Positions 1 through 64,000 of a stretch of DNA of 64,000 nucleotides are shown here, piece by piece; the stretch's first letter is position 1, and each line of letters starts with the position of its first letter. Both the position numbers and the translations under genes were made by a program. The DNA lies in contig NZ_CP012034.1 of NCBI RefSeq assembly GCF_001050475.1, forward strand, positions 2,046,001-2,110,000. The letters run 5' to 3'. The notes beneath the pieces were generated by a model. That model had not been told where the DNA came from, made no database searches, and saw only the letters and a program-made list of their open reading frames with translations. The stretch is from Companilactobacillus ginsenosidimutans. Lineage in GTDB: Bacteria > Bacillota > Bacilli > Lactobacillales > Lactobacillaceae.

Positions 1-455
1 AAGCCTAATGGTTCAATGAGTCCGTTAACGTTATACTTCTTCAAAACTTTTGAATATTCTTTGACGTTAGCAATTGCCTCTGATTTCTTTTCTTCGGCAC
101 TTCTTGTGTCGTCAGTTGATCTGACAGGGCAGAAGACAAAGTTCTTAAGGCCCAAGTCCTTGGTCATTTCAAGCATTTCAGTTAGGCTCTTAATATTTTC
201 ATCAACCATGCTTCGTTTGTCCATGTTACCGATAGCATTAATAGTTTCGATACTTACATTATTTTTTTGTAGACCAGCTTTGACATCAGCATTACTCATG
301 TTGTCCATGATCGAACTATTGTCAGGAGCGCCATACAAGTCATTACGGAGTTCAATGTTTTTAACACCCAATGAACTAATTAAGTCTAAAGTTTTATCAA
401 GCTTAATTCCGGGAGCGGCTTTTCTGTTTAAACAAAATCTTTCGGTTGAAATCAT
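1..455 (-). CDS. TIM-barrel sugar phosphate isomerase/epimerase, C-terminus cut by window edge
   Basis: The reading frame runs on the minus strand from an ATG at 453-455, behind an AGGAGGAT ribosome site at 461-468, out of the left edge of the window. The first ~150 residues include ISSLGVKNIELRND and the strand-like segments NVSIETINAIG and LKNFVFCPV, a pattern typical of xylose-isomerase-like/AP-endonuclease-2-like TIM barrels (IolE/IolH/IolI type). Such enzymes isomerise or epimerise keto-sugars or inosose. It is the last visible gene of a minus-strand run with a second TIM-barrel enzyme and a Gfo/Idh/MocA dehydrogenase, so a role in inositol or rare-sugar catabolism is inferred. The metal-binding half of the protein is outside the window, so the substrate cannot be judged. 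Confidence 0.75.
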   Translation of the reverse strand, partial: MISTERFCLNRKAAPGIKLDKTLDLISSLGVKNIELRNDLYGAPDNSSIMDNMSNADVKAGLQKNNVSIETINAIGNMDKRSMVDENIKSLTEMLEMTKDLGLKNFVFCPVRSTDDTRSAEEKKSEAIANVKEYSKVLKKYNVNGLIEPLG

Positions 456-502
456 GTAAAATCCTCCTTAAATTTTTTTAAGTTGTACACAAGGAAATTA
501 TT

Positions 503-1366
503 CTAGAGTCCTAAACCTTTTTTGATTGATGGTAATGTCTTTTCGTTTGACCAATCAACTTTGTCAGGCCATGCGAAAACATTATTCGTCACGATTCCGT
601 CAAAATTAATGTCCTTCAAAGCTTTATACATTGCAGGGAAGTCAACTTCACCTTCACCAGGATTTAAGTGTTGGTGAATTGTTACTGGTGCCCCGGGTGG
701 GTTGATGATATAACGTAATCCAAAGTTGCTCTTAAAGTTAAGAGTGTCGGCAATTAGGATGTGTGTTAAGACGTCTGCACTGTCGTGGATTTGTTTAGTT
801 ACGTCACCAATTCCTCCATCTGAGTAGAAGGCGTGGGCTGAACACCATACTTGAGAAACCCAATCTTTATCCAATGAGCGAATCAATTTGGCAGCTTCGT
901 TGCTTGATTCAATAAAGTCGTTAGGGTGTGCTTGAATTTCTAGTTTGATATGGTTCTTTTCAAAGTCAGGAATTAATTCTTCCATTGACTTGTACCATTG
1001 ACCTTCTGAGGCCACTGGGTTTTGCTTGTCGCCTGAGAATTCAGTGTTGAGTGTATCAACACCAAGCTCAGAGGTAATTTCGATTGTCCGACGCATATTG
1101 CGAACGGCTGCTTGTCTTTCTTGTTCATCTGGTGATGACCATTGTTGAACAGGCAAGACTGACGAAAGTTCTACACCAGCATCAGATAGCCATTTCTTAA
1201 CATTTTTAATCATTTCTGAATTTACTTTAGGATACTGATAGAACCAGATAAAGTCTGAGCGAGGAGACAATTCGATGTATTTGTATCCTAAGCGAGCGGT
1301 TTTTTCAATCATGTCGTGAAATGAAGTATTATCACGAAACATGGATGGATCATAAGCTAATTTCAT
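503..1366 (-). CDS. Sugar phosphate isomerase/epimerase (IolH-like TIM barrel)
   Basis: The 287-residue protein belongs to the xylose-isomerase-like TIM-barrel superfamily. Likely divalent-metal ligands are visible at the ends of successive strands: E109 (NTEFSGD), E143 and H147 (LEIQAHPND), H178 (CSAHAF), and E238/E240 near HLNPGEGEVDF. The GEGEVDF motif and length match IolH-like proteins and sugar phosphate isomerases. It lies 19 bp downstream of the dehydrogenase gene and 47 bp upstream of a second TIM-barrel gene, so all three are probably one operon. The two epimerases are clearly different in sequence and are not a simple duplication. Inositol, inosose or another polyol-derived keto-sugar are the likely substrates; the exact reaction is not decided by sequence. 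Confidence 0.8.
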   Translation of the reverse strand: MKLAYDPSMFRDNTSFHDMIEKTARLGYKYIELSPRSDFIWFYQYPKVNSEMIKNVKKWLSDAGVELSSVLPVQQWSSPDEQERQAAVRNMRRTIEITSELGVDTLNTEFSGDKQNPVASEGQWYKSMEELIPDFEKNHIKLEIQAHPNDFIESSNEAAKLIRSLDKDWVSQVWCSAHAFYSDGGIGDVTKQIHDSADVLTHILIADTLNFKSNFGLRYIINPPGAPVTIHQHLNPGEGEVDFPAMYKALKDINFDGIVTNNVFAWPDKVDWSNEKTLPSIKKGLGL

Positions 1367-1385
1367 AAAAAATCTACCTCCTCAA

Positions 1386-2426
1386 TTAAGCATTTTGTGT
1401 AACTTTATCTTCATAAATTGCTGGTTTGTTATCAGGTAACTTGATGGCAACTCTTTCAGCATTGTTATCACGTGATTTAGCTAAGGCATCACATGTAACC
1501 ATTGCTACTAAGCCATCCCATGATGAAGGACCAGTAACTTTGTTTTGTTGTACGTCATTTACCCAGTGTTGTAATTCGTTGTCATAAGCTGTCTTGAAAC
1601 GTTCTGTACAGTCGACTGGAATCTTTGTTTGATTCTTTAATGTATTTGTTTTAACTGATGTTACTGAAGGTGTTCCTAAACGAACGATTCCGTCTTCACA
1701 AACAACCTCACAGTTGATATCGTAACCAATTTGATCGTTAACGAAGACTTCCAAATCGATGTGAACACCTGATTTAGTATCCAAAGTGATAATTTGTGGA
1801 TCGTGTAACTTGGAGTGTGTGTATTTAGTTTGTTTCTTAGGAAGGAATGTTGTACCTGATTCGTAATCCTCACCAAGTAACCAGTGCAATACATCAGCTT
1901 CGTGGATGGCTGTTTCAATGATTGACATTGATGTGTCATATGTTTCATCAACAGAAACATTTCTATGTGTAGCATGGATTAGTAATGGCTCACCATATTC
2001 GTTAGCGTCAATTTCTTTCTTCATTTCCATGTAGCCTGGGTCGTAACGACGCATGAATCCAACTTGAACTAATCTCTTTCCACCTTTAACTTCGGCGTCA
2101 ATAATCTTTTGACATCCAGCGGCTGTTAATGTTAATGGCTTTTCACAGAATACAAACTTTCCAACTTCAATTGCGTGAATAACAAATTGTTCGTGTGTTT
2201 CGTGAGGACGAGTAACAACCATGATTGCATCAATATCTGGTGAATCAATTAAGTCGATACCATTGTCGAAAACTTTTGCTCCATATTCCTTAGCATATTT
2301 TTCTGCAAGATCCTTTTTAAGGTCACAAACACCTGCTAGTTTTGCTCCGTTAATTCTTTGAGCAACTCTCTTTACGTGGTCAGAACCCATAAATCCGAGT
2401 CCGATAATACCGATATTTAAAGTCAT
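1386..2426 (-). CDS. Gfo/Idh/MocA family NAD(P)-dependent dehydrogenase (inositol 2-dehydrogenase-like)
   Basis: The 346-residue protein has an N-terminal Rossmann fold (GLGFMGS at residues 9-15), the family EKP motif at 95-97 whose lysine is catalytic, and an AIHEADVLHW segment (H175, D178, H181) typical of IolG-like inositol and scyllo-inositol dehydrogenases. It would oxidise a polyol or sugar hydroxyl to a ketone, feeding the TIM-barrel isomerases encoded just downstream. It is the first gene of the minus-strand operon, with an AGGAGG site directly upstream of the ATG at 2424-2426. The divergent AraC genes start about 270 bp away, across a region carrying a long inverted repeat. Substrate could be myo-inositol, scyllo-inositol or another sugar. 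Confidence 0.85.
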   Translation of the reverse strand: MTLNIGIIGLGFMGSDHVKRVAQRINGAKLAGVCDLKKDLAEKYAKEYGAKVFDNGIDLIDSPDIDAIMVVTRPHETHEQFVIHAIEVGKFVFCEKPLTLTAAGCQKIIDAEVKGGKRLVQVGFMRRYDPGYMEMKKEIDANEYGEPLLIHATHRNVSVDETYDTSMSIIETAIHEADVLHWLLGEDYESGTTFLPKKQTKYTHSKLHDPQIITLDTKSGVHIDLEVFVNDQIGYDINCEVVCEDGIVRLGTPSVTSVKTNTLKNQTKIPVDCTERFKTAYDNELQHWVNDVQQNKVTGPSSWDGLVAMVTCDALAKSRDNNAERVAIKLPDNKPAIYEDKVTQNA

Positions 2427-2490
2427 AATGAAACCTCCTGTTTTGTTTGGATAACTTGATTACATGACTGAGAATACTGCCTATGTGAAA

Positions 2491-2535
2491 ATGGTTCAAT
2501 GTACAATTCGATTTAAAAATTGTATATTTGACCAT
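2491..2535. promoter_or_regulatory. Long imperfect inverted repeat, candidate AraC operator
   Basis: Two 17-bp arms (2491-2507 and 2519-2535) match as reverse complements at 14 of 17 positions, separated by 11 bp. The arms begin ATGGT and end TACAAT. The repeat sits between the divergent dehydrogenase operon and the first AraC gene. Half-sites of this size suit a dimeric AraC-type regulator; binding is inference. Confidence 0.45.
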
Positions 2536-2693
2536 AAAATAGAATTGCTTAAGTTACTGTATAAATGGCAATATACTGATATAATAGCGTTTTCAATTGT
2601 AAAATCGGGTAGGAAAATATATCTACTTATTTTGCCAAAAAATCTAACGTTTTCTTAAGATTGATATATAATGAACATATGAGGTGAGCAAAT

Positions 2694-3578
2694 ATGATGG
2701 ATGATTTTTCGCAATATTTTCCTGTAAATGAGCAAGGAAAAGAGTGCTTACGCGGTATTTATTTCAATAATCCTTCTAATAAGGCCAAAAAAATATATTA
2801 CTATCCTCTTTGGGGTGCCGAATATAAAGTTTCATATCCTTATAGTATCGACAGAAATTATATGAATTCTTTTTTGGTTATGTATATTCAGGACGGCGAG
2901 CTGTCAGTCAAATTTCCTAACGATGAAACGAGAATCGCCAAAAAAGGCTCGGTCGTTATTTTAGACTGTAAAGAAAGAAATAGATATTTTACTAGTACTA
3001 ATTGCCACTTCACGTTTTTCCACTTTAATGGGAATCAAGCTCAGTTCCTATATGATTACATAACCTCAGATGGATCCAATATCTTCACAGCTAATAAAGA
3101 TATTGAGAATAATATTTATGAAATTTTTGAAGTTTTCAGATCACAAATAATTTCTGATCGTGAGGAAACGTATTCGGATTTGATATACAAGTTTTTAATT
3201 AATTTGAGTAATACTTCTAGTGTGGTTCAAATTGATAAGTCGACCTTGCACCAAACTCCCAAACTTGTAGAGGACGCACTTCATTATATTGATGATCATT
3301 TTGATGAGAAGCTTACGACTGCAGATATTTGTCGATATTTAGGCGTTAGTTCGTCTTTACTGGCAAAAGATTTTAGAACGTATACGAATAATAGTATTCA
3401 CCAATACATAATTTCCGTCAGAGTTATTCATAGTCAACGGCTACTGACCACACAACCAGATATGAGTGTTGCCGAAATTGCGGCAACATGTGGATTCAAT
3501 GACACATCACATCTAACAAAGATTTTTAAATCTGAGATTGGTATGACGCCAAGTAAATTCAAGAAAATGTGTTTCTAA
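2694..3578 (+). CDS. AraC family transcriptional regulator (cupin plus double HTH)
   Basis: The 294-residue protein has an N-terminal cupin-like sensory domain (about residues 50-110, with GELSVKFPNDE and KGSVVILD) and a C-terminal AraC DNA-binding domain (about 190-290). The second HTH is clear: MSVAEIAATCGFNDTSHLTK followed by FKSEIGMTPSKFKK. A GAGGTGA ribosome site precedes the ATG and a TATAAT box lies at 2667-2672. It is transcribed away from the sugar epimerase/dehydrogenase operon and is followed after a few bases by a second AraC gene. The arrangement suggests it senses the substrate of that operon and activates it. Confidence 0.88.
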   Translation: MMDDFSQYFPVNEQGKECLRGIYFNNPSNKAKKIYYYPLWGAEYKVSYPYSIDRNYMNSFLVMYIQDGELSVKFPNDETRIAKKGSVVILDCKERNRYFTSTNCHFTFFHFNGNQAQFLYDYITSDGSNIFTANKDIENNIYEIFEVFRSQIISDREETYSDLIYKFLINLSNTSSVVQIDKSTLHQTPKLVEDALHYIDDHFDEKLTTADICRYLGVSSSLLAKDFRTYTNNSIHQYIISVRVIHSQRLLTTQPDMSVAEIAATCGFNDTSHLTKIFKSEIGMTPSKFKKMCF

Positions 3579-3592
3579 AATAGGTGACAAAT

Positions 3593-4489
3593 ATGGAATA
3601 TAGTAATGTTTGTTTTTCAAAAGTTGTATTGAATAAGATTATTAAGAATATCAACTTTCAAGAAGCTAAACTTGATATTCCTTATTGGGGAGCATTGGAG
3701 CACCATTTTGGTACCCAGAATCATACCCATTATTTTTTTGAAGTCACTTTGATAACTAACGGAGACGGAACTTATTATGAACATGATAAGGAGTATCCAC
3801 TTCACAAAAATTCTTTGATTTTCACTCATCCAAAGACTGTCCACAGAATGGATAGTGAGTCGGGGATGAGTTTGGTTTATTTTTCATTTGTTCCAAAGAT
3901 AATAAATGGCTGGGATTTGTATTCATTAAATTGCCAAACGCCAGTGATTAATCTATCTGATACAGACCCAATAACCTTGACTTGGGAAGCATTGCTAAAT
4001 TTGACCTTGGTGTACGACGAGAATGACGATATGAGTGCTGTATCTATGCAAACGTTATCTGACTCGGTATGTCAGCTGGTAATTGATCGTGAGAACAATG
4101 GGCAACGAATTTCTGATAAGTTAGTGGCCGTGACAAATCAGACTGAATTATTACGCAATATCAAAAAATATATTAGGGAAAATATTTCAGAACAATTATC
4201 GATTGATAAGATTGCTGAAGAATTTTTTACTTCTCGACGTCAAATTTTTCGACTATTTAAACAATTTGAACCATATACTTGTAATGATTTTATTCAGCAA
4301 ACAAGAATTGAATACGCCGCTAATTTACTAAGTGATTCAACCATGTCGGTTACGGACATTTCTAGGAAGGTTGGATTCAATTCAATTCACTATTTTTCAA
4401 CGGTATTTACTAAGAAAATGCGTGATACGCCACAAAGATTTCGCTTGCTATACAGCAATGCACAAATAAAAGAGTTCGGATCAAATTAA
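3593..4489 (+). CDS. AraC family transcriptional regulator, second of a tandem pair
   Basis: The product is about 298 residues if translated from the ATG at 3593. An upstream GTG at 3584 is also in frame, but it lies inside the AGGTG sequence (3582-3586) that best serves as ribosome site for the ATG. The N-terminus has a cupin-like domain (HHFGTQNHTHYFFEV, then PKTVHRM). The C-terminal double HTH includes LSIDKIAEEFFTSRRQIFRLF and MSVTDISRKVGFNSIHYFST. It follows the first AraC gene by 14 bp and the pair is probably co-transcribed. The two are similar in architecture but diverged in sequence, so they may sense different ligands or form a cascade. The stop codon lies inside the terminator hairpin. 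Confidence 0.86.
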   Translation: MEYSNVCFSKVVLNKIIKNINFQEAKLDIPYWGALEHHFGTQNHTHYFFEVTLITNGDGTYYEHDKEYPLHKNSLIFTHPKTVHRMDSESGMSLVYFSFVPKIINGWDLYSLNCQTPVINLSDTDPITLTWEALLNLTLVYDENDDMSAVSMQTLSDSVCQLVIDRENNGQRISDKLVAVTNQTELLRNIKKYIRENISEQLSIDKIAEEFFTSRRQIFRLFKQFEPYTCNDFIQQTRIEYAANLLSDSTMSVTDISRKVGFNSIHYFSTVFTKKMRDTPQRFRLLYSNAQIKEFGSN

Positions 4490-4503
4490 TGATCCGAACT
4501 CTT
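4471..4503. terminator. Bidirectional terminator between AraC pair and DMT transporter gene
   Basis: Arms AGAGTTCGGATC and GATCCGAACTCT flank a short AT loop that contains the AraC stop codon. A T-run follows on the plus strand. It separates convergent genes. Confidence 0.85.
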
Positions 4504-4507
4504 TTTC

Positions 4508-5443
4508 TTAGTAAAGTCTTATCATCACAACACCAAGTATCATGACGAGCAAACTTAATATTTGAATAATTGTAATTGGATTTTTCTTGGATTCCAAAAT
4601 TCCAAATTGGTCGATTATCAAACTTCCGGTTGTAACACCAACTAAGATGATAACTACAGCTAATCCTGTTCCGACAATGGGAACGATGTAGGCATTACCA
4701 AGGACGCAAAATGCTCCAATGATTCCACCAGTCCACATCCACCAAGGATTTCCACCAGCAGCTTTTTCTAACTTCAATGGGGGATGCAAGATTAATACAA
4801 TTATGAATAAAGTGATTGTCCCTCCAAAAAATGATAAGAAAGCAGATTTCAAACTTGATTCAACGACCGTACCAACGTGTCCATTAATAGCAGTTTGAGT
4901 GGCACTAAACATACCAGCAACGATACCAAGTAAACGCCACAACATCAAACCTTTAGCATGGTGCTGTTTCTTTTTTAATTTTCTTTCGGTCAGGTAAGTA
5001 TTTAGCGCAACTGCACCAAAGACACCCGCAACAACTAGCAAAGCACCGATAGCTCTTATCCAAGTGAATGGCTGATGCATGGAGCCGAATAGAGCAAAAT
5101 TATCAATCAATAATCCCATCATTATTTGTCCCAAAATGGGCATAATGGCAGTCTGAACACTACCTAGATTTGGGAACAACAAAATATTTGAGGTTAAATA
5201 AATAACCCCAAAAGCTCCACCAATCCAAAACCAGATTGGTTGTGTATGGAATAATTCACTCGGAAACAGTGCCATTGTGTGATAAATGGAAAAGTTAAAC
5301 AATGCGAGCAAAATTGTCCCTGTTCCAAAGGAAAAGAGTGAAGCTAGATAAGGCGAGCCTATGGAAACTTTCAATCTAGAATTTATACTAGTTTGAATAG
5401 GTTGCCAAATACCGATTATCAAACCAACTAAAACAGCAATCAT
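4508..5443 (-). CDS. DMT family transporter of the YdcZ (DUF606) type
   Basis: This is a 311-residue, highly hydrophobic protein with about ten predicted membrane segments in two repeated halves. Each half carries a signature typical of YdcZ/DUF606 proteins: IGIWQPIQTSINSRL near residue 10 and AGMFSATQTAINGHVG near 185, followed by SLFSFGTG and SFFGGTI. The duplication of the ~150-residue unit is seen directly. Substrates of this branch are mostly unknown. It converges on the AraC pair with a shared terminator. Its 5' end is unusual: a class A structured element begins only 43 bp upstream of the start codon (5487-5678). Confidence 0.8.
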   Translation of the reverse strand: MIAVLVGLIIGIWQPIQTSINSRLKVSIGSPYLASLFSFGTGTILLALFNFSIYHTMALFPSELFHTQPIWFWIGGAFGVIYLTSNILLFPNLGSVQTAIMPILGQIMMGLLIDNFALFGSMHQPFTWIRAIGALLVVAGVFGAVALNTYLTERKLKKKQHHAKGLMLWRLLGIVAGMFSATQTAINGHVGTVVESSLKSAFLSFFGGTITLFIIVLILHPPLKLEKAAGGNPWWMWTGGIIGAFCVLGNAYIVPIVGTGLAVVIILVGVTTGSLIIDQFGILESKKNPITIIQILSLLVMILGVVMIRLY

Positions 5444-5486
5444 AATAAAATCCCCGTGTATATATTGTGTTGTATTTGCTAAACAT

Positions 5487-5678
5487 GCCGTCTCCAGAGC
5501 TGGAAAATATTTTTTTGGCTGTGCGGGACGGCCCGAGCCAAAGTGCGGCCTCGGCCCTAGGTTTGAAGCCTTGTATAGTTCGACAAGTCTCCAAACTCGC
5601 CCGGTGTAATAAGCACGGAAGAATCGTCCGTGCTTATTACACTTTCACTGCCAAAAAATATTTTCCAGCTCTTCCGAC
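5487..5678 (+). repeat. Structured intergenic element, class A copy 1
   Basis: The outer stem pairs 5496-5519 with 5650-5672 (AGAGCTGGAAAATAT and its complement). Inside are three hairpins: GGCC(c)GAG with CTCGGCC around a CCAAAGTGCGG-type loop; GTTTG-A-AG...CT-CAAAC; and a perfect 15-bp stem GTGTAATAAGCACGG with its complement. The left end is GCCGTCTCC and the right end TTCCGAC. TTTCACTGC precedes the right arm. It lies 43 bp upstream of the DMT transporter start, so it is either transcribed in the leader or holds or displaces the promoter. Confidence 0.85.
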
Positions 5679-5798
5679 TGATACTCAATCTTATTCGAAT
5701 GTAACAACATCCAATTCATTGATGTTCCAAGTTTGAAGCATGTCAAAAGAGCCCAAGAGTAACAAGCATAAAATACTAAGTACTTTAATTATACAGTT

Positions 5799-5813
5799 TT
5801 GAAAACGCTTTTA
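5799..5813. promoter_or_regulatory. Candidate catabolite-responsive element (cre)
   Basis: TTGAAAACGCTTTTA differs from the consensus WTGNAARCGNWWNCA at one position. It lies between the class A and class B elements, upstream of the minus-strand DMT transporter. CcpA binding is an inference. Confidence 0.35.
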
Positions 5814-5973
5814 TATGTATAAAACGTCAAGAGTTTTGTAAAATCCAAAATTTTGGAGAAAAATAGGCTGGAACAAATTAATGTTCCAGCCTATGAAATT
5901 ATATTTAACAGTAAAACTATGCTTAACAATAAAATTATACCTATTTTAGATAAGAAGATTCTATCTAGACGGA

Positions 5974-6126
5974 GAAGAAAAATAGATTTGGCCTCAGTAC
6001 TGAGATTTGAGTTAGTTGGGGAATTGTCCCAACTTACCTCAAAGGCCGAGTTTGGAAACATCTCGTACTTTGAGATGGTTTCAAATCGTGCCCAGTACGT
6101 TCCAGGCCTAAAATCTATTTTTCTTC
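5974..6126 (+). repeat. Structured intergenic element, class B copy 1
   Basis: The outer stem pairs GAAGAAAAATAGATTT (5974-5989) with AAATCTATTTTTCTTC (6111-6126) and continues inward as GGCCT/AGGCC. Within it are a hairpin TTGAG...GTTGGG/CCCAAC...CTCAA and a second hairpin with GTTTGGAAACATCTC opposite GAGATGGTTTCAAA. It closely resembles the minus-strand copy at 18633-18785 outside the arms. It abuts the 3' end of argD. Confidence 0.82.
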
Positions 6127-6146
6127 GTAGTCGGAATCAAAGATCA

Positions 6147-7280
6147 CTAATTATCTAAAACTGACTTAATTAACCCAATACCTTTTGTAATATTAGACTC
6201 ATCCATTATCAAAGGAGGTAACAATCTCAACGTATTGTGTTTAGCCGAAATAGTAAGCAATCCAGCATCTTGGAGTTGACCAATTACATCGCCAACAGGT
6301 ACTTTTTCGTCCAAATGAATTCCGACCATAAATCCTAATCCAGTAATACTTGTAACCACTGGTAAAGGTTTGATCTCAGTATTCAATTTTTCCCAAAGTA
6401 GCTTGGACTTTGCTTGTACTTCTTTCAAGAAATCAGGAGTGAGTTGTTCCAGAACTCCACTTGCGGCTGCCATTGATAGTTTATTACCACCGAAAGTCGT
6501 GCCATGAGTTCCTGGTCCAAAAGCGCTCGCTAATTTCTTGTTACCAATCATTGCTCCGATTGGTGTTCCGTTCCCTAAAGCCTTAGCTGAAGTAACTATG
6601 TCTGGATCTAAATCGAATTGTTCATAAGCGAATTTTGTACCTGTACGACCAATTCCAGTTTGGACTTCGTCGATAATTAAGAGTACATCGTTTTCTTTAC
6701 ATGCTTTTTGAACGTCTGCTAACCATGATTTGTCAGCTACAACGACTCCACCTTCACCTTGAATAACTTCCAGGATTACGGCAGCTAAATCGGAAGTGAT
6801 TTTCGAAATAGCTTTTTCGTCATTATAATCAGCAAATTTAACGTCTGGTACTAGTGGGGTGAATCCTACTCGAATATCAGGATTGCCGGTTAGCGACATT
6901 GATCCGTAGGTACGTCCATGGAATCCATTGTTAAAAGCTAAGACGGTTGTTTTGCCACTGTATTTACGTGCTAATTTGAAGGCTGCTTCGTTAGCTTCAG
7001 TACCTGAGTTACAGAAGAAAGCTAATTGGTCATCGTTTGTTAGTTGGCCAGCAACTTTGTCTTGAATAGCACTTTCGTACAAGTTTGAAGTGTGCCAAAT
7101 TTTCTTAGCTTGGTCTTCAACGTTCTTTTGAATGAGCTCGTTGCTGTAACCAAAGCTACAAACACCAATTCCACTTGTAAAATCTAAATAAGTTTTTCCA
7201 TTATTATCTGTTAAAAATACGTCGTGTCCTTCAACTAAATCGAAGGGGAAACGTGAATATGTTGGGAATACATTTTCCAT
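6147..7280 (-). CDS. argD: Acetylornithine aminotransferase
   Basis: This 377-residue class-III PLP aminotransferase converts N-acetylglutamate semialdehyde to N-acetylornithine, using glutamate as amino donor. Visible landmarks are NSGTEANE (91-98, phosphate/PLP contact), the NNGFHGRT loop (117-123), IIDEVQTGIGRTG with D204, and the Schiff-base lysine K233 in SAKALGNG. Length is normal for ArgD. It is the last gene of the minus-strand argC-J-B-D operon, 20 bp after argB, with a GGAGGCTCAC ribosome site. No terminator is obvious directly after it; the class B element occupies that position. The operon assignment makes ArgD more likely than ornithine or GABA aminotransferase. Confidence 0.93.
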   Translation of the reverse strand: MENVFPTYSRFPFDLVEGHDVFLTDNNGKTYLDFTSGIGVCSFGYSNELIQKNVEDQAKKIWHTSNLYESAIQDKVAGQLTNDDQLAFFCNSGTEANEAAFKLARKYSGKTTVLAFNNGFHGRTYGSMSLTGNPDIRVGFTPLVPDVKFADYNDEKAISKITSDLAAVILEVIQGEGGVVVADKSWLADVQKACKENDVLLIIDEVQTGIGRTGTKFAYEQFDLDPDIVTSAKALGNGTPIGAMIGNKKLASAFGPGTHGTTFGGNKLSMAAASGVLEQLTPDFLKEVQAKSKLLWEKLNTEIKPLPVVTSITGLGFMVGIHLDEKVPVGDVIGQLQDAGLLTISAKHNTLRLLPPLIMDESNITKGIGLIKSVLDN

Positions 7281-7300
7281 AGTGAGCCTCCAGAATTTTT

Positions 7301-8047
7301 TTATACTGTTGTGTTGTATTGAAATTGTGTTCCCGGACGGCCTAAGTCGTTAGTGATAAATGTCTGGTTGACACCGTTTTTCAAAGCTTTGAATGAAGCT
7401 TGAATTTTTGGCATCATACCTGACTTAATAATATCTTTTTGATACAGCTTGTTTGCGTCTGTTTCTGTTAGTTGGGGAACTACTTTGCCGGAGTTCAAAA
7501 CTCCTGGTACATCGGTCAACAGAACCAATGATTCTGCGCCTAATTGAATGGCAATCGTGGCTGCAGCCATGTCAGCGTTGACGTTTAGCCAATGCCCATC
7601 TGCAGTTTGTGCTAGAGGTGCCAAAATACCGATTTGATCTTGTAATTGTTCATTGAGCCAAGTTTTATTGATGTTAGTTACTTGTCCGACTTCACCGTAT
7701 TCTTCTTGGTTTAAATATTTACCTTGGAGTAAGTGATTGTCACTTGCGTTCATGCCGATGACAGGTAATCCGGCATTATTTACAAATTGACAAAGTTTTG
7801 GTTGAACCATTCCGAGAAGAACAGCTTTTGTAATATCCAATGTATCGGAATTTGTAACTCTAATACCATCAATTTTTTTGACTGAGAGGTGCATCTTTTC
7901 ACTCCATTGTGAAATTTGTGGACCTCCACCATGAATAATTAAAATTTGCTTACCTTGCTTCCACCAATCTTTCAATTGAGTAAAGAAAGTTTCTGGCAAT
8001 TGATCACTCGCGTTTCCACCTATTTTAATAACAATTGTTTCCTTCAT
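7301..8047 (-). CDS. argB: N-acetylglutamate kinase
   Basis: The 248-residue amino-acid kinase phosphorylates N-acetylglutamate using ATP, the step before ArgC. The glycine-rich KIGGNASD near residue 8 and IIHGGGPQIS near residue 37 are the ATP/substrate loops; SLVLLTDVPGVL and KSGMMPKIQASFKAL match the conserved C-terminal half. It is on the short side for ArgB, as in other Gram-positive ornithine-cycle pathways. It lies between argJ and argD on the minus strand with a good AGGTGAAAT ribosome site. Key lysines K8 and K215-type positions appear intact. Confidence 0.93.
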   Translation of the reverse strand: MKETIVIKIGGNASDQLPETFFTQLKDWWKQGKQILIIHGGGPQISQWSEKMHLSVKKIDGIRVTNSDTLDITKAVLLGMVQPKLCQFVNNAGLPVIGMNASDNHLLQGKYLNQEEYGEVGQVTNINKTWLNEQLQDQIGILAPLAQTADGHWLNVNADMAAATIAIQLGAESLVLLTDVPGVLNSGKVVPQLTETDANKLYQKDIIKSGMMPKIQASFKALKNGVNQTFITNDLGRPGTQFQYNTTV

Positions 8048-8087
8048 AATATTTCACCTCATACTTAAATTTTTGTTCGAAAGTTGA

Positions 8088-9299
8088 TTAGCTCCTGTAT
8101 GAAGCGTTAATTCGGACGTAATTATAAGTGAGGTCACAGCCCCAAGCTTGGCCTGTAGCAGTTCCGGAATTCAAATCTACTAAAATTGTGATTGTATTGC
8201 TCTCCAGTGTTTTTTTCATTTCTGCTTCATCAAAGTTGGCACTAGCACTGTTATCAACAAGGGCTAGCCCGTTCAACCAGACTGATGTGTGGTTGATATC
8301 AACTTTGGCGTTAGTTTGACCAATTGCGGCAATAATTCTGCCCCAGTTAGCATCTTCACCAAAGATAGCAGCTTTGACTAAGTTTGAACCAACGATGGCT
8401 TTGGAAACTTTTTGTGCGTCATCATGGTTAGCAGCATTTTTAACATTTACTTCGACTAATTTAGTTGAACCCTCTCCATCTTTGGCGATGTCCTTAGCTA
8501 GTTCACTGAGTACTTTATTGAAGGCACTGACAAATGCGGGATAATCAGCACTTTGCTCTGTGATTTCAGTGTTACCCGCTGCACCATTTGCCAAAGTTAC
8601 CACCATGTCATTGGTTGAAGTGTCACCATCAACGGTGATTTGGTTAAATGTCGAATCAACTTCGTGACTCAACATGGGTTGTAATAATCCATCAGAAATT
8701 TTTGCATCAGTAACGACGAATCCTAGCATGGTAGCCATTTTTGGATGAATCATTCCTGAACCTTTGCAAAAACCTGAGATAGTTACAGGTTTATTTTCCA
8801 CTGTCAATTGAACTGACACAGTTTTGGCATGCTTATCAGTAGTCAAAATTGCTTTAGTGACATCTGTATTGTCTTTTAATTCTAGTTCTGAAATACCATG
8901 TTCCATGATATCCATTGGCAATGGTACGCCGATGATACCTGTGGAAGCAACTCCGACGAGTTGTTGTTCAATATTAAGCTTGTTAGCAACGAGTTGTTGA
9001 ACTTTTTTAGCGTCAATCATGCCTTGGTCGCCGGTAACTGAGTTCGCATTAGCTGAATTCATTACGACTGCTTGAAGTTCATGTTTGATGTTAATTGTTT
9101 GTTTTGTTAGTTTCGTTGGTGCAGCTTGAAATTGGTTAGTTGTATAAGTTCCTGCAGCTTGAGCTGGTACCTCGGAATAAATCCAGCCCATGTCTTTGCC
9201 CTCACGCAAACCTGCGTGGATCCCATCTGATTGATAGCCCTTTGGCCAAGCAAAGGGCACAACATTGTAGGCAATTGCGTCTTCTGAAGATGTCTTCAT
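8088..9299 (-). CDS. argJ: Bifunctional ornithine acetyltransferase / N-acetylglutamate synthase
   Basis: The 403-residue precursor is of the ArgJ family. It self-cleaves before the threonine nucleophile in the conserved segment GMIHPKMATMLGF (T190), giving alpha and beta chains. The enzyme transfers acetyl from N-acetylornithine to glutamate, recycling the acetyl group, and often also makes N-acetylglutamate from acetyl-CoA. That would explain the lack of an argA-type gene in this operon. The N-terminal GIHAGLR and MNSANANSVTG motifs and the C-terminal end VRINASYRS match the family. It sits 13 bp downstream of argC. Confidence 0.94.
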   Translation of the reverse strand: MKTSSEDAIAYNVVPFAWPKGYQSDGIHAGLREGKDMGWIYSEVPAQAAGTYTTNQFQAAPTKLTKQTINIKHELQAVVMNSANANSVTGDQGMIDAKKVQQLVANKLNIEQQLVGVASTGIIGVPLPMDIMEHGISELELKDNTDVTKAILTTDKHAKTVSVQLTVENKPVTISGFCKGSGMIHPKMATMLGFVVTDAKISDGLLQPMLSHEVDSTFNQITVDGDTSTNDMVVTLANGAAGNTEITEQSADYPAFVSAFNKVLSELAKDIAKDGEGSTKLVEVNVKNAANHDDAQKVSKAIVGSNLVKAAIFGEDANWGRIIAAIGQTNAKVDINHTSVWLNGLALVDNSASANFDEAEMKKTLESNTITILVDLNSGTATGQAWGCDLTYNYVRINASYRS

Positions 9300-9312
9300 A
9301 AAAAAATTCCTC

Positions 9313-10341
9313 CTAAATTGGTAGTACAGGGATTAGGTTCAATCCTGTCTCTGGTTCAAAACCAAACATTTGATTAAAGTTTTGGATTGCTTGTCCAGCG
9401 GCACCTTTTAGGAGGTTATCAATAACACTAACTATTACGATTTGATGGGTAACAGGGTTTAATTGATAACCGATGTCACAGAAGTTAGTTCCGACAACTT
9501 GTTTCAAAGCTGGGAAAACTCCTTCAGTAGCATTTACAAAGGTGTCATCTGAGTATGTTCGGACGAAAGCATCCCGTACATCTTTTTCAGTTACGTCAGA
9601 TTTTGCCTTTGCGTAGCAACTGGCCATTATTCCACGAGTTAGTGGTAATAAGGTTGTTGTGAACTGAATATAAGGTACGTTCTCGTCCCATTCTTGTAAT
9701 TGTTGAACAATTTCTGGAATATGTTGATGTTGATTTACCTTATACAGTTGCAGATTTTCATTTGTTTGACTGAAATGAGTTAATTGAGTCAATTTCTTTC
9801 CCGCACCGGAAGTACCAGATTTGGCATCCACCACGATTGAAGTAGGGTCAATTAAATGATTTTGTACTAGTGGAGCTAAGGCCAAAATTGTTGAAGTGGC
9901 ATAGCAGCCAGGGTTTGAAACATAAGTTTCTCCCTTAGAACTAGTAAAATCTGTTAATCCATAATGTGACTTGTTCAAGTATTCAGTACTTGGAGCTTCT
10001 TTCTTGTACCATTTCTTGTAAACGTCACGTGACTTCAACCGATAGTCACCGGCTAAATCAATTACTGGGAAGTTAGCATCGATAAAAGGCTTAGCTAACT
10101 CAGTAGTTACACCGGCAGATGTTGCGAAAAAGACCATTTGGTTATTTTTCATGATATCAGCAGGATTATAAGGCAAAATGTTATCGCGTCGTCGCAGTTG
10201 AGGCATTACCGTTTCTAGAGATTGTGCTTCAGTTTGTGCGTGTCCGTATAAGTTGACTTGATCAACGTTAGGGTGTCGTAACAATAATTCAAAAAGAACG
10301 CTACCGCTATATCCGGTAACTCCGACTAGACCAACATTCAT
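9313..10341 (-). CDS. argC: N-acetyl-gamma-glutamyl-phosphate reductase
   Basis: I start this protein at the ATG at 10339-10341, giving 342 residues beginning MNVGLVGVTGYSG, a normal ArgC N-terminus. An open frame extends 32 codons further upstream, but those residues are not ArgC-like, and an AAAGGA ribosome site serves the internal ATG. The enzyme reduces N-acetylglutamyl phosphate with NADPH. The catalytic cysteine is in VSNPGCYATS (C146 in this numbering) and the general-base histidine is in the HQHIPEI segment. It is the promoter-proximal gene of argC-J-B-D. A good sigma-A promoter and a palindrome precede it. Confidence 0.93.
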   Translation of the reverse strand: MNVGLVGVTGYSGSVLFELLLRHPNVDQVNLYGHAQTEAQSLETVMPQLRRRDNILPYNPADIMKNNQMVFFATSAGVTTELAKPFIDANFPVIDLAGDYRLKSRDVYKKWYKKEAPSTEYLNKSHYGLTDFTSSKGETYVSNPGCYATSTILALAPLVQNHLIDPTSIVVDAKSGTSGAGKKLTQLTHFSQTNENLQLYKVNQHQHIPEIVQQLQEWDENVPYIQFTTTLLPLTRGIMASCYAKAKSDVTEKDVRDAFVRTYSDDTFVNATEGVFPALKQVVGTNFCDIGYQLNPVTHQIVIVSVIDNLLKGAAGQAIQNFNQMFGFEPETGLNLIPVLPI

Positions 10342-10379
10342 TAGGATCATCCTTTCTTTGATATCTGATTTATAACTCT

Positions 10380-10401
10380 GTACTAAAATTTTTATTAGTA
10401 C
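10380..10401. promoter_or_regulatory. Palindrome just downstream of the argC promoter, candidate ARG box
   Basis: The 22-bp site pairs GTACTAA with its complement and contains a central AATAAAAATT, which matches the AAT-WWWW-ATT core of ArgR operators but not the flanking TG/CA. On the minus strand it lies directly after the predicted start of transcription, a suitable position for a repressor. A second, looser inverted repeat, ATGATAA/TTATCAT, lies at 10455-10477. Confidence 0.4.
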
Positions 10402-10415
10402 GAGAATTAATAACC

Positions 10416-10444
10416 ACAGTACACTCTTATGTGGCAAATGACAA
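10416..10444 (-). promoter_or_regulatory. Predicted promoter of argCJBD
   Basis: Read on the minus strand, TTGTCA (10439-10444) and TACTGT (10416-10421) are separated by 17 bp. This is the best sigma-A match upstream of argC. Confidence 0.5.
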
Positions 10445-10575
10445 GCTTTTTTTAATGATAATTCTAATTTTTATCATTTTAGGAATAGTGCCATGTCGGG
10501 GTTTTAAGGATTCATTTTCAGAAAATTAGTTTAGTTTTCTAATAATTGGGATAAGTATTATGAGAGTGGGGATAT

Positions 10576-10749
10576 GCCGCCTGCGGTCGAAAACGGTGAG
10601 GCTGCTGTGGGACCGCCCTGAGCCGAGGTCTCAGGGCTCGATTTTAAGCCTTGCATGGTTCTCGCAAGTCTTAAAAGTCGTCCAGTACTGTAAGCGATAA
10701 ATCGCCAACAGTACTTTCACTGCTTGCCTCAACGTTTTCGACCTCCGGC
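10576..10749 (+). repeat. Structured intergenic element, class A copy 2
   Basis: The outer stem pairs GGTCGAAAACG (10585-10595) with CGTTTTCGACC (10733-10743), extended by GCCG/CGGC at the ends and TGAGGC/GCCTCA inside. Hairpin 1 is CCCTGAG/CTCAGGG, hairpin 2 is TTTTAAG...CTTAAAA, hairpin 3 is AGTACTGT/ACAGTACT with an inner GCGAT/ATCGC. It is nearly identical to copy 3 (13068-13239); the hairpin-1 difference is compensatory (T-A here, C-G there). Confidence 0.87.
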
Positions 10750-10818
10750 TGGTTTTGCTGAATATTGCAGCATGTCAATTCTTTCATTTCGTTCTGGGGT
10801 CAGAATAGGTGAGAACAA

Positions 10819-10852
10819 AAAAGAACCACAATAATGAAATTGTGATTCTTTT
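10819..10852. terminator. Terminator-like hairpin downstream of the NiaP-like gene
   Basis: AAAAGAACCACAAT and ATTGTGATTCTTTT flank a 6-nt loop; the minus strand ends in a T-run. It would end minus-strand transcription from the permease gene. A very similar hairpin occurs at 13471-13502 beside the sister class A element. Confidence 0.75.
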
Positions 10853-10938
10853 CGTCTTCCAGTTAATATTCTGTTAATTAGAGTTAACAATTCGAAAAGT
10901 CGGAGTGCACTGTCTTCGAATATCTAGCTGGTTGTTGT

Positions 10939-12135
10939 TTATCTAGCTTGATCGACTTGGTCGTTGTCTTTTAATCCGAAAGTTGTAATTAACAATCCGA
11001 TAATTAGAGCAATTACGAAGTAGAAGAAGATTGTTGTAATGCTTACTTTTAATCCTAATGATACACCGATTAAATAAGGTCCAATTGTTGCACCGATTCT
11101 ACCGATGGCTTGAGTGAAACCAATTCCGGTTCCACGGTGAGTGATTGGATATTGTGTCGGAGTCATTGCAATCATAATTCCCCATGCACCTAAGGTGAAG
11201 AAGGAGAGGAGAATACTACTGAAGATTACCATACCTGATGAATTGGCTGTGGCGAATAAGAATGATCCTATCAATGTTCCTAATAAATAAATGAAGAGAA
11301 CTTTTTTACGACTAATCTTATCCATCAAAAAGGCAGCTAAGAAATATCCAGGTAATTGGGCAAAACTAGTAATTAAAGTGTATCCAAAACTGTGGATCAT
11401 TGAAAAACCACGAGCAATTAATACACTAGGTAGCCATAGGAATAGTCCGTAATATACGAACATAATTATGAACCATAAAATACTTAAACAAATTGTCGCA
11501 CGACGGAATTCTGGTGACCATATTTGTGCTAATGATACTTTTAAATTTAATTTATTGTTCTTAACATTATGCTCATCAGATAAATGACGGCGCAATACTA
11601 AAGTATAAAGTGCCATTAATGAAGTGATGATTACAGTTGGACGCCATCCATAAATTGGCATGAACAAGAATGCTAGTAATGATGCGAAAATCCAACCAAT
11701 AGCCCAGAAGCTATCTACTAAAATTAGCATCTTCGAACGTTTATCACCGGAGAATGAATCAGCGATAATTGTTGCTGCAACTGGTAGCTCCCCACCTAAT
11801 CCGATACCAGTAATAAAACGAATAATCATGAATTGATAAACGTTTTGAGTTAATGCTAAACCTAAGTTACTAATTGAAAAAACCAATAATGTAATAATAA
11901 TGATGTTCTTTTTACCAAAACGATCAGCTAGATAACCGAACAAAATTGCCCCAATCATCATACCAACAGTTGTGATGGCACCGACTGAACCAAGTTGTCC
12001 CGGTGTTAGTGCCCATTCTTTTTTGATCAATGGCATGATGAAAGATAGTAATCCCACATCAGCAGCGTCAAATAGCCAAGCAGTTCCAAGAACCATTAAC
12101 AATTTGAGACCAGTGTTTTTTCGTACTGTTTCCAA
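10939..12135 (-). CDS. MFS transporter, NiaP-like niacin permease
   Basis: This 398-residue major-facilitator protein has 12 predicted membrane segments. The N-terminus (LGTAWLFDAADVGLLSFIMPLIKKEW) closely follows the pattern of NiaP/YceI niacin permeases and aromatic-acid:proton symporters. The loop 2-3 motif GYLADRFGKKN is intact. The gene starts with TTG at 12133-12135 behind a GGGGGT ribosome site. Its neighbour upstream encodes an NrtR-type NAD-linked regulator, which supports niacin or nicotinamide uptake. A 21-bp palindrome overlaps the promoter region. Aromatic-acid uptake is the main alternative. Confidence 0.72.
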   Translation of the reverse strand: METVRKNTGLKLLMVLGTAWLFDAADVGLLSFIMPLIKKEWALTPGQLGSVGAITTVGMMIGAILFGYLADRFGKKNIIIITLLVFSISNLGLALTQNVYQFMIIRFITGIGLGGELPVAATIIADSFSGDKRSKMLILVDSFWAIGWIFASLLAFLFMPIYGWRPTVIITSLMALYTLVLRRHLSDEHNVKNNKLNLKVSLAQIWSPEFRRATICLSILWFIIMFVYYGLFLWLPSVLIARGFSMIHSFGYTLITSFAQLPGYFLAAFLMDKISRKKVLFIYLLGTLIGSFLFATANSSGMVIFSSILLSFFTLGAWGIMIAMTPTQYPITHRGTGIGFTQAIGRIGATIGPYLIGVSLGLKVSITTIFFYFVIALIIGLLITTFGLKDNDQVDQAR

Positions 12136-12178
12136 ATCTTTACCCCCAAAAAATTATATTTTATATTTATTTAATTAT

Positions 12179-12199
12179 TAAAGGTACTTTTTACCTTTA
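12179..12199. promoter_or_regulatory. Perfect palindrome, candidate NrtR operator
   Basis: TAAAGGTA and TACCTTTA flank 5 bp. The site lies 44 bp upstream of the NiaP-like start codon, between it and the end of the Nudix regulator gene, and would overlap the -35 region of a promoter whose -10 is the TATAAT-like sequence near 12155 (minus strand). Confidence 0.5.
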
Positions 12200-12211
12200 T
12201 TAACATAAAAA

Positions 12212-12229
12212 AAGACTACCATTAGTCTT
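12212..12229 (-). terminator. Terminator of the NrtR-type regulator gene
   Basis: AAGACTA/TAGTCTT with a 4-nt loop; on the minus strand it is followed by seven T. It overlaps the stop codon of the regulator, so the permease gene downstream probably needs its own promoter. Confidence 0.8.
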
Positions 12230-12992
12230 ATCGAGGGTCAAGAATTTGAGCTAATTTGTAAAGTTTAGCAGGACGGCCGCTTTTTCCATGCTCAAATCCA
12301 ACTTCAGAAAACAAATGCCCATGCGTTTTTCGGAAATTGGAATTGTCGATTTCATTGACAGATCTTTTATTAAAAGTTGCGTATACTTCACGTGCTTTTT
12401 TCAGAGTAAAACTATCCCCTAAAATCAAAAGGATAGTTGGAAGATAATCTAGACGATTAGTAACACGTTTAAATGCTTCTCGCAAAATAAGGGAATGGTC
12501 AGAGATTAAATTTTTTGATGCGTCAAGTTGATCAACTTTTTGATAAAAATCATTTTCGGAGACTGTATCGGCCAAAGTGTGAAATACGAAGTTTTGATAT
12601 TTCAAAACATAAGAAGTTTGATCATAATCGACAGCAAACCATGCTGCATCCTTAGCACCGTATCCAGGTGTTAAGTCGGGCATGGAAGGTAAGTAGGTCA
12701 TATAAGTCAAAGCAATCTCACGTTTGTCTAAACTGCGATGAACATTACTGAAAGTTTCCAATTGTTCAGTATAAAAATTGGGGAGATCGATGCCAATTTT
12801 TTCCCGGATTAAACGAAGAGAGGCCTCTTCAGCGTTTTCGTTGACTCGTAATAGGGTCGTTGGAAGGCCCCATTTATCGGTATATGGAGCTCGGGAGTTT
12901 TTGATTAATAAGACCATGACTTTTTCTGAGTTAGAGTCAAAGCTCCAGATGATATTCACGATGTTAACAGTCAAATTTTCAGTTGAGTTCAT
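12228..12992 (-). CDS. NrtR-type Nudix-domain transcriptional regulator
   Basis: The 254-residue protein has an N-terminal Nudix fold (about residues 1-150) and a C-terminal winged helix (about 170-254, with LKKAREVYATFN and FSEVGFEHGKSGRPAKLYKL). The Nudix box region, NENAEEASLRLIREKIGIDL, keeps the helix but lacks the full RExxEE catalytic set, as in NrtR regulators that sense ADP-ribose or related NAD metabolites without hydrolysing them. It sits directly upstream of the NiaP-like permease, consistent with control of NAD precursor uptake. It has its own terminator. A class A element begins 75 bp upstream of its start codon. Confidence 0.83.
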   Translation of the reverse strand: MNSTENLTVNIVNIIWSFDSNSEKVMVLLIKNSRAPYTDKWGLPTTLLRVNENAEEASLRLIREKIGIDLPNFYTEQLETFSNVHRSLDKREIALTYMTYLPSMPDLTPGYGAKDAAWFAVDYDQTSYVLKYQNFVFHTLADTVSENDFYQKVDQLDASKNLISDHSLILREAFKRVTNRLDYLPTILLILGDSFTLKKAREVYATFNKRSVNEIDNSNFRKTHGHLFSEVGFEHGKSGRPAKLYKLAQILDPR

Positions 12993-13067
12993 TTTGTATA
13001 CCTTCCAAACAAGTTAACTTTTATTATATATTAATTTGTTGAAAATAAATATATACGGTGGGGATAT

Positions 13068-13239
13068 GCCGCCTGCGGTCGAAAACGTTGAGGCCGCTGT
13101 GGGACCGACCCGAGCCGAGGTCTCGGGGCTCGATTTTAAGCCTTGCATGGTTCGCAAGTCTTAAAAGTCGTCCAGTACTGTATTCGATAAATCGCCAACA
13201 CTACTTTCACTGCTGGCCTCAACGTTTTCGACCTCCGGC
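13068..13239 (+). repeat. Structured intergenic element, class A copy 3
   Basis: This copy matches copy 2 over nearly its whole length, including GGGGATATGCC at the left flank. The outer stem pairs GGTCGAAAACGTTGAGGC with GCCTCAACGTTTTCGACC without mismatch. Hairpin 1 is CCCGAG/CTCGGG. In hairpin 3 the right arm reads ACACTACT, introducing one mismatch against AGTACTGT. It lies upstream of the NrtR-type gene. Confidence 0.87.
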
Positions 13240-13271
13240 TGGGTTTTGCCAATAATGCAGTGTTGATAATT

Positions 13272-13454
13272 TTAATTAGCATTGGTGATGGTCTTAGTGA
13301 AATCTTTCTGTACCTGCGATTTTCTCATTTTATGTTCTGGGCAAAATAAATAGCTTCGGAAATAATGGTTATATCTACAAATTTGATTTAGATTGCAGTA
13401 ATAAAATTCAAATGTATGAGAGTATTTCTGGAACGTTGAATCATCCAAATACAT
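13272..13454 (-). CDS. Doubtful 60-residue ORF next to class A copy 3
   Basis: An ATG at 13452-13454 has a GGAG four bases upstream and opens 60 codons, rich in Tyr, Phe and His with two Cys (YYCNLNQICRY, LFCPEHKMRK). I do not recognise it. It lies between a terminator hairpin (13471-13502) and the class A element. The matching interval beside class A copy 2 is much shorter and has no equivalent frame, although its TTCGTTCTGGGG resembles part of this ORF. It may be a decayed coding remnant or chance. Confidence 0.2.
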   Translation of the reverse strand: MYLDDSTFQKYSHTFEFYYCNLNQICRYNHYFRSYLFCPEHKMRKSQVQKDFTKTITNAN

Positions 13455-13470
13455 ACTAACTCCAATAAAA

Positions 13471-13502
13471 AAGGAACCACAATATCATAATTGTGATTCC
13501 TT
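13471..13502. terminator. Terminator-like hairpin, sister of the one at 10819
   Basis: AAGGAACCACAAT and ATTGTGATTCCTT flank a 6-nt loop; the minus strand continues into TTTTTT. It would end transcripts of the ABC operon after they pass the class A copy 4. Confidence 0.75.
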
Positions 13503-13546
13503 GTGTTGGATTTATTAATGTATATAACAGTGAGATTGATAGATAA

Positions 13547-13729
13547 GTCGGAGTTCAGGACCGGGGAAATCCAGCAGTGAAAGTACTGTTAGTGCTTTAG
13601 CACTTACAGTACAGGGCGATATGGAGACTTGCATGAACTTTGCAAGGCTTCATATCGAACTTTGAGACCGCACTTAGGCTCAAAGTGTCCCACACAGCAG
13701 GATTTTCCCCGGTCCTGAACGGAGACGGC
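13547..13729 (-). repeat. Structured intergenic element, class A copy 4 (reverse orientation)
   Basis: The outer stem pairs GTTCAGGACCGGGGAAATCC (13553-13572) with its complement at 13700-13720. Read on the minus strand it shows the class order: GCCGTCTCC end, GTGTGGGAC, hairpin ACTTTGAG/CTCAAAGT with loop CCTAAGTGCGGT, hairpin GATATGAAGCCTTGCA/TGCAAGTCTCCATATC, hairpin CTGTACTGT with inner AGTGCT/AGCACT, TTTCACTGC, and TCCGAC end. It starts 4 bp after the stop codon of the ABC ATPase gene, so it is likely carried in the 3' untranslated region of that operon. Confidence 0.87.
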
Positions 13730-13733
13730 ATAT

Positions 13734-14483
13734 TTAGAAATACTCGAGTAAATCTTCTTCTTTCAACTTAGCCTTAGCCTCAGTATCAAGATCCAAAATA
13801 ATCTTACCTTTTTTCAAAACAATCAATCGATTGCCATACTTAACAGCTTCGCTCAAGTTATGCGTAACCATCAAACAAGTAAGCTCTTTATCCTTAACAG
13901 TTTTGTCAGTTAACTCCATAAGTTCCTGACTAGTTTGAGGGTCAAGCGCAGCAGTATGTTCATCCAATAGCAGCAACTCTGGTTTTTGAATGATTGCCAT
14001 TAGAAAACTCAAAGTTTGGCGTTGACCACCTGATAGATTGTCGGTAAATGTGTTTAGACGATTATCCAATGTGGGTAGGTCTGCGGTTAATTTTTCGAAT
14101 GATTCCATGTTGTCTTTTAGATGACGTAAACGTAACCTGCGAGGGAGTCCGCGGCGTTTTGCTAAGAGCAAATTCTCAGCTACTGTCATCCTTGGAGATG
14201 TTCCTAATTTGGGATCCTGGTAGACACGTGAAATAAATTTACTTCGTTTAGCTAAATTTTTTCCAGTGATGTCATCATCGTTCAATAAAATTTTTCCAGA
14301 AGTGATGGAATTGGCGCCGGTTATTGCGTCAAGCAGTGTGGACTTGCCGGCACCGTTTGTTCCTAGGACTACGATGAAGTCTTTGGGATAAATTTTTAAG
14401 TTGATACCATCTAAAATATTTAAATTTTGATTGTCGTTATAAATTGTCTTAACGGCGTTATCTATTTCCATGATTGGTTTCAT
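13734..14483 (-). CDS. ABC transporter ATP-binding protein, TrpZ-type
   Basis: The 249-residue ATPase has Walker A GTNGAGKST (residues 42-50), the signature LSGGQRQ and Walker B LLLDEHTAALDP. The DEHTAALDP form is typical of the COG1101 ATPases that pair with COG4120 permeases and COG2984 binding proteins (the TrpXYZ group). It is the third gene of the operon and overlaps the permease stop by 4 bp (ATGA). It energises import of the ligand captured by the binding protein encoded first. Tryptophan is the best-known substrate of this group in Firmicutes, but tyrosine and other ligands are possible. Confidence 0.88.
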   Translation of the reverse strand: MKPIMEIDNAVKTIYNDNQNLNILDGINLKIYPKDFIVVLGTNGAGKSTLLDAITGANSITSGKILLNDDDITGKNLAKRSKFISRVYQDPKLGTSPRMTVAENLLLAKRRGLPRRLRLRHLKDNMESFEKLTADLPTLDNRLNTFTDNLSGGQRQTLSFLMAIIQKPELLLLDEHTAALDPQTSQELMELTDKTVKDKELTCLMVTHNLSEAVKYGNRLIVLKKGKIILDLDTEAKAKLKEEDLLEYF

Positions 14484-15370
14484 TTGGTTTTTACCCCATT
14501 TCTAAAGGCACGGAAGAATTGCTCACGAATTGTTGGTAGGGCAAGGCATAGTGCCAAGATGATGGCTGAAATTAGTTTCAAGTCGTTGGTGTTGAATCCT
14601 AGTTGGAGCACGATCATTAGGATTAGGCGGTACACGATACTACCTATTACTATAGTAATAATACGAATACTTAATGGAACGTTTGGATAAATCACTTCAC
14701 CAATGATGATGGCTGAAAGTCCGATAACAATGGATCCGATACCCATGTTGACGTCGGCGAATCCGTTTTGTTGAGCAATTAATCCACCTGTTAAGGCTAC
14801 GATTCCGTTTGAAATCATGATACCGATGAACTTCATTGAAGTTGTATTGATACCAAGGGATGCAGCCATTGTTTCGTTGTCACCAGTTGAGATGAGGGCC
14901 TGTCCTTTTTCTGTGTTCAAGAAGAGTGTTAATAGGAAGATAATTACTGCTAACAAAATTATTCCAACGAAAATTCCGTTGAAGTTTGTGGGTAATTTGT
15001 CTAAACCAAATTGGTTGAAGACGTTGGTTGGCTTAGTTAATGACATATTAGCTTTTCCCAAAATCCTTAAATTGACTGAGTAAAGTCCTGTCATTGTTAA
15101 GATACCTGCTAGCAAACTCGGAATATTCATTTTGGCATACATGAATGCAGTCATGAAACCAGCTAAACATCCGAAGATAAAGGCAATTAACATTGCTAAT
15201 TCGGGGTTCATTCCGCGTTGTATGAACATTACAGTTGTGACGGCACCGAGTGGGAAAGCGCCTTCAACGGTCATATCAGGAAAATCGAGAATTCGGAAGG
15301 TAATAAACAATCCGATGGCCATAATTGACCAGATTAAACCTTGGCTAATTGTTGAGACGATTAGATTCAT
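14480..15370 (-). CDS. ABC transporter permease, TrpY-type
   Basis: This 296-residue membrane protein has about eight predicted segments and belongs to the branched-chain-type permease superfamily (COG4120). It begins MNLIVSTISQGLIWSIMAIGLFITFRI and contains the conserved FPDMTVEGAFPLGA segment near residue 30. It overlaps the genes on both sides by 4 bp (start overlaps the binding-protein stop at 15367-15370, stop overlaps the ATPase start), which indicates tight translational coupling within the importer operon. Confidence 0.87.
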   Translation of the reverse strand: MNLIVSTISQGLIWSIMAIGLFITFRILDFPDMTVEGAFPLGAVTTVMFIQRGMNPELAMLIAFIFGCLAGFMTAFMYAKMNIPSLLAGILTMTGLYSVNLRILGKANMSLTKPTNVFNQFGLDKLPTNFNGIFVGIILLAVIIFLLTLFLNTEKGQALISTGDNETMAASLGINTTSMKFIGIMISNGIVALTGGLIAQQNGFADVNMGIGSIVIGLSAIIIGEVIYPNVPLSIRIITIVIGSIVYRLILMIVLQLGFNTNDLKLISAIILALCLALPTIREQFFRAFRNGVKTK

Positions 15371-16374
15371 TTGATTATCCTTCCTTCTTTTTGAGCTTTT
15401 TGAATTACTGAATCTGGGAATGTGATGTTAAGTTTCTTGGCCATTTTTTCATTGATGATTAAGTGGCCTTTCTTAATGAAGGTAACAGGAATGTCGCCGA
15501 CTTTTGCTTTGTGACGCAAAATTTTAACAACATCCTCACCAGCTTTTTGACCGAGTTCATATTGACTCAATCCGAGGGTGGCAAGACCTCCATCTTTTAC
15601 CATCGTATCGGCGGCAGGGAAGATAGGAACATTTTGTTTTGCGGCGACGCTTGATAATAATTTCATACCACTCGCAATTGTGTTGTCAGTTGGGACGAAG
15701 ATGGCGTCGACGTTTTGAGAAAGATTAGTTGAAACTTGTTCCAAATCATTAATGTTGCTGATGCTGGAAACTGTGACGTCTATGCCCTGAGCTGATGCGA
15801 GTTTCTTCATTTTTTTAGTCTCAGTGGTGGCTGACATATCACTGGATGTGTAAATTATTCCGAGGCGTTTCATGTTTGGCATGATTTGCTTCATTAGTTT
15901 GAATTGATCAGCGAGTGGTGCTTGGTCGGAAATTCCGGTGATGTTGCCACCTGGATGGCTGTTACTTGGCACGATTCCGAAGCCTTTGGGGTCAGTTACG
16001 GCGCCCATGACGATTGGGATTGTTGATGTGGCATTTTTCAGTGATTGGACTGAAGGTGTTGCGATACCAACGGCAACGTCGACATTATCTTCGACAAATT
16101 GTTTACTGATTGTTCGAAGGTTACTTTGATCCCCTTGGGCATTTTGGAAAATGATGTGGATGTTCTTACCATTTTCGTAGCCGTTCTTCTTCAAAGTATC
16201 ATCAAGTCCCCGGTTGATTTCATCCAAGGCTGGATGTGATAAGAGCTGTAAGACTCCAACTTTAGGAATTTTATTTTTATTGTTATTTTGTGCATGTCCG
16301 ACGTAGAAAAATGCGAATACTAGGAATGCAAATAAGAATACGAGTGTTCCGTACAATCTCTTGGTATGTTTCAT
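15367..16374 (-). CDS. ABC transporter substrate-binding protein, TrpX-type
   Basis: The 335-residue protein has one N-terminal hydrophobic segment (about 10-28) without a lipobox cysteine, so it is likely an anchored or secreted periplasmic-binding-type protein. The mature part fits the COG2984 family: KVGVLQLLSHPALDEINRG, VGIATPSVQSL, IVMGAVTDPKGFG and LGIIYTSSD. It captures the ligand for the TrpY/TrpZ-type membrane complex. The start is the ATG at 16372-16374 behind GGGGGAAC. The leader upstream has two terminator hairpins and a pseudoknot-like fold, so the operon is probably controlled by transcription attenuation. I saw no T-box sequence there. Confidence 0.86.
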   Translation of the reverse strand: MKHTKRLYGTLVFLFAFLVFAFFYVGHAQNNNKNKIPKVGVLQLLSHPALDEINRGLDDTLKKNGYENGKNIHIIFQNAQGDQSNLRTISKQFVEDNVDVAVGIATPSVQSLKNATSTIPIVMGAVTDPKGFGIVPSNSHPGGNITGISDQAPLADQFKLMKQIMPNMKRLGIIYTSSDMSATTETKKMKKLASAQGIDVTVSSISNINDLEQVSTNLSQNVDAIFVPTDNTIASGMKLLSSVAAKQNVPIFPAADTMVKDGGLATLGLSQYELGQKAGEDVVKILRHKAKVGDIPVTFIKKGHLIINEKMAKKLNITFPDSVIQKAQKEGRIIK

Positions 16375-16394
16375 GATGTTCCCCCTATATAAAA

Positions 16395-16419
16395 AGACAG
16401 TCCTTGCACAGGGCTGCCT
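16395..16419 (-). terminator. Promoter-proximal second terminator in the TrpX-type leader
   Basis: On the minus strand AGGCAG-c-CCT and AGG-a-CTGTCT form a stem, followed by CTTTTTATA only about 20 bases before the start codon. It would stop transcription before the binding-protein gene unless relieved. Confidence 0.6.
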
Positions 16420-16432
16420 TTAGATGACAAAA

Positions 16433-16460
16433 CCCACATGGCTTTTTGAATCCATGTGGG
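16433..16460 (-). terminator. First terminator-like hairpin in the TrpX-type leader
   Basis: CCCACATGG and CCATGTGGG form a perfect 9-bp stem with a 10-nt loop; the minus strand then reads TTTTGTC. It lies between the pseudoknot element and the second hairpin. Confidence 0.65.
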
Positions 16461-16483
16461 CTTTTAATTAACGAATATTTAAT

Positions 16484-16548
16484 AAGCCGACATGGATATG
16501 ATCCTATTCAGGTCATATCCTTATCGGATTAACCTGAGTTATCGGCTT
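16484..16548 (-). ncRNA. Pseudoknot-forming leader element, candidate riboswitch of unknown class
   Basis: A closing stem pairs AAGCCGA (16484-16490) with TCGGCTT (16542-16548). Inside, GGATATG (16494-16500) pairs with CATATCC (16514-16520) and TCAGGT (16508-16513) pairs with ACCTGA (16532-16537). The two inner helices interleave, which defines an H-type pseudoknot. The element lies in the leader of the TrpX-type ABC operon, directly before two terminator hairpins. It lacks the T-box TGGNACCGCG sequence and does not match the TPP, purine, SAM-I, lysine or preQ1-I consensus that I know. Confidence 0.55.
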
Positions 16549-16754
16549 TGCCAACCAGCTAAAATGTTAAGAGAATTATTTTTCATAATGTACAATCTCC
16601 AAACTTCTTGATAAAAAAACTTTATTTCAAAAACGCTTAATTGTCAACTCCCAAAATGGTTATTCCCGATTAGGTAATTACTGATAACGAAAAATTAATC
16701 CACTAATATGATAAATGATATTATAGTAAGGATATCGAAAGGTGACTAGAGATT

Positions 16755-17837
16755 ATGTGGAAAACACGTCGATTTCAAATACTAATAGCCGTCATATTAG
16801 TGTTTGTGGCAACCGCTGCAACATATTTTGATGCGCCGTTATATAAGAAACCAATCGTTCAAATTGAACAAGTTACTCAAAAGAGTAAGACTAAAAATAC
16901 TGATGAATACAAAAACACTGATTATCAGATTGACCAAATTGTGAAGGGCCACTTTGCTAATGGAAGTCAAAAAGGTAAGTCAGTTAAAATCACCAATAGT
17001 TACACACAGTCGCAGTTGACTGATGAAAAATATAAAGTTGGACAACAAGTTTTCGTTGCTAAGACTTCGAAAAATGTTTACTCCATTCAAAGTACTAAAA
17101 GGGATGCAGTTTTAGTATTTGCGATTGGACTAGTCGTGATTCTTCTATTCTGCATGAAATTTACGAGGGCTAAACTATTTTCAAGTGTGGCAATAAATAT
17201 CGTAATTTTTTACGGGTTCATGCAGTTTTTGATTAAATCTAAGGATAGTCTGTTGGTAGTTTTGACCATCATAACAGCTATTCTCATTGCTGCAGTTGCG
17301 TTAATAATAATTTTGGGACCAACGCAAGACGCCTTGATGGCATTCTTGAGTACGTTGATGGCAACGACCGCAGCCTTATTGCTGAGTGTATTTTTGCTAA
17401 ATCTTTCCAATAATAGCAACATCCATTTTGAAATGACAGAATACGATTTACAGCCGTATTTTGCGGTGTTCATTTCGCAAGTTATTTTCAGTGTGTTAGG
17501 TGTCATTCTTGATGAAACAATGGATATTTCATCCTCGTTAATCGAGATGAAACAAGAAGTTCCAGATGTTAAACAGACTGCCTTGTTCAAAGCCGGTATG
17601 TCAATCGGACGCGAGCTAGTTGGACCACTGATCAATATCCTACTGTTCATCGTTTTTGCCGAAAACTTGAACTTGGTAATGTTGTATCTAACTAACGGAA
17701 ACTCAGTCGGATATACGCTAGACATGACCTTGAGCCTAGGTGTGACACAATTAATTATCAGTGCCATCGGAATTGTCTTAACTGTTCCGACAACTAGTTT
17801 CATCGCCAGCCACATGGTAGCAAGGAGGGCAAACTGA
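16755..17837 (+). CDS. YibE/F family membrane protein, first of a pair
   Basis: The 360-residue protein has an N-terminal membrane anchor, an extracytoplasmic domain of ~95 residues (about 30-115, with KSVKITNSYTQSQL and KVGQQVFV) and then about seven membrane segments. The segment LDETMDISSSLIEMKQEVPD is the YibE/F family landmark. Function of the family is not established; in Gram-positive bacteria the genes occur in pairs as here. It overlaps the next gene by one base (A of TGATG), so the two are coupled. The divergent ABC importer operon starts 380 bp away. Confidence 0.82.
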   Translation: MWKTRRFQILIAVILVFVATAATYFDAPLYKKPIVQIEQVTQKSKTKNTDEYKNTDYQIDQIVKGHFANGSQKGKSVKITNSYTQSQLTDEKYKVGQQVFVAKTSKNVYSIQSTKRDAVLVFAIGLVVILLFCMKFTRAKLFSSVAINIVIFYGFMQFLIKSKDSLLVVLTIITAILIAAVALIIILGPTQDALMAFLSTLMATTAALLLSVFLLNLSNNSNIHFEMTEYDLQPYFAVFISQVIFSVLGVILDETMDISSSLIEMKQEVPDVKQTALFKAGMSIGRELVGPLINILLFIVFAENLNLVMLYLTNGNSVGYTLDMTLSLGVTQLIISAIGIVLTVPTTSFIASHMVARRAN

Positions 17838-18613
17838 TGATGTACTTATTAATAGCTTTTATAATTTTATTGTTAATAGTAACCGGAACCCGTGGTCTGT
17901 CATTGTTGCTCGGATTGGGCATCAACATAATAGCTATCATCGCATTATTGATTTTGATAGCAGACGGTTTCAACGTCATAATCACCACCGCCATTGTTTC
18001 TGTCATAATTTTAATTGTCGCAATTTATATGAATGTGGAAAATTCTGTCACCGCTAATATTTCATTTAAGACGTCAATCATTATTACAGCAGTAATCCTG
18101 CTAATCACCATTCCAATCTTATATTGGTCAAGCACACAAGGGATGGGTGTAGAGGATCAAGAAGAGTTAGAAGGATTCTCACTTGCGGCAGGAGTATCAT
18201 TCCCACAATTAGCGATTGCGACGATTATTGTTAACAGTTTGGGAGTTATTTCTGAAACAAGCGTGGCAATTACTAGTGGATTGAATGAGATTGTTTTGAG
18301 TAAACCAACGCTAACTAATAAGGAAGTGTTCGATGACGGTTTTTCTGTCGGAAACAAAATTTTGAGCACACAGACTAATACTTTGCTGTTCAATTTTTTT
18401 GCTACGACTTTTCCATTGTTTTTCTTGATGAATACTTTACGGTTTAACTTTGGTGATATTGTTAATGATAAGATTTTTGGAGCAGAAGTGTTGACCACTG
18501 TTGTATGTACGATTGGTGTTATCTTGACAGTTCCAATCACCGCATGGCAAGTCTCCCGAACTTCGCGGTCTGCTATTGTTGAAAGTGCTAAAACAGAGGA
18601 TAAGGAGAAGTAG
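17837..18613 (+). CDS. YibE/F family membrane protein, second of a pair
   Basis: The 258-residue protein has about seven membrane segments and lacks the extracytoplasmic domain of its upstream partner. The family segment is visible as NSLGVISETSVAITSGLNEIVLSKP, corresponding in position to the partner's LDETMDISSSLIEMKQ. The two proteins probably form a hetero-oligomeric membrane complex, an inference from pairing and overlap. The gene ends 20 bp before a class B structured element; no separate terminator is seen until the hairpin at 18909. Confidence 0.8.
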   Translation: MMYLLIAFIILLLIVTGTRGLSLLLGLGINIIAIIALLILIADGFNVIITTAIVSVIILIVAIYMNVENSVTANISFKTSIIITAVILLITIPILYWSSTQGMGVEDQEELEGFSLAAGVSFPQLAIATIIVNSLGVISETSVAITSGLNEIVLSKPTLTNKEVFDDGFSVGNKILSTQTNTLLFNFFATTFPLFFLMNTLRFNFGDIVNDKIFGAEVLTTVVCTIGVILTVPITAWQVSRTSRSAIVESAKTEDKEK

Positions 18614-18632
18614 GGGTGTGGATTCCGATTCC

Positions 18633-18785
18633 GAGAGAAAATCGATTTTGTGGCCTGGAACGTGGTGGGCACGATTTGAAACCATTTCACAGTTCGAAAT
18701 GTCTTCAAACTCGGCCTTTGAGTAGGTTGGGATAGTTCCCCAACCAACACAAACTTCACCACTGAGGCCAAATCGATTTTCTCTC
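18633..18785 (-). repeat. Structured intergenic element, class B copy 2 (reverse orientation)
   Basis: The outer stem pairs GAGAGAAAATCGATTT (18633 on) with AAATCGATTTTCTCTC (18770-18785). Read on the minus strand, its interior follows class B copy 1 closely: GGCCTCAGT, GGTTGGG/CCCAACC hairpin, CTCAAAGGCCGAGTTTG, ATGGTTTCAAATCGTGCCCA and ACGTTCCAGGCC. The outer arms differ in sequence from copy 1 but remain complementary. Confidence 0.84.
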
Positions 18786-18908
18786 TCCATCTAAATAGAG
18801 CATCTGTTTTCTTACTTGCCGAAAAGTAACGGGCAGTTAGTGAGACATGCCTTTGTTCTTTTCACAATTATGTATTTGTAAGTTGGTCTAATCAATTAAT
18901 AATATAAA

Positions 18909-18944
18909 AAGGGTAGATGAAAAATCAAATTTTCATCTACCCTT
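18909..18944. terminator. Strong bidirectional terminator
   Basis: AAGGGTAGATGAAAA and TTTTCATCTACCCTT form a perfect 15-bp stem. It lies between the convergent YibF-type and aldo/keto reductase genes. The stretch 18786-19053 holds nothing else I can support. Confidence 0.88.
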
Positions 18945-19053
18945 ATTTATTTAGTTTTTTGATCTTATCACTTGAACCGAGAACCTCTGTGTAGACATCA
19001 ACGACAAGAAAAACATAAAATAGCAAACTTGCCTTAGATTGCACTATCTGGCA

Positions 19054-19212
19054 TGGAGGTGGAGTACTGCGGGGAGCCAGCCGTGAGATTTCACTTAGCT
19101 CGGCCATAAAGCCGAGGTTAGTGAAAGGTTGTAAAAGTTGACCGCTCTATGGCAACTTTTCAACCCATGGCGTTCCGCCCCCGCAGTACGGAACCTCCAG
19201 GCGGCAGTGAAC
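19054..19212 (-). repeat. Structured intergenic element, class C copy 1 (reverse orientation)
   Basis: Outer arms TGGAGGT and AGTACTGCGGGG (19054-19074) pair with CCCCGCAGTAC and ACCTCCA (19179-19199). Read on the minus strand, a hairpin GGTTG-AAAAGTTG/CAACTTTT-ACAACC encloses a loop ending GCGGT, and a second hairpin TTTCACT...CTCGGC/GCCGAG...AGTGAAA follows. The outer arms and left end GTTCACTGCCG match the plus-strand copy at 61996-62156 almost exactly, whereas the inner arms differ. Confidence 0.86.
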
Positions 19213-19226
19213 CACAAACCCAAAAT

Positions 19227-20147
19227 TTAAGGCAAATCATTCCCGGCGGCAAAATAGAGATCATACCACTCTTGATGTGTCAGCTCGATATCAGCAGCCT
19301 GACAACTATCAATAATGTGTTTAGGGTTCATTGTACCAATAATAACCTGCATCTTAGCAGGGTGACGCAAAATCCAAGCTGCAGCAATCGCATTTTTCGA
19401 CACACCGTATTTCTCGCCAAGCTTTTGTAGCTCAGCATTCAATTCAGGGAAGTCTGGGTTGTCGATGAAAACTCCTTCGAACATTCCATATTGGAATGGT
19501 GACCAAGCTTGTAGAGTTACACCCATGCGACGAGAAAATTCGATTAGTTCTCCGTCGTGGTTGATTGAACGGTCGTCAGCCATGTTACTGTGAATTCCGT
19601 GGTCAATCATTCCTGTGTGCATCAAACTGAATTGCACTTGGTTGACTAATAATTTTTGATTGAGTGATTCTTGTACAAGTAAAAATTGTTGTGGATTAAA
19701 GTTTGAAACTCCGAAGTGTCTAACTTTTCCACTTTGTTGTAAGTCGTCGAAAATATCGGCTACTTCTTCTGGCTCCATTAGTGGATCTGGACGATGGAGT
19801 AGGAATGAATCTAAGTAGTCGACGCCAAGACGTTTCATGCTACCATCAATTGCATTCATAATATGTTCTCTAGAAAAATCGTATTTCTTACCTGGAACGA
19901 TGGCAGCTTTAGTTTGGATGTATAAATCTTCACGTTTAACGCTGCTTTGTTTAAGTGCATCGCCAAAGCGTTGCTCGGATTCACCTTTTCCATACATATC
20001 GGCGTTATCCACGAAATTGATACCGCAATCATACGCAGTTTCGATTGCTTTAACTGCTTTGTCAACAGACAATGCGTCCATTCTCCATGCACCAAAGGCA
20101 ATTTCGGATACTTGCCAATTTGTCTCTCCAAGACTGAGTTGTTTCAT
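19227..20147 (-). CDS. Aldo/keto reductase
   Basis: The 306-residue TIM-barrel oxidoreductase carries the full catalytic tetrad: D47 and Y52 (FVDNADMYGKGE), K80 (IQTKAAI) and H118 (FLLHRPDP). The order and length match YdhF-like NAD(P)H-dependent aldo/keto reductases of Firmicutes. The physiological substrate cannot be read from sequence. It has a GGAGGAATAAC ribosome site and stands alone: the class C element is 14 bp beyond its stop codon and the GDPD gene ends 140 bp upstream of its start. Confidence 0.88.
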   Translation of the reverse strand: MKQLSLGETNWQVSEIAFGAWRMDALSVDKAVKAIETAYDCGINFVDNADMYGKGESEQRFGDALKQSSVKREDLYIQTKAAIVPGKKYDFSREHIMNAIDGSMKRLGVDYLDSFLLHRPDPLMEPEEVADIFDDLQQSGKVRHFGVSNFNPQQFLLVQESLNQKLLVNQVQFSLMHTGMIDHGIHSNMADDRSINHDGELIEFSRRMGVTLQAWSPFQYGMFEGVFIDNPDFPELNAELQKLGEKYGVSKNAIAAAWILRHPAKMQVIIGTMNPKHIIDSCQAADIELTHQEWYDLYFAAGNDLP

Positions 20148-20257
20148 GTTATTCCTCCCATAAATACGAATTTATTAACACTTTGATTATCTAAGAAAAC
20201 GGTATCATAATCAATGATATTTGAGAGTTAGTTTAATGGATCTTAAACGCAAAAAAA

Positions 20258-20281
20258 GGAATCAACATTAATGTCGATTCC
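20258..20281 (-). terminator. Terminator of the GDPD gene
   Basis: GGAATC-a-ACAT and ATGT-c-GATTCC form a stem followed by a seven-T run on the minus strand, directly after the stop codon. Confidence 0.85.
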
Positions 20282-20288
20282 TCTTTAA

Positions 20289-22061
20289 CTATCTTGTTGG
20301 ATCTTGCATTGTGACAATATAGTTATAAATTCTGAGTGCATAATCTTTAGTATTAAAGTTTGCATCGATTTCATTTTGTAAATCAGATAGATTATCGGTG
20401 ATAATTCCGTCGGCACCTAGGAAAATCATTTTATCCATATCATTTGTGCCGTTTACCGTCCATGCGTAAACTTTCTTTTTCTCGAAGTGGGCATCATCGA
20501 TGAATGTATCATTCAAAGTCGTGTACTCCATGGTAAATCCGTTTGCTTTTGAACGTGGGACGCCAGATAAATTAAACGACAAAATATAGTCAGCGGGGAC
20601 TCTGGGCATGTTCGATTTACTTTGTTGAATAAAATTATAATCAAGTGAGTGTATCATATCGTGATTTTTGCGTAATTTAGTTTCATAGCGGTTAGAAAAC
20701 TTTTGGACAAAATCAGATTTGGTGGAAGGAGTTCGTTTGAATTCAACTAGCAATTTCTGATGTAACTTTGTCGCCTCATTTTGATAATCGTCGAAACTTG
20801 CAAGATGGTCTGACTTGCCATTTTCATGAACAGTGACTTGTTGGAGTTCTGCTAGAGTCATATCTTTTGGTCCCTTATCGATGCCTGCCAAAGTTTTCAG
20901 AGTGTTATCGTGCAACACAATGAACTTATGATCCTTGGTTTCCTGTACGTCCATTTCGATGTAATCAGGCTTTTCTTTGCTGGTGGTTTTGAGTGAAGAA
21001 ATTGTATTTTGAACGCCATTGCCATCGTCAACACCACGATGTGAAATTGCGAGTGGTTTTGAAAGAAGCAAATCGTTAAAGTAAAGGACACCATATGTGG
21101 CAAAACCTGAAACCACGACAGCCATAATAAAGAACCATGGCCAACGACGGGCTTTCCGTCTTTGAGCATTTGGTGCTGCAACAAGTGCAGAAGAATTAGA
21201 AATCATCAATAAGGCAATCATAGCTGAGAAATAGTAGCCGGCGGCTGCATTAATAATTTGTACTATCGTTAAATTTACAACGGCTGCTGATTTTGCCATG
21301 ATTTGTAGTTGGTCGAATGCCCATTGAATACCGAGAATTATCCCAAAAATAATCCAAGTTGCTACAACGACGATTACCGATAATATTGCTAAGTAAATTA
21401 GGTAATGTAGAAGTTTGCCTTTGGTTGCGGCATTACTTTTCTTAATTGCTTGCCGTGCACCAATTTTTTCAAAAATCATTGTAGGCAAGACAAAAATCCA
21501 ACGTATACCAATATAGAAAATAATTAGGTAGATAATTGTCAGTAAAATTCCAAATGGGAGATGTTCTTGGAATAACCAGTCGGTTATGAAAGTTGGAATT
21601 TGGACTTTATTTAAGAGCGGTGTATATAGTCCAATTCCTCCGAATGGAATTATTAGTAAGAAATATAATAGGAAGAATCCGAACGTTTTATAGGGAATTG
21701 GCCAAATTTGATGCCATAATTCGTGTAAATAATCGATCCATCGGAGGCTTAAATCAGAGCGGATTGCTCGGAAACTGATAAAGACTGCTGCAAATTGTGC
21801 AAAGACTAATATCATTATGAACAGCAGTAGCAACACTAGTTCGAACATTGCCAATGATTTGTGGGTTAATAAATTGGGTATATTTGTATATGAAATGTAT
21901 CCAATGTGATTAGTTTCTAGGATTGTATCTATTAAGAAATTTAGTATTGGAATGAATATTAAGTTAATTAAAATATCGACGATGATTAGGATTTGTGAGT
22001 AGGTCCACCATCGATGCCAGAAGTTGTTATTCTGTTCTTTAAAAAGTCGTAAACTTGCCAT
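20289..22061 (-). CDS. Membrane-anchored glycerophosphodiester phosphodiesterase
   Basis: I start the protein at the ATG at 22059-22061 behind AAGGGGAT, giving 590 residues beginning MASLRLFKEQ. The open frame continues 27 codons upstream, but those codons run into the class A element at 22089. The N-terminal ~330 residues hold about eight membrane segments of the GPDPase_memb type. The C-terminal ~250 residues form the GDPD catalytic domain: AISHRGVDDGNGVQNT, YIEMDVQETKD and VLHDNTL contain the conserved His, Glu, Asp and second His. It probably cleaves glycerophosphodiesters, perhaps released from lipids or teichoic acid, at the membrane surface. Confidence 0.86.
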   Translation of the reverse strand: MASLRLFKEQNNNFWHRWWTYSQILIIVDILINLIFIPILNFLIDTILETNHIGYISYTNIPNLLTHKSLAMFELVLLLLFIMILVFAQFAAVFISFRAIRSDLSLRWIDYLHELWHQIWPIPYKTFGFFLLYFLLIIPFGGIGLYTPLLNKVQIPTFITDWLFQEHLPFGILLTIIYLIIFYIGIRWIFVLPTMIFEKIGARQAIKKSNAATKGKLLHYLIYLAILSVIVVVATWIIFGIILGIQWAFDQLQIMAKSAAVVNLTIVQIINAAAGYYFSAMIALLMISNSSALVAAPNAQRRKARRWPWFFIMAVVVSGFATYGVLYFNDLLLSKPLAISHRGVDDGNGVQNTISSLKTTSKEKPDYIEMDVQETKDHKFIVLHDNTLKTLAGIDKGPKDMTLAELQQVTVHENGKSDHLASFDDYQNEATKLHQKLLVEFKRTPSTKSDFVQKFSNRYETKLRKNHDMIHSLDYNFIQQSKSNMPRVPADYILSFNLSGVPRSKANGFTMEYTTLNDTFIDDAHFEKKKVYAWTVNGTNDMDKMIFLGADGIITDNLSDLQNEIDANFNTKDYALRIYNYIVTMQDPTR

Positions 22062-22088
22062 TTTATCCCCTTGTGGTTGTGTTACGTT

Positions 22089-22275
22089 GCCGTCTGCAGA
22101 GCTGAGAAATATTCTTCGGCTGTGCGGGACGGCCCGAGCCAAGGTCTCGACCCTCGGTTTGAAGACTTACCATAAATCGGTAAGTCTCCAAACTCGCCCG
22201 GTGGTGTAAGGGTGGCGTGGTTCGCCGCCCTAACGCCACTTTCACTGCCTTCGAATATTTCTCAGCTCTTCCGAC
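22089..22275 (+). repeat. Structured intergenic element, class A copy 5
   Basis: Seventeen-base perfect arms, AGAGCTGAGAAATATTC (22098-22114) and its complement (22253-22269), enclose three hairpins. Hairpin 2 is GTTTG-A-AGACTTACC/GGTAAGTCT-C-CAAAC, keeping an A-C mismatch also seen in copy 1. Hairpin 3 pairs GTGGTGTAAGGGTGGCG with CGCCGCCCTAACGCCAC using G-U pairs. Ends are GCCGTCTGC and TTCCGAC. It starts 27 bp upstream of the GDPD start codon, leaving room for a ribosome site but no promoter. Confidence 0.87.
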
Positions 22276-22608
22276 TGGTTCTGTTCAATCAATCGATTAT
22301 ACAATTTTTGAAAAAATCAGTATTTCTAGCTCTAAAAATTATTTGAATTACTATAAAAAATTAATCGGAAATCTTAATAGCTAGCGCCATACGTAATAAT
22401 ATATAAAAAGTTTAATACTGTTTGTAAATAATGCCAAAATATTTTAAAAAAATATGATTTTTCGTAATTGTTATATAGCTAACGATATAATAATTAAGAT
22501 TGATTACAGAAATGTTTAATTCTTATTACAATTGACTGAGTTGCATTGAATACCCTAGACCGAAATAGTAGTCTAGTTCTAGTAGATAAATCCTTAGGGG
22601 GAAACCAA
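22276..22608. other. AT-rich intergenic region upstream of the GH73 gene
   Basis: About 330 bp, mostly A/T, with no supported gene. It must hold the promoter of the downstream autolysin; several TATAAT-like sequences occur (for example near 22490), but none has a convincing -35 partner. I saw no clear tandem TGTWAH WalR box. Confidence 0.4.
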
Positions 22609-23634
22609 ATGTCTTATAAGAGGTTACTTTTAACTAGTACAGTCGTACTAAGTACACTTGCATCAGTTGCCGCACCTACTGTCGTATCAGCTGCGGATAA
22701 CGCTCAACAAGTTCAAACAACATCAACAGACGCATCAGCAGTCGCTAACTCAAATTCTGGAAACAAATCAAATGTTATCGCTGGATCAAGCGTAAAGAAA
22801 GCCGATACTTCTGTTGCTCATTCAACAACATCAGCAAGTGTTCAAGCTGCCTCAGAGGCTCCTTCAGCAAATAATGCACTTAAAGCCGTTGTTCAATCAT
22901 CAGCAACTGCTGCTACAAGTGATCAACAACAAGCTTTTCTAGCAATGGCTGCACCAATGGCACAAAAAGCTGCTGCTGAATATGGTTTGTATGCATCAGT
23001 TATGCTTGCACAAGCTATCCTTGAAAGTGCTTGGGGTCAATCAGACCTAGCAACACAAGGAAACAACTTGTTTGGTATCAAGGGTGACTACAATGGTGCC
23101 TATGTATCAATGCCAACAAGTGAATGGAGTGCTAGCCAAGGCTGGTATTCAATTTATGCTAACTTTAGAAAATACCCAAGCTTCTATGAATCATTCAAAG
23201 ATAATGGTAACAAGCTACGCAACGGTGTAGATTGGGATTCATCATATTACAGTGGTACATGGAAAGAAAACACAGGTTCATATCAAGATGCTACAGCATG
23301 GTTGCAAGGTAGATATGCCACTGCACCTAACTACGCTTCATCATTGAACAGCGTTATCCAAACATACAACTTGACTCAATACGACTCAGGTTCAACTGAA
23401 AATGCTACCCAAGCACCTTCAGATAGTACAAGAACAATCGTTGTTAATAACAAGAGCAGTTATGCAACACCATTAGTTGCATTCAATGCTGATGGTTCAA
23501 TGAAGAACTCTAACCGTGGACTTTCAAACGGAACAGGTTGGGCAACTGATCAAACAAAGAGTTACAACGGACACACATATTACCGTGTTTCAACAAACGA
23601 ATGGGTAATGGACACATACGCAACACTTAAATAA
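22609..23634 (+). CDS. Secreted GH73 N-acetylglucosaminidase-type autolysin with SLAP-like C-terminus
   Basis: Translation is placed at the ATG at 22609 (AGGGGGA upstream), not at the earlier in-frame TTG region, because a clean signal peptide then begins the protein (SYKRLLLTSTVVLSTLASVAAPTVVSA). The 341-residue product has an Ala/Ser/Thr-rich linker (about 30-110), a GH73 domain (about 115-245; AILESAWGQSDLATQGNNLFG with the catalytic Glu) and a C-terminal ~65-residue module ending GHTYYRVSTNEWVMDTYATLK. That module resembles SLAP/surface-layer-type wall-binding domains and recurs in the protein at 42779. It cleaves peptidoglycan glycan strands outside the cell. Confidence 0.88.
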   Translation: MSYKRLLLTSTVVLSTLASVAAPTVVSAADNAQQVQTTSTDASAVANSNSGNKSNVIAGSSVKKADTSVAHSTTSASVQAASEAPSANNALKAVVQSSATAATSDQQQAFLAMAAPMAQKAAAEYGLYASVMLAQAILESAWGQSDLATQGNNLFGIKGDYNGAYVSMPTSEWSASQGWYSIYANFRKYPSFYESFKDNGNKLRNGVDWDSSYYSGTWKENTGSYQDATAWLQGRYATAPNYASSLNSVIQTYNLTQYDSGSTENATQAPSDSTRTIVVNNKSSYATPLVAFNADGSMKNSNRGLSNGTGWATDQTKSYNGHTYYRVSTNEWVMDTYATLK

Positions 23635-23644
23635 TTAGAATAAT

Positions 23645-23678
23645 GAAGCCTTGTATTTACATTGTAGATACGAGGCTT
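23645..23678 (+). terminator. Terminator of the autolysin gene
   Basis: AAGCCTTGTAT and ATACGAGGCTT form a stem followed by TTTTTT. Confidence 0.85.
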
Positions 23679-23845
23679 TTTTCGTGTTTTGGAAAAAATT
23701 TAGGTTAATGAAATATTGAAGTACTACTCAACTTGATGTTTTTTAAATATACTAACAATATAATTGTAATCATGAATAATGAAATTAATAATAGCTGAAC
23801 AGATTTGATGGGGATTAAAAAAGTTCAGCATATAGGGGAGAACAA

Positions 23846-24718
23846 ATGAGTAGACGTGCAAAGATAATCACATTGATAACTACAGTTGCAGTATTATTAG
23901 TGGCATTTTTTTCGTATCAAAGTTATACACATATCAGTGTTAAGGATTCAGAACCTTCTGTATCAAAGAAAGCTAAACCTGTTCAAAATGTTAAAGCCAA
24001 CAATAAGAAAAAAGCACAAAAAAAAGATGATAACAGTATATTCTTACAGGATACAAATTCTCCTGACAGAATAATTGCTATTCATCCAAATGGTTCAAAA
24101 GGAATTTATCAATATCGTAAGCAAGCTAATGGAACAATTTATCCGGAATTTAAATTTTTCAACGGAGATGCAAAATATTCGAATGGAAATCTCTTTGTAA
24201 ATCCGAATGCAAAAAATCAGAGTGAATCATTTAATTTTAAGACAGATAAAAGTGGAAATTATGTAGAAACGAATTCAAAACGTAAATATCAGGAAATAAA
24301 TACAAGCTCTCAACAATCTAAAAATCAAGAAAATAGTTCAACACCAAGTTCGACAACAGCAAAAGCAAAATATAACGGATTTGTTGCCCCTGGAGCAAAA
24401 TATGCAGTTATTAACGATGTTTCACGTTTATCGGATCCTTCAAATGATGGACAAAATCCGACGTATTTGGTGGCAAAAGCAAATTATGTTCGTATTGGTA
24501 ATGGAGATTTTGTTAACTTTTATGACCGTGATTATTATGGAGATAAAATAAATACGTTTAATACCAATACGGATGTATATGATGTATTCAGAAATCCAAG
24601 TAATGTCAATAAAGTAATGTTTTGGGAAAATAATGGTGTTCGAGATCTTTCACCAGATGAACTAAATGAGACAACTTATTTTAACCAAGCAATGCGAGCA
24701 GGACACTACAATTATTAA
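23846..24718 (+). CDS. Membrane-anchored extracellular protein of unknown function
   Basis: I do not recognise this 290-residue protein. It has an N-terminal membrane anchor (about 7-24), a Lys-rich stretch (KKKAQKKDD, about 50-62), a first globular part with repeated Gly-Asn-Tyr turns (SKGIYQYRKQANGTIYPEF), a Ser/Thr/Gln linker (about 150-175) and a C-terminal part with PGAKYAVINDVSRL and YVRIGNGDFV that resembles bacterial SH3-like or SLAP-like wall modules. It is probably a cell-surface protein. An inverted repeat GCTGAAC/GTTCAGC (23794-23829) lies in its leader and AGGGGAG is the ribosome site. The stop overlaps that of the convergent protease gene by 4 bp. Confidence 0.7.
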   Translation: MSRRAKIITLITTVAVLLVAFFSYQSYTHISVKDSEPSVSKKAKPVQNVKANNKKKAQKKDDNSIFLQDTNSPDRIIAIHPNGSKGIYQYRKQANGTIYPEFKFFNGDAKYSNGNLFVNPNAKNQSESFNFKTDKSGNYVETNSKRKYQEINTSSQQSKNQENSSTPSSTTAKAKYNGFVAPGAKYAVINDVSRLSDPSNDGQNPTYLVAKANYVRIGNGDFVNFYDRDYYGDKINTFNTNTDVYDVFRNPSNVNKVMFWENNGVRDLSPDELNETTYFNQAMRAGHYNY

Positions 24719-25581
24719 TTGTATAAATCCACCCGTCCTAAAGCATGTCCCATTTCGTGCATAATCACATGATCTAATGAAGCATATCTCCAGTCACGAT
24801 GTAATAATTCGGGTTTGATATATATATGCCCTTGAATTTCTGTATAACAATAAGTTAATGGTACAAATAATCCCTCTGTTCCTTGTTCTGGTTTCGTATC
24901 TTTGTCAAATCCAGAAATAATAATTCGAGCTTCAGCTGGATTATCTACGAATCTAAAATTAAAATATGGTATTCGTGACCAATGCGTAAATGCTATGGTT
25001 ATTGCTTTGTGTGCACTTGGGCTATTGGTGCCATCGTATACCGTGATATCTGAAGGCTTAACCATACTGTTCATGGTTACATTTGTAAAATGAATTGGTC
25101 CAGTACTTGATCCGTCAGGATTAAATCCATTTATATTCAGACCGCCGTTCATCCTAATCATAGTAAGTGAATAGGCGTCAGAATATCGATCTTGAATAAA
25201 CTTGACGATATCTGCTTTTGACTTGCTATGTGTTACCTCAACGCTACCGTCTGTTGCAAATCCGTATGCTGAACGTCCTTTGTATAAACTTTCAATATGT
25301 TGTGACATTGTGGTCGCTCCCAGTTCGTTTCGGGTCGCAGGATCAGTTATGACTTCATCTGGATGTTGTAGATAATACTGAACATGGTCACAAATAGCTT
25401 GATAATGCTGTATGTCAGCATCATTAACCTTGTGTGAAAAGTAATTCTCCGGAATATAGACATATGGGCCTTGATCACTTTTTATTTCAACGGCATTGGC
25501 AGTATTTTCAAACATTATAAATGTTAAAAGTGTAATAGCTATTGTAAACATTCCGCAAAGGGTTATTTTAATTTGTTTCAT
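24715..25581 (-). CDS. Secreted matrixin-like zinc metalloprotease ending at the active-site helix
   Basis: The 288-residue protein has a signal peptide (ITLCGMFTIAITLLTFIMFENTANA) and ends with HVIMHEMGHALGRVDLYN. HEMGHALGRVD is a complete HExxHxxGxxD zinc-binding motif. Unlike matrixins and the related protein at 58161, only three residues follow the third ligand, so there is no Met-turn. No continuing frame is present beyond the stop, where the convergent gene's end lies. It may be a minimal or inactive metalloprotease, or act as a substrate-binding homologue. The substrate is unknown. Confidence 0.68.
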   Translation of the reverse strand: MKQIKITLCGMFTIAITLLTFIMFENTANAVEIKSDQGPYVYIPENYFSHKVNDADIQHYQAICDHVQYYLQHPDEVITDPATRNELGATTMSQHIESLYKGRSAYGFATDGSVEVTHSKSKADIVKFIQDRYSDAYSLTMIRMNGGLNINGFNPDGSSTGPIHFTNVTMNSMVKPSDITVYDGTNSPSAHKAITIAFTHWSRIPYFNFRFVDNPAEARIIISGFDKDTKPEQGTEGLFVPLTYCYTEIQGHIYIKPELLHRDWRYASLDHVIMHEMGHALGRVDLYN

Positions 25582-25733
25582 TTGTATATCCCCACATGTA
25601 ATAATTATATTTATGAATATATTACCAAAACCTTGATATCCATACCAGCTGTTTAACCTGATTAGAATTATGATTAAGCAAGTAGAAAAGAATTTTGAAG
25701 ACAGAAATTGATAGTTGTATTTTAAAAATGATG

Positions 25734-25745
25734 CCGTTATAACGG
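25734..25745. promoter_or_regulatory. Palindrome CCGTTATAACGG upstream of the CAP protein gene
   Basis: A perfect 12-bp palindrome lies 118 bp upstream of the CAP-domain start codon. It could be a regulator site; I did not find a second copy in the window. Confidence 0.25.
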
Positions 25746-25862
25746 TATTTGGCCCAATGTACCACCTTTGATTCTTGAGACACCTACTTTTTGAACATAG
25801 AATTAGTTTGTAAATTAAATGAATTTACAAATTATCCATTGGATATTAGGAGGAGATTTATT

Positions 25863-26555
25863 ATGAAAATCAGCAAGAGAGTATTAAGCTTTGTTGCCGT
25901 ATCAGCAATTGTCTTGCCGACACTTGCACCGACTGTTGCAAATGCTGCAACAGACAATACCAATAATGCACAATCAACACAGGTGCAAGCAGCTACGGAT
26001 AATGCGAAGAAGGTTTCGTCATACAGCAAATTTAATAATGGTGACGAGGTTCAAACTGTATTGCCTTATGATACAGATTACGTAGCAAATACGGATAATA
26101 TTCAAAAATATATGGAACAATATATTGATGAGTATCGTGAGAATAACGGATTACAAGATTTTAACTGGGATCAAGATACTGCCACATTAAATTACACTAC
26201 TAAAAGAATGGGACAGTTAGAAGCTAATGACGGTATGGATGGTCATGCAGGATTTTATGCAGATAATAACAAGCCCAAAATACTAGAATCTTTAGGCTGG
26301 GTTTCTGACGCAAGTAATTCTGATCAAGAAACTGCTTATTGGCTCTTCAGTAGCTGGTACAATGAAATAAATCCAGCAGTCAAGGAACATGGTCATCTGT
26401 TTAATATGTCACGACAACCAACAAATGCTTCAATCAGAGTTGGTAAAGATACTAAGGGTGGAATTTATGTGATTCTTGTATCTGGATATGTATCTGGAGA
26501 CATGAATGTATCGGACCTTAATAAAATGCCAACACACACATTCATCTACGAATAA
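25863..26555 (+). CDS. Secreted CAP (SCP-like) domain protein
   Basis: The ATG at 25863 follows AGGAGGAGA and begins a clear signal peptide (KISKRVLSFVAVSAIVLPTLAPTVANA), so I prefer it to the in-frame start about 24 codons earlier. The 230-residue product has a short Asn/Gln/Ala linker and a CAP domain (about 75-225): YIDEYRENNGLQDFNWD, then GHAGFY, SSWYNEINPAVKEHGHLFNM and a C-terminal beta segment IYVILVSGYV. CAP proteins of lactobacilli are exported and often associated with the wall. The biochemical role is not known. Confidence 0.8.
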   Translation: MKISKRVLSFVAVSAIVLPTLAPTVANAATDNTNNAQSTQVQAATDNAKKVSSYSKFNNGDEVQTVLPYDTDYVANTDNIQKYMEQYIDEYRENNGLQDFNWDQDTATLNYTTKRMGQLEANDGMDGHAGFYADNNKPKILESLGWVSDASNSDQETAYWLFSSWYNEINPAVKEHGHLFNMSRQPTNASIRVGKDTKGGIYVILVSGYVSGDMNVSDLNKMPTHTFIYE

Positions 26556-26621
26556 AAAGCACGTTTTAATATTACTATGAAATTTACTACCTCCCTATAG
26601 GTACTGAACATGAACAAAGAG

Positions 26622-26650
26622 ACCAACAACTCCAAATGGAATTGTTGGTC
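26622..26650. terminator. Bidirectional terminator between CAP protein and LTA synthase genes
   Basis: GACCAACAA and TTGTTGGTC form a 9-bp stem followed by TTCTTTTTG on the plus strand. Confidence 0.78.
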
Positions 26651-26661
26651 TTCTTTTTGCA

Positions 26662-28827
26662 TTATTTTTTTGGTAATACTGAATATAGATTATCAATGGA
26701 ATCTCTTCCACTATCTTTAACTTCGGGTGCATCTGTGTTGTACAGACTTGTCGTCGAAGTATCGTCGTTCTTGGAATACATGCTTGTTGAAGCACTGCCG
26801 AGATTATCTCGAATTTTAATCATTTGTTGAACTTGGTTTAGATAACTGTATTTGCTTGGATCAACAGGAGTGAATCCTGCTGGTGTGTAAAATCTTAGTA
26901 AATTCAAATTATTTATATCGTCTGATACTTGTAATTGTTGATTTACTTGTTTAGTCCAATTGATAATTTTCTTCATCAGAATCGGATTTTGTTTTAAATC
27001 AATTGATTCACCAGTTTTATTGTCGAATACAGTAAATGGATTTTTCAGCACTGTATATTGCGGAGTCACGAAATTACCGTTTCTGAAGGCAACAATCTGT
27101 TTATGATTTTTAGAAAGCAAGTCTGTTCCGACGTGTGTGTAATTTTGCGTATTCACACCGGCAAGGTGAAGTATGGTTGGTAAGACATCAATCTCACCAC
27201 CATATTCATGCTTGACTCCACCTTTTAATCCATTCATATGAATCATAAACGGAACACGCTGGGATTGTGCATTGTCGAAGTCGTTCCATTCAGGTGGATT
27301 GTGTCCAATGAATTGTGATAGCGGAGCAGCACGTCGTTCGGAGATACCGTAATGGTCTCCATATAGTACGATCATAGAGTTTTTGTACAAACCGCTAGTC
27401 TTTAAGTAATCAAAGAATTCTTTGAGAGAACTATCGAGGTAATGAGCAGATTCAAAATAGTCGTTTACTGTTTCTGAAGGAGTCACACCTTGACCTGAGA
27501 AATCTTCTTTATCCATGTCAGGCAATTTGAATGGATAATGATTTGTAACAGTAATAAATTTTGTGTAGAAAGGTTGCTGAAGTTGCTCTAAATATTTGGC
27601 ACTTTGAGACAACATTAGTTTATCTTGTAATCCAAATTCCATAGGTGGGGCATCTAATTTGTTGAAATAACTTTGGTCGAAGAAATAATCATAACCTAAA
27701 TTTTTGTAGACAGTGTCCCTATCATAGAAACTCATAACGTTACCATGGAATACCGCACCAGTATAGCCTTTCTTTTGTTTTAAAATTGCCGGTGCCCCTT
27801 GAGAGGTATTGGTCTTTTCTTGATGCGTGAAAAATGAGCCTGTCGGAGTTCCAAAAAGTCCAGTTTCAAGCATAGTTTCAGCATCACTAGTTTTACCAAA
27901 ACCAACCTGGTTGAAGAAATTATCAAACGATATTGTGTTGTTATCTGCATATAGACTATTCAAAAATGGTGTTACTTCTTGATCGTTAATTTTTAGGTTA
28001 ATTAAAAATTGTTGAAAACTTTCAAGATGGATAATGATTATATTTTTCCGATTAGCTTTACCAAAATATTCGGGATCTGGTGATGCGTAATGATTCTGAA
28101 TATAGTTTAGATCCGGGTCAATATCAGTTCCTGTTGCGGTTGAACGAACTTGATTAGATTGGACCGTGTTGATTGCATCCAATGTTGTAAATGCTGGTAA
28201 TCCGAGGTACTTAACGGTATAGGTTTGGTCAAAAGTTCTAGAGATTAGCTGTGGGCGATTGCAATCAGCTAACATCAAATTGAGTGAAAAGAACATTAAT
28301 CCGAATGACGTCGTTGCGAACGCATTCAGTTTTCGAAATGGACGTGAGTCTAACGTGATAAATTTAGTTATAAATAGAACTAGCAAAATGACAAAGTCTA
28401 TCCAATATAAAAAATCATGTGGCAACATGGATTGAACTGCACTTCCACCCAATCCTTTAGAAACGCTAAATACGCCAGTAATCGTTGTAATTGAGATGAA
28501 ATTTGAGAATTCTCTAAAATATAAAACATTTGAGTATACAAGTAGGGTGGATATGAAATACAAAATAATCATTAGTGTATATGAAAGCTTGGGTCGGTTT
28601 ATGTAGAGGGTAAGACTTAGCAAGACAATGGTGAATCCGATTGGATTAATTATTGCAATGAAATGCTGAAGCGGGTCAGCCAAACCCAAAGAAAAGTCAG
28701 CATAATACGCGAAAACTGACTTGGTCCAAAGTATGAAGACAAGGAAGAACATGAATCCCAGTCTTGTATTGAGCATATGCTTGAATCTCTTTAACAAAAA
28801 AATACCCCCAGCAATTAAGAAATACAT
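26662..28827 (-). CDS. Lipoteichoic acid synthase family protein
   Basis: This is a polytopic membrane enzyme of 721 residues if started at 28827; the internal Met at residue 18 (LNTRLGFMFFLV) has an AAAGAGA ribosome site and may be the true start. Five membrane segments fill the first ~200 residues. The extracellular sulfatase-like domain (about 260-600) contains the nucleophile Thr in GFGKTSDAETMLETG, plus GDHYGIS and the manganese-site pattern IHLESFQ. LtaS enzymes polymerise glycerol phosphate from phosphatidylglycerol onto a lipid anchor. The Ser/Thr/Asp-rich tail after ~680 is not typical. Confidence 0.88.
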   Translation of the reverse strand: MYFLIAGGIFLLKRFKHMLNTRLGFMFFLVFILWTKSVFAYYADFSLGLADPLQHFIAIINPIGFTIVLLSLTLYINRPKLSYTLMIILYFISTLLVYSNVLYFREFSNFISITTITGVFSVSKGLGGSAVQSMLPHDFLYWIDFVILLVLFITKFITLDSRPFRKLNAFATTSFGLMFFSLNLMLADCNRPQLISRTFDQTYTVKYLGLPAFTTLDAINTVQSNQVRSTATGTDIDPDLNYIQNHYASPDPEYFGKANRKNIIIIHLESFQQFLINLKINDQEVTPFLNSLYADNNTISFDNFFNQVGFGKTSDAETMLETGLFGTPTGSFFTHQEKTNTSQGAPAILKQKKGYTGAVFHGNVMSFYDRDTVYKNLGYDYFFDQSYFNKLDAPPMEFGLQDKLMLSQSAKYLEQLQQPFYTKFITVTNHYPFKLPDMDKEDFSGQGVTPSETVNDYFESAHYLDSSLKEFFDYLKTSGLYKNSMIVLYGDHYGISERRAAPLSQFIGHNPPEWNDFDNAQSQRVPFMIHMNGLKGGVKHEYGGEIDVLPTILHLAGVNTQNYTHVGTDLLSKNHKQIVAFRNGNFVTPQYTVLKNPFTVFDNKTGESIDLKQNPILMKKIINWTKQVNQQLQVSDDINNLNLLRFYTPAGFTPVDPSKYSYLNQVQQMIKIRDNLGSASTSMYSKNDDTSTTSLYNTDAPEVKDSGRDSIDNLYSVLPKK

Positions 28828-28876
28828 CTGGGGATATTATACGTTATAATCTTTTCAATTTATACAGCGGCTGATG

Positions 28877-29623
28877 TTACTTGTTTTCTGCCTGATTTAA
28901 TTTATCTGTCAGGTTAAGTAACTTGTCAGCATACCAGTCATCTTTCAATTTTCTAGTTAGAAATGGATTGTTAAGTTTAAATTCATCTGCACCTGGCTTC
29001 TTTATCCAAAACGCATAGTAGGGGTCATCAACAATGTAAAAATTATTTCCAGTAGCGCCATTTGATAGGAAGAAAGTAGTCACCGGATCTTTTTTCTTCG
29101 GATTAATATCCCGTAGAGTAATTCCGGTAATAATTTGTGAACCGATTGCTGGCATGGGAGTTTCTGCACGTTTGAGATAATTAAAGTCTTTTTGATCAGG
29201 CTTATAAATAAAACCACTATTCAAGTTGAAATAGATGAAGCTATTCTGGAGTCGTTTGTCGCCATTGATAACCTTGTCGACGTAAACAGCAACCTTAGTC
29301 TGAGCTTCATTTTTTTCCCCAGTCATAGTTTGCAGGTTATAAACCGTCCCTTTGATTAAAGTAGGGTTATATTTTTTGAGTTCCGACATTGAAGTTGGAA
29401 TCCTGGTGTAAGCACCATTATTAGAAGTGCTGATGGTCTCGATTTTTGCAGTTTTAATTTTTTCATTCCAAGCTTGTTCATTTTCATCCATCTTAGAAGT
29501 GTTGAGTTTAGTAATTGATTTTTTGTAAGAATCGTTCGCGGACACTTTTTTGGAATTATTCCCACAAGCGGCTAGAGGAAAAATTAATAAAATTATAATA
29601 ATCAATGAAATGACTTTTTTCAT
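28877..29623 (-). CDS. Lipoprotein of unknown function
   Basis: The 248-residue protein begins with a lipoprotein signal peptide whose lipobox is LAAC (KKVISLIIIILLIFPLAACGNN). The mature part contains IKGTVYNLQTMTG-like and VAVYVDKVINGD segments, suggestive of a small beta-rich domain that in other lactobacillal lipoproteins is unassigned. It precedes the LTA synthase gene by 50 bp on the same strand, so the two may be co-transcribed. A function in envelope maintenance is only inferred from that position. Confidence 0.72.
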   Translation of the reverse strand: MKKVISLIIIILLIFPLAACGNNSKKVSANDSYKKSITKLNTSKMDENEQAWNEKIKTAKIETISTSNNGAYTRIPTSMSELKKYNPTLIKGTVYNLQTMTGEKNEAQTKVAVYVDKVINGDKRLQNSFIYFNLNSGFIYKPDQKDFNYLKRAETPMPAIGSQIITGITLRDINPKKKDPVTTFFLSNGATGNNFYIVDDPYYAFWIKKPGADEFKLNNPFLTRKLKDDWYADKLLNLTDKLNQAENK

Positions 29624-29845
29624 ATAAATTTAGTCTCCTTAGCAATGTACAGAAAGTATAAGTGATACAAGTTCCTGAGACCAAGGATAAGTGCTGATAT
29701 TCCATTGTTTCTTGATATTTTTAATTATGAATATATTTATTTAAAAAATATTATTACTACAGGATAACCATTGATTAATTCTTAAAAGTGCGTTAATTTT
29801 ATAAGACAGTTCTAATTTGGGAACTATTTTCAAGGGGGGATTTTC

Positions 29846-31024
29846 ATGAATAAACGAGCAAGGTTGAATCTAGGCTTTCATCTGTATTTGAATTATTTTG
29901 TTCACGGAATGGCCATCGTGATCCTGGCTCAGAACATGGTACCTCTTGGACAACAATGGGGAGTGTCCGTGTCAAAAGTTGCCATGGTCATTTCATCATT
30001 AGGAATTGGCCGACTTGTAGTTTTGTACTTTTCGGGGAGACTATCTGATAAATTTGGCCGACAAATATTCGTCAAATTGGGAATATTAGCATATATTCCA
30101 TTTTTTATTGGAATAATACTTAGCCCAAATGTATATATCGCATATATATGTGGAATCCTTGCCGGGATGGCAAATTCATTCTTAGACTCTGGAACATATC
30201 CAGCACTAATGGAGTTATTTCCAAGAACAGCAACCACAGCGAATGTTTTGATAAAAGCTTTCGTATCAGCTGGAGAATTATTATTGCCGATATTAGTTAC
30301 TGTAGTGGAGAATTTCAAAATTTGGTACGGAGCCACATTTATTTTTGCAGCCGTAATATTATTTATTAATTATTTTTTCATTGCCCGTGCGAAATTCCCA
30401 GAAATGACCAAGGTAAAGGTAACTGTTGAAAACGAAGTAAAACACACCATGAGTTTTCTACAACGAATTAATGCTGTTACATTAACTATCTATGGGTATA
30501 TTTCTATGTCGACTTTCTACTTAGTTAGTCAGTGGTTGACGAAATATGGTCAAGAAGTTTTGAAGATGGATCTTCCTAGTGCTCGATATTTAGTTAGTGT
30601 ATACAGTATTGGTTCTTTGACGGGAGTCGTTTTAATAACTATTTTAACTAGTCGTCGTGTGAAGTCAGTTTACGTAATGCTAGTAAGTACAATTATTTCG
30701 TTACTAGCTTTGTTGTCAATGACATTTATTTTGAACTCAACAGTTATATTTATCTCATCATTTGTTATTGGAATGTCCGCTGCAGGTGGTGTTATGCAGG
30801 TTGGATTGGTAATTATGAGTCAACTTTTTCCAAACAAAAAAGGAACCGTTACGGGGATTTATTACACAGCTGGTGCAATTTCTTCCTTCACGATTCCAGT
30901 GATTACCGGATACTTATATAAATTTGGCGTTCATAGCATTATGATTTTTGATGTTTTTATTGCCGTGGTCGGTGTAGTTTGTGCGGTGGTGATTTTCCTA
31001 AATCGTAAACAGGTTCAAGTTTAA
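29846..31024 (+). CDS. MFS transporter linked to quinate/shikimate genes
   Basis: The 392-residue major-facilitator protein has 12 predicted membrane segments and the loop motif SGRLSDKFGRQ. Its C-terminus overlaps that of a convergent LysR gene by 4 bp, and shikimate dehydrogenase and dehydroquinase genes follow on the same strand beyond it. The context suggests uptake of quinate, shikimate or a related cyclohexane carboxylate, or export of an aromatic precursor. The gene has a GGGGGGA ribosome site. An ATTGATTAAT sequence (29770-29779) upstream recurs in the lysR-aroE intergenic region. Confidence 0.75.
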   Translation: MNKRARLNLGFHLYLNYFVHGMAIVILAQNMVPLGQQWGVSVSKVAMVISSLGIGRLVVLYFSGRLSDKFGRQIFVKLGILAYIPFFIGIILSPNVYIAYICGILAGMANSFLDSGTYPALMELFPRTATTANVLIKAFVSAGELLLPILVTVVENFKIWYGATFIFAAVILFINYFFIARAKFPEMTKVKVTVENEVKHTMSFLQRINAVTLTIYGYISMSTFYLVSQWLTKYGQEVLKMDLPSARYLVSVYSIGSLTGVVLITILTSRRVKSVYVMLVSTIISLLALLSMTFILNSTVIFISSFVIGMSAAGGVMQVGLVIMSQLFPNKKGTVTGIYYTAGAISSFTIPVITGYLYKFGVHSIMIFDVFIAVVGVVCAVVIFLNRKQVQV

Positions 31025-31950
31025 AGAAGCTTACCTTGATGCTTGTAGTTTTCCTTGCAGTAACGAGTTAAGAAATTTTGGAATCTCGAAACTGATGGGG
31101 TTGAGAAACGATTATCCTTGATGGCTAAATATATTTGATGAATCAATTTGTTATCAGATAAATGAATTAGCTTTATTTTATTTCGATTATATTGGGTAAT
31201 GTGTGGTACGAGTGCAATTCCCGCCCCAAATGTAACGAAGCCAAGAATGCTATCTGTATCACGCATCTTGTATTTAATTTGAGATACCACATTGCCATTT
31301 TCCAGGATTTTGTTAATCAAAGGGAACAAAACACACTCATCGGTATATCCAATAAACGGTTGACCGCTAATTTGGGATACTTCAACAGAATCTAATTTTG
31401 CCAAAGGATGATTGACTGGAACTGCAAGCATAATTTCTTGCTGAATGATTGGTAAAAAGTCGAGTTTCTCTTTTGAGTCTTTATCGCGAGGGATGTCTAC
31501 TTTTGGCGCTAAGGCAAAATCATATTTTTCATTTAGTAAATTAGTGAGGATTTCTTTTGGTTCACCTTCATAGAGATCAAAGGTGATATTCTCGGTATCT
31601 TCGGTATGTTTGAATGATGAGATTAATTCAGGAACGAGTTTTTCACCTAAAACACTTGGGAAGGCCATTTGTATGTTGCCTTCGTTAACGTTTAGCAGCT
31701 GTTCAAGGATTGCATTTCCACGTTGGATATTGTCAATTCCACTGCTGATGAATTTCAAATATATTTGTCCAAAACGGGATAGCTTGATGTTTCTTCCTTC
31801 ATGCTCGAATAAAGGAACACCAAGCTGTTTTTCCAAATTATCGATTGCATAACTTAAGGTTGGTTGAGAGATCCCCAAATTATGGGCAGCCTTAGACATG
31901 TGCTGTGTATGTGCTAGTTCACGAAAATAAACTAAATGATTTAAATTCAT
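31021..31950 (-). CDS. LysR family transcriptional regulator
   Basis: The start is placed at the ATG at 31948-31950 (AGAGGA upstream), giving 309 residues beginning NLNHLVYFRELAHTQHMSKAAHNLGISQPTLSYAIDNLE, a standard LysR winged helix. The effector domain fills residues 90-300. It is transcribed divergently from aroE-aroD and converges on the MFS gene, so it probably controls both in response to quinate, shikimate or a pathway intermediate. Candidate binding palindromes lie between its start and aroE. Confidence 0.88.
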   Translation of the reverse strand: MNLNHLVYFRELAHTQHMSKAAHNLGISQPTLSYAIDNLEKQLGVPLFEHEGRNIKLSRFGQIYLKFISSGIDNIQRGNAILEQLLNVNEGNIQMAFPSVLGEKLVPELISSFKHTEDTENITFDLYEGEPKEILTNLLNEKYDFALAPKVDIPRDKDSKEKLDFLPIIQQEIMLAVPVNHPLAKLDSVEVSQISGQPFIGYTDECVLFPLINKILENGNVVSQIKYKMRDTDSILGFVTFGAGIALVPHITQYNRNKIKLIHLSDNKLIHQIYLAIKDNRFSTPSVSRFQNFLTRYCKENYKHQGKLL

Positions 31951-31960
31951 AATAAAATCC

Positions 31961-31977
31961 TCTATGTAAATCATAGA
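31961..31977. promoter_or_regulatory. LysR-type operator candidate (T-N11-A form)
   Basis: TCTATG and CATAGA flank 5 bp, 11 bp upstream of the lysR start codon. This is a classic position and form for a LysR site. Confidence 0.5.
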
Positions 31978-31986
31978 TAACTTCTA

Positions 31987-31998
31987 TTGATTAATCAA
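31987..31998. promoter_or_regulatory. Second palindrome in lysR-aroE region
   Basis: TTGATTAATCAA is a perfect 12-bp palindrome. Its left ten bases with one flanking A (ATTGATTAAT) also occur 67 bp upstream of the MFS gene start. Confidence 0.4.
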
Positions 31999-32062
31999 CA
32001 TTGCATTATTTGGGTATTGTACTAACATCAAAATTGTATGAAATAACAAGGAGTCTTATAAA

Positions 32063-32941
32063 ATGACAGAACGTATTGATGGACACACTACTTTAATTGG
32101 CTTGATGGCTTATCCTATTCGCCATTCAATGTCACCAACTATGCACAATAACGCTTTCGCAAAACTTGGCTTGAATTACGCATATTTAGCTTTTGACGTA
32201 ACTAGCGACAGGCTTCCTAAGGCAATTGATGCAATCAGAACATTAGACATGCGTGGGTCAAATATATCGATGCCTAATAAACAAAAAGTTATTCCTTTGT
32301 TGGATAAATTAGATCCAGCTGCAAAAATGGTTGGTGCTGTAAATACTATCGTCAATGACAATGGCATTTTGACTGGTTACACAACTGACGGAATTGGATT
32401 TATGAAGTCATTGGATGATGAAGACGTGAATATTCGTGGACAAAAGATGACTTTGGCCGGTGCTGGTGGCGCCGGAACTGCGATTGCAATTCAAGCTGCC
32501 CTTGATGGTGTTAAGGATATTTCGATTTTTAACGCCAAAGATCAGTCATGGGAAAATGCTAAACGTAATGTTGATATTATTAATGAAAAAACTGACTGCA
32601 AGGCAACATTGCATTCTATTGAAGACAAAGAAGATTTCAAAAATGAGATTGCTGACTCATTTATTTATTGTGATTCAACAGGTGTCGGAATGAAGCCCCT
32701 TGAAGATATGACTTTGGTTGAAGATCCATCATGGTTTAGACCTGATATGGTCGTTTTTGATACCGTTTATGCACCAAGAACAACTAAGTTGATGAAAGTG
32801 GCTGAACAAGCTGGTGTTAAACATGTTTTTAATGGATTAGGAATGATGTTGGAACAGGGTGCTGCTGCGTTCAAACTTTGGACAGGTAAAGAAATGCCAG
32901 TTGAATACATTCACGATATTTTATTCGCTGACGAAAAGTAG
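32063..32941 (+). CDS. aroE: Shikimate (or quinate/shikimate) dehydrogenase
   Basis: The 292-residue protein has the substrate-binding motif YPIRHSMSPTMHNNAF (Ser pair at about 18 and 20), the catalytic Lys in SMPNKQKV, Asn and Asp in VNTIVND and TTDGIGFM, and a Rossmann segment LAGAGGAGTAIAIQ. It interconverts 3-dehydroshikimate and shikimate; the YdiB branch also uses quinate. Its place with AroD, a transporter and a LysR regulator, outside an aromatic biosynthesis operon, suggests a catabolic or salvage role. The ribosome site is AAGGAG. Confidence 0.9.
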   Translation: MTERIDGHTTLIGLMAYPIRHSMSPTMHNNAFAKLGLNYAYLAFDVTSDRLPKAIDAIRTLDMRGSNISMPNKQKVIPLLDKLDPAAKMVGAVNTIVNDNGILTGYTTDGIGFMKSLDDEDVNIRGQKMTLAGAGGAGTAIAIQAALDGVKDISIFNAKDQSWENAKRNVDIINEKTDCKATLHSIEDKEDFKNEIADSFIYCDSTGVGMKPLEDMTLVEDPSWFRPDMVVFDTVYAPRTTKLMKVAEQAGVKHVFNGLGMMLEQGAAAFKLWTGKEMPVEYIHDILFADEK

Positions 32942-32956
32942 AAAGAGGGATAAATT

Positions 32957-33718
32957 TTGACCACGAAAGCTGTTAAACTCGGAAGAACTGAATTGGGAGT
33001 TGGACGTCCCAAAATTGCGGTGCCAATAACCGGGCATACACAGGAAGATATAATTGCTCAAGCAGAAAAAATTTATCCTGAGCAACCTGATATAGTCGAA
33101 TGGAGAATCGATTTTTTTGATGACGTGACATCTAAGGGATTATTAAAAAATGCTGCAGTATCACTTCGTACAGCGTTAAAGGATATCCCCATCTTGACGA
33201 CTTTTAGAACAAAAGGTGAGGGTGGAGAAACTTTATTGAGTGATCAAGAATATTTTGATATTTGTAGAAATATTCTAGAATTTAATCAGACTGATGCTTT
33301 AGATGTTGAACTTTATCACGATACAGAATCGGTGAAATCAATTGTTTCTGAAGCTTCGGAGGCTGGTGTGGTTACAATAATGAGTAATCACGATTTCGAT
33401 AAAACACCTGAACAAGATGATATGGTTGATCGACTTGTTCAAATGGAAAAGTTGGGAGCAGATGTCGCTAAGATCGCTGTTATGCCACATTCAACTGATG
33501 ACGTATTGAAATTAATGAGTGCGACTAATCAAGCTCAAAATACGCTTTCCACACCGGTCATTACAATGTCGATGGGTGATTTAGGCAAAGTTACCAGATT
33601 ATCAGGTGAGGTATTTGGTTCTACAGTAACCTTTGCAACAGTAGGTGCTGCTTCAGCACCTGGTCAAATCCCGTTAACTAATTTGCGTCAGGAACTGGAT
33701 GACTTGAAGTTAAACTAA
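32957..33718 (+). CDS. aroD: 3-dehydroquinate dehydratase, type I
   Basis: The 253-residue protein is a class I dehydroquinase, which forms a Schiff base between its substrate and a lysine. The conserved EWRIDFF strand, the catalytic His in IMSNHDFDKTP and the Schiff-base Lys in GADVAKIAVMP are all visible. Translation starts at TTG (32957) behind AAAGAGGGA; 15 bp separate it from aroE, so the two are co-transcribed. With AroE it can convert quinate or dehydroquinate to shikimate. Confidence 0.92.
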   Translation: MTTKAVKLGRTELGVGRPKIAVPITGHTQEDIIAQAEKIYPEQPDIVEWRIDFFDDVTSKGLLKNAAVSLRTALKDIPILTTFRTKGEGGETLLSDQEYFDICRNILEFNQTDALDVELYHDTESVKSIVSEASEAGVVTIMSNHDFDKTPEQDDMVDRLVQMEKLGADVAKIAVMPHSTDDVLKLMSATNQAQNTLSTPVITMSMGDLGKVTRLSGEVFGSTVTFATVGAASAPGQIPLTNLRQELDDLKLN

Positions 33719-33733
33719 TTAATGATTATGTAA

Positions 33734-33770
33734 AAATAGCGTCTTGTCAGAGGATGACAGGACGCTATTT
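33734..33770 (+). terminator. Terminator of aroE-aroD
   Basis: AAATAGCGTCTTGTC and GACAGGACGCTATTT form a long stem followed by CTTT. Confidence 0.82.
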
Positions 33771-33821
33771 CTTTAGGAAGGAATGTGAACTCTTGCTGAC
33801 TATTTTAGCCATCCAGGCTAC

Positions 33822-34478
33822 TTACTCCAAACGGCTAAAAGCTAAGAGTTGTAATGCTATTAATAAAATTATTGCTAATATCCAATTCCAGGCGGGGATT
33901 GGATATTTTTTGTAGTGAGTTCTTGGGGTGAGCTCACTGAATCCGTGTGACTGCATTGCTTGTGCTAAATTATCTGACCATCTAATTGAAACCAGAATTG
34001 ATTTGAAAAATATTTCTGGTGACCAAACGTGCAAGACTTCGCCTCGCATCATCGCCGCAATTTTCATCTGCTTAACAGTTTGAACAACACGTGGTGCGAA
34101 GTTAAATGCGCCCAATGTTCCGTAAACAAATTTAGAAGGGATATGGGCATTTTGCTCCAGAGAACCCAATAAATCATCAACTGTAACTGTGAAAGTCAGA
34201 ACCCCTCCAAGTGCGATATAGGCATAAATTCTGGTTGAAAGAAGCCAAGCACTGTGAAGTGAATCACCTGAACCATGCAAATAAAATGAAAACCAAGTTC
34301 CCATTACGGGGATGATTGGTACAATTAACAGCCATAATAATCTTTTAGGATTTATCCGCTTGATCAACAGGTAAATTAGACCGAGTAACGCGATTATGAT
34401 ATTTGCTAAATAACTTTGCATGAATGCAAGTTCGAAACTGGCGATTAAGACTAATGCTAATTTAAGAGATGGATTCAA
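33822..34478 (-). CDS. ykoC: ECF transporter T component (YkoC-like)
   Basis: I choose the TTG at 34476-34478, behind GGAGGTGG, giving 218 residues beginning NPSLKLALVLIASFELAFMQ. The first possible start at 34502 would overlap the ATPase gene by 41 bp and has no ribosome site. The protein has about five membrane segments and the coupling-helix region ARVVQTVKQMKIAAMMRGE, characteristic of EcfT. With YkoD and YkoE it forms an importer for a thiamine precursor such as hydroxymethylpyrimidine. It overlaps ykoD by 17 bp and is the last gene of the TPP-riboswitch-controlled operon. Confidence 0.87.
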   Translation of the reverse strand: MNPSLKLALVLIASFELAFMQSYLANIIIALLGLIYLLIKRINPKRLLWLLIVPIIPVMGTWFSFYLHGSGDSLHSAWLLSTRIYAYIALGGVLTFTVTVDDLLGSLEQNAHIPSKFVYGTLGAFNFAPRVVQTVKQMKIAAMMRGEVLHVWSPEIFFKSILVSIRWSDNLAQAMQSHGFSELTPRTHYKKYPIPAWNWILAIILLIALQLLAFSRLE

Positions 34479-35898
34479 AGTTAGCCACCTCCGAATATTC
34501 AAGAGTCTGATTGCGTAGTTCTAAATGATAGTCGAAGAAATTATTTAAACCACTTAATTGATGACTAATCAGTAAAATGGTTTGATTTTGTCTTTCAGAT
34601 ATTTCTTTTATCATTGTCATAACAACAAGGGCTGAATCTATATCTAATCCGGCCAGAGGTTCATCCAATAATAATACTGGTGTACCCAAAATCAACATCT
34701 CAAAGATTTGAAGTTTCTTTTTTTGACCACCAGATAGTTGATAAACAACATGATCTTTTAATTGATCTAATTTTAGTTTTAGTAAATAATTATCGACCGC
34801 TTTTGAAGTCCAAAAGTCTTTGAAATCAGTATATTTTAGACTCAAATCAATCTCTTCTTGGACTGTTAGTTTAAGATATTGCATCTGCGAATCTTGGAAA
34901 ACAAAACCAATTTGTCTCGCAAATTTTCTTTGATTGTATTTCAAGATGTTTTTATCTTGATAATTTATTTGGCCCTTAAAATCATGTAGACGGGTAAGTG
35001 CAGAGAAGAAGGTAGATTTTCCAGTACCATTTTCACCGGTCAGTAATATCATCTTATTTTTGAAAATCGAAAAGGAGGTATCGGCGAGTAAAGTCTTTGA
35101 ACCGTTTTGTAAATGAAGGTTTTGGATATTTATAATATTGCCTTCATTTTTTTCGATAGGGAGATCAAAAGTAAGCTTACAACTGTTTGACTGGTAACGA
35201 CTGAACACATTGCTCTGATTAGTAATATGTTCAAGTGTTCCGTCTTGAAAGTGGTACAAATTATCTATCAATTCCTGGTAACCGTTTAAATCATGATCAG
35301 TAATTAAGATGGTTTTACCATCGTTAACTTGGAGGTCTTTAAGTAGTGAAAGCAATTGCCCTCGAGATTTCATGTCAATTGATGCAAAAGGTTCATCCAG
35401 CATAATGAAATCAGCATCCATTGCTAATGTGATGGCAATGGAAACTTTTTGCAATTCTCCACCAGATAATGTATCGATTTTACGTTCTTTGAAACCAGAT
35501 ATACCAACTCTTTTAAGTGAACTATCAATAATGTTATCGATATCAGAGCTTGGTATTCCAATGTTTTCCAATGTAAAAATAAATTCATTTTTGACGGTTG
35601 TCATTGAGAATTGATCAATTGGATTTTGAAATAATATTGCTACGTGCCGTGATACTTTTTGAATATCCCAATCACTAGTATCTTTGCCATCCAGAAACAT
35701 TTCACCACTAGACAAATGTCCCGAATATTCTGGATATAAACCAGCAATAATTTTCATTAAAGTTGATTTACCACATCCTGAAGCCCCATACAAAATGTTG
35801 AAAGTTCCAGTTTTTAAAGTGAAATCCAGATTCTTGATGATATCAGGTTCGTCATTCTTATATCTAAATGTTAAATTTTTTATTGCTAGTTTATCCAT
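34462..35898 (-). CDS. ykoD: Double-domain ABC ATPase of ECF thiamine-precursor transporter (YkoD-like)
   Basis: The 478-residue protein fuses two ABC ATPase domains. The first has Walker A GASGCGKST, LSGGELQK and LDEPFASID. The second has Walker A GENGTGKST, LSGGQKKK and LDEPLAGLD. A fused pair is characteristic of YkoD-type energising subunits. It drives uptake through the YkoC and YkoE membrane proteins. It lies 8 bp after ykoE and overlaps ykoC. Confidence 0.9.
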   Translation of the reverse strand: MDKLAIKNLTFRYKNDEPDIIKNLDFTLKTGTFNILYGASGCGKSTLMKIIAGLYPEYSGHLSSGEMFLDGKDTSDWDIQKVSRHVAILFQNPIDQFSMTTVKNEFIFTLENIGIPSSDIDNIIDSSLKRVGISGFKERKIDTLSGGELQKVSIAITLAMDADFIMLDEPFASIDMKSRGQLLSLLKDLQVNDGKTILITDHDLNGYQELIDNLYHFQDGTLEHITNQSNVFSRYQSNSCKLTFDLPIEKNEGNIINIQNLHLQNGSKTLLADTSFSIFKNKMILLTGENGTGKSTFFSALTRLHDFKGQINYQDKNILKYNQRKFARQIGFVFQDSQMQYLKLTVQEEIDLSLKYTDFKDFWTSKAVDNYLLKLKLDQLKDHVVYQLSGGQKKKLQIFEMLILGTPVLLLDEPLAGLDIDSALVVMTMIKEISERQNQTILLISHQLSGLNNFFDYHLELRNQTLEYSEVANFESIS

Positions 35899-35906
35899 AC
35901 CGTCAC

Positions 35907-36497
35907 CTAATCTCGGTTCAAGATACCTGATTTTTCAACTAATTTGTTGATCCAGTAAACCAAGATGCCGGCAAAGAATCCGATTGAGATGAAACGAACG
36001 ATGAATAAAATAATTAAGAATCCAAAATTATATTTTAGGTATCCTTCACTGATCAAACTCCAGCCGAAGGATACAACTGTACCTGTGATTGCTGATAGGA
36101 GTAAACCAAATTTGTCGAATCTTCTGTAACCGGTCATTGTGAATCCAAGTCCACTACCTACACCTTGAATTAATCCAGAAATCAAGGTTGCGGCTCCCCA
36201 TTGACCACCTAAAATCATTTCGACAAAACTACCTAGAATTTCACCGATTGTACAGGCAAGTACTTTTCTAGTTAACATCGCTGCTAATGGACCGGCAATC
36301 ATCCATAATCCCAATAATAGGTCATTAGCTACGGGTGCTAACCCTACTGCTGATAACCCAGCCAATAGGAAGTTGTATGAAAGACTAGTTGCAAAAAAGA
36401 TTGCACCACAGAAAACACCTGTTAATGCGATAAAGGCAACGTCTCTCAACGAGTAATTAAAAATTGAAGATTTGGTTCTTGAACTTTGTCTGTTCAT
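35907..36497 (-). CDS. ykoE: ECF transporter substrate-binding S component (YkoE-like)
   Basis: The 196-residue protein has about five to six membrane segments and matches YkoE: SLRDVAFIALTGVFCGAIFF near the N-terminus, GQWGAATLISGLIQGVGSGLGF and a C-terminal LVYWINKLVEKSG. YkoE binds thiamine or its hydroxymethylpyrimidine precursor. It is the first gene after a TPP riboswitch with an intrinsic terminator, so the whole ykoEDC operon is repressed when thiamine pyrophosphate is plentiful. Confidence 0.9.
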   Translation of the reverse strand: MNRQSSRTKSSIFNYSLRDVAFIALTGVFCGAIFFATSLSYNFLLAGLSAVGLAPVANDLLLGLWMIAGPLAAMLTRKVLACTIGEILGSFVEMILGGQWGAATLISGLIQGVGSGLGFTMTGYRRFDKFGLLLSAITGTVVSFGWSLISEGYLKYNFGFLIILFIVRFISIGFFAGILVYWINKLVEKSGILNRD

Positions 36498-36567
36498 AGT
36501 AAATCTGTCCCCTCAAAAAAGTTTTGTTAAAAGCTCCTTGAAAGAATATATTCACGAGGCGAAAAAA

Positions 36568-36606
36568 GACCAACCATTTATCTGCGTGTGCAAAAAATAG
36601 TTGGCC
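36568..36606 (-). terminator. Riboswitch-controlled terminator before ykoE
   Basis: On the minus strand GGCCAACTATTT and AAATGGTTGGTC pair (with G-U wobbles), followed by TTTTTT. It lies between the TPP aptamer and ykoE and is the expression platform. Confidence 0.82.
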
Positions 36607-36620
36607 CCTAAATTATCCAA

Positions 36621-36692
36621 TATCTTCCTACACTAATATTAATTAGATCAGGTTCAATGGGTTTAATCTCAGCCTTGCGGCACCCCAGATAT
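36621..36692 (-). ncRNA. TPP riboswitch (transcription-terminating) of ykoEDC
   Basis: The minus strand carries the THI-box hallmarks in order: CTGGGGTGCC, GGCTGAGATTAAACCC, TTGAACCTGATC and GTGTAGGAAGA. It precedes ykoE and an intrinsic terminator. Confidence 0.93.
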
Positions 36693-36851
36693 ATTTTTCG
36701 AAGAATGTTATAACAATTGCAAGCTTATCATGTAGCTCATGACGTGTAAAGCTAGTTATATTTATAGCAATTAAACGAATAATCGTTAAATCAATATTTT
36801 TCAGTATAAAATATGAAAACATGATATGATTACTCCAATCAAATATTAATC

Positions 36852-36933
36852 GCTAGGGGTGCATTAAAAATGCTGAGATTGTAAATGCCAATCCCTTTGA
36901 ACCTGATTTGGTCAAAACCAACGTAGGAAAGTG
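36852..36933 (+). ncRNA. TPP riboswitch of tenA
   Basis: The plus strand carries CTAGGGGTGC, TGCTGAGATTG, ATCCCTTTGAACCTGAT and CGTAGGAAAGTG in the order of a THI-box aptamer. It precedes the TenA gene by about 50 bp, with a hairpin that covers the ribosome site and no terminator. Confidence 0.93.
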
Positions 36934-36938
36934 ATAAT

Positions 36939-36972
36939 CCTTGCAGATTGATATTTGAAATATCAAGCAAGG
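36939..36972 (+). promoter_or_regulatory. Ribosome-site-sequestering hairpin before tenA
   Basis: CCTTGC (36939-36944) pairs with GCAAGG (36967-36972) and GATATT with AATATC inside it. The right arm contains the AAGG of the AAGGTGG ribosome site of tenA. No T-run follows, so translational control is indicated. Confidence 0.65.
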
Positions 36973-36983
36973 TGGAATATAAA

Positions 36984-37661
36984 ATGGAATTTTCTGAAAG
37001 ACTAATTAAAAAAGGCCAGCCGATTTTGAAACAAATATTGAAACATCCTTTCGTTGAAGGAATAGGTCAGGGAGATGTTTCAAAAGATGCGTTGGCTTTT
37101 TATGTTGGGCAAGATTTTAATTATCTAAATGCATTTATGAAAGTTTATGCTGCAGCAATACAGAAATCCAATAGTCGTGATCAAATTCAACTTTTTACTA
37201 ATCAAATCGAATTTACTTTGAACAGTGAAATCCAACCACACATCGATTTTTGTAAGGTCGCAGGTATTGAGTACTCGACAGTCCAGAATGATAAGCAAGC
37301 GCCAATGACATACCTATACAACGAGCACATGTATAATGCGGCAAGAACAGGAGACTTGATAGACGTTGTTGCATCTATGTTGCCATGTCCTTGGACATAT
37401 TCAGTTATTGGGGAAACTTTGATTGAGCAGGGATCCTCGACAGAATCCAATCCATTTAAATCGTGGATTGATTTTTATGCTGGTGTTAACAGTGAAGATA
37501 AAATGTTGAGTGTTCAGTTGTTTGATATTTTGGATTTGGAAGCAAGTAAATATAGTGATGAAAAACTAAAAGAAGTTGAAGATAGATTTCTGAAAAGCTG
37601 TGAACTCGAATGGCATTTTTGGGATCAAGCTTATTATCAACGTGATTGGAAATTTGTATAA
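36984..37661 (+). CDS. tenA: TenA family thiamine salvage protein (aminopyrimidine aminohydrolase type)
   Basis: The ATG at 36984, 8 bases after AAGGTGG, gives 225 residues; an in-frame start 12 codons earlier lies inside the regulatory hairpin and is not used. TenA landmarks are HPFVEGIGQGDVSKDALAFYVGQD, the active-site Cys in LPCPWTYSVIGE (family catalytic Cys) and ELEWHFWDQAY at the C-terminus. TenA II-type enzymes regenerate hydroxymethylpyrimidine from degraded thiamine. The gene is divergent from ykoEDC; both are under TPP riboswitches, matching salvage of the same precursor. Confidence 0.9.
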   Translation: MEFSERLIKKGQPILKQILKHPFVEGIGQGDVSKDALAFYVGQDFNYLNAFMKVYAAAIQKSNSRDQIQLFTNQIEFTLNSEIQPHIDFCKVAGIEYSTVQNDKQAPMTYLYNEHMYNAARTGDLIDVVASMLPCPWTYSVIGETLIEQGSSTESNPFKSWIDFYAGVNSEDKMLSVQLFDILDLEASKYSDEKLKEVEDRFLKSCELEWHFWDQAYYQRDWKFV

Positions 37662-37689
37662 AAAAAGGTATCCGATAGGATACCTTTTT
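37662..37689. terminator. Bidirectional terminator between tenA and the glucosidase gene
   Basis: AAAAAGGTATCC and GGATACCTTTTT form a perfect 12-bp stem with a 4-nt loop. Confidence 0.88.
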
Positions 37690-37692
37690 GAG

Positions 37693-39363
37693 TTAGTCAA
37701 ATAAATAAACATTAGTTTCATATGGTCTAAGTGCCGTACCTTGATTCTCTGAATAGTTACCAATCAAACGTTTGCCGTCTGCTTGTTGATAGTCTCGTTC
37801 AACTGATTTATCGGTAAAGTTACTGATAACTAACAAAGTTTTACCTTCATAGTGGCGACGATAAGCAAATACTTCATTGTCCTCAGGATCGATTTCTTCA
37901 TAATTTCCGTAAGTAATTAAATCACTATTATGACGTAAGCTGATTAACTGACGATAGTAATTATAAATTGAGTCTGGATCGTCAACTTGGCTCTTGGCGT
38001 TGATTTCCTTGTAATTAGGATTCAGTGCAAACCAAGGTCTTCCAGTTGTAAATCCAGCGTTATCAGAATCGTCCCATTGCATAGGTGTTCTGGCGTTGTC
38101 ACGTGACATATTTTCCAAATATTTCAGCATGGTTGGACCATCGACAGCCTTATCTTTTTCGACCAATTGATGGTAAGCATTGATACTTTCGATGTCTTCA
38201 TATTGGTCGAGAGATTTGTAGTGAACGTTGGTCTCGCCCAATTCTTCACCTTCATAGACGTAAGGTGTTCCTTGCATCATGTGAAGAGTTGTCCCAAGCA
38301 TTTTGGCTGCTGTAACACGATATTTTGGATTATCTGTTGCAAACCGAGAAACAGCACGTGGTTGGTCGTGATTATTCCAGTAAAGACTGTTCCAGCCCTT
38401 ACCATCAAGCTCAGTTTCCCAACGGGATAAAGCTTTTTTCAGGTCGACCAATTTGATAGGCTGGTCGTTCCACTTACCCAAACGTTTGTCAGGATTAGCT
38501 GCTAAATCAACATGTTCGAATTGGAAAACCATGTTCAATTCATTGGACTTCAATCCGGTGTATTCAATAGCGTCCTCAGGCGTTGAACCAGGCATTTCGC
38601 CAACGGTCATAATATCGTATTTCGAAAGAACTTCGTCATTCATTTCATGTAAAAATTCATTCAAACGTGGACCGTCAGATACTAGTGGTTCAACATTTCC
38701 ATAGGAGGAACCTGCAGCTTGGGGAGCATCAGGCAATCCAGCAGGCTTGGATATTAAGTTGATAACATCCATTCTGAAACCGTCAATACCTTTATCAAGC
38801 CAGAATTTCATCAAGCTGTACACTTCTTGTCTGACTTTAGGATTTTCCCAATTCAAATCAGGCTGTCCTGGAGCAAACAAGTGGAGGTAATATTGACCAC
38901 GTTTTGGTTCGTAAGTCCAAGCTGGGCCTGAGAAGTAAGAACCCCAATTGTTTGGTGCATGTCCATCAACGGGATCACGCCAAATATAATAATCTGAGTA
39001 AGAATTATCTTTTGACTGACGGCTTTGTTCAAACCATTCGTGTTTGTCAGAAGTGTGGTTAACAACTAAATCCATAACAATTTTTAAATCATCTTTATGT
39101 GCGGTATCAAGCATTTTGTCGAAGTCATCCATGCTGCCATAAACATCTTGGATTGAGCGATAATCACTAATATCGTAGCCATTATCTTTGTCAGGTGATT
39201 TGTAAATTGGATTAAGCCAAATTACATCAGCACCTAACTTTTTAATATATGGCAAACGTTGTGTTAGTCCAGGTAGGTCACCGACTCCGTCACCATTACT
39301 ATCTTGATAACTACGTGTATAAACTTGATAAACGACTGAACCTTGCCACCAATTTTTTGTCAT
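37693..39363 (-). CDS. GH13 alpha-glucosidase, oligo-1,6-glucosidase type
   Basis: The 556-residue protein has all GH13 regions: VMDLVVNHTSD (I), GIDGFRMDVINLISK (II, nucleophile Asp), VGEMPG (III, acid/base Glu) and WNNHDQPR (IV). Val after the nucleophile in region II is the marker of alpha-1,6 specificity in GH13_31 (isomaltase, oligo-1,6-glucosidase, dextran glucosidase), while Ala or Thr marks alpha-1,4 enzymes. The enzyme is predicted cytosolic (no signal peptide) and would hydrolyse isomaltose, panose or isomalto-oligosaccharides. It lies 2 bp after the sugar transporter gene, in one operon under a LacI regulator. Confidence 0.88.
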   Translation of the reverse strand: MTKNWWQGSVVYQVYTRSYQDSNGDGVGDLPGLTQRLPYIKKLGADVIWLNPIYKSPDKDNGYDISDYRSIQDVYGSMDDFDKMLDTAHKDDLKIVMDLVVNHTSDKHEWFEQSRQSKDNSYSDYYIWRDPVDGHAPNNWGSYFSGPAWTYEPKRGQYYLHLFAPGQPDLNWENPKVRQEVYSLMKFWLDKGIDGFRMDVINLISKPAGLPDAPQAAGSSYGNVEPLVSDGPRLNEFLHEMNDEVLSKYDIMTVGEMPGSTPEDAIEYTGLKSNELNMVFQFEHVDLAANPDKRLGKWNDQPIKLVDLKKALSRWETELDGKGWNSLYWNNHDQPRAVSRFATDNPKYRVTAAKMLGTTLHMMQGTPYVYEGEELGETNVHYKSLDQYEDIESINAYHQLVEKDKAVDGPTMLKYLENMSRDNARTPMQWDDSDNAGFTTGRPWFALNPNYKEINAKSQVDDPDSIYNYYRQLISLRHNSDLITYGNYEEIDPEDNEVFAYRRHYEGKTLLVISNFTDKSVERDYQQADGKRLIGNYSENQGTALRPYETNVYLFD

Positions 39364-39365
39364 AA

Positions 39366-40775
39366 CTACATTTCCTCCTCAGTTTTATTTGATAAAGATG
39401 GATGAATAACGCTGACTGCTAAAGAGCCAATTAAGAGTGCTCCTCCGGCAACAGCAATCATTCCGGGCATTGATTTTCCGACCATTGGGAAAATCACAAA
39501 GCTTAGTAATGAAGCAATAATTTGTGGTAAACAAATTCCACAATTGAATAATCCGAGATAAGCACCTTCGTTTTCACCGTTCAATGATTCTGTGAAAAGT
39601 GAAAGTGGTTGCGTTTGCATTGTTAGATACCAAATTCCAATTAGTACGAATGGAACGATTAATAGAAGTTGATTGTGGATGAAGAAAATTGATACAAATC
39701 CTAATCCACCAAGGATCAAACTTACTCTTAACCAGAATTTACGTTGGGTTGGTTTTGTGTGGGATAGAACTGCAAACCCCCAAACAACAGCGGCGATTGA
39801 TTGAACACAAGTCATGATTCCAAACCAATTACCGGCAGCTTGATAGCCAGCTGAAGATGCATTAGAAGTGTGCCAAACATTCTGCGCAATCGCACCAGTT
39901 CCGTATGTGCACAAATATTGGAACGCGAACCAGTTGAAAATCTGCACTACAAAAATTTCCCAAAAAGATTTTGGAGCTGTCTTAACTAATTTCCAGAGGC
40001 TGACGGATTTCTTGTGTGCGTTGACGTCGATGTGATGATAGCCGGCATAAGTTGCTGGATCATATTCGTGGACGGAGAAGATTGTGTAGAAAGCTGTGAT
40101 TAAAAGAATTCCTGCTCCGATATAAAATGCTAATCGAAGTGATAGTGGAACTGTTCCTTTGGCGGCAACGTTTGAAACACCAAACCATGTTAATGCGAAG
40201 GGGAGAATTGTTGCTAAAACTCCACCTAGGTTTGAAAATGATTGTTGCCATGACCATGCTAAGTCTTTTTGATCTTCGTTAACCATGTCACCAATGATCA
40301 TTTTGAATGGTTGCATACAAACATTAGAAGACAAGTCCATAAATAAGACTGATATTGCACCGAACCAAAGGGCTGCAACTGAAGCAAATCCGAGTCCAAA
40401 GTTTCCACCATTTGGTAAGAGAATCATTACTAGAGCGGCGATTGGAGCACCAATTAACAAGTAAGGCATCCGACGTCCGAACTTATTCCAAGTTCGATCG
40501 GAATATTTACCGATTAAAGGCTGGACAATCATTCCGGCAAGTGGTGGCAGAATGAAGAAGAATCCTAGTTTCGTTGGATCAGCACCGATGGTTTGGAAAA
40601 TTCTTCCCATCTGTGATGATTGCAACGAGAACGCCATGTTGACTCCAAAAAATCCGAAAGTCATTGCGAAAATTGTTCCCATTGATAAATTTGGTAGTGA
40701 GTTTTTTGAAACTGAGTTTTTGACCGAAGCTTTTTTGGTAGGTATATCAGTTTCGAGTGCTTTATTATCGACCAT
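39366..40775 (-). CDS. SLC45/GPH-like MFS sugar transporter
   Basis: The ATG at 40773-40775 follows AGGGGGA, giving 469 residues. There are 12 predicted membrane segments, with the loop motif GKYSDRTWNKFGRRMPYLLIG, which is typical of SLC45-type and GPH-type disaccharide carriers. With the downstream oligo-1,6-glucosidase it probably imports maltose, isomaltose or a related glucoside by proton symport without phosphorylation. Three LacI-type palindromes lie upstream. An extension of 16 codons upstream of the chosen start is open but overlaps the operator region. Confidence 0.82.
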   Translation of the reverse strand: MVDNKALETDIPTKKASVKNSVSKNSLPNLSMGTIFAMTFGFFGVNMAFSLQSSQMGRIFQTIGADPTKLGFFFILPPLAGMIVQPLIGKYSDRTWNKFGRRMPYLLIGAPIAALVMILLPNGGNFGLGFASVAALWFGAISVLFMDLSSNVCMQPFKMIIGDMVNEDQKDLAWSWQQSFSNLGGVLATILPFALTWFGVSNVAAKGTVPLSLRLAFYIGAGILLITAFYTIFSVHEYDPATYAGYHHIDVNAHKKSVSLWKLVKTAPKSFWEIFVVQIFNWFAFQYLCTYGTGAIAQNVWHTSNASSAGYQAAGNWFGIMTCVQSIAAVVWGFAVLSHTKPTQRKFWLRVSLILGGLGFVSIFFIHNQLLLIVPFVLIGIWYLTMQTQPLSLFTESLNGENEGAYLGLFNCGICLPQIIASLLSFVIFPMVGKSMPGMIAVAGGALLIGSLAVSVIHPSLSNKTEEEM

Positions 40776-40818
40776 AAGTAGTCCCCCTAAAAACTTATTT
40801 GTATTTTTGAAAATGTAT

Positions 40819-40834
40819 TGCAACCGGTTTCATT
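40819..40834. promoter_or_regulatory. LacI-family operator 1
   Basis: TTGCAACCGGTTTCAT contains the palindrome AACCGGTT with a central CG, in the leader or promoter of the sugar transporter. Confidence 0.55.
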
Positions 40835-40852
40835 GATGATAGTAACATTTTA

Positions 40853-40868
40853 CACAAACGTTTACAAT
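40853..40868. promoter_or_regulatory. LacI-family operator 2
   Basis: ACACAAACGTTTACAA contains AAACGTTT; also resembles a cre site. Confidence 0.6.
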
Positions 40869-40883
40869 GGCTTTGTATCAAAA

Positions 40884-40899
40884 ACACAAACGTTTGCGT
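40884..40899. promoter_or_regulatory. LacI-family operator 3
   Basis: ACACAAACGTTTGCGT contains the 10-bp palindrome CAAACGTTTG. It is 31 bp from operator 2 (start to start), about three helical turns, and lies between the divergent promoters. Confidence 0.62.
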
Positions 40900-40968
40900 A
40901 GAAATATACATTTCAAGACGCTAATAGAGTAGAATAGAGATTAACAAATATAAGAGGAGGAATTTGCC

Positions 40969-41976
40969 TTGGCTGCAACTATTAAAGATATCGCTCTAAA
41001 AGCCGGAGTATCGGCTGCAACAGTTTCACGAGTTCTCACTAACAAAGAGGGCTTTTTTGGTGATAAGACTGCCAAGAAAGTGCGGGACGCTGCCAAAGAG
41101 TTAGGCTATCGGAAAAACACGTCGGCAATGGAATTAGTAACCAAAAAAAGTAATGATCTAGCAGTTATCGTCAACGCCACTAAGACAAATTTCTCCAATT
41201 CAATCATTGACGGAATTCAAGAAACCGCCTTCCCTGAAAATTTGAACGTCATCATTTTATATGCCGGGGATGAAGATTCTGAACGACAAAAAAGAGCCAT
41301 CAACACAGTGGTTGAGCGCTCAGTAATGGGAGTTTTATTGTTATCAGTTGATTTAGCACCAGAGAATTTGGAAATTTTGCAGTCAGCAAACATACCATTT
41401 TGTTTCCTATCAATTTCCTTAGATGAACGAAACTTGCCATTTATCAGTTCTGATGATTTCCAAATAGGCTATCAAGCGACTAAATATTTAATCGATCAAG
41501 GGCACACAAAAATTGGACTGGCCGGACTAGATTATCAACACACAATTACTGGAACACTAAGACTAAATGGCTACAAAAAAGCTCTTTCCGATGCAAAAAT
41601 CAAATTTGACGAGGATTGGTTATCTGAGGGCGATTACAGTTACGAAGCAGGTAAAAATACCATGTCTAAATACACTGCAAAAACTAATCTAACAGCAGTA
41701 GTCTGTGGAAGTGACTGGGCAGCAATCGGGGTAATGAACGAGGCAAGAAGCCTAGGGCTTTCAGTCCCCGAGAACATATCAATAGTAGCAATCGATGGAA
41801 CAGAACTATGCAAAATAGTCCAACCTCAACTAACCAGCGTCACCCAAAGTTTCTACGAAATGGGAGTATCAGGTGTAAATTGGTTACTGAATAAGGAAAC
41901 ACGAACCGAGCAATCAATCACACCAATAGAAATACATAGTCGACAAAGTGTAAGAAGGTTGACGATGAATGATTAA
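40969..41976 (+). CDS. LacI family transcriptional regulator (MalR-like)
   Basis: Translation starts at TTG (40969) behind AAGAGGAGG. The 335-residue protein begins with the LacI HTH, ATIKDIALKAGVSAATVSRVLTNKE, followed by the hinge helix and a periplasmic-binding-like effector domain (about 60-330). It is divergent from the sugar transporter/glucosidase operon and lies next to three palindromic operators, so it very likely represses that operon and itself until a sugar binds. Confidence 0.9.
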   Translation: MAATIKDIALKAGVSAATVSRVLTNKEGFFGDKTAKKVRDAAKELGYRKNTSAMELVTKKSNDLAVIVNATKTNFSNSIIDGIQETAFPENLNVIILYAGDEDSERQKRAINTVVERSVMGVLLLSVDLAPENLEILQSANIPFCFLSISLDERNLPFISSDDFQIGYQATKYLIDQGHTKIGLAGLDYQHTITGTLRLNGYKKALSDAKIKFDEDWLSEGDYSYEAGKNTMSKYTAKTNLTAVVCGSDWAAIGVMNEARSLGLSVPENISIVAIDGTELCKIVQPQLTSVTQSFYEMGVSGVNWLLNKETRTEQSITPIEIHSRQSVRRLTMND

Positions 41977-42108
41977 ACTAACGAGATGATGTGTTTAATT
42001 ACCAATACTAAATTAGATTTTATTTACTTAGAAGACTATATATGAAATGCGATGTATAAGATTAAAAATAGAAAAACAATTATTAATTAATGACTATATT
42101 GAAAAGTA

Positions 42109-42153
42109 AAAGGTCACTTATCACTGGATTTTTTTCAGTGGTAAGCGGCCCTT
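42109..42153. terminator. Terminator between lacI-type gene and small secreted protein gene
   Basis: AAGGTCACTTATCACTG pairs with CAGTGGTAAGCGGCCCTT (some G-U/mismatch), with A-run and T-run on both sides. The remainder of 41977-42200 is AT-rich with nothing supported. Confidence 0.72.
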
Positions 42154-42200
42154 TATTAGGTACTGATAATTTTTCTACTAAATATGTTTAAAGCATAACC

Positions 42201-42557
42201 CTATTTGATAATGACTACTCTTTTATCATCTATAATCTTATTATTTGCTAGTTTCCAATAAACCCTATTATGCACAGAGATTTTTTTCGCATAAAAAGTT
42301 TTTAATTGAGTTTTTTCTTTATTTAAGATATTTAATTTCTTGCTAGTTTTTTGAATTTTGTTCGAATTTAGTTCGTAAGTTGGAATTGAAAGAGGCAAGC
42401 TTATATCTTCTCGAGAGATCATTATTTTTTTTGGTAACTCATTTGAAGTGGATGAAGTATATGCAGACACAGATGTGGGTGAACTACCGATAGAAGTGAT
42501 GGAGCCAATTGAGATACCAATCAAGAGTATCGATAAGGTAATACTTTTGGTTTTCAT
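42201..42557 (-). CDS. Small secreted protein, SLAP-like C-terminus
   Basis: The 118-residue protein has a signal peptide (KSITLSILLIGISIGSITSIG...VSAYT) and an AAAGGAGAAAA ribosome site. The mature 85 residues are basic and end YAKKISVHNRVYWKLANNKIIDDKRVVIIK, which resembles the repeat unit of SLAP/surface-layer wall-binding domains (a Tyr-Trp-rich strand, NNK turn, then I/V strand). It may be a wall-bound peptide or a single-repeat surface protein. I do not recognise a named family. Confidence 0.6.
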   Translation of the reverse strand: MKTKSITLSILLIGISIGSITSIGSSPTSVSAYTSSTSNELPKKIMISREDISLPLSIPTYELNSNKIQKTSKKLNILNKEKTQLKTFYAKKISVHNRVYWKLANNKIIDDKRVVIIK

Positions 42558-42778
42558 AATTTTTCTCCTTTGAGTTTGTTTGGAAAGTATAACACACTGT
42601 CTAGCAATTATGATATTTAACTTTTTTTAGAAAAAACAGTATGAATGATTTCAAGTTAAAAATATTTAATTTTATTAAATATCCCATACAATTTATTCTA
42701 AAATCGATTGATGTTTTGTTTGAAGTAAGGACAAGCAGGTATTAAGTTGCAATCGAATTTAAGAAAGAAGATGTAAAA

Positions 42779-43204
42779 ATGATTGAAAGAAAAAATATGA
42801 AATCAATTTTCTTTTCCATCGCTGCTCTATTAGCAGTTGCTGCTAGCTCGTTGTCTCCAGTTGGAGCTTTGGCAGATTCAATAAGTGGATCATCCACTAC
42901 AGGGAATTTATCTCCTGTCGATTCTCAAACGGATCAGGGGGTTACCATATTAACACCAGCGACTTATCAGCCGGTATTTGATGGTCCACAAACGACGGCG
43001 GCATATCACACGATAATTATCCGTGCATATCCGTATGCTCCAGTTTATGCATATAATTCATCCGGAAATCTTGTTCCAACTAAGAGGGGGCTTGCCTCAG
43101 GAACAAAATGGAAAGCTAAGTTAGGATATTCCGGTAATTGGTGGCAAGTTTCAACAAATGAATGGGTAAGATATACCGATTGCGAAGATTTAGATAGCAA
43201 ATAA
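42779..43204 (+). CDS. Small secreted protein with SLAP-like domain
   Basis: The 141-residue frame starts at 42779; the Met six codons later (42797) is an equally possible start. A signal peptide (SIFFSIAALLAVAASSLSPVGALA) is followed by a Thr/Ser/Gln linker and a C-terminal ~65-residue module (TIIIRAYPYAPVYAYNSSGNL...GLASGTKW...WWQVSTNEWV). That module matches the tail of the GH73 autolysin at 22609 in layout (GLSNGTGW, YYRVSTNEWV). The protein is probably non-covalently bound to the wall. No catalytic domain is present. Confidence 0.65.
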   Translation: MIERKNMKSIFFSIAALLAVAASSLSPVGALADSISGSSTTGNLSPVDSQTDQGVTILTPATYQPVFDGPQTTAAYHTIIIRAYPYAPVYAYNSSGNLVPTKRGLASGTKWKAKLGYSGNWWQVSTNEWVRYTDCEDLDSK

Positions 43205-44236
43205 TTTAGTTAACAATCTTTGTGAAAAACCATTAATATTCAATAATCATCTTTTGAAGAAGTGATATGAGTCTTAAAATAAGTTAATTTTACAATAAAT
43301 GAATGGAATCGAAATTTTTCGTGGATACTTAGTGTATTGTTTATAGGTTACATTTATTTTGGCTTCGATAGGGGTGCAATACACGATTATTTCATTCAAC
43401 TGGTTTTTGACTGAGACGTGTTTGAGAGAACACCTAGGGTCACAGATAATTCCAAAAAAATCAAAACGGTTTATATTGAGTGTGCCTAATTGCAGAAATG
43501 CGGTTAGACATACTTTTTTCTTCTGGTAACATCTTATTGCCCAGTCGCTGGATTGAATATTCTTATTATCAAAATTAGTTCACTTCGATATTTCACACAT
43601 ATAATTCACTACAGTTCAATTTTCATTGGAAGACTTACCTGTTGAAGATTTCCTGTATATTGTTTTACTTAATTCAGATTTTTCTAAATATTTGCTGATA
43701 TTTTCTATCTCTTTCATGATCTCTCCAAAAATTTATTGTCTCAAAATGACTAGTTTTCTGTTGGATTTAATAATACATCTGAGACTTAATTCGGAATAAA
43801 TGTTGGAATTCAAGAGAGGACTATAAACAAATGATTTTTTGTATAAATCCGTAAGAATAATAGATTTCATTGTTACTTTTGCTTCCATACCACTCTCGTA
43901 ACAGTTATATATCGTGTTCTGAAAGAAATTCTTCAAATTAGAAAAGTTTGGGTATTAATTTAAGTTTCAGATCAATTCATACATGCGATTGCAAGTGATT
44001 ACTAGATAGATTTATCTAAGAAAACAGATACTATAGACTCAATGGAATTTATAAAAAATAATAAAAATAAAGTTTAAACATAACTAAAAACTAATGGTAT
44101 TTATTCTTGAATTCTATATTGTTCAAGATGTAACATGAAATATATGACATGGCTATTTTTAAAAATCAGTATCACGCCGTGCCCTAATTAAAAATATTTT
44201 GGAAGCTCAACAAATAAAGCATTATGGGGGATAACA
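43205..44236. other. Gene-poor AT-rich kilobase
   Basis: No well-supported gene was found over 1,030 bp. The minus-strand frame at 43733-43936 begins at a TTG without a good ribosome site. A 33-codon frame with a good ribosome site lies at 43616-43717. The rest shows scattered stop codons in all frames and may be decayed sequence, or may carry regulation of the glycan synthase pair at 44237. Confidence 0.5.
43616..43717 (-). CDS. Possible 33-residue peptide
   Basis: An ATG at 43715-43717 follows GGAGAG by 3 bases and opens a highly charged peptide starting KEIENISKYLEKSELSKTIYRK. It has no hydrophobic segment and no recognised leader motif. It follows the doubtful frame 43733-43936 on the same strand. 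It could equally be a remnant of a larger gene. Confidence 0.25.
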   Translation of the reverse strand: MKEIENISKYLEKSELSKTIYRKSSTGKSSNEN

Positions 44237-44740
44237 ATGCGAGAGAAATCCAGAATGACAGGATTTTATGAGGATAAATATTTTAAGCCGGGTAATAAAT
44301 CATTAAAAATCAAGGAAGGATTCATTACGCTTGTGGGTTGGGCTTTTGTTATGGGATTGATGACGTTAGTACTTATTTCATCAATGGCAAATATCGACTC
44401 ACGTCTGCCAAAATTGATTCCGCACGATAGTAGCTTTTATGAAATTAACCATATGGCGTTTATTTTATTCACGCTTTCAATTATTTCGTTCTTAATTTCA
44501 ATATTCTTAACTATCATGAATAACTACCGAAATAAGAGTTTTTACAACTCTGTCAGCATCTTGGACATGAAACGTGAAAAGAAACGTGAACAATTGTTTG
44601 AAGATTATGTCACAGAAAGATTTGGTAATCGAAATTTCCGACACAATGTCCGTGCCTATGAAGTTAGTCCGGAACAATGTCTGGAAAAGAACACTTATCA
44701 AAAGCTTTACAATAAATATCATGTAAATGATGTGGACTAG
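44237..44740 (+). CDS. Small membrane partner of PgaC-like synthase
   Basis: The 167-residue protein has two membrane segments (about 30-50 and 72-95) and a charged cytosolic tail (DMKREKKREQLFEDYV). It is encoded directly before a PgaC/IcaA-like glycosyltransferase, whose start lies 13 bp beyond its stop. Its size and two-helix layout are those expected of PgaD/IcaD-like accessory subunits, but I see no clear sequence match to them. A role in polysaccharide synthesis is inferred from position. The ribosome site is GGGGGA. Confidence 0.6.
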   Translation: MREKSRMTGFYEDKYFKPGNKSLKIKEGFITLVGWAFVMGLMTLVLISSMANIDSRLPKLIPHDSSFYEINHMAFILFTLSIISFLISIFLTIMNNYRNKSFYNSVSILDMKREKKREQLFEDYVTERFGNRNFRHNVRAYEVSPEQCLEKNTYQKLYNKYHVNDVD

Positions 44741-44753
44741 GGGATTGGGGGAC

Positions 44754-46079
44754 ATGATGAACAATTTATTGAATATTGATTTATGGATCAAACTGTTAAG
44801 ATCAGTTTTCGATTTAACAATGTTTACCTTAAGTATTTACCCGATTCTCGGATCTTTTTTCTGGCTATCGGGTTCACTTTGCTATAGATTTCTGAAAAAG
44901 AATCTACGTGACGATAACTGGATTACTATTCCAGAACAAGACCAACCATTTATCACAATTATGATTCCAGTTCACAATGAAGAGTTGGTTCTGGAACGTA
45001 CAATTCGTTATCTTTGTGAAAAAGTAAATTATTCCAAATTTGAAATTTTGGCGATTAATGACGGATCGACGGACCGCTCGCAAGAGATTTTGGAACGTTT
45101 GCAGATGACTTATGACAAATTAAGAGTAATCAACATTACAAAAAATAGTGGGAAAGCCCATGCGTTCAACGTAGGAATCAATTTTGCCAAAGGGGATTAT
45201 GTTTTAAGTAATGATGCGGATACGATTCCAGAACCGAATGCACTTATGAAGTACATGAATTTCTTCAAGGATAAGAACCCTAACATTTGTGCCGTTACTG
45301 CAAACTCAGATGTTAGGAATCGTAGTTCACTTCTTGGAAAATCTCAAACACTAGAATTTTCAAGTATCATCGGTATTATCAAACGTAGTCAAGCCGCTAT
45401 TTATGATTCTCTCTATGCTTATAGTGGTGCCAACACCATGTACAAAAAGAGTTTCTTAATTGCTGTTGGTGGATTTAGACAAGACAGAATTACCGAAGAT
45501 ATTAGTATTGCTTGGGATCACAATGCGGTCGGCGGCATTCCGACTTTCGCACCAAATATCATTTCCCATTTGATTGTTCCTAATAATTTCAATGACTTGT
45601 ACAAACAACGTAAACGCTGGGCGCAAGGTGGAACTGAAGTCTGGTTGGCTAATTTTAAGAAAATTATTATGCATCCCTTCAAAAGATATACACTGCTTCC
45701 ACTTTTAGCAGACGCAACTTTCTCAATCATCTGGTCATTCTTTTTCGTTATCACGACAATTTTATTCTGGTTAACATTTGTGGTCGCAATGATAACTGGG
45801 AATCACGCCTTAGCAAATACATATTTGTTCCAAGCTTTAGTATTAATTTCATTCGAATTAATTGCTGGAGTTATCCAATTGTTAGCTGCGGTAATTATCG
45901 ATGACCGAATTCAAAAGATGAGGTACTTCGGATTTGCACCATTGTACATATTATTTTATTGGATTGTTGGGCCAATCACGGTAGTACACACATTCTTCGC
46001 TGCACTTAAATCAGTATTCGGTGGTGGATCTGGAATTTGGGTCAGTCCCCAAAGAAAAGCATCTGATTTAGATGGATAG
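44754..46079 (+). CDS. Family 2 membrane glycosyltransferase (PgaC/IcaA-like)
   Basis: The ATG at 44754, behind a GGGGGAC ribosome site, is preferred to 44727, giving 441 residues. There are N-terminal membrane segments (about 10-45), a GT2 domain (about 60-300) and three to four C-terminal segments. Processive-synthase motifs are present: TIMIPVHNEE, INDGSTD, SNDADTIPE (DxD), TEDISIAW (catalytic Asp) and QRKRWAQGG (QxxRW). It likely makes and exports a beta-linked polysaccharide such as poly-N-acetylglucosamine; no PgaB/IcaB deacetylase gene is adjacent. Confidence 0.85.
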   Translation: MMNNLLNIDLWIKLLRSVFDLTMFTLSIYPILGSFFWLSGSLCYRFLKKNLRDDNWITIPEQDQPFITIMIPVHNEELVLERTIRYLCEKVNYSKFEILAINDGSTDRSQEILERLQMTYDKLRVINITKNSGKAHAFNVGINFAKGDYVLSNDADTIPEPNALMKYMNFFKDKNPNICAVTANSDVRNRSSLLGKSQTLEFSSIIGIIKRSQAAIYDSLYAYSGANTMYKKSFLIAVGGFRQDRITEDISIAWDHNAVGGIPTFAPNIISHLIVPNNFNDLYKQRKRWAQGGTEVWLANFKKIIMHPFKRYTLLPLLADATFSIIWSFFFVITTILFWLTFVVAMITGNHALANTYLFQALVLISFELIAGVIQLLAAVIIDDRIQKMRYFGFAPLYILFYWIVGPITVVHTFFAALKSVFGGGSGIWVSPQRKASDLDG

Positions 46080-46107
46080 AAGTTAAATTAAATTTATGTC
46101 AAAAAAA

Positions 46108-46137
46108 CTGCTGACCAAAATTTAAAATGGTCAGCAG
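46108..46137. terminator. Bidirectional terminator after the glycosyltransferase gene
   Basis: CTGCTGACCA and TGGTCAGCAG form a 10-bp stem with T-run on the plus strand and A-run before it. Confidence 0.87.
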
Positions 46138-46156
46138 CTTTTTATTTGGTTTTGTA

Positions 46157-46420
46157 CTATTTTTCATCAATAAATATATCGTGAGTTTGTCCTTCGTTGT
46201 TCATAAATTCCATCTCACCAGAATGTATCTTGTCCATAAGATAAGGATTGGATTGAATTTCTACTGTTGAAATAAGAGAGTCGTATTCAGATTTTCCAAT
46301 TACAACGACAGTATCATCTATATAGTGACTAGTAACAATCAACGGCTCACAATTATCATTAACTTGTTTCATATATTTCTTAGGATCTCGTTTGAAATTG
46401 GAGAATGATTCTGCATCCAT
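46157..46420 (-). CDS. Phd/YefM family antitoxin-like protein without adjacent toxin
   Basis: The ATG at 46418-46420, 5 bases after GAGGTGG, gives 87 residues; a GTG three codons earlier lies inside that ribosome site. The N-terminus (AESFSNFKRDPKKYMKQVNDNCEPLIVT) and the VVVIGKSEYDSLIST segment are typical of Phd/YefM antitoxins, which bind DNA and neutralise RelE/YoeB- or Doc-type toxins. The partner would normally follow immediately, but here a terminator and a convergent gene follow. It is an orphan or a solitary regulator. Confidence 0.75.
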   Translation of the reverse strand: MDAESFSNFKRDPKKYMKQVNDNCEPLIVTSHYIDDTVVVIGKSEYDSLISTVEIQSNPYLMDKIHSGEMEFMNNEGQTHDIFIDEK

Positions 46421-46500
46421 GGCATCCACCTCGTTAGTTTATATGTCATATTGTAGACTCATAAGAAACGAAATTGAGTTTTGTGAAAGGATTTTATTAA

Positions 46501-46734
46501 TTAAGTCAATTCTGATTGATTAATAATAAAATTAACAGTAGACCTGCAGAAGACCTGCAATAGAACATACAAAAGATTTGGTTGAGTTTCGATTATTTCA
46601 TTATCATCACGATATTGTTTCTTTAATGTTAATTCATAATTATTATTCTGAAATAACGATATGATGGATTGTGGAGAAATTGCTATACAACAATATTCTT
46701 TGAACGCAATTTGTTTGAAATCCCATCCCAACAA
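46501..46734 (-). CDS. Doubtful 77-residue ORF upstream of the antitoxin
   Basis: The frame starts at a TTG with only a weak AAAG upstream. The peptide (GWDFKQIAFKEYCCIAISPQSIISLFQNN) matches nothing I recognise, and it is not RelE- or Doc-like. It is on the same strand as the antitoxin, 80 bp before it. It may be a gene remnant. Confidence 0.25.
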   Translation of the reverse strand: MLGWDFKQIAFKEYCCIAISPQSIISLFQNNNYELTLKKQYRDDNEIIETQPNLLYVLLQVFCRSTVNFIINQSELT

Positions 46735-46826
46735 TCTTTAAATTTGTATTAACTCTGTAAAACAAATAGAATGTATTACGCACAAAAATGATTTACTTAA
46801 TTCAAAAGCCAATTAGCGCACAAAAA

Positions 46827-46855
46827 AAGCAGTTAAGTCTATGACTTAACTGCTT
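46827..46855 (-). terminator. Terminator of tRNA-Lys
   Basis: AAGCAGTTAAGTC and GACTTAACTGCTT form a 13-bp stem followed by seven T on the minus strand. Confidence 0.9.
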
Positions 46856-46868
46856 ACTGGTTATGTTA

Positions 46869-46941
46869 TGGGTGGTCAGGGGATCGAACCCTGGACCCAC
46901 GGATTAAGAGTCCGTTGCTCTGCCAGCTGAGCTAACCACCC
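46869..46941 (-). tRNA. tRNA-Lys (anticodon CTT)
   Basis: The minus strand folds as a standard 73-nt tRNA. The acceptor stem is GGGTGGT/ACCACCC, the D arm is AGCTCAGCTGGCAGAGC, the anticodon stem-loop ACGGACTCTTAATCCGT has CTT at positions 34-36, and the T arm contains GGTTCGATCC. The discriminator is A and CCA is not encoded. It stands alone with its own terminator. Confidence 0.96.
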
Positions 46942-47101
46942 AAAAATGATTTCTCAATCAACGAGTTATATAATAGCATAGAAAGCAAATCGTGAGCAAG
47001 ACTTTTTTTACGCAAATTGAAAGTTTTTAAGATTAAATTTAGTTGTTTTTGTTTTAATATTTCAGAACTAGTATAATGACTTAGGTCAAGGAGAGATAAA
47101 T

Positions 47102-47812
47102 ATGGCTAAAAAGATTCTAGTAGTAGACGATGAAAAACCTATTTCAGATATTGTTAAATACAATTTGGAAAATGAAGGATATGAAGTAATCACAGCTTTT
47201 GACGGCCAAGAGGCTCTTGAAAAAGTAGATTCTGAGAACCCTGATTTAATCCTACTCGATTTGATGTTACCAGTGATCGATGGTCTTGAAGTTGCTCGTA
47301 CAGTTAGAAAAACTAAAGACACACCAATTATTATGTTGACTGCCAAGGACACTGAAATCGATAAAGTTATCGGTTTGGAACTTGGTGCCGACGACTATGT
47401 TACAAAACCTTTCTCTAATCGTGAATTAGTAGCCCGTGTTAAGGCTCGTTTAAGAACACAAAGAGAAACCCCATCCGAAGATACAAACAATAGTGAAATT
47501 CAAATTGGTGATTTAACGATTTTACCAGAAGCTTATACGGTAACTAAAAATGGTAAGGGTATCGAATTGACACACCGTGAATTCGAACTTCTATATTACT
47601 TGGCACAACACATTGGTCAAGTTATGAAACGTGAACACTTACTCCAAACTGTCTGGGGATATGATTATTTCGGTGATGTTAGAACTGTAGATGTTACAGT
47701 TAGACGTCTTCGTGAAAAAATTGAAAACAATCCTAGTCAACCAGAATGGTTGATGACTAGACGTGGAGTTGGTTATTATCTTAGAAACCCTGACTCAGAG
47801 AGTAATTTGTAA
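47102..47812 (+). CDS. walR: Essential cell-wall response regulator WalR
   Basis: The 236-residue OmpR-family response regulator has a receiver domain with acidic pair D9/D10, phospho-acceptor D53 (LILLDLMLP) and K103-type lysine in DDYVTKPFS, and a winged-helix DNA-binding domain (about 135-230; [15 protein letters not shown] and RGVGYYL). It is WalR (YycF), the master regulator of peptidoglycan hydrolases in low-GC Gram-positives, by sequence and by its place ahead of walK-walH-walI-walJ. The ribosome site is AAGGAGAG. A terminator hairpin follows the gene. Confidence 0.95.
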
Positions 47813-47836
47813 TTCAAAACAATAGATATAGGTATG

Positions 47837-47864
47837 AAGCTGTGACATTTGTCACGGCTTTTTT
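47837..47864 (+). terminator. Terminator-like hairpin between walR and walK
   Basis: AAGCTGTGAC and GTCACGGCTT (one T-G wobble) form a 10-bp stem with loop ATTT, followed by TTTT. It starts 24 bp after the walR stop codon. Confidence 0.78.
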
Positions 47865-47892
47865 GGTACAATTGGTCTATTCAAAGTATAAT
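47863..47892 (+). promoter_or_regulatory. Predicted internal promoter for walK
   Basis: TTGGTA (47863-47868) and TATAAT (47887-47892) are 18 bp apart, directly after the walR terminator. Confidence 0.5.
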
Positions 47893-47918
47893 AGGACTAT
47901 TAGTGATTATAGGAATAC

Positions 47919-47937
47919 GGATGTCGAAATGACATCC
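47919..47937 (+). other. Hairpin in the walK leader
   Basis: GGATGTC and GACATCC form a perfect 7-bp stem. A second weaker hairpin (GGTC...ACAT/ATGT...GGCC) lies at about 47946-47973, just before the walK ribosome site. Confidence 0.5.
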
Positions 47938-47992
47938 CCATAAGCCGGTCTACACATCAAAAATGTTTGGCCAGCTAATAGGAGATAAGTAA

Positions 47993-49894
47993 TTGAAAAA
48001 ACGACTAGCTTTCTTACATTCAATTAATTTCAAAATTGGTTTGTCCTTCATCCTGATTCTGATTTTTACAATTGAAATTATTGGGGCGTACTTCGTTAGA
48101 CAGTTGGAACAACAAAATGTTTCTCAATTTGAGGATTCTGTCAGCGTTAAAGTATATGTGCTCAATCAAATTTCTGAAAATTTGACCGATAACGACTCGC
48201 ATACACGAGCTAATATTAACAATACAATCCAAGATTTTGCCCGAAACAACTCGGATATCACTGATATTCAAGTTATTGACCGAAATGGTATTGTCGTGGG
48301 GACCAAAGATGCGGACAAGGCATCTTTAATCGGACGTAGAACCTTGAAGGATCAAGTTCGACGAAGTATTAATAATAATAAAAAAATCACCCAGATTTAT
48401 TATGATAAATCGCTGGGAAGTTCGTACGAATCGATAACTCCGGTCTCGTCACCTGATAACACGAATGTTGTCGGTGCTATTTACGTACGAGCTAGCATGG
48501 AATCGGTGTACACGGGGATTAACAACATCATTGTTATCTTCCTAACCGCCTCGTTAGTTGCCGGGCTCCTGAGTGCGTTAATTGCCATTTTCATTGCTCG
48601 AGCGATTACGCGACCTATTGATGAAATGAAGCAGCAGGCTGTTCGAATGGCCGAAGGGGATTACTCTGGTCAGGTACGTGTTTATTCCCCTGATGAATTG
48701 GGGCAATTGGCTATGGCTGTTAATGATTTATCAGTTAAAGTTGAAGAAGCGACTGAGAACTCGGAGTCTGAGCGACGGCGACTTGATAGCGTGCTAACGC
48801 AAATGTCGGATGGTGTTATTGCCACGAATAGATTGGGCAATATTACCGTCATTAATGAAATGGCTCGTGAGTTCTTAAATAAGACCGAGGAGGAAGCCAA
48901 TGGTGCCCAATTAGTTGATGTACTAGGTATTTCTGACGACACTAGTTTTGATGAGCTGCTTGAAAGTCCTGAGCCTATGATTATCGAAACTACTGACTTT
49001 ATGGACGATGATGATATTGAAGAAGGCGACGATGGTTCACTAATTCTGAATGCTGATTTCTCACTGATTCAGAGAAATAGCGGCTTTATCAGTGGTATGG
49101 TTTGTGTCCTACATGATGTCACTGAACAACAGAAGATTGATAGTGAACGTCGTCAATTCGTTTCCAACGTTTCCCATGAGTTGAGAACTCCATTGACAAG
49201 TATCAGTAGTTATATTGATGCTTTGAATAATGGTGCTTGGAAGGACCAGAAGTTGGCTCCACAATTCTTGAATGTTACCGCTGAAGAAACTGACCGTATG
49301 ATCAGAATGATTCAAGACCTCTTGAACTTATCAAGAATGGACCAAGGACGTTCTAAGCTAAACAAAGAATTGGTTAACTTTAATGAGTTCTTCTCATACA
49401 TTCTCGATCGATTCGACATGATGTTGAAGAAGGAAAAAGCTGATGCTAAAGAGGATGACACTAAGGTGGTCAAGGATTATCGAATCAAGCGTATTTTCAC
49501 TCAGAAAGATTTATGGGTAGAAATTGATACTGATAAGATGACTCAAGTGGTTGATAACATTATGAATAATGCTATTAAGTACTCGCCAGATGGTGGTGTT
49601 ATCACTTGTCGTTTGCTGGAAACCAATAAACATATCATCATTAGTATTTCTGATGAGGGTCTTGGTATTCCACGTAAAGATATCAAGAAAGTCTTCGATA
49701 GATTTTATCGTGTTGATAAAGCACGTTCTAGAAAACAAGGTGGTACTGGATTAGGACTATCTATTTCTAAAGAAATCATCGAACAACATAAAGGTAGAAT
49801 TTGGGTAAATAGTGCTGAAGGTAGAGGTTCAACCTTCTACATTTCATTACCATTTGATCCAAATGAGACAGGAGGAGAATGGGATGAAATTTAG
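47993..49894 (+). CDS. walK: Sensor histidine kinase WalK
   Basis: Translation starts at TTG behind AGGAGATAAG. The 633-residue kinase has two membrane segments (about 14-36 and 178-201) around an extracytoplasmic PAS-like domain, HAMP (about 202-255), a cytosolic PAS domain (about 260-380, with an acidic MDDDDIEEGDDG insert), HisKA with H395 in SNVSHELRTPLTS, and a HATPase domain (NIMNNAIKYS, DEGLGIP, GGTGLGLSI). It phosphorylates WalR in response to cell-wall state. The walH start codon lies inside its last codons (11-bp overlap). Confidence 0.95.
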   Translation: MKKRLAFLHSINFKIGLSFILILIFTIEIIGAYFVRQLEQQNVSQFEDSVSVKVYVLNQISENLTDNDSHTRANINNTIQDFARNNSDITDIQVIDRNGIVVGTKDADKASLIGRRTLKDQVRRSINNNKKITQIYYDKSLGSSYESITPVSSPDNTNVVGAIYVRASMESVYTGINNIIVIFLTASLVAGLLSALIAIFIARAITRPIDEMKQQAVRMAEGDYSGQVRVYSPDELGQLAMAVNDLSVKVEEATENSESERRRLDSVLTQMSDGVIATNRLGNITVINEMAREFLNKTEEEANGAQLVDVLGISDDTSFDELLESPEPMIIETTDFMDDDDIEEGDDGSLILNADFSLIQRNSGFISGMVCVLHDVTEQQKIDSERRQFVSNVSHELRTPLTSISSYIDALNNGAWKDQKLAPQFLNVTAEETDRMIRMIQDLLNLSRMDQGRSKLNKELVNFNEFFSYILDRFDMMLKKEKADAKEDDTKVVKDYRIKRIFTQKDLWVEIDTDKMTQVVDNIMNNAIKYSPDGGVITCRLLETNKHIIISISDEGLGIPRKDIKKVFDRFYRVDKARSRKQGGTGLGLSISKEIIEQHKGRIWVNSAEGRGSTFYISLPFDPNETGGEWDEI

Positions 49895-51269
49895 TCGACT
49901 AGTTGTACAAATTTTGCTCGTGGTAGCAGTTGTTACTAGTTTCATTTTGTCTTTCTTCATCTGGACAAATACTGCCCGCTACCAAAGAGGTCGAAATATC
50001 GATGTTTCGACCAGTGACGTAGATAAAAACAAAACACCAATTGATCAAATAATTAGTCCCACACAAATTATTTGGCAAGACGGTAAAGATCAACGCCTGC
50101 TTTATAACAATAAAGATAATATTTCTTTTAACATGCAAAAGACCATCAAAAACTGGAAAGTTGGTGAGTTCAAAGAAGAATTCACTAAAGATGGTGCTAA
50201 GTATCAGAAACTAATTCAAAGGAAAGATATGATTCAATTAATTTATCCAACTGATATTTCGATTAGAACTTTGGGATATTTATTGGGTAATAATCAATTA
50301 CAAAAAGCTAAAGATCATCCCTTCAATCGTATTTTGTTGTCGACTGATGACAAGGATACCGATGAAATTTATTTAGCTAACGATGAGAATTACACAGTTT
50401 ATAAAGCATCAGTTAAGGGTGCTTCTGCTGATCCAATTATCAAATTAGCTAGGAAAGCAAATATTGATTTGAAGGTTAAACTTAATTTGATGAAACATGG
50501 GGTTGTGACGTTCTATTCTGACCCAATTACCTTGAAGAGATACTCATATGTTATGAGCTCTAAGGCTGATTCAGAATATACAACTAATTTGTTTGATACC
50601 AATACGGATGATATTAACAATTCTGCAGAAGGTAATACTTATACTTATAGTGTTGGTGAATCTAAACGATTAGTTTCTGACCACGATAAAAATGAGTTAA
50701 CCTTCTCAGATTACACAGATACGTCTGTACCAAAAGATTTATTGACGTTCTTCCAACGTGGATACAAGAAAGCTACCAACATTCAGAATTCAGTTTCTAA
50801 CTTGCGTTTGTATGATGCTAGTTGGAAAAATAAGACTTTGATCTATCGTGAGTATGTTGAGGGATTTCCAATTTTCAAGAAGAGTGAATTTGGTTCAATT
50901 AAGATTGTCTTTAGTCGTAATGGATCGACTGAACAATTCTTGAATAAAGTTTTGGAGGTACCTGTTCCATCAGACCTACGTAATGTCACATTGAAACCTA
51001 CAACTGAGATTATGAAGGAACTTAACAATGCAGGGTATTCACCTAGTGATATTCAAAAACTAGAAGTTGGCTATCAGTGGACTAACGAGGAGGACAATAA
51101 TTCAGTTGTTGACCTCGAGCCTACTTATTACATTAAAATAAATAATCACTGGAAGTCTTTTGACGACTGGACAGGTATTTCTGCTCAAACTGTCTCGTCG
51201 TATAATTCTTCAAACACTAGAGTTAATACCAGTGCAAATACGCAAAGTAATACTTCAGAGGGGGAATAA
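49884..51269 (+). CDS. walH: WalH (YycH) regulator of WalK
   Basis: The ATG at 49884 follows GGAGGAGAATGG, which lies in the end of walK, giving 461 residues. One N-terminal membrane helix (KFSRLVVQILLVVAVVTSFILSFFIWTN) anchors a large extracytoplasmic part containing IWQDGKDQRLLYNN and VDLEPTYYIKINNHW. Such YycH proteins interact with WalK at the membrane and modulate its activity. It is followed after 3 bp by walI. Confidence 0.88.
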   Translation: MKFSRLVVQILLVVAVVTSFILSFFIWTNTARYQRGRNIDVSTSDVDKNKTPIDQIISPTQIIWQDGKDQRLLYNNKDNISFNMQKTIKNWKVGEFKEEFTKDGAKYQKLIQRKDMIQLIYPTDISIRTLGYLLGNNQLQKAKDHPFNRILLSTDDKDTDEIYLANDENYTVYKASVKGASADPIIKLARKANIDLKVKLNLMKHGVVTFYSDPITLKRYSYVMSSKADSEYTTNLFDTNTDDINNSAEGNTYTYSVGESKRLVSDHDKNELTFSDYTDTSVPKDLLTFFQRGYKKATNIQNSVSNLRLYDASWKNKTLIYREYVEGFPIFKKSEFGSIKIVFSRNGSTEQFLNKVLEVPVPSDLRNVTLKPTTEIMKELNNAGYSPSDIQKLEVGYQWTNEEDNNSVVDLEPTYYIKINNHWKSFDDWTGISAQTVSSYNSSNTRVNTSANTQSNTSEGE

Positions 51270-51272
51270 TCC

Positions 51273-52088
51273 ATGGACTTTAGAAGAATTGAAATTATCT
51301 TCCTAGTAGTATTTCTGTCATTGGATGTATTCCTATTAGTTTCATTTCATAATAGTCAGCAAGTTATTTCTAATTCAACAACTGGAGTAACTTCCACTTT
51401 GACTGATATGAGAAAGCGAAATATTACTTTTGGTAAATTAGATAAAAAAGCTGGTCAAGCTTATTACTTAGGTGCTCAACAATCTAATGACCTGGCTGAC
51501 AATACGTCTAAATTGCGTAATCAAGAAATTGAATACAATCAAACTTCTTACAAATTGATGAGTACACTTGAAGAACCAATTAGTATCAATTCTGATAATC
51601 GTAAATCTAAATTGGATAGTTTTATGAAGAAAGAATCTAATATCTTATTTGGTTCGGAGTATACATACTCACCACAATTATCATCAAGTACTCAACTAGT
51701 TTATGCTGAGACTGGACCTCTTGGAGTAATGTACGATAAGACTGGACAATTAATTTTCTCAGTCGTAAATGGTAAAGTTGTTAGTTATACGCAAACTTAC
51801 ATGAAGACACTTGATATTTTGCAGGAAAAACAAGCTACTAAGAGTGAGCAAGATGTCGTCACTAACTTGTATTCGAGTTCGGAGATTCCTAACAATTCGA
51901 AGATAACCTATACAAATATGGCGTACACTAAACTTTTGGAAGCAAAAGGTAGTACAATTTATATACCGGTTTGGTTTATTAGTATTCACAATAAAGATAG
52001 CAAGGTAGATACAGTTAAAAAGGTCAATGCCTTCACTGGTAACATACTTAAGACCTCGTCTAATGGAGAAGATTATAGTAATGAGTGA
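51273..52088 (+). CDS. walI: WalI (YycI) regulator of WalK
   Basis: The 271-residue protein has one N-terminal membrane helix (RRIEIIFLVVFLSLDVFLLVSF) and an extracytoplasmic YycI domain (AETGPLGVMYDKTGQLIFSVVNGKVVSYTQTYM, IYIPVWFISIHN). It works with WalH on WalK. The ribosome site is AGGGGG within the end of walH. Its stop overlaps the walJ start by 8 bp. Confidence 0.88.
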   Translation: MDFRRIEIIFLVVFLSLDVFLLVSFHNSQQVISNSTTGVTSTLTDMRKRNITFGKLDKKAGQAYYLGAQQSNDLADNTSKLRNQEIEYNQTSYKLMSTLEEPISINSDNRKSKLDSFMKKESNILFGSEYTYSPQLSSSTQLVYAETGPLGVMYDKTGQLIFSVVNGKVVSYTQTYMKTLDILQEKQATKSEQDVVTNLYSSSEIPNNSKITYTNMAYTKLLEAKGSTIYIPVWFISIHNKDSKVDTVKKVNAFTGNILKTSSNGEDYSNE

Positions 52089-52884
52089 AGATAGTTTAAA
52101 AGTTAGTGTACTAGCAAGTAGCAGTTCAGGTAACGTCACATACATCGAAACCCCCGAGCACCATGTTTTAGTTGATGCAGGGATGTCAGGTAAGAAAATC
52201 AAAGAGTCACTTGAAAGTATTGGAAAAGATATCAATACCATTGATTCACTCTTTGTGACGCATGAACATTCTGATCATATTAAAGGTGTTGGAGTTTTGG
52301 CGCGTCGTTACAATTTGAATGTTTATGCCAATGAGAAAACATGGGATGCCATGTTGCCCAAAATTGGTAAGGTTCCAGAAGACCAAATCAATGTTTTTCA
52401 ACACAATAAAGTTATGACGTTAGATGATTTGGACGTTGAAAGTTTTGCGGTATCACACGATGCAGCTGACCCTCAATTTTACAAATTCCATCATAATGGC
52501 AAGGACTTTGTTATTTTGACAGACACAGGTTACGTTTCTGATCGAGTTGAACAAACCATCAAAAACGCTGACGGATATTTGTTTGAGTGTAACCATGATG
52601 TTGAAATGTTGAGAAATGGTTTTTATACTTGGCCACTGAAACAACGTATTTTGAGTGAAAAAGGTCATCTTTCAAATGATGATGGCGCTAATGCGTTGAT
52701 GAGTGTCTTGGGTAATCGAACTAAACAAATCTATTTGGGTCACTTGAGTCCTGAGAACAATACTAAGGCTGTGGCTCACGAAGCAGTCGAGCATATTATG
52801 GAAGACCATGATTTTGGAGTTGGTAGTGATTTTTTGATTCACGATACTGATCCTAAAATTGCGGATCCTTTAATATCGTTGTAA
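52081..52884 (+). CDS. walJ: Metallo-beta-lactamase-fold hydrolase WalJ (YycJ)
   Basis: The ATG at 52081 (GGAGAAG upstream) gives 267 residues. The MBL-fold metal-binding motif is VTHEHSDHIKGV, with further ligands in SHDAADPQ, LTDTGYV and LGHLSPENN. YycJ/WalJ proteins are exonuclease-like enzymes linked to DNA repair and cell-wall/division control. It ends the walR-J block and is followed by a terminator, then htrA. Confidence 0.9.
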   Translation: MSEDSLKVSVLASSSSGNVTYIETPEHHVLVDAGMSGKKIKESLESIGKDINTIDSLFVTHEHSDHIKGVGVLARRYNLNVYANEKTWDAMLPKIGKVPEDQINVFQHNKVMTLDDLDVESFAVSHDAADPQFYKFHHNGKDFVILTDTGYVSDRVEQTIKNADGYLFECNHDVEMLRNGFYTWPLKQRILSEKGHLSNDDGANALMSVLGNRTKQIYLGHLSPENNTKAVAHEAVEHIMEDHDFGVGSDFLIHDTDPKIADPLISL

Positions 52885-52903
52885 AATTTGAATATAGTTA
52901 GAA

Positions 52904-52934
52904 AAGGTAATTTTTGCAATGCAATTATTGCCTT
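52904..52934 (+). terminator. Terminator after walJ
   Basis: AAGGTAAT and ATTGCCTT (one wobble) are followed by a T-run. Confidence 0.65.
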
Positions 52935-53029
52935 TTTTTGTAACTATTTTGTCAAACAAGTTTCACACTTTTTTCAAAATTAAATTGTATAGTGTACTTA
53001 CAACACTAATGGGAAGTGAGCATTGGTTT

Positions 53030-54418
53030 ATGGATGAGAATAATAATAAGAATAGACAAGACGATCAAGGTGCTAAAAAAAGTACCAAGAAATCACTATG
53101 GAAGACAGCAATAGTTGCATTTGCTTCAGCAATTCTTGGTGTCGGTATTGCATACGCAGGTTTTACCCACATGGGTGGATCAGTTCCTAATACTGCAACA
53201 TCAAACGGACCAGGTACGACTGAAGTGAGCCAATCAAAGGTAAATACTTCAAGCACGATGTCGAAGGCTTACAAGAAGGTAGACAATTCCGTTGTGTCCG
53301 TTGTTAATTTACAAAAGCAAAAACAAAACGCTTCATCTGATGACTTTTCATCAATCTTCGGAGATTTGTTCGGAGATAGTGGTGAAAGTTCAGGTTCTGG
53401 TGACAATGGTTCTTCAGATAACTCAAATGGTACAAACGGAGCTAACGGCTCAACTGATGGCTCAGGTGAAAACGGTTCGAGTTCATCTGGATCATCTTCA
53501 TCAAATTCTGACAGTAATAAGTTGCAAGAATACAGCGAAGGTTCTGGTGTGATTTATGCTAAAAATGATGGTAAAGGTTACATTGTAACTAACAACCACG
53601 TTGTTTCTGGCTCAGATTCATTGGAAATCATTTTGAAAGATGGTACGAAATTAACTGGTAAATTAATTGGTTCCGATAAGACAACAGATTTAGCTGTTAT
53701 TGAAATTGATGGTAGTAAAGTACCTGCCACAGCAACATTTGGTAACTCAGATAACTTAACACCTGGTGACACCGTGATTGCAATTGGTTCACCACTTGGT
53801 AGTCAATACGCAACTTCAGTTACACAAGGTATTATTTCAGCAACTAACAGAACAGTTGATACTCAAGACCAAACAACTGGTCAAACTACTGGAGAAGCAA
53901 CAGTTCTTCAAACGGATGCTGCAATTAACCCAGGAAATTCAGGTGGTCCATTAGTTGATTCCGCTGGACAAGTAATTGGTATTAACTCAATGAAATTAGC
54001 ATCAAACACAGATGGTTCTTCTGTTGAAGGTATGGGATTTGCCATTCCAAGTAACGAAGTTGTTAAAATTATTAACCAACTTGTTAAGAACGGTAAAGTT
54101 TCAAGACCATCACTTGGTATTCGTGTAGTTGACTTGAATCAAATTTCAGATGACTCACAAAGTTCTCTCAAACTTCCAGATTCAGTTACACAAGGTGTAG
54201 TTGTATACAGTGCAGAAAATGATTCTGTTGCTAAAAAAGCTGGATTGAAGAAAAATGATGTCATCGTTAAACTTGATAAAAACAAAGTAAGTTCGGTTGC
54301 TGACTTGCATAACGCATTGTACGATCATTCTGTTGGCGATACGGCAACGTTGCAGTATTATCGCAGTGGAAAATTAAATACAGTAAAAATTCATTTAACA
54401 CAAAAAACGACCGATTAA
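53030..54418 (+). CDS. htrA: HtrA/DegP-type membrane serine protease
   Basis: I use the ATG at 53030 (GGAAGTGAG 10 bases upstream), giving 462 residues. The layout is a charged N-terminus, one membrane helix (about 25-45), a Gly/Ser/Asn-rich linker (about 118-163), a trypsin-like domain with the triad H190 (VTNNHVV), D220 (TTDLAVIEI) and S304 (NPGNSGGPL), and a PDZ domain (about 370-455). It degrades misfolded exported proteins at the cell surface. The low-complexity linker is longer than in many homologues. It lies between walJ and rlmH, the common lactobacillal order. Confidence 0.95.
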   Translation: MDENNNKNRQDDQGAKKSTKKSLWKTAIVAFASAILGVGIAYAGFTHMGGSVPNTATSNGPGTTEVSQSKVNTSSTMSKAYKKVDNSVVSVVNLQKQKQNASSDDFSSIFGDLFGDSGESSGSGDNGSSDNSNGTNGANGSTDGSGENGSSSSGSSSSNSDSNKLQEYSEGSGVIYAKNDGKGYIVTNNHVVSGSDSLEIILKDGTKLTGKLIGSDKTTDLAVIEIDGSKVPATATFGNSDNLTPGDTVIAIGSPLGSQYATSVTQGIISATNRTVDTQDQTTGQTTGEATVLQTDAAINPGNSGGPLVDSAGQVIGINSMKLASNTDGSSVEGMGFAIPSNEVVKIINQLVKNGKVSRPSLGIRVVDLNQISDDSQSSLKLPDSVTQGVVVYSAENDSVAKKAGLKKNDVIVKLDKNKVSSVADLHNALYDHSVGDTATLQYYRSGKLNTVKIHLTQKTTD

Positions 54419-54424
54419 ATTAAT

Positions 54425-54456
54425 AGCGTGAAACTGTTGCATAACAGTTTCACGCT
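54425..54456. terminator. Terminator of htrA
   Basis: AGCGTGAAACTGTT and AACAGTTTCACGCT form a perfect 14-bp stem followed by eight T. Confidence 0.93.
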
Positions 54457-54535
54457 TTTTTTTGAACAATAACTTAAAAATATGACGTTAAACTTCGGAT
54501 TTTCAAAAGCTGAATATTTTTCTGATTTCCACACC

Positions 54536-54719
54536 TGTGTATAACTTGTGGATAAGTGGAAAAAATATTGTTATCGTGCTGTAGAAAAAGTTATCCACAA
54601 TCCACAAGACGACTGTTGATAACTTTTGTGGATTAATTAAAAAAGTTGGGTATACGCCTATATGTCAGTGTTTTAGTTGTTCCACAGTTGTACACAAACT
54701 TTTTGTGAGGTGTGGATAA
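54536..54719. other. DnaA-box cluster between htrA and rlmH
   Basis: Three exact DnaA boxes (TTATCCACA or its complement) lie at 54547-54555, 54591-54599 and 54711-54719. Single-mismatch boxes lie at 54536-54544 (TGTGTATAA), 54614-54622 (TGTTGATAA) and 54627-54635 (TGTGGATTA). A further exact box lies inside rlmH at 55085-55093. Four of the six are plus-orientation TGTGGATAA forms in an AT-rich setting. This density is typical of an origin region or a DnaA-titrating locus. Confidence 0.75.
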
Positions 54720-54802
54720 CTCCAGTTAATATATTTTTCGGATTTTAATTTGTATTTGGCATGTTGTGGATTGTTTATTATGATAGGAACAAGGAGATCA
54801 TC

Positions 54803-55282
54803 ATGAACATAAAATTTATTACCGTTGGTAAGTTAAAAGAGAAGTATTTAAAAGCCGGCATTGCTGAGTACGCCAAGCGTTTGAGTGCGTTTTGCAAGTT
54901 TGAAATCGTTGAATGTGCGGACGAAAAAGCACCTGAGAATTTGAGTGATGCACAGGATAAACAAGTTAAAGAAGTAGAAGGTGAACGTATCCTTGGTAAG
55001 ATCAAGGATAAAGAGTACGTGATTTTGCTTGATTTAAAGGGTAAAGAGCTTACTTCTGAAGAGTTAGCCAAAAAAGTGGATGACTTATCCACATATGGAA
55101 CGAGCGACATTACTTTTGTTATCGGAGGTTCACTCGGAGTTAGCCCTGAGGTGAAACAAAGAGCTGATTACAGCATTTGTTTTGGAAAGTTCACATTACC
55201 TCACCAATTAATGCGTTTAGTCCTTACAGAGCAAATATATCGTTCGTTCATGATTAATAACCACCGTACTTATCACAAGTAG
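54803..55282 (+). CDS. rlmH: 23S rRNA pseudouridine-1915 N3-methyltransferase RlmH
   Basis: The ATG at 54803 behind AAGGAGATC gives 159 residues, the standard length. The SPOUT-family features are clear: [26 protein letters not shown] at the N-terminus, [13 protein letters not shown] (knot/SAM loop) and [28 protein letters not shown] at the C-terminus. It methylates pseudouridine 1915 of 23S rRNA using SAM. An exact DnaA box lies inside the gene. Confidence 0.96.
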
Positions 55283-55290
55283 GAGGCAAT

Positions 55291-55830
55291 ATGGATACTA
55301 AACAACATTTGGCACGTACCTTGAAGAGAGTTATGCAAACTGTACCTGTGGATAAAATTACAATCAACTTGTTAACAAGTGAAGCCAATGTGGCTCGAAA
55401 TACTTTTTATTATCATTTCGATGATATTAATGGATTGCTGGAATATATTTATGCTGAAGAAATTGTTTATCAACTCGATGCATATAAGAAGCAACAGAAC
55501 TGGACTGACGGGCTGAAAGTTTTAGTTGATTACATTGATGAAAACCGCAAGTTTTGTCTGAATACCTTCAAGTCGGTTAATCGTAGTTTATTGGAACACT
55601 TTTTATATAGCGTTGCCTTTGACATGGTCACTGGTGTTGTTCACGATCTACATCCCAACGCCTCATTTAAATTGAGAGATGAGATTGGGAATTTTTATGG
55701 ACTAGCTTTGAGTAGTCAACTTATTCAGTGGCTGACATCTAATATGGATGAATCGAAAGAAGAATTTTGCCAAAGGATGAACCGGATGTTATGTGGTTCT
55801 ATTGATAATGTTGTAGCGCATAATAAATAA
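55291..55830 (+). CDS. TetR family transcriptional regulator
   Basis: The 179-residue protein has an N-terminal TetR HTH (about 5-50; VDKITINLLTSEANVARNTFYYHFDDINGLL) and a C-terminal helical ligand domain resembling DhaS-type regulators. It follows rlmH by 8 bp with AGGAGG and may share its transcript. The membrane-protein gene downstream is the most likely target, by proximity only. Confidence 0.82.
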   Translation: MDTKQHLARTLKRVMQTVPVDKITINLLTSEANVARNTFYYHFDDINGLLEYIYAEEIVYQLDAYKKQQNWTDGLKVLVDYIDENRKFCLNTFKSVNRSLLEHFLYSVAFDMVTGVVHDLHPNASFKLRDEIGNFYGLALSSQLIQWLTSNMDESKEEFCQRMNRMLCGSIDNVVAHNK

Positions 55831-55868
55831 TTTGGTTAATCTGGTCTGATTGTCCATATTAATAACTC

Positions 55869-55883
55869 TAGAAAGCGTTTACA
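55869..55883. promoter_or_regulatory. Candidate cre site upstream of membrane protein gene
   Basis: TAGAAAGCGTTTACA differs from WTGNAARCGNWWNCA at one position and lies about 45 bp before the start codon, where CcpA could control transcription. Confidence 0.45.
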
Positions 55884-55928
55884 CTTAAGCTGTAAATAAA
55901 AATAAAAACCTTTCTGGAGGTGTTTCTA

Positions 55929-56912
55929 ATGTTCTTATTTCAAAACATTTCAGGGGCAGATTGGTTAATGTGGGTCGCAATTATTGCAGCACTTATGCTA
56001 CTCAACGAAGCTGCCCGTGCTAATAAATGGATTGGATTGACACTTTTCATTGCCGTTCCAATTCTACTAACGATTTTCGTCTGGCCAACTACGGCAGGCG
56101 CAGGAAGCAGTACCGGAACATGGTTCCACTGGGTAAAAGTTTATTCGGCATTAGCTGGATGTCTTGGCTTTATGGCACTACGTTTCATTCCAAAACTAAG
56201 CAGGAACAAGTGGGCACTATTATTTCCACCTATCATTTTGGCAGTTAACATTCTTGAAGCTGTCACACGTGACTTCCAAGTTTATGGAATGCACGGAATG
56301 GTTGACGGAGTGTTCATGAATGGTGGAGTTTGGAACATCATGAATGGTGTCGCTGGTATTATCAATATCATTACAATCACTGGTTGGATGGGAATTATCA
56401 TCAGCCGTGACAAGCAAAAAGATATGATTTGGCCTGACCAAATTTGGCCATGGATTATCGCTTACGATCTATGGAACTTTGCTTATGTATACAACTGTGT
56501 AGGTGACCACTCATTCTACGCAGGTGCCGCATTGTTACTTTCATGTACATTTGCCGCATTCTTCATCAAGAAGGGTTCATGGCTACAAGCTCGTGCTCAG
56601 ACTCTAGCATTTTGGATGATGTTCACGATGAGTGTGCCAGCATTTGTAACCAATTCTCAATTCGCAGTACAGAGTACACATTCAAACGCAGCACTGTTTA
56701 CAGTTAGTTTCATCGCATTATTAGCTAACGTTGGAGTATTGATTCTTCACATTGTTAGAGTTACTAAATTCCGTAGGAACGCACTTAAAGACGACGTATA
56801 CGCAGGTATGAAAGCTCATGATCAAGTATTAGCTGACAACTTGCCAGAAAATGAAATCCCTAAGGATTTGAACTTAAAAGGTGGAAATGATTCATCAACA
56901 CATACGGCATAA
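55929..56912 (+). CDS. Polytopic membrane protein, probably DUF5692 family
   Basis: The ATG at 55929, behind GGAGGTG, gives 327 residues; the GTG at 55920 lies inside that ribosome site. About nine membrane segments are predicted, with conserved-looking WNIMNGVAGIINIITITGW, WPDQIWPWIIAYDLWNFAYVYNC and GDHSFYAGAALLLSC. I associate this with the DUF5692 family from memory, with moderate confidence; function is unknown. The cytosolic tail is hydrophilic (about 285-327). A cre-like site upstream suggests carbon control. Confidence 0.65.
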   Translation: MFLFQNISGADWLMWVAIIAALMLLNEAARANKWIGLTLFIAVPILLTIFVWPTTAGAGSSTGTWFHWVKVYSALAGCLGFMALRFIPKLSRNKWALLFPPIILAVNILEAVTRDFQVYGMHGMVDGVFMNGGVWNIMNGVAGIINIITITGWMGIIISRDKQKDMIWPDQIWPWIIAYDLWNFAYVYNCVGDHSFYAGAALLLSCTFAAFFIKKGSWLQARAQTLAFWMMFTMSVPAFVTNSQFAVQSTHSNAALFTVSFIALLANVGVLILHIVRVTKFRRNALKDDVYAGMKAHDQVLADNLPENEIPKDLNLKGGNDSSTHTA

Positions 56913-56924
56913 AAAATAAATTGG

Positions 56925-56949
56925 CGTAATGTTCATTCTGGATGTTACG
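56925..56949 (+). terminator. Terminator of the DUF5692-like gene
   Basis: CGTAATGTTC and GGATGTTACG pair with three G-U wobbles, followed by seven T. Confidence 0.65.
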
Positions 56950-57063
56950 TTTTTTTATTTTTCCGCTGATTAAATAATTGTTACAATCCGAGTAATTTAG
57001 TCCATTATGGAACTAATTTCTGTAAAATAACTTGTGTTATTAATCTTAAATGTAGGGGATTTT

Positions 57064-58107
57064 ATGGTAAGAAAAAGACTTAGCTACATCGACTACTTAA
57101 AAATCACCGCCATGTTTGGGGTGATAATGTCGCATTCGCTAGCAGAAACATTAAACCAAAATCGTTTCTCATTCGACTGGCATGTGAAAAATATCTTTCT
57201 TGGTACAGTATCACCAGCAGTCGGGATTTTCTTCATGGTTAGTGGGGCATTAATATTATCGAGTACAAAAACAGACAACATTGGATATTTATTTAAACAT
57301 CGACTAGTAAAAATTATGGTTCCATTCTTGATCTGGTCAGGAATATCAATTCTGGTCATGATGCAATTGGACGGAAATGTTTCGTGGGGGATGTGGCTTC
57401 ACAGGATGCTGTTGCTGTACAACAGATTTCCAATTATTCCTTTCTGGTTCTTATATCCACTAATTGGTTTTTACTTGTTATCGCCAATTTTAAAGGCGTT
57501 TGTCGACAAAGCAAGTATGAGAACATTAGATTATGCAATCATCTTGTGGTTCGTGACGAACATCTGCCTGCCGTTTATCGCGCAATTGTTGCCAAAGAAA
57601 TTCGGAATTTATTTTACATATATTCCAAATTCAAATTTGATCATTTTAGGTCAGACGATTGGTTATTTCTTGCTTGGGTACAGATTAGACAAGACTCCAA
57701 TTAAACCACACACATTCCAGTCAAATGTCGTCGCGACACTTTTACTTTTAGCAATCACAATTATATTGAACTATGAAAATTTGCTGTATCACTGGCATAT
57801 TCCGGTTATCGGTTATGCACCATCAATTTTTGCTGTAATATTAGCCATGGAAATTTTCTTAATGGTTAAAAAATGGGATTACTATCATCCACTAACCAGA
57901 TCTCGACGTAGAAGGGTAACATTACTTTCGACAATGAGTTATGGAGTGTATTTAACACACGGAATGGTAATTCAAATTATCGAAGAAGCATTTCATATTG
58001 ATAACTTCTTCTTAGTATTTTTATTAACCTCAGTAATTTGTTTAGTATTTACATATGCTGTCAGTAAAATACCGAAAGCTAGATTTTTCCTTTTAGGGAT
58101 GGACTAA
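57064..58107 (+). CDS. Acyltransferase family 3 membrane protein
   Basis: The ATG at 57064 (TAGGGGA upstream) gives 347 residues with about ten membrane segments. The family-3 signatures YIDYLKITAMFGVIMSHS near the N-terminus and TVSPAVGIFFMVSGALIL are clear, with the catalytic His in that first segment. Relatives O-acetylate or otherwise acylate surface polysaccharides, teichoic acids or peptidoglycan (without the SGNH domain of OatA). The target here is unknown. Confidence 0.83.
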   Translation: MVRKRLSYIDYLKITAMFGVIMSHSLAETLNQNRFSFDWHVKNIFLGTVSPAVGIFFMVSGALILSSTKTDNIGYLFKHRLVKIMVPFLIWSGISILVMMQLDGNVSWGMWLHRMLLLYNRFPIIPFWFLYPLIGFYLLSPILKAFVDKASMRTLDYAIILWFVTNICLPFIAQLLPKKFGIYFTYIPNSNLIILGQTIGYFLLGYRLDKTPIKPHTFQSNVVATLLLLAITIILNYENLLYHWHIPVIGYAPSIFAVILAMEIFLMVKKWDYYHPLTRSRRRRVTLLSTMSYGVYLTHGMVIQIIEEAFHIDNFFLVFLLTSVICLVFTYAVSKIPKARFFLLGMD

Positions 58108-58110
58108 AAA

Positions 58111-58148
58111 AACAGGCACTCAAGACTTAATCGTCTTGGATGCCTGTT
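58111..58148. terminator. Bidirectional terminator between acyltransferase and protease genes
   Basis: AACAGGCACTCAAGAC and GTCTTGGATGCCTGTT pair over 16 positions with one wobble; A-run and T-run flank it. Confidence 0.88.
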
Positions 58149-58160
58149 TCATTTTTTACA

Positions 58161-58799
58161 TTATTTATAATACAAATTAATTGCGGCAACATCTTTAGCT
58201 GTGATGTCAGTATTTGGTGTCTTGTACCACATAATTGATCCGTCTGAATCAGTGTGTGTATCTTTCAAACCCAAAGCGTGGCCTAATTCATGTTCGACAA
58301 CACGTCTGCCCATTGTTGAAAGGGTAGCTTGTGGAATTGTTGTTTTTGAGAGGTCAATTTTTGAGGAAATTACTTCGGTGTAACCTTTAGATTTATTAAT
58401 TGTATTAGTAGTCAAACCATTTTCAGCGCTGCTTGTTCCACTATTGGTGAAAACGATTGATGAACTGTTCTTATCTTTTGATTCGTACAAGTTTACTTTA
58501 GTTTGCATGTTCCATTGAAGTGCAGCGGCACGGATATCTTGTTGAACACCCTTGGCTGTTCCAGGTGTGATGTAGTAAGCAATTGTGTTTGTGTCGAAAT
58601 GTTCATTTTGAGTAATATCAGATGTGTTTGAAGTTGCTGTATTACCTAATGTTTGAGTTTTTGTTTGTGTAGTTTTTGAAACAACTAGTGAGTTTCCAGT
58701 TGAGTCGGCTTTTGCGTCTTGAATTTGACTAACAGAAATTACTGGTGTTAGTAAAAGTGTGGCAGTAGCTAGTAATGCAATCTTTTTGATGTTTTTCAT
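58161..58799 (-). CDS. Secreted matrixin-like zinc metalloprotease
   Basis: The ATG at 58797-58799 is preferred to the TTG three codons earlier because the latter directly abuts AGGGGGA. The 212-residue protein has a signal peptide (NIKKIALLATATLLLTPVISVS), a Thr/Gln/Asn-rich propeptide-like stretch and a C-terminal catalytic domain with VVEHELGHALGLKDTH (HExxHxxGxxD zinc site) and a Met-turn GSIMWYK. It is a small M10-like protease, exported and possibly wall-associated. A related but differently ended protein is encoded at 24715. Confidence 0.82.
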   Translation of the reverse strand: MKNIKKIALLATATLLLTPVISVSQIQDAKADSTGNSLVVSKTTQTKTQTLGNTATSNTSDITQNEHFDTNTIAYYITPGTAKGVQQDIRAAALQWNMQTKVNLYESKDKNSSSIVFTNSGTSSAENGLTTNTINKSKGYTEVISSKIDLSKTTIPQATLSTMGRRVVEHELGHALGLKDTHTDSDGSIMWYKTPNTDITAKDVAAINLYYK

Positions 58800-58868
58800 A
58801 AATAGCAATCCCCCTGTAATACCTAGCCTAATTATAGTACATATTCATATTTTTTCCATAAATAAAAA

Positions 58869-58890
58869 AATAAGACCCGCAGGTCTTATT
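58869..58890 (-). terminator. Terminator of the nucleoside hydrolase gene
   Basis: AATAAGACC and GGTCTTATT form a stem followed by seven T on the minus strand; it overlaps the stop codon. Confidence 0.85.
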
Positions 58891-59824
58891 TGTCATAACT
58901 CTTAATTGAGTCTAATAAGTATTTTACGAATGCCTCACGATCAACGTCTTCGAGAACCTTGACATTGTTGTGTTCTTCAGCATAGACACGTCTGTCAGGG
59001 TAGGTCATACCTCTGAATTGGTCATTTGTTAAACCAACATCGATTGAGTAATTTTCACTCTTAGTAAATAATTCTGGTTTCAACATGCTAATAACAGCAC
59101 AGGCATCGTGAATTGGGATTTTAGTCATACCTTTTTCAAGTTCGGCTCCAGCATAAAAATCAAGGATTGAACTGGCCATGACACCAACTTCGCCTAAATC
59201 TTTAATAGATTTGATTTCATCCATTGTCATATATGCTTTGTTCTCGGTTAAATTCAAACCTGAAAGTGTAACGGGTACACCTGAGTCAAAGACAATTTTA
59301 GCGGCTTCAGGGTCAACATAGGCATTGAATTCAGAAGCTAAAGTTATGTTCCCTTGTAAAGTTGAGCCACCCATAACGTAAATGTGGTCAATCTTTTCGT
59401 GAATTTCTGGGAAAGTTTTGAGTAGTAATGCGATGTTAGTCAAAGGTGCAGTGGCGATAATGTCTACAGGTTCGTCACTTTCGGCAAGTTTGTTATAAAT
59501 AAAAGTAACCGCATTTTCACTAGCTAAAGGATAATCCAAACTTTCTTTAGGAAAGTCATATCCTTCCATACCAGTTTTACCATGGATTTCACCGGCAGTC
59601 TCAATTTCCTTGACTAATGGTTCTGCTTGTCCGGATGCGAGTTCGGTGTGTGAGCCTAAAAATGTTAGCAACTTCTTTGCATTTTGTGTGACGTAATTCA
59701 AGGCCACGTTTCCACCAACTGTTGTTACACCGATTACATCGGCAATCTCTGGATGTGCCAGCAATACGGTGATTGCGATGGCATCATCAATACCAGGATC
59801 ACAGTCCATAATTACTTTTTTCAT
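58886..59824 (-). CDS. Inosine/uridine-preferring nucleoside hydrolase
   Basis: The 312-residue protein belongs to the IunH/Rih family. The calcium-binding N-terminal motif is VIMDCDPGIDDAIA, with VTTVGGNV, ATAPLTNIALLL, MGGS and PIHDACAV (C-terminal Asp ligand) also conserved. It hydrolyses the N-glycosidic bond of nucleosides to ribose and base for salvage. Its start overlaps the stop of the upstream MarR gene by 4 bp (ATGA), so the two are translationally coupled. Confidence 0.92.
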   Translation of the reverse strand: MKKVIMDCDPGIDDAIAITVLLAHPEIADVIGVTTVGGNVALNYVTQNAKKLLTFLGSHTELASGQAEPLVKEIETAGEIHGKTGMEGYDFPKESLDYPLASENAVTFIYNKLAESDEPVDIIATAPLTNIALLLKTFPEIHEKIDHIYVMGGSTLQGNITLASEFNAYVDPEAAKIVFDSGVPVTLSGLNLTENKAYMTMDEIKSIKDLGEVGVMASSILDFYAGAELEKGMTKIPIHDACAVISMLKPELFTKSENYSIDVGLTNDQFRGMTYPDRRVYAEEHNNVKVLEDVDREAFVKYLLDSIKSYDK

Positions 59825-60273
59825 TGTTTCTTGACCTCACTTTGCTCTGTATTTTGCAACTTTTCGGGCAATTTTTGTAAAGCGTGCATAAATCCTCGTC
59901 GTTCAAAAGCACCAAGGCTTGAAAGGATTCGTTGGTCATTTTGTTTCATGAAATCATCAATGTTAGTTTGAATCTTAAGTGCCTTTTCCAAGACGGTGAT
60001 TTTCTTTAATCTTGAATCTGATTCGACAGCCTCACGCTTAATTAACTCTTTTTTCTCCATAATTTTGAGAATATTAGTTGCAGTCGATCGACGGATATTA
60101 AATTCTGCTTCAATATCCTTTTGAAAAACGTCCTCGTTGTTAGGAACACTAGTTAAAAAATCAATTATTTGAACTTGTGTACCTGTTAAATCATAGGTTG
60201 ATGCAAAATCATTAACACTGCGAGAAATCTCGTTCGACGCCACCTTAATCAAATGAGCGATATTACCCGACAT
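59821..60273 (-). CDS. MarR family transcriptional regulator
   Basis: The 150-residue protein has the MarR winged helix: DLTGTQVQIIDFL, FNIRRSTATNILKIMEKKELIKREAVESDSRLKKITVLE. It is encoded directly before the nucleoside hydrolase gene with a 4-bp overlap and probably controls that operon. The ribosome site is AAGGAGGAT. A fructosamine kinase gene is divergent, 80 bp away, and may share control. Confidence 0.88.
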   Translation of the reverse strand: MSGNIAHLIKVASNEISRSVNDFASTYDLTGTQVQIIDFLTSVPNNEDVFQKDIEAEFNIRRSTATNILKIMEKKELIKREAVESDSRLKKITVLEKALKIQTNIDDFMKQNDQRILSSLGAFERRGFMHALQKLPEKLQNTEQSEVKKQ

Positions 60274-60355
60274 ACGTATCCTCCTTGAAGCCCCATTATT
60301 GTTCCTTCTAAAATTATATCATGATAGTATTGAAATATGCGAAAGGAAGATAGAA

Positions 60356-61207
60356 ATGCTTGTTGATAAAGATTGGTATAGTGAATTAAAACTCGGTAAT
60401 ATCGAAAATATTGAACCAGTTTCTGGCGGGGACATTAACTTGGCTTTCAAAGTCACATCTTCTACAGGAAAATATTTTTTAAAGGTACAACCGAATAATA
60501 ATGCAAGTTTCTTTGATCATGAAGTAGAAGGCTTGAATTTAATTAATTCAGTTGCTAACGCTCCAAAGGCTATTAGATCTGGCACGTTCAAAGGCAACGG
60601 CTATCTAATTTTAGAATATGTTGAATTTGGAACTGATTCTGAATATGCCTTGGGTAAACTGGTTGCTAAAATGCATCAAAAGCACAACGACCAGTTCGGT
60701 TTGGATCACAATATTAAGAATGCTAAAAATCCTAAAATCAATACGTGGCAGGATAACTGGGGTGACTTTTATGTCAAACAACGGCTGGAAGTATTGGAAA
60801 TTCAAGTTAAACAAAAGGGACTCTGGAATGGTTATCGAGAGAACTTATTAGATAGATTGAAAGCAAAAGTTTATGAGTATTATTCCAATCATCCAGTTAA
60901 GCCAAGTTTGATGCACGGTGATTTGTGGAATGGTAACGCTGGATTTCAAAGCGACCATCAACCAATTCTTTTCGACCCTGATGTATTTTTTGGTAATCGA
61001 GAAATGGATATTGCTATGACACTGCTTTTTGGCGGATTTAGCAAAGACTTTTATGATGGCTATCAAAGTGTTTACCCACTAGATGAGGGATGGGAAGATC
61101 GAGTTTCCTGGTATCAAAGCTACTATTTATTAGCACATCTTAATCTGTTTGGTGAAGGATACGGTGCAAGTCTAGAAAACTCATTAGAAAGATCAATAAG
61201 TTTTTAA
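60356..61207 (+). CDS. Fructosamine kinase family protein
   Basis: The ATG at 60356 behind AAAGGAAG gives 283 residues; an in-frame start 19 codons earlier has no ribosome site. Kinase-like landmarks are VSGGDINLAFKV, YFLKVQPN (ATP-binding Lys), LILEYVE, LMHGDLWNGNAGF (catalytic loop) and ILFDPDVFFGNREMDIAM (metal Asp). FN3K-type kinases phosphorylate ketosamines on glycated proteins or small molecules, which leads to deglycation. It is divergent from the MarR/nucleoside hydrolase operon. Confidence 0.9.
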   Translation: MLVDKDWYSELKLGNIENIEPVSGGDINLAFKVTSSTGKYFLKVQPNNNASFFDHEVEGLNLINSVANAPKAIRSGTFKGNGYLILEYVEFGTDSEYALGKLVAKMHQKHNDQFGLDHNIKNAKNPKINTWQDNWGDFYVKQRLEVLEIQVKQKGLWNGYRENLLDRLKAKVYEYYSNHPVKPSLMHGDLWNGNAGFQSDHQPILFDPDVFFGNREMDIAMTLLFGGFSKDFYDGYQSVYPLDEGWEDRVSWYQSYYLLAHLNLFGEGYGASLENSLERSISF

Positions 61208-61336
61208 AATGTTGTTACCGTATTCATAAAGTTTATAATTATATGTGTATCTTGGTATTTATGAGAAACATATTTTGTAATTAGATATATGCTAATTTAT
61301 ATTGAAAGTAGTTAAAAAAGACGGGAGATTCTGAAT

Positions 61337-61984
61337 ATGGCAAACATTTTAATATTAGGTGCAAACGGACAAATCGCACAATTGAGCGAAAACATTTTCT
61401 TGGATTCAACAGGTGACAACATGAAGTTGTATCTAAGACGTGCAGATCGACTACGCGACAAGGCCGCACAATATGAAGACAGAATCGAACTAATTGATGG
61501 GGATACAACAGACGTCGATAAATTAGTTGATTCAATGAAAGACGTAGACATGGTATACGCTAACTTAGCAGGTGGTAACATCAAGGACCAAGCTGAGTCA
61601 GTTGTTGAGGCAATGCACAAGGCCGGCAAAACAAGACTAGTATGGATTTCAACATTAGGTATTTATGACGAAGTCCCTGGCAAATTTGGTCAATGGAACA
61701 ACAGTACTTTAGGCAGCTACATCACAAACTACGCTGCAGCAGCCAAAGTACTTGAGGATTCAGACTTAGATTACACAATTATCAGACCAGCCTGGTTGAC
61801 TAATAAAGACGAAGTTGATTATGAAGTTACACAGAAGGGTGAAGCATTTAAGGGTACTGAAGTTTCTAGAAAATCAATTGCCCAAGTTGTTGTTGATATT
61901 GCACAAGATCCTTCGCAGTTTAGCAAAGCATCAATTGGTGTTAACAAACCAAACACAGACGGAGACAAACCTAGCTGGTATTAG
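61337..61984 (+). CDS. NAD(P)H-binding atypical SDR family protein
   Basis: The 215-residue Rossmann protein begins ANILILGANGQIAQL, with a GxxGxxxxL nucleotide-binding motif, and continues LRRADRL, DLDYTIIRPAWLTN and KSIAQVVVDIA. This is the layout of atypical short-chain reductases such as NmrA-like or YhfK-type proteins, with no classical YxxxK catalytic motif. Role unknown. The gene ends 11 bp before a class C structured element. Confidence 0.85.
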   Translation: MANILILGANGQIAQLSENIFLDSTGDNMKLYLRRADRLRDKAAQYEDRIELIDGDTTDVDKLVDSMKDVDMVYANLAGGNIKDQAESVVEAMHKAGKTRLVWISTLGIYDEVPGKFGQWNNSTLGSYITNYAAAAKVLEDSDLDYTIIRPAWLTNKDEVDYEVTQKGEAFKGTEVSRKSIAQVVVDIAQDPSQFSKASIGVNKPNTDGDKPSWY

Positions 61985-61995
61985 AATGGTTTGAG

Positions 61996-62156
61996 GTTCA
62001 CTGCCGTCTGGAGGTTCCGTACTGCGGGGGCGGAACGCCATGGGAAACGAGTGAGCCAAAGTGCGGTCTCACTAGATTTCCTTGTTGTAAGGCCGGCTTA
62101 TGGCCGACCAAACAACAATTGCACGGCTGGCTCCCCGCAGTACTCCACCTCCAGAC
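61996..62156 (+). repeat. Structured intergenic element, class C copy 2
   Basis: Outer arms GTCTGGAGG and GTACTGCGGGG (62006-62029) pair with CCCCGCAGTAC and CCTCCAGAC (62133-62156). Inside, GGGAAA-cg-AGTGAG pairs with CTCACT-aga-TTTCC around CCAAAGTGCGGT, the same loop as in class A copy 1. A second hairpin TTGTTGT...CGGC/GCCG...ACAACAA follows. The outer part is nearly identical to the reverse copy at 19054-19212. Confidence 0.86.
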
Positions 62157-62255
62157 TAGTTGGCTCAAACGTTTAGATACGAGTTTAAGTATCTTAACTT
62201 GTACGGTTCCTTTTAGGACGCAGATTAAATGAAATGAATATTAGCAGTTAATAAT

Positions 62256-62291
62256 AAGGCATGCTTTCCAAACTTTAAGGAAGCATGCCTT
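62256..62291. terminator. Terminator downstream of the SDR gene
   Basis: AAGGCATGCTTTCC and GGAAGCATGCCTT form a long stem followed by TTTTTT on the plus strand. Confidence 0.85.
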
Positions 62292-62303
62292 TTTTGATAA
62301 ATA

Positions 62304-62349
62304 AAAATCCTCTACTATTAGATTCAAAATCTATTTAGTAGAGGATTTT
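62304..62349. terminator. Terminator of the MFS gene (minus strand)
   Basis: AAAATCCTCTACTA and TAGTAGAGGATTTT form a 14-bp stem with an 18-nt loop. It lies 39 bp after the stop of the minus-strand MFS gene. Confidence 0.72.
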
Positions 62350-62387
62350 AGTAGTACCAATGTAATTAATTTTAGAATAGTGCAGTT

Positions 62388-63554
62388 TTAGTTATACTGT
62401 ACTGCTGCATTAAGCTTATTTCTATTGAATAAGTAGATAATTGCTGTTAATGGAATGAGAAGTAACATTGCCGGGTAAAAGAATTTTAGTGGAAAAATAG
62501 TTGGTAAGATTCCGCCAATGATAGGTCCAACTGACATTCCAATATCACTCCCCAAATAATAAGTTGCATTAGCAAGGCCCTGTTCTTCTAAGGGGGCTAA
62601 TAAGAGGGATGTTGATTGGGATACAGAAACCATAATTCCAAAACCGACTGCCATTAGCACAGCTGCCAAGATCATTTCAAAGTTGTTTTGCATAATTGTT
62701 AATAAGATGATGTAACCAATTGTCGCAATTATGCAGAGAAAAAACCAAGTTCCGAATGATATAGTATCAAAATAATTTTTTAATAGAATACGGATAATAA
62801 TCAAAGCAATTGAATAACATATGAAAAATAAACTTACAGTGATATTCAAATGCCGTTCCTGAACGTACATGACAATATCAGCTTGGGTAACGAAGTATGG
62901 AATAGATAGAAGTGAAAATATTATCGCTACTGGTAACGCATCACGCTGAATAATCTTGAAGTGCTGGTCTTCCAACTTAACTGAAGGCTTTGCATGATTA
63001 TCGATTAATTGTATAACAACAACCATGGCGACAGCACTCACACCAGCCAAAGTGATAATGAATTTATATCCAAGAAGTTGATAAATACTGATTGCTAAAG
63101 CAGGAGCAATTGCCATTGCAAGAGCATTTAATAATCCGTAATATCCCATTGCTGCTCCAAGATGTTGTCGAGGTACTAAATATGCCATCCAAGTTGCTAG
63201 ACAAACGGTACATAGTACGAAACCCGCACCATTTATGATTCTAAAAAATAATAGCGAGGATGCATTAGCAGAAAAAAGGTATCCGAAATCGCCAACAGCG
63301 CATAGAATTCCCCCGATTAATGAAAGACGATATTTAGAAACTCGATCAGTTAAATTTCCGGCAAATGGTCTTAATATCATTGAAGTGATACTCATAACCC
63401 CAACGATAATACCCGCAAAAGTACTGCTAATTCCTAAATTCCGAGCATATCCGTTCATTAGTGGATTAACTGCTTGAATACTAAATTGATAGAAGAAAGT
63501 TGCTAACATGACGCAAATAATATCTTTTGAAAAAAACGAAAATTTCTTTGTCAA
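62388..63554 (-). CDS. MFS transporter (DHA-type exporter-like)
   Basis: The 388-residue protein has 12 predicted membrane segments. Loop 2-3 reads AGNLTDRVSKYRLSL and the helix-4/5 region LVPRQHLGAAMGYYGLLNALAMAIAPALAI resembles drug- or metabolite-exporting MFS proteins of the YfkF/DHA1 kind. Translation starts at TTG (63552-63554), 10 bases after AGGAGC. It is the only gene between two terminators, so it is monocistronic. Substrate unknown. Confidence 0.8.
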   Translation of the reverse strand: MTKKFSFFSKDIICVMLATFFYQFSIQAVNPLMNGYARNLGISSTFAGIIVGVMSITSMILRPFAGNLTDRVSKYRLSLIGGILCAVGDFGYLFSANASSLLFFRIINGAGFVLCTVCLATWMAYLVPRQHLGAAMGYYGLLNALAMAIAPALAISIYQLLGYKFIITLAGVSAVAMVVVIQLIDNHAKPSVKLEDQHFKIIQRDALPVAIIFSLLSIPYFVTQADIVMYVQERHLNITVSLFFICYSIALIIIRILLKNYFDTISFGTWFFLCIIATIGYIILLTIMQNNFEMILAAVLMAVGFGIMVSVSQSTSLLLAPLEEQGLANATYYLGSDIGMSVGPIIGGILPTIFPLKFFYPAMLLLIPLTAIIYLFNRNKLNAAVQYN

Positions 63555-63596
63555 AACTTATTTTGCTCCTTTAAAATCTGTTTAAAACCAAATAAA

Positions 63597-63618
63597 AAAG
63601 GCGGCTATAACCACCTTT
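63597..63618 (-). terminator. Terminator of the partial carboxylesterase gene
   Basis: AAAGGCGG and CCACCTTT (one mismatch position tolerated as wobble) followed by TTTTTT on the minus strand. Confidence 0.65.
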
Positions 63619-63632
63619 ATATTAAAAATTAA

Positions 63633-64000
63633 CTATGGACGAGGAACAACGTCAAATAGCTCTAGCACAGTTTTGGCATGTTCAACTCCGTTATAAGGTC
63701 TCTGACCAATATCTTTGATGTTAAATTGGTCTGGTTTCACTGGTGACCATAACTTTTCATGTTGATCAGTAGAAAAATTGAGTAATGTTTGACTAATAAA
63801 TCCATCACGATCAAGTTGTTCTTGGCTAGCATCAGGTGCAGTTTGGCCGACGATACCGTACATATCTGTACCATGATAAGCAGGAGAACCTTCAACTGGG
63901 CCAACGCTTAGTTGATAAACTCGTCCGCCAGCTTGAGCATGATCATGAGCTTCACGTATAGCTGGTATGGTGAAGTTATAATCTGTAAAGAAACGAGTTC
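63633..64000 (-). CDS. Carboxylesterase family protein, N-terminus beyond window edge
   Basis: The minus-strand frame is open from the right edge of the window to a stop at 63633, about 122 residues. It reads TRFFTDYNFTIPAIREAH...GRVYQLSVGPVEGSPAYHGTDMYGIVG, which fits the C-terminal part of type-B carboxylesterases: the FTDYNFTIPA helix and a His-Gly-(S/T)-(E/D) segment (YHGTDMYG) that supplies the catalytic His. The nucleophile Ser lies outside. An internal ATG at about 63863 is not the start, since the frame continues upstream with family-like sequence. Confidence 0.68.
   Translation of the reverse strand, partial: TRFFTDYNFTIPAIREAHDHAQAGGRVYQLSVGPVEGSPAYHGTDMYGIVGQTAPDASQEQLDRDGFISQTLLNFSTDQHEKLWSPVKPDQFNIKDIGQRPYNGVEHAKTVLELFDVVPRP

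What the first reader, a model, noticed from the sequence alone, without database searches (positions are those of the whole stretch)
5487..62156. A nine-copy superfamily of long-stemmed, multi-hairpin intergenic elements
Nine elements of 150-195 bp occur at 5487-5678, 5974-6126, 10576-10749, 13068-13239, 13547-13729, 18633-18785, 19054-19212, 22089-22275 and 61996-62156. Each has complementary outer arms and two or three internal hairpins. Three classes are seen, yet they share pieces. The loop CCAAAGTGCGG is found in class A copy 1 and class C copy 2. A hairpin with GTTTGAAG...CTCCAAAC, followed by TCG-CC and GTACTG, is found in class A and, in altered form, in class B (CAAATCGTGCCCAGTACG). 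TTTCACTGC or TTCACTGCC recurs in A and C. Stem sequences vary but pairing is kept. None codes for a transposase. I know no named Rfam or MITE family with this layout. Possible roles are a structured RNA, a non-autonomous mobile element, or a chromosome-organisation site.
Basis: partly seen in the sequence, partly recalled or inferred. Interest (0 to 1): 0.85.

Follow-up and report, generated by a model that had tools for sequence, protein, structure and literature searches.

The report
Paired folding repeats bracketing bacterial genes
This lactic acid bacterium and most of its relatives carry many copies of a short non-coding DNA repeat that folds into an elaborate multi-hairpin shape and usually points the same end at the nearest gene; it matches no catalogued RNA family, and how it spreads is unknown.

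Summary
No Rfam family matches at gathering score. The host genome holds at least 80 copies. The model hits 34 of 36 Companilactobacillus genomes (80 candidates scored per genome). A class A DNA query hits 14 of 36 in the genus, 0 of 24 outside. Pairing is kept by double changes (36 of 54 pairs). Ends are TGCCG and C|TRR, without target duplication. The TGCCG end is nearer its gene in 57 of 62 copies. Neighbours form inverted pairs, TRR ends inward (46 of 50 after removing split and duplicate rows; none opposite). Empty orthologous sites exist. 9 of 16 element-rich genomes lack any Y1/RAYT transposase. Best reading: a non-autonomous REP/BOX-like mobile palindrome with unusual polarity and unknown mover. 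Whether DNA or RNA folding is selected is unsettled. Inverted flank copies seen here did not recur in relatives.

The parts
5480..5684 (+). class A element (three inner hairpins), left member of inverted pair 1
   Evidence: nhmmer class A score 170.2; fold
5968..6132 (-). class B element (two inner hairpins), right member of inverted pair 1, just beyond the stop codon of argD
   Evidence: nhmmer; R1 170.6 bits; argD by NCBIfam
10572..10752 (+). class A element in the argC upstream region; in C. mishanensis the orthologous place also holds class A, in C. zhongbaensis and C. versmoldensis a class-B-like element in the same orientation
13064..13242 (+). class A element, left member of inverted pair 2
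13547..13736 (-). class A element, right member of inverted pair 2
18627..18791 (+). class B element, left member of inverted pair 3, right after the stop codon (18611-18613) of the upstream gene
   Evidence: R1 177.3 bits
18590..18597 (.). left flank arm AAAACAGA, last codons of the upstream gene
   Evidence: L045; conserved as coding sequence in G032
18803..18810 (.). right flank arm, inverted copy of the left arm (8 nt)
19044..19221 (-). class C element, right member of inverted pair 3, right after the stop codon of the gene 19227-20147(-); G030 has a class B element at the same stop codon
22083..22283 (+). class A element, no partner found
   Evidence: nhmmer score 191.9
61987..62163 (+). 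class C element, begins 2 bases after the stop codon of 61337-61984(+); no partner found in the window
   Evidence: nhmmer score 172.4

Best explanation
These are copies of a non-autonomous mobile intergenic repeat, so far seen only in Companilactobacillus, that works as a long imperfect palindrome: outer stem, conserved internal loops, then a junction carrying two or three hairpins, with fixed ends TGCCG (gene side) and C|TRR (intergenic side). Shown: one structural family, many copies, pairing kept through paired changes, sharp ends, no direct target duplication, empty sites in relatives, strong polarity, use by an IS110-family element as landing site. Inferred: (1) the fold is recognised, as single-stranded or cruciform DNA, by an enzyme supplied in trans that is not a resident Y1/RAYT transposase; (2) insertion is directed to gene boundaries with TGCCG toward the gene, so an intergenic region that receives two copies ends up bracketed by an inverted pair; (3) stems stay matched because mispaired copies cannot move, possibly helped by template switching during replication.
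For: One family: R1 from class B finds all nine. Copy number: 88 unique HMM hits (three IS-split copies counted as halves), 83 by a second de-duplication, 80 model matches at the scoring cap. Spread: R1 in 34 of 36 genomes of the genus, 1540 matches in sum (added up), some being both strands of one copy, none in G006 and G034. Pairing: 97.3% of 1564 cells pair against 80.6% in shuffles; 267 double-change cells against 80 (0 of 500); sliding partners by 1-3 columns destroys it. Class A: 41 of 60 pairs with double changes. Ends and no direct repeats: (direct z 0.4). Empty sites: G032 has about 90 bp with an ordinary terminator where the host has two elements; G035 lacks the 1201.9 kb element. 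Polarity 57 of 62, p 3e-12. Inverted pairs 46 of 50. Not on sampled plasmids or phages.
Against: No moving enzyme was found; a mover was excluded only for Y1/RAYT. G-U against A-C departures: on the TGCCG strand 14:23 (B) and 23:21 (A), against 10:2 in the TPP riboswitch control (Fisher p 0.027), but when the opposite strand is folded class B gives 31:9 and class A 21:14, so an RNA read from the opposite strand is not excluded. Elements also stand at the same place and orientation in several species (argC, pcrA), which could be old inheritance rather than repeated insertion. At pcrA the elements diverge about as much as the flanks (0.176 against 0.055-0.156; 0.222 against 0.132-0.241). The inverted flank copies of classes B and C (z 8.6, 4.8) are absent from class A (z 0.6) and from 54 + 36 copies in other genomes (z 0.2, -0.6).
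Confidence: 0.58

Rival explanations
1. A structured RNA: the element is a 3'-UTR or antisense RNA module that acts in cis on the neighbouring transcript (stability, termination or protein binding), and its copies were spread because they are useful.
For: Strong covariation; conserved unpaired bases and repeated loop modules; many B and C copies lie directly after a stop codon in sense orientation (left gene + in 24 of 35 class B copies with a left gene and 13 of 15 class C). Opposite-strand fold of class B shows G-U excess 31:9.
Against: Class A shows no sense bias (16 of 31), and in the argC and pcrA cases the element stands upstream of the promoter side, facing the gene with the same end. 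Several genomes have few or no copies. On the TGCCG strand G-U is no commoner than A-C. No Rfam family.
Confidence: 0.2
2. Replication template switching (fold-back copying) alone keeps the arms matched; the repeat has little selected function. Copying that runs past the end leaves inverted copies of host DNA.
For: Paired changes far outnumber one-sided ones (258:14 and 227:23). In this genome class B and C flanks are inverted repeats (0 of 300 permutations reach the observed mean). For 1201.9 kb the left arm is conserved coding sequence and the right arm is missing from G035; at pcrA the arm aligns over 58 against 52 bases and the far arm looks specific to this genome. The mechanism is described in PMC8794818 (abstract and introduction seen).
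Against: Conserved mismatches and internal loops (TTCCG x CTCC, C.T mismatch, bulged T) would be erased by copying the whole arm. Not seen in other genomes or in class A. It does not explain dispersal.
Confidence: 0.12
3. A chromosome-organisation or boundary site (binding a nucleoid protein or gyrase, or insulating transcription units), which explains the bracketing of intergenic regions.
For: Fixed polarity toward genes and inverted pairs with a spacer that often holds a terminator-like hairpin.
Against: Patchy number between species, 0 to at least 80; no regular spacing was tested; no binding protein known.
Confidence: 0.1

Closest known systems
BOX, RUP and SPRITE repeats of Streptococcus pneumoniae (PMC3049150, abstract seen)
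   Same: Interspersed, structured, intergenic, nearly restricted to a few related species, thought to be parasitic, no own transposase (the last point recalled).
   Different: No sequence relation was tested. The abstract does not mention stems that are rewritten with pairing kept, a fixed end toward the gene, or inverted pairs with one end always inward.
REP/BIME elements with RAYT transposases (PMC3733652 passages; PMC1525189 abstract)
   Same: Intergenic palindromes in many copies, asymmetric tag at one end (here C|TRR side), inverted pairs, landing sites for IS elements.
   Different: REPs are 20-40 bp single hairpins; these are 155-200 bp with a branched fold. No RAYT in 9 of 16 element-rich genomes.
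bcr1 of the Bacillus cereus group (named in PMC2267715 passages; its mobility recalled and from a cited title only)
   Same: About 150-165 bp, conserved fold, restricted to one group of species.
   Different: No sequence comparison was made; 12-31 copies are listed there against at least 80 here.
MITEs
   Same: Short, non-coding, dispersed, no transposase.
   Different: Ends are not simple terminal inverted repeats (TGCCG against CYAG when read from outside) and no target duplication was detected.

Membership tests
Rfam RNA families | match at a family's gathering score | tested here: not met
   whole window, 4227 families: only two TPP and one tRNA; three loci at E up to 1 gave two weak matches, both well below gathering score
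REP/BIME (RAYT-mobilised) | 20-40 bp hairpin with GTAG-type tag | tested here: not met
   unit is 155-200 bp with a branched fold; end is CYAG, not GTAG
REP/BIME (RAYT-mobilised) | a RAYT (Y1) gene in the genome, usually flanked by the repeats | tested here: not met
   own genome has one Y1, part of an ordinary tnpA-tnpB IS605-type unit; 18 of 36 genus genomes have any Y1, and 9 of 16 with 60 or more matches have none
MITE | terminal inverted repeats shared with an autonomous element | tested here: inconclusive
   ends differ; no autonomous partner was found, but only Y1 was searched for genome-wide
MITE | target-site duplication | tested here: not met
   direct repeats in 45-nt flanks no better than permuted pairs, z 0.4, 94 of 300 permutations as high
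BOX/bcr1-like interspersed structured repeats | dispersed intergenic copies with conserved secondary structure, restricted to related species | tested here: met
cis-regulatory structured RNA | expression as RNA with effect on the neighbour gene | not testable with these tools
   no expression data available

The most novel reading that the evidence does not exclude
A new kind of bacterial mobile palindrome whose orientation is set by genes: a trans-acting enzyme that reads a branched DNA fold places copies at gene boundaries with one end always toward the gene, so that intergenic regions become bracketed by inverted pairs, while the stems are rewritten in matched pairs by fold-back copying, which in the recently active lineage also leaves inverted copies of host DNA beside the element.
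Probability: 0.22. Interest if true: 0.85.

Novelty: new variant of a known kind. Interest (0 to 1): 0.66.

Why it matters
It adds a large, apparently undescribed repeat family to a genus of food bacteria and offers a natural test of how long DNA stems keep matched while their sequence changes. The polarity toward genes asks for a targeting rule that no REP- or BOX-like repeat known to me shows. The mover is unknown, so finding it could reveal a new structure-guided transposition enzyme. The IS110-family element that landed at the same point in two copies gives a ready case for guide-RNA targeting.

Tried and rejected
RAYT/IS200-type mobilisation: rejected as a general mover because element-rich genomes lack Y1 genes. 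Autonomous copy carrying its own gene: three copies with 1.6-1.8 kb inserts turned out to be IS insertions, two IS110-family at the same point and one IS3-like. Plasmid or phage carriage: class A and B against plasmids and class B against phages gave no match; class A against phages and class C against either were not tried. Direct target duplication: none. Insertion into ready-made terminators: considered because class B and C flanks form inverted repeats, but in G035 the matching arm is coding sequence, the far arm is absent and the terminator lies elsewhere. Inverted flank copies as a general mark of insertion: not supported outside this genome. G-U shortage as proof of a DNA-level constraint: weakened, because folding the opposite strand gives class B 31 G-U against 9 A-C. 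Faster evolution of the element than of its flanks at pcrA: first suggested by a flank that ran into the gene, withdrawn after comparison with intergenic flanks. A single composite mobile unit made of both paired elements: the 27 spacers compared are mostly unlike (5 weak similarities at E up to 1e-3). Literature searches for a description of such a family in lactobacilli found none (open-licence PMC papers only).

Full report
CHECK. HMMs built for three sequence classes hit these nine places in the window and no other. A covariance model made only from 29 class B copies of the host genome (R1) finds all nine at E 1.1e-4 or better, with no tenth place up to E = 1. Rfam gives only two TPP riboswitches and a tRNA in the window.

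EXTENT. The window lies in a 2.59 Mb chromosome. BLAST and HMMs give 88 unique hits (35 A, 37 B, 16 C), in which three copies split by IS elements count as halves; a second de-duplication gives 83. Several R1 places were not among the BLAST loci, so the true number is higher. Related loci name the genus as Companilactobacillus. All counts are lower bounds because 80 candidates per genome were scored, and some matches are both strands of one copy. A class A DNA query matched 14 of 36 genomes of the genus and 0 of 24 from outside it. The host genome is among the 36.

ANATOMY. Read with TGCCG at the left: TGCC(G), outer stem interrupted by a conserved internal loop (TTCCG x CTCC in class B), a second loop (TGGAAC x CTGAG), then a junction with a hairpin of the form GAAGCC..loop..GTCTYC and a last hairpin. 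Class A has an extra hairpin before the middle one. The right end is C|TRR (T 97%, then A/G 99%, then A/G 88% of 66 copies). Outside TGCCG lies a C-poor, G/T-rich leader. Chimeras exist, such as class C ends around a class B interior (L091, L093, L095).

PAIRING. In class B 36 of 54 pairs show changes on both sides; 97.3% of 1564 cells pair against 80.6% in shuffles; 267 cells with double changes against 80; no shuffle of 500 reaches four of the five measures. The fifth, the number of pair types, is not raised (55 against 57.7; 443 of 500 as high). Class A: 41 of 60 pairs. Departures from the commonest pair are Watson-Crick double changes 258 times (B) and 227 (A), G-U 14 and 23, A-C 23 and 21. 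In 30 TPP riboswitches of the same genus, treated alike, they are 65 double changes, 10 G-U and 2 A-C (Fisher p 0.027 on departures; on all cells, which include constant G-U columns, 87:44 against 81:2, p 4e-9). This speaks for pairing that matters on both strands, that is, for DNA. But folding the opposite strand gives G-U 31 and A-C 9 for class B, and 21 and 14 for class A. So an RNA of the opposite strand is not excluded, and the test is not decisive.

POLARITY AND PAIRS. With genes called as long ORFs, the TGCCG end is nearer to its gene than the TRR end in 57 of 62 copies (A 23/25, B 24/26, C 10/11; 21 of 83 dropped for overlapping or missing ORFs; p 3e-12; medians 44.5 and 233.5 nt). Many class B and C copies follow a stop codon at once; class A shows no sense bias (16 of 31). 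Neighbours less than 1 kb apart: in the host 20 rows, of which five are two halves of one class C element; the remaining 15 are 14 (+-) and 1 (--). In other genomes 36 rows, one a duplicate place; the remaining 35 are 32 (+-), 2 (--), 1 (++). None is (-+). The TRR ends thus face each other across mostly 120-390 nt. The 27 spacers printed are mostly unlike each other, and many hold a terminator-like hairpin by eye.

HISTORY. Where the host has a class B and a class C element between two convergent genes, G032 has about 90 bp with an ordinary terminator. G030 has a class B element at the stop codon where the host has class C. Upstream of argC the host and C. mishanensis have class A, and C. zhongbaensis and C. 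versmoldensis class-B-like elements in the same orientation; in five other named species none was seen in the stretch shown (R1 was run on L110, L111, L112 and L114 only). Upstream of pcrA many species carry an element in one orientation with very different stems; the G007 and G016 copies there were recognised by eye and fold but not by R1. Between G001 and G005 the element differs by 0.222, the intergenic flanks by 0.132-0.241, and of 63 aligned pairs 46 are unchanged, 12 doubly changed, 4 singly, 1 broken. Between G007 and G016 the figures are 0.176, 0.055-0.156, and 40, 3, 5 and 3 of 51. Between the host and G030: 43, 9, 1 and 8 of 61.

FLANKS. In the host, flanks of class B (28 copies, z 8.6) and C (13, z 4.8) are inverted repeats of each other, class A (25, z 0.6) not; direct repeats z 0.4. 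At 1201.9 kb the left arm is the end of a gene, also present in G035, and the right arm is absent there. At pcrA the arms align over 58 and 52 bases, and the far arm looks specific to the host. This fits fold-back copying at or after insertion (mechanism: PMC8794818, abstract and introduction seen). Against it: 54 class-B-like and 36 weaker copies from other genomes show no such effect (z 0.2 and -0.6), and conserved internal loops survive inside the arms.

MOVER. The host has one Y1 gene, in a tnpA-tnpB unit of IS605 type. Y1 is absent from 9 of the 16 genomes with 60 or more matches. Two copies are split at the same point of the middle hairpin by an IS110-family element (PF01548, PF02371), as reported for REPs (PMC1525189, abstract seen), and one by an IS3-like element. 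No mover was found.

VERDICT. A genus-wide, structured, probably mobile repeat of the REP/BOX kind, new as far as Rfam and the paper searches made here show, with a polarity and pairing rule not known to me from such repeats. The mechanism is inferred, not shown.

Noticed in passing
G000:C1:447217-448960 (L103) and 2550787-2552525 (L104): IS110-family elements inserted at the same point of the middle hairpin of two class A copies (left junctions identical over the shown bases); a case for guide-RNA target matching.
   Followed up: partly
G000:C1:1151024-1152891 (L105): IS3-like two-ORF insertion sequence (rve domain) inside another class A copy.
   Followed up: partly
G000:C1:2533012 region (L107): Single tnpA-tnpB unit of IS605 type in the genome.
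   Followed up: partly
36608-36697 (-) and 36845-36946 (+): Two divergent TPP riboswitches 150 bases apart.
   Followed up: no
L247, upstream of pcrA in G009: A shortened element of roughly 90 nt: long outer stem with one hairpin only, ends kept.
   Followed up: no
left flanks of the copies, e.g. window 61960-61990: C-poor, G/T-rich leader (often GGTTCAC) outside TGCCG; on the other strand a C/A-rich stretch that could be a protein or Rho site.
   Followed up: no
L091, L093, L095: Chimeric copies: class C ends around a class B interior.
   Followed up: no
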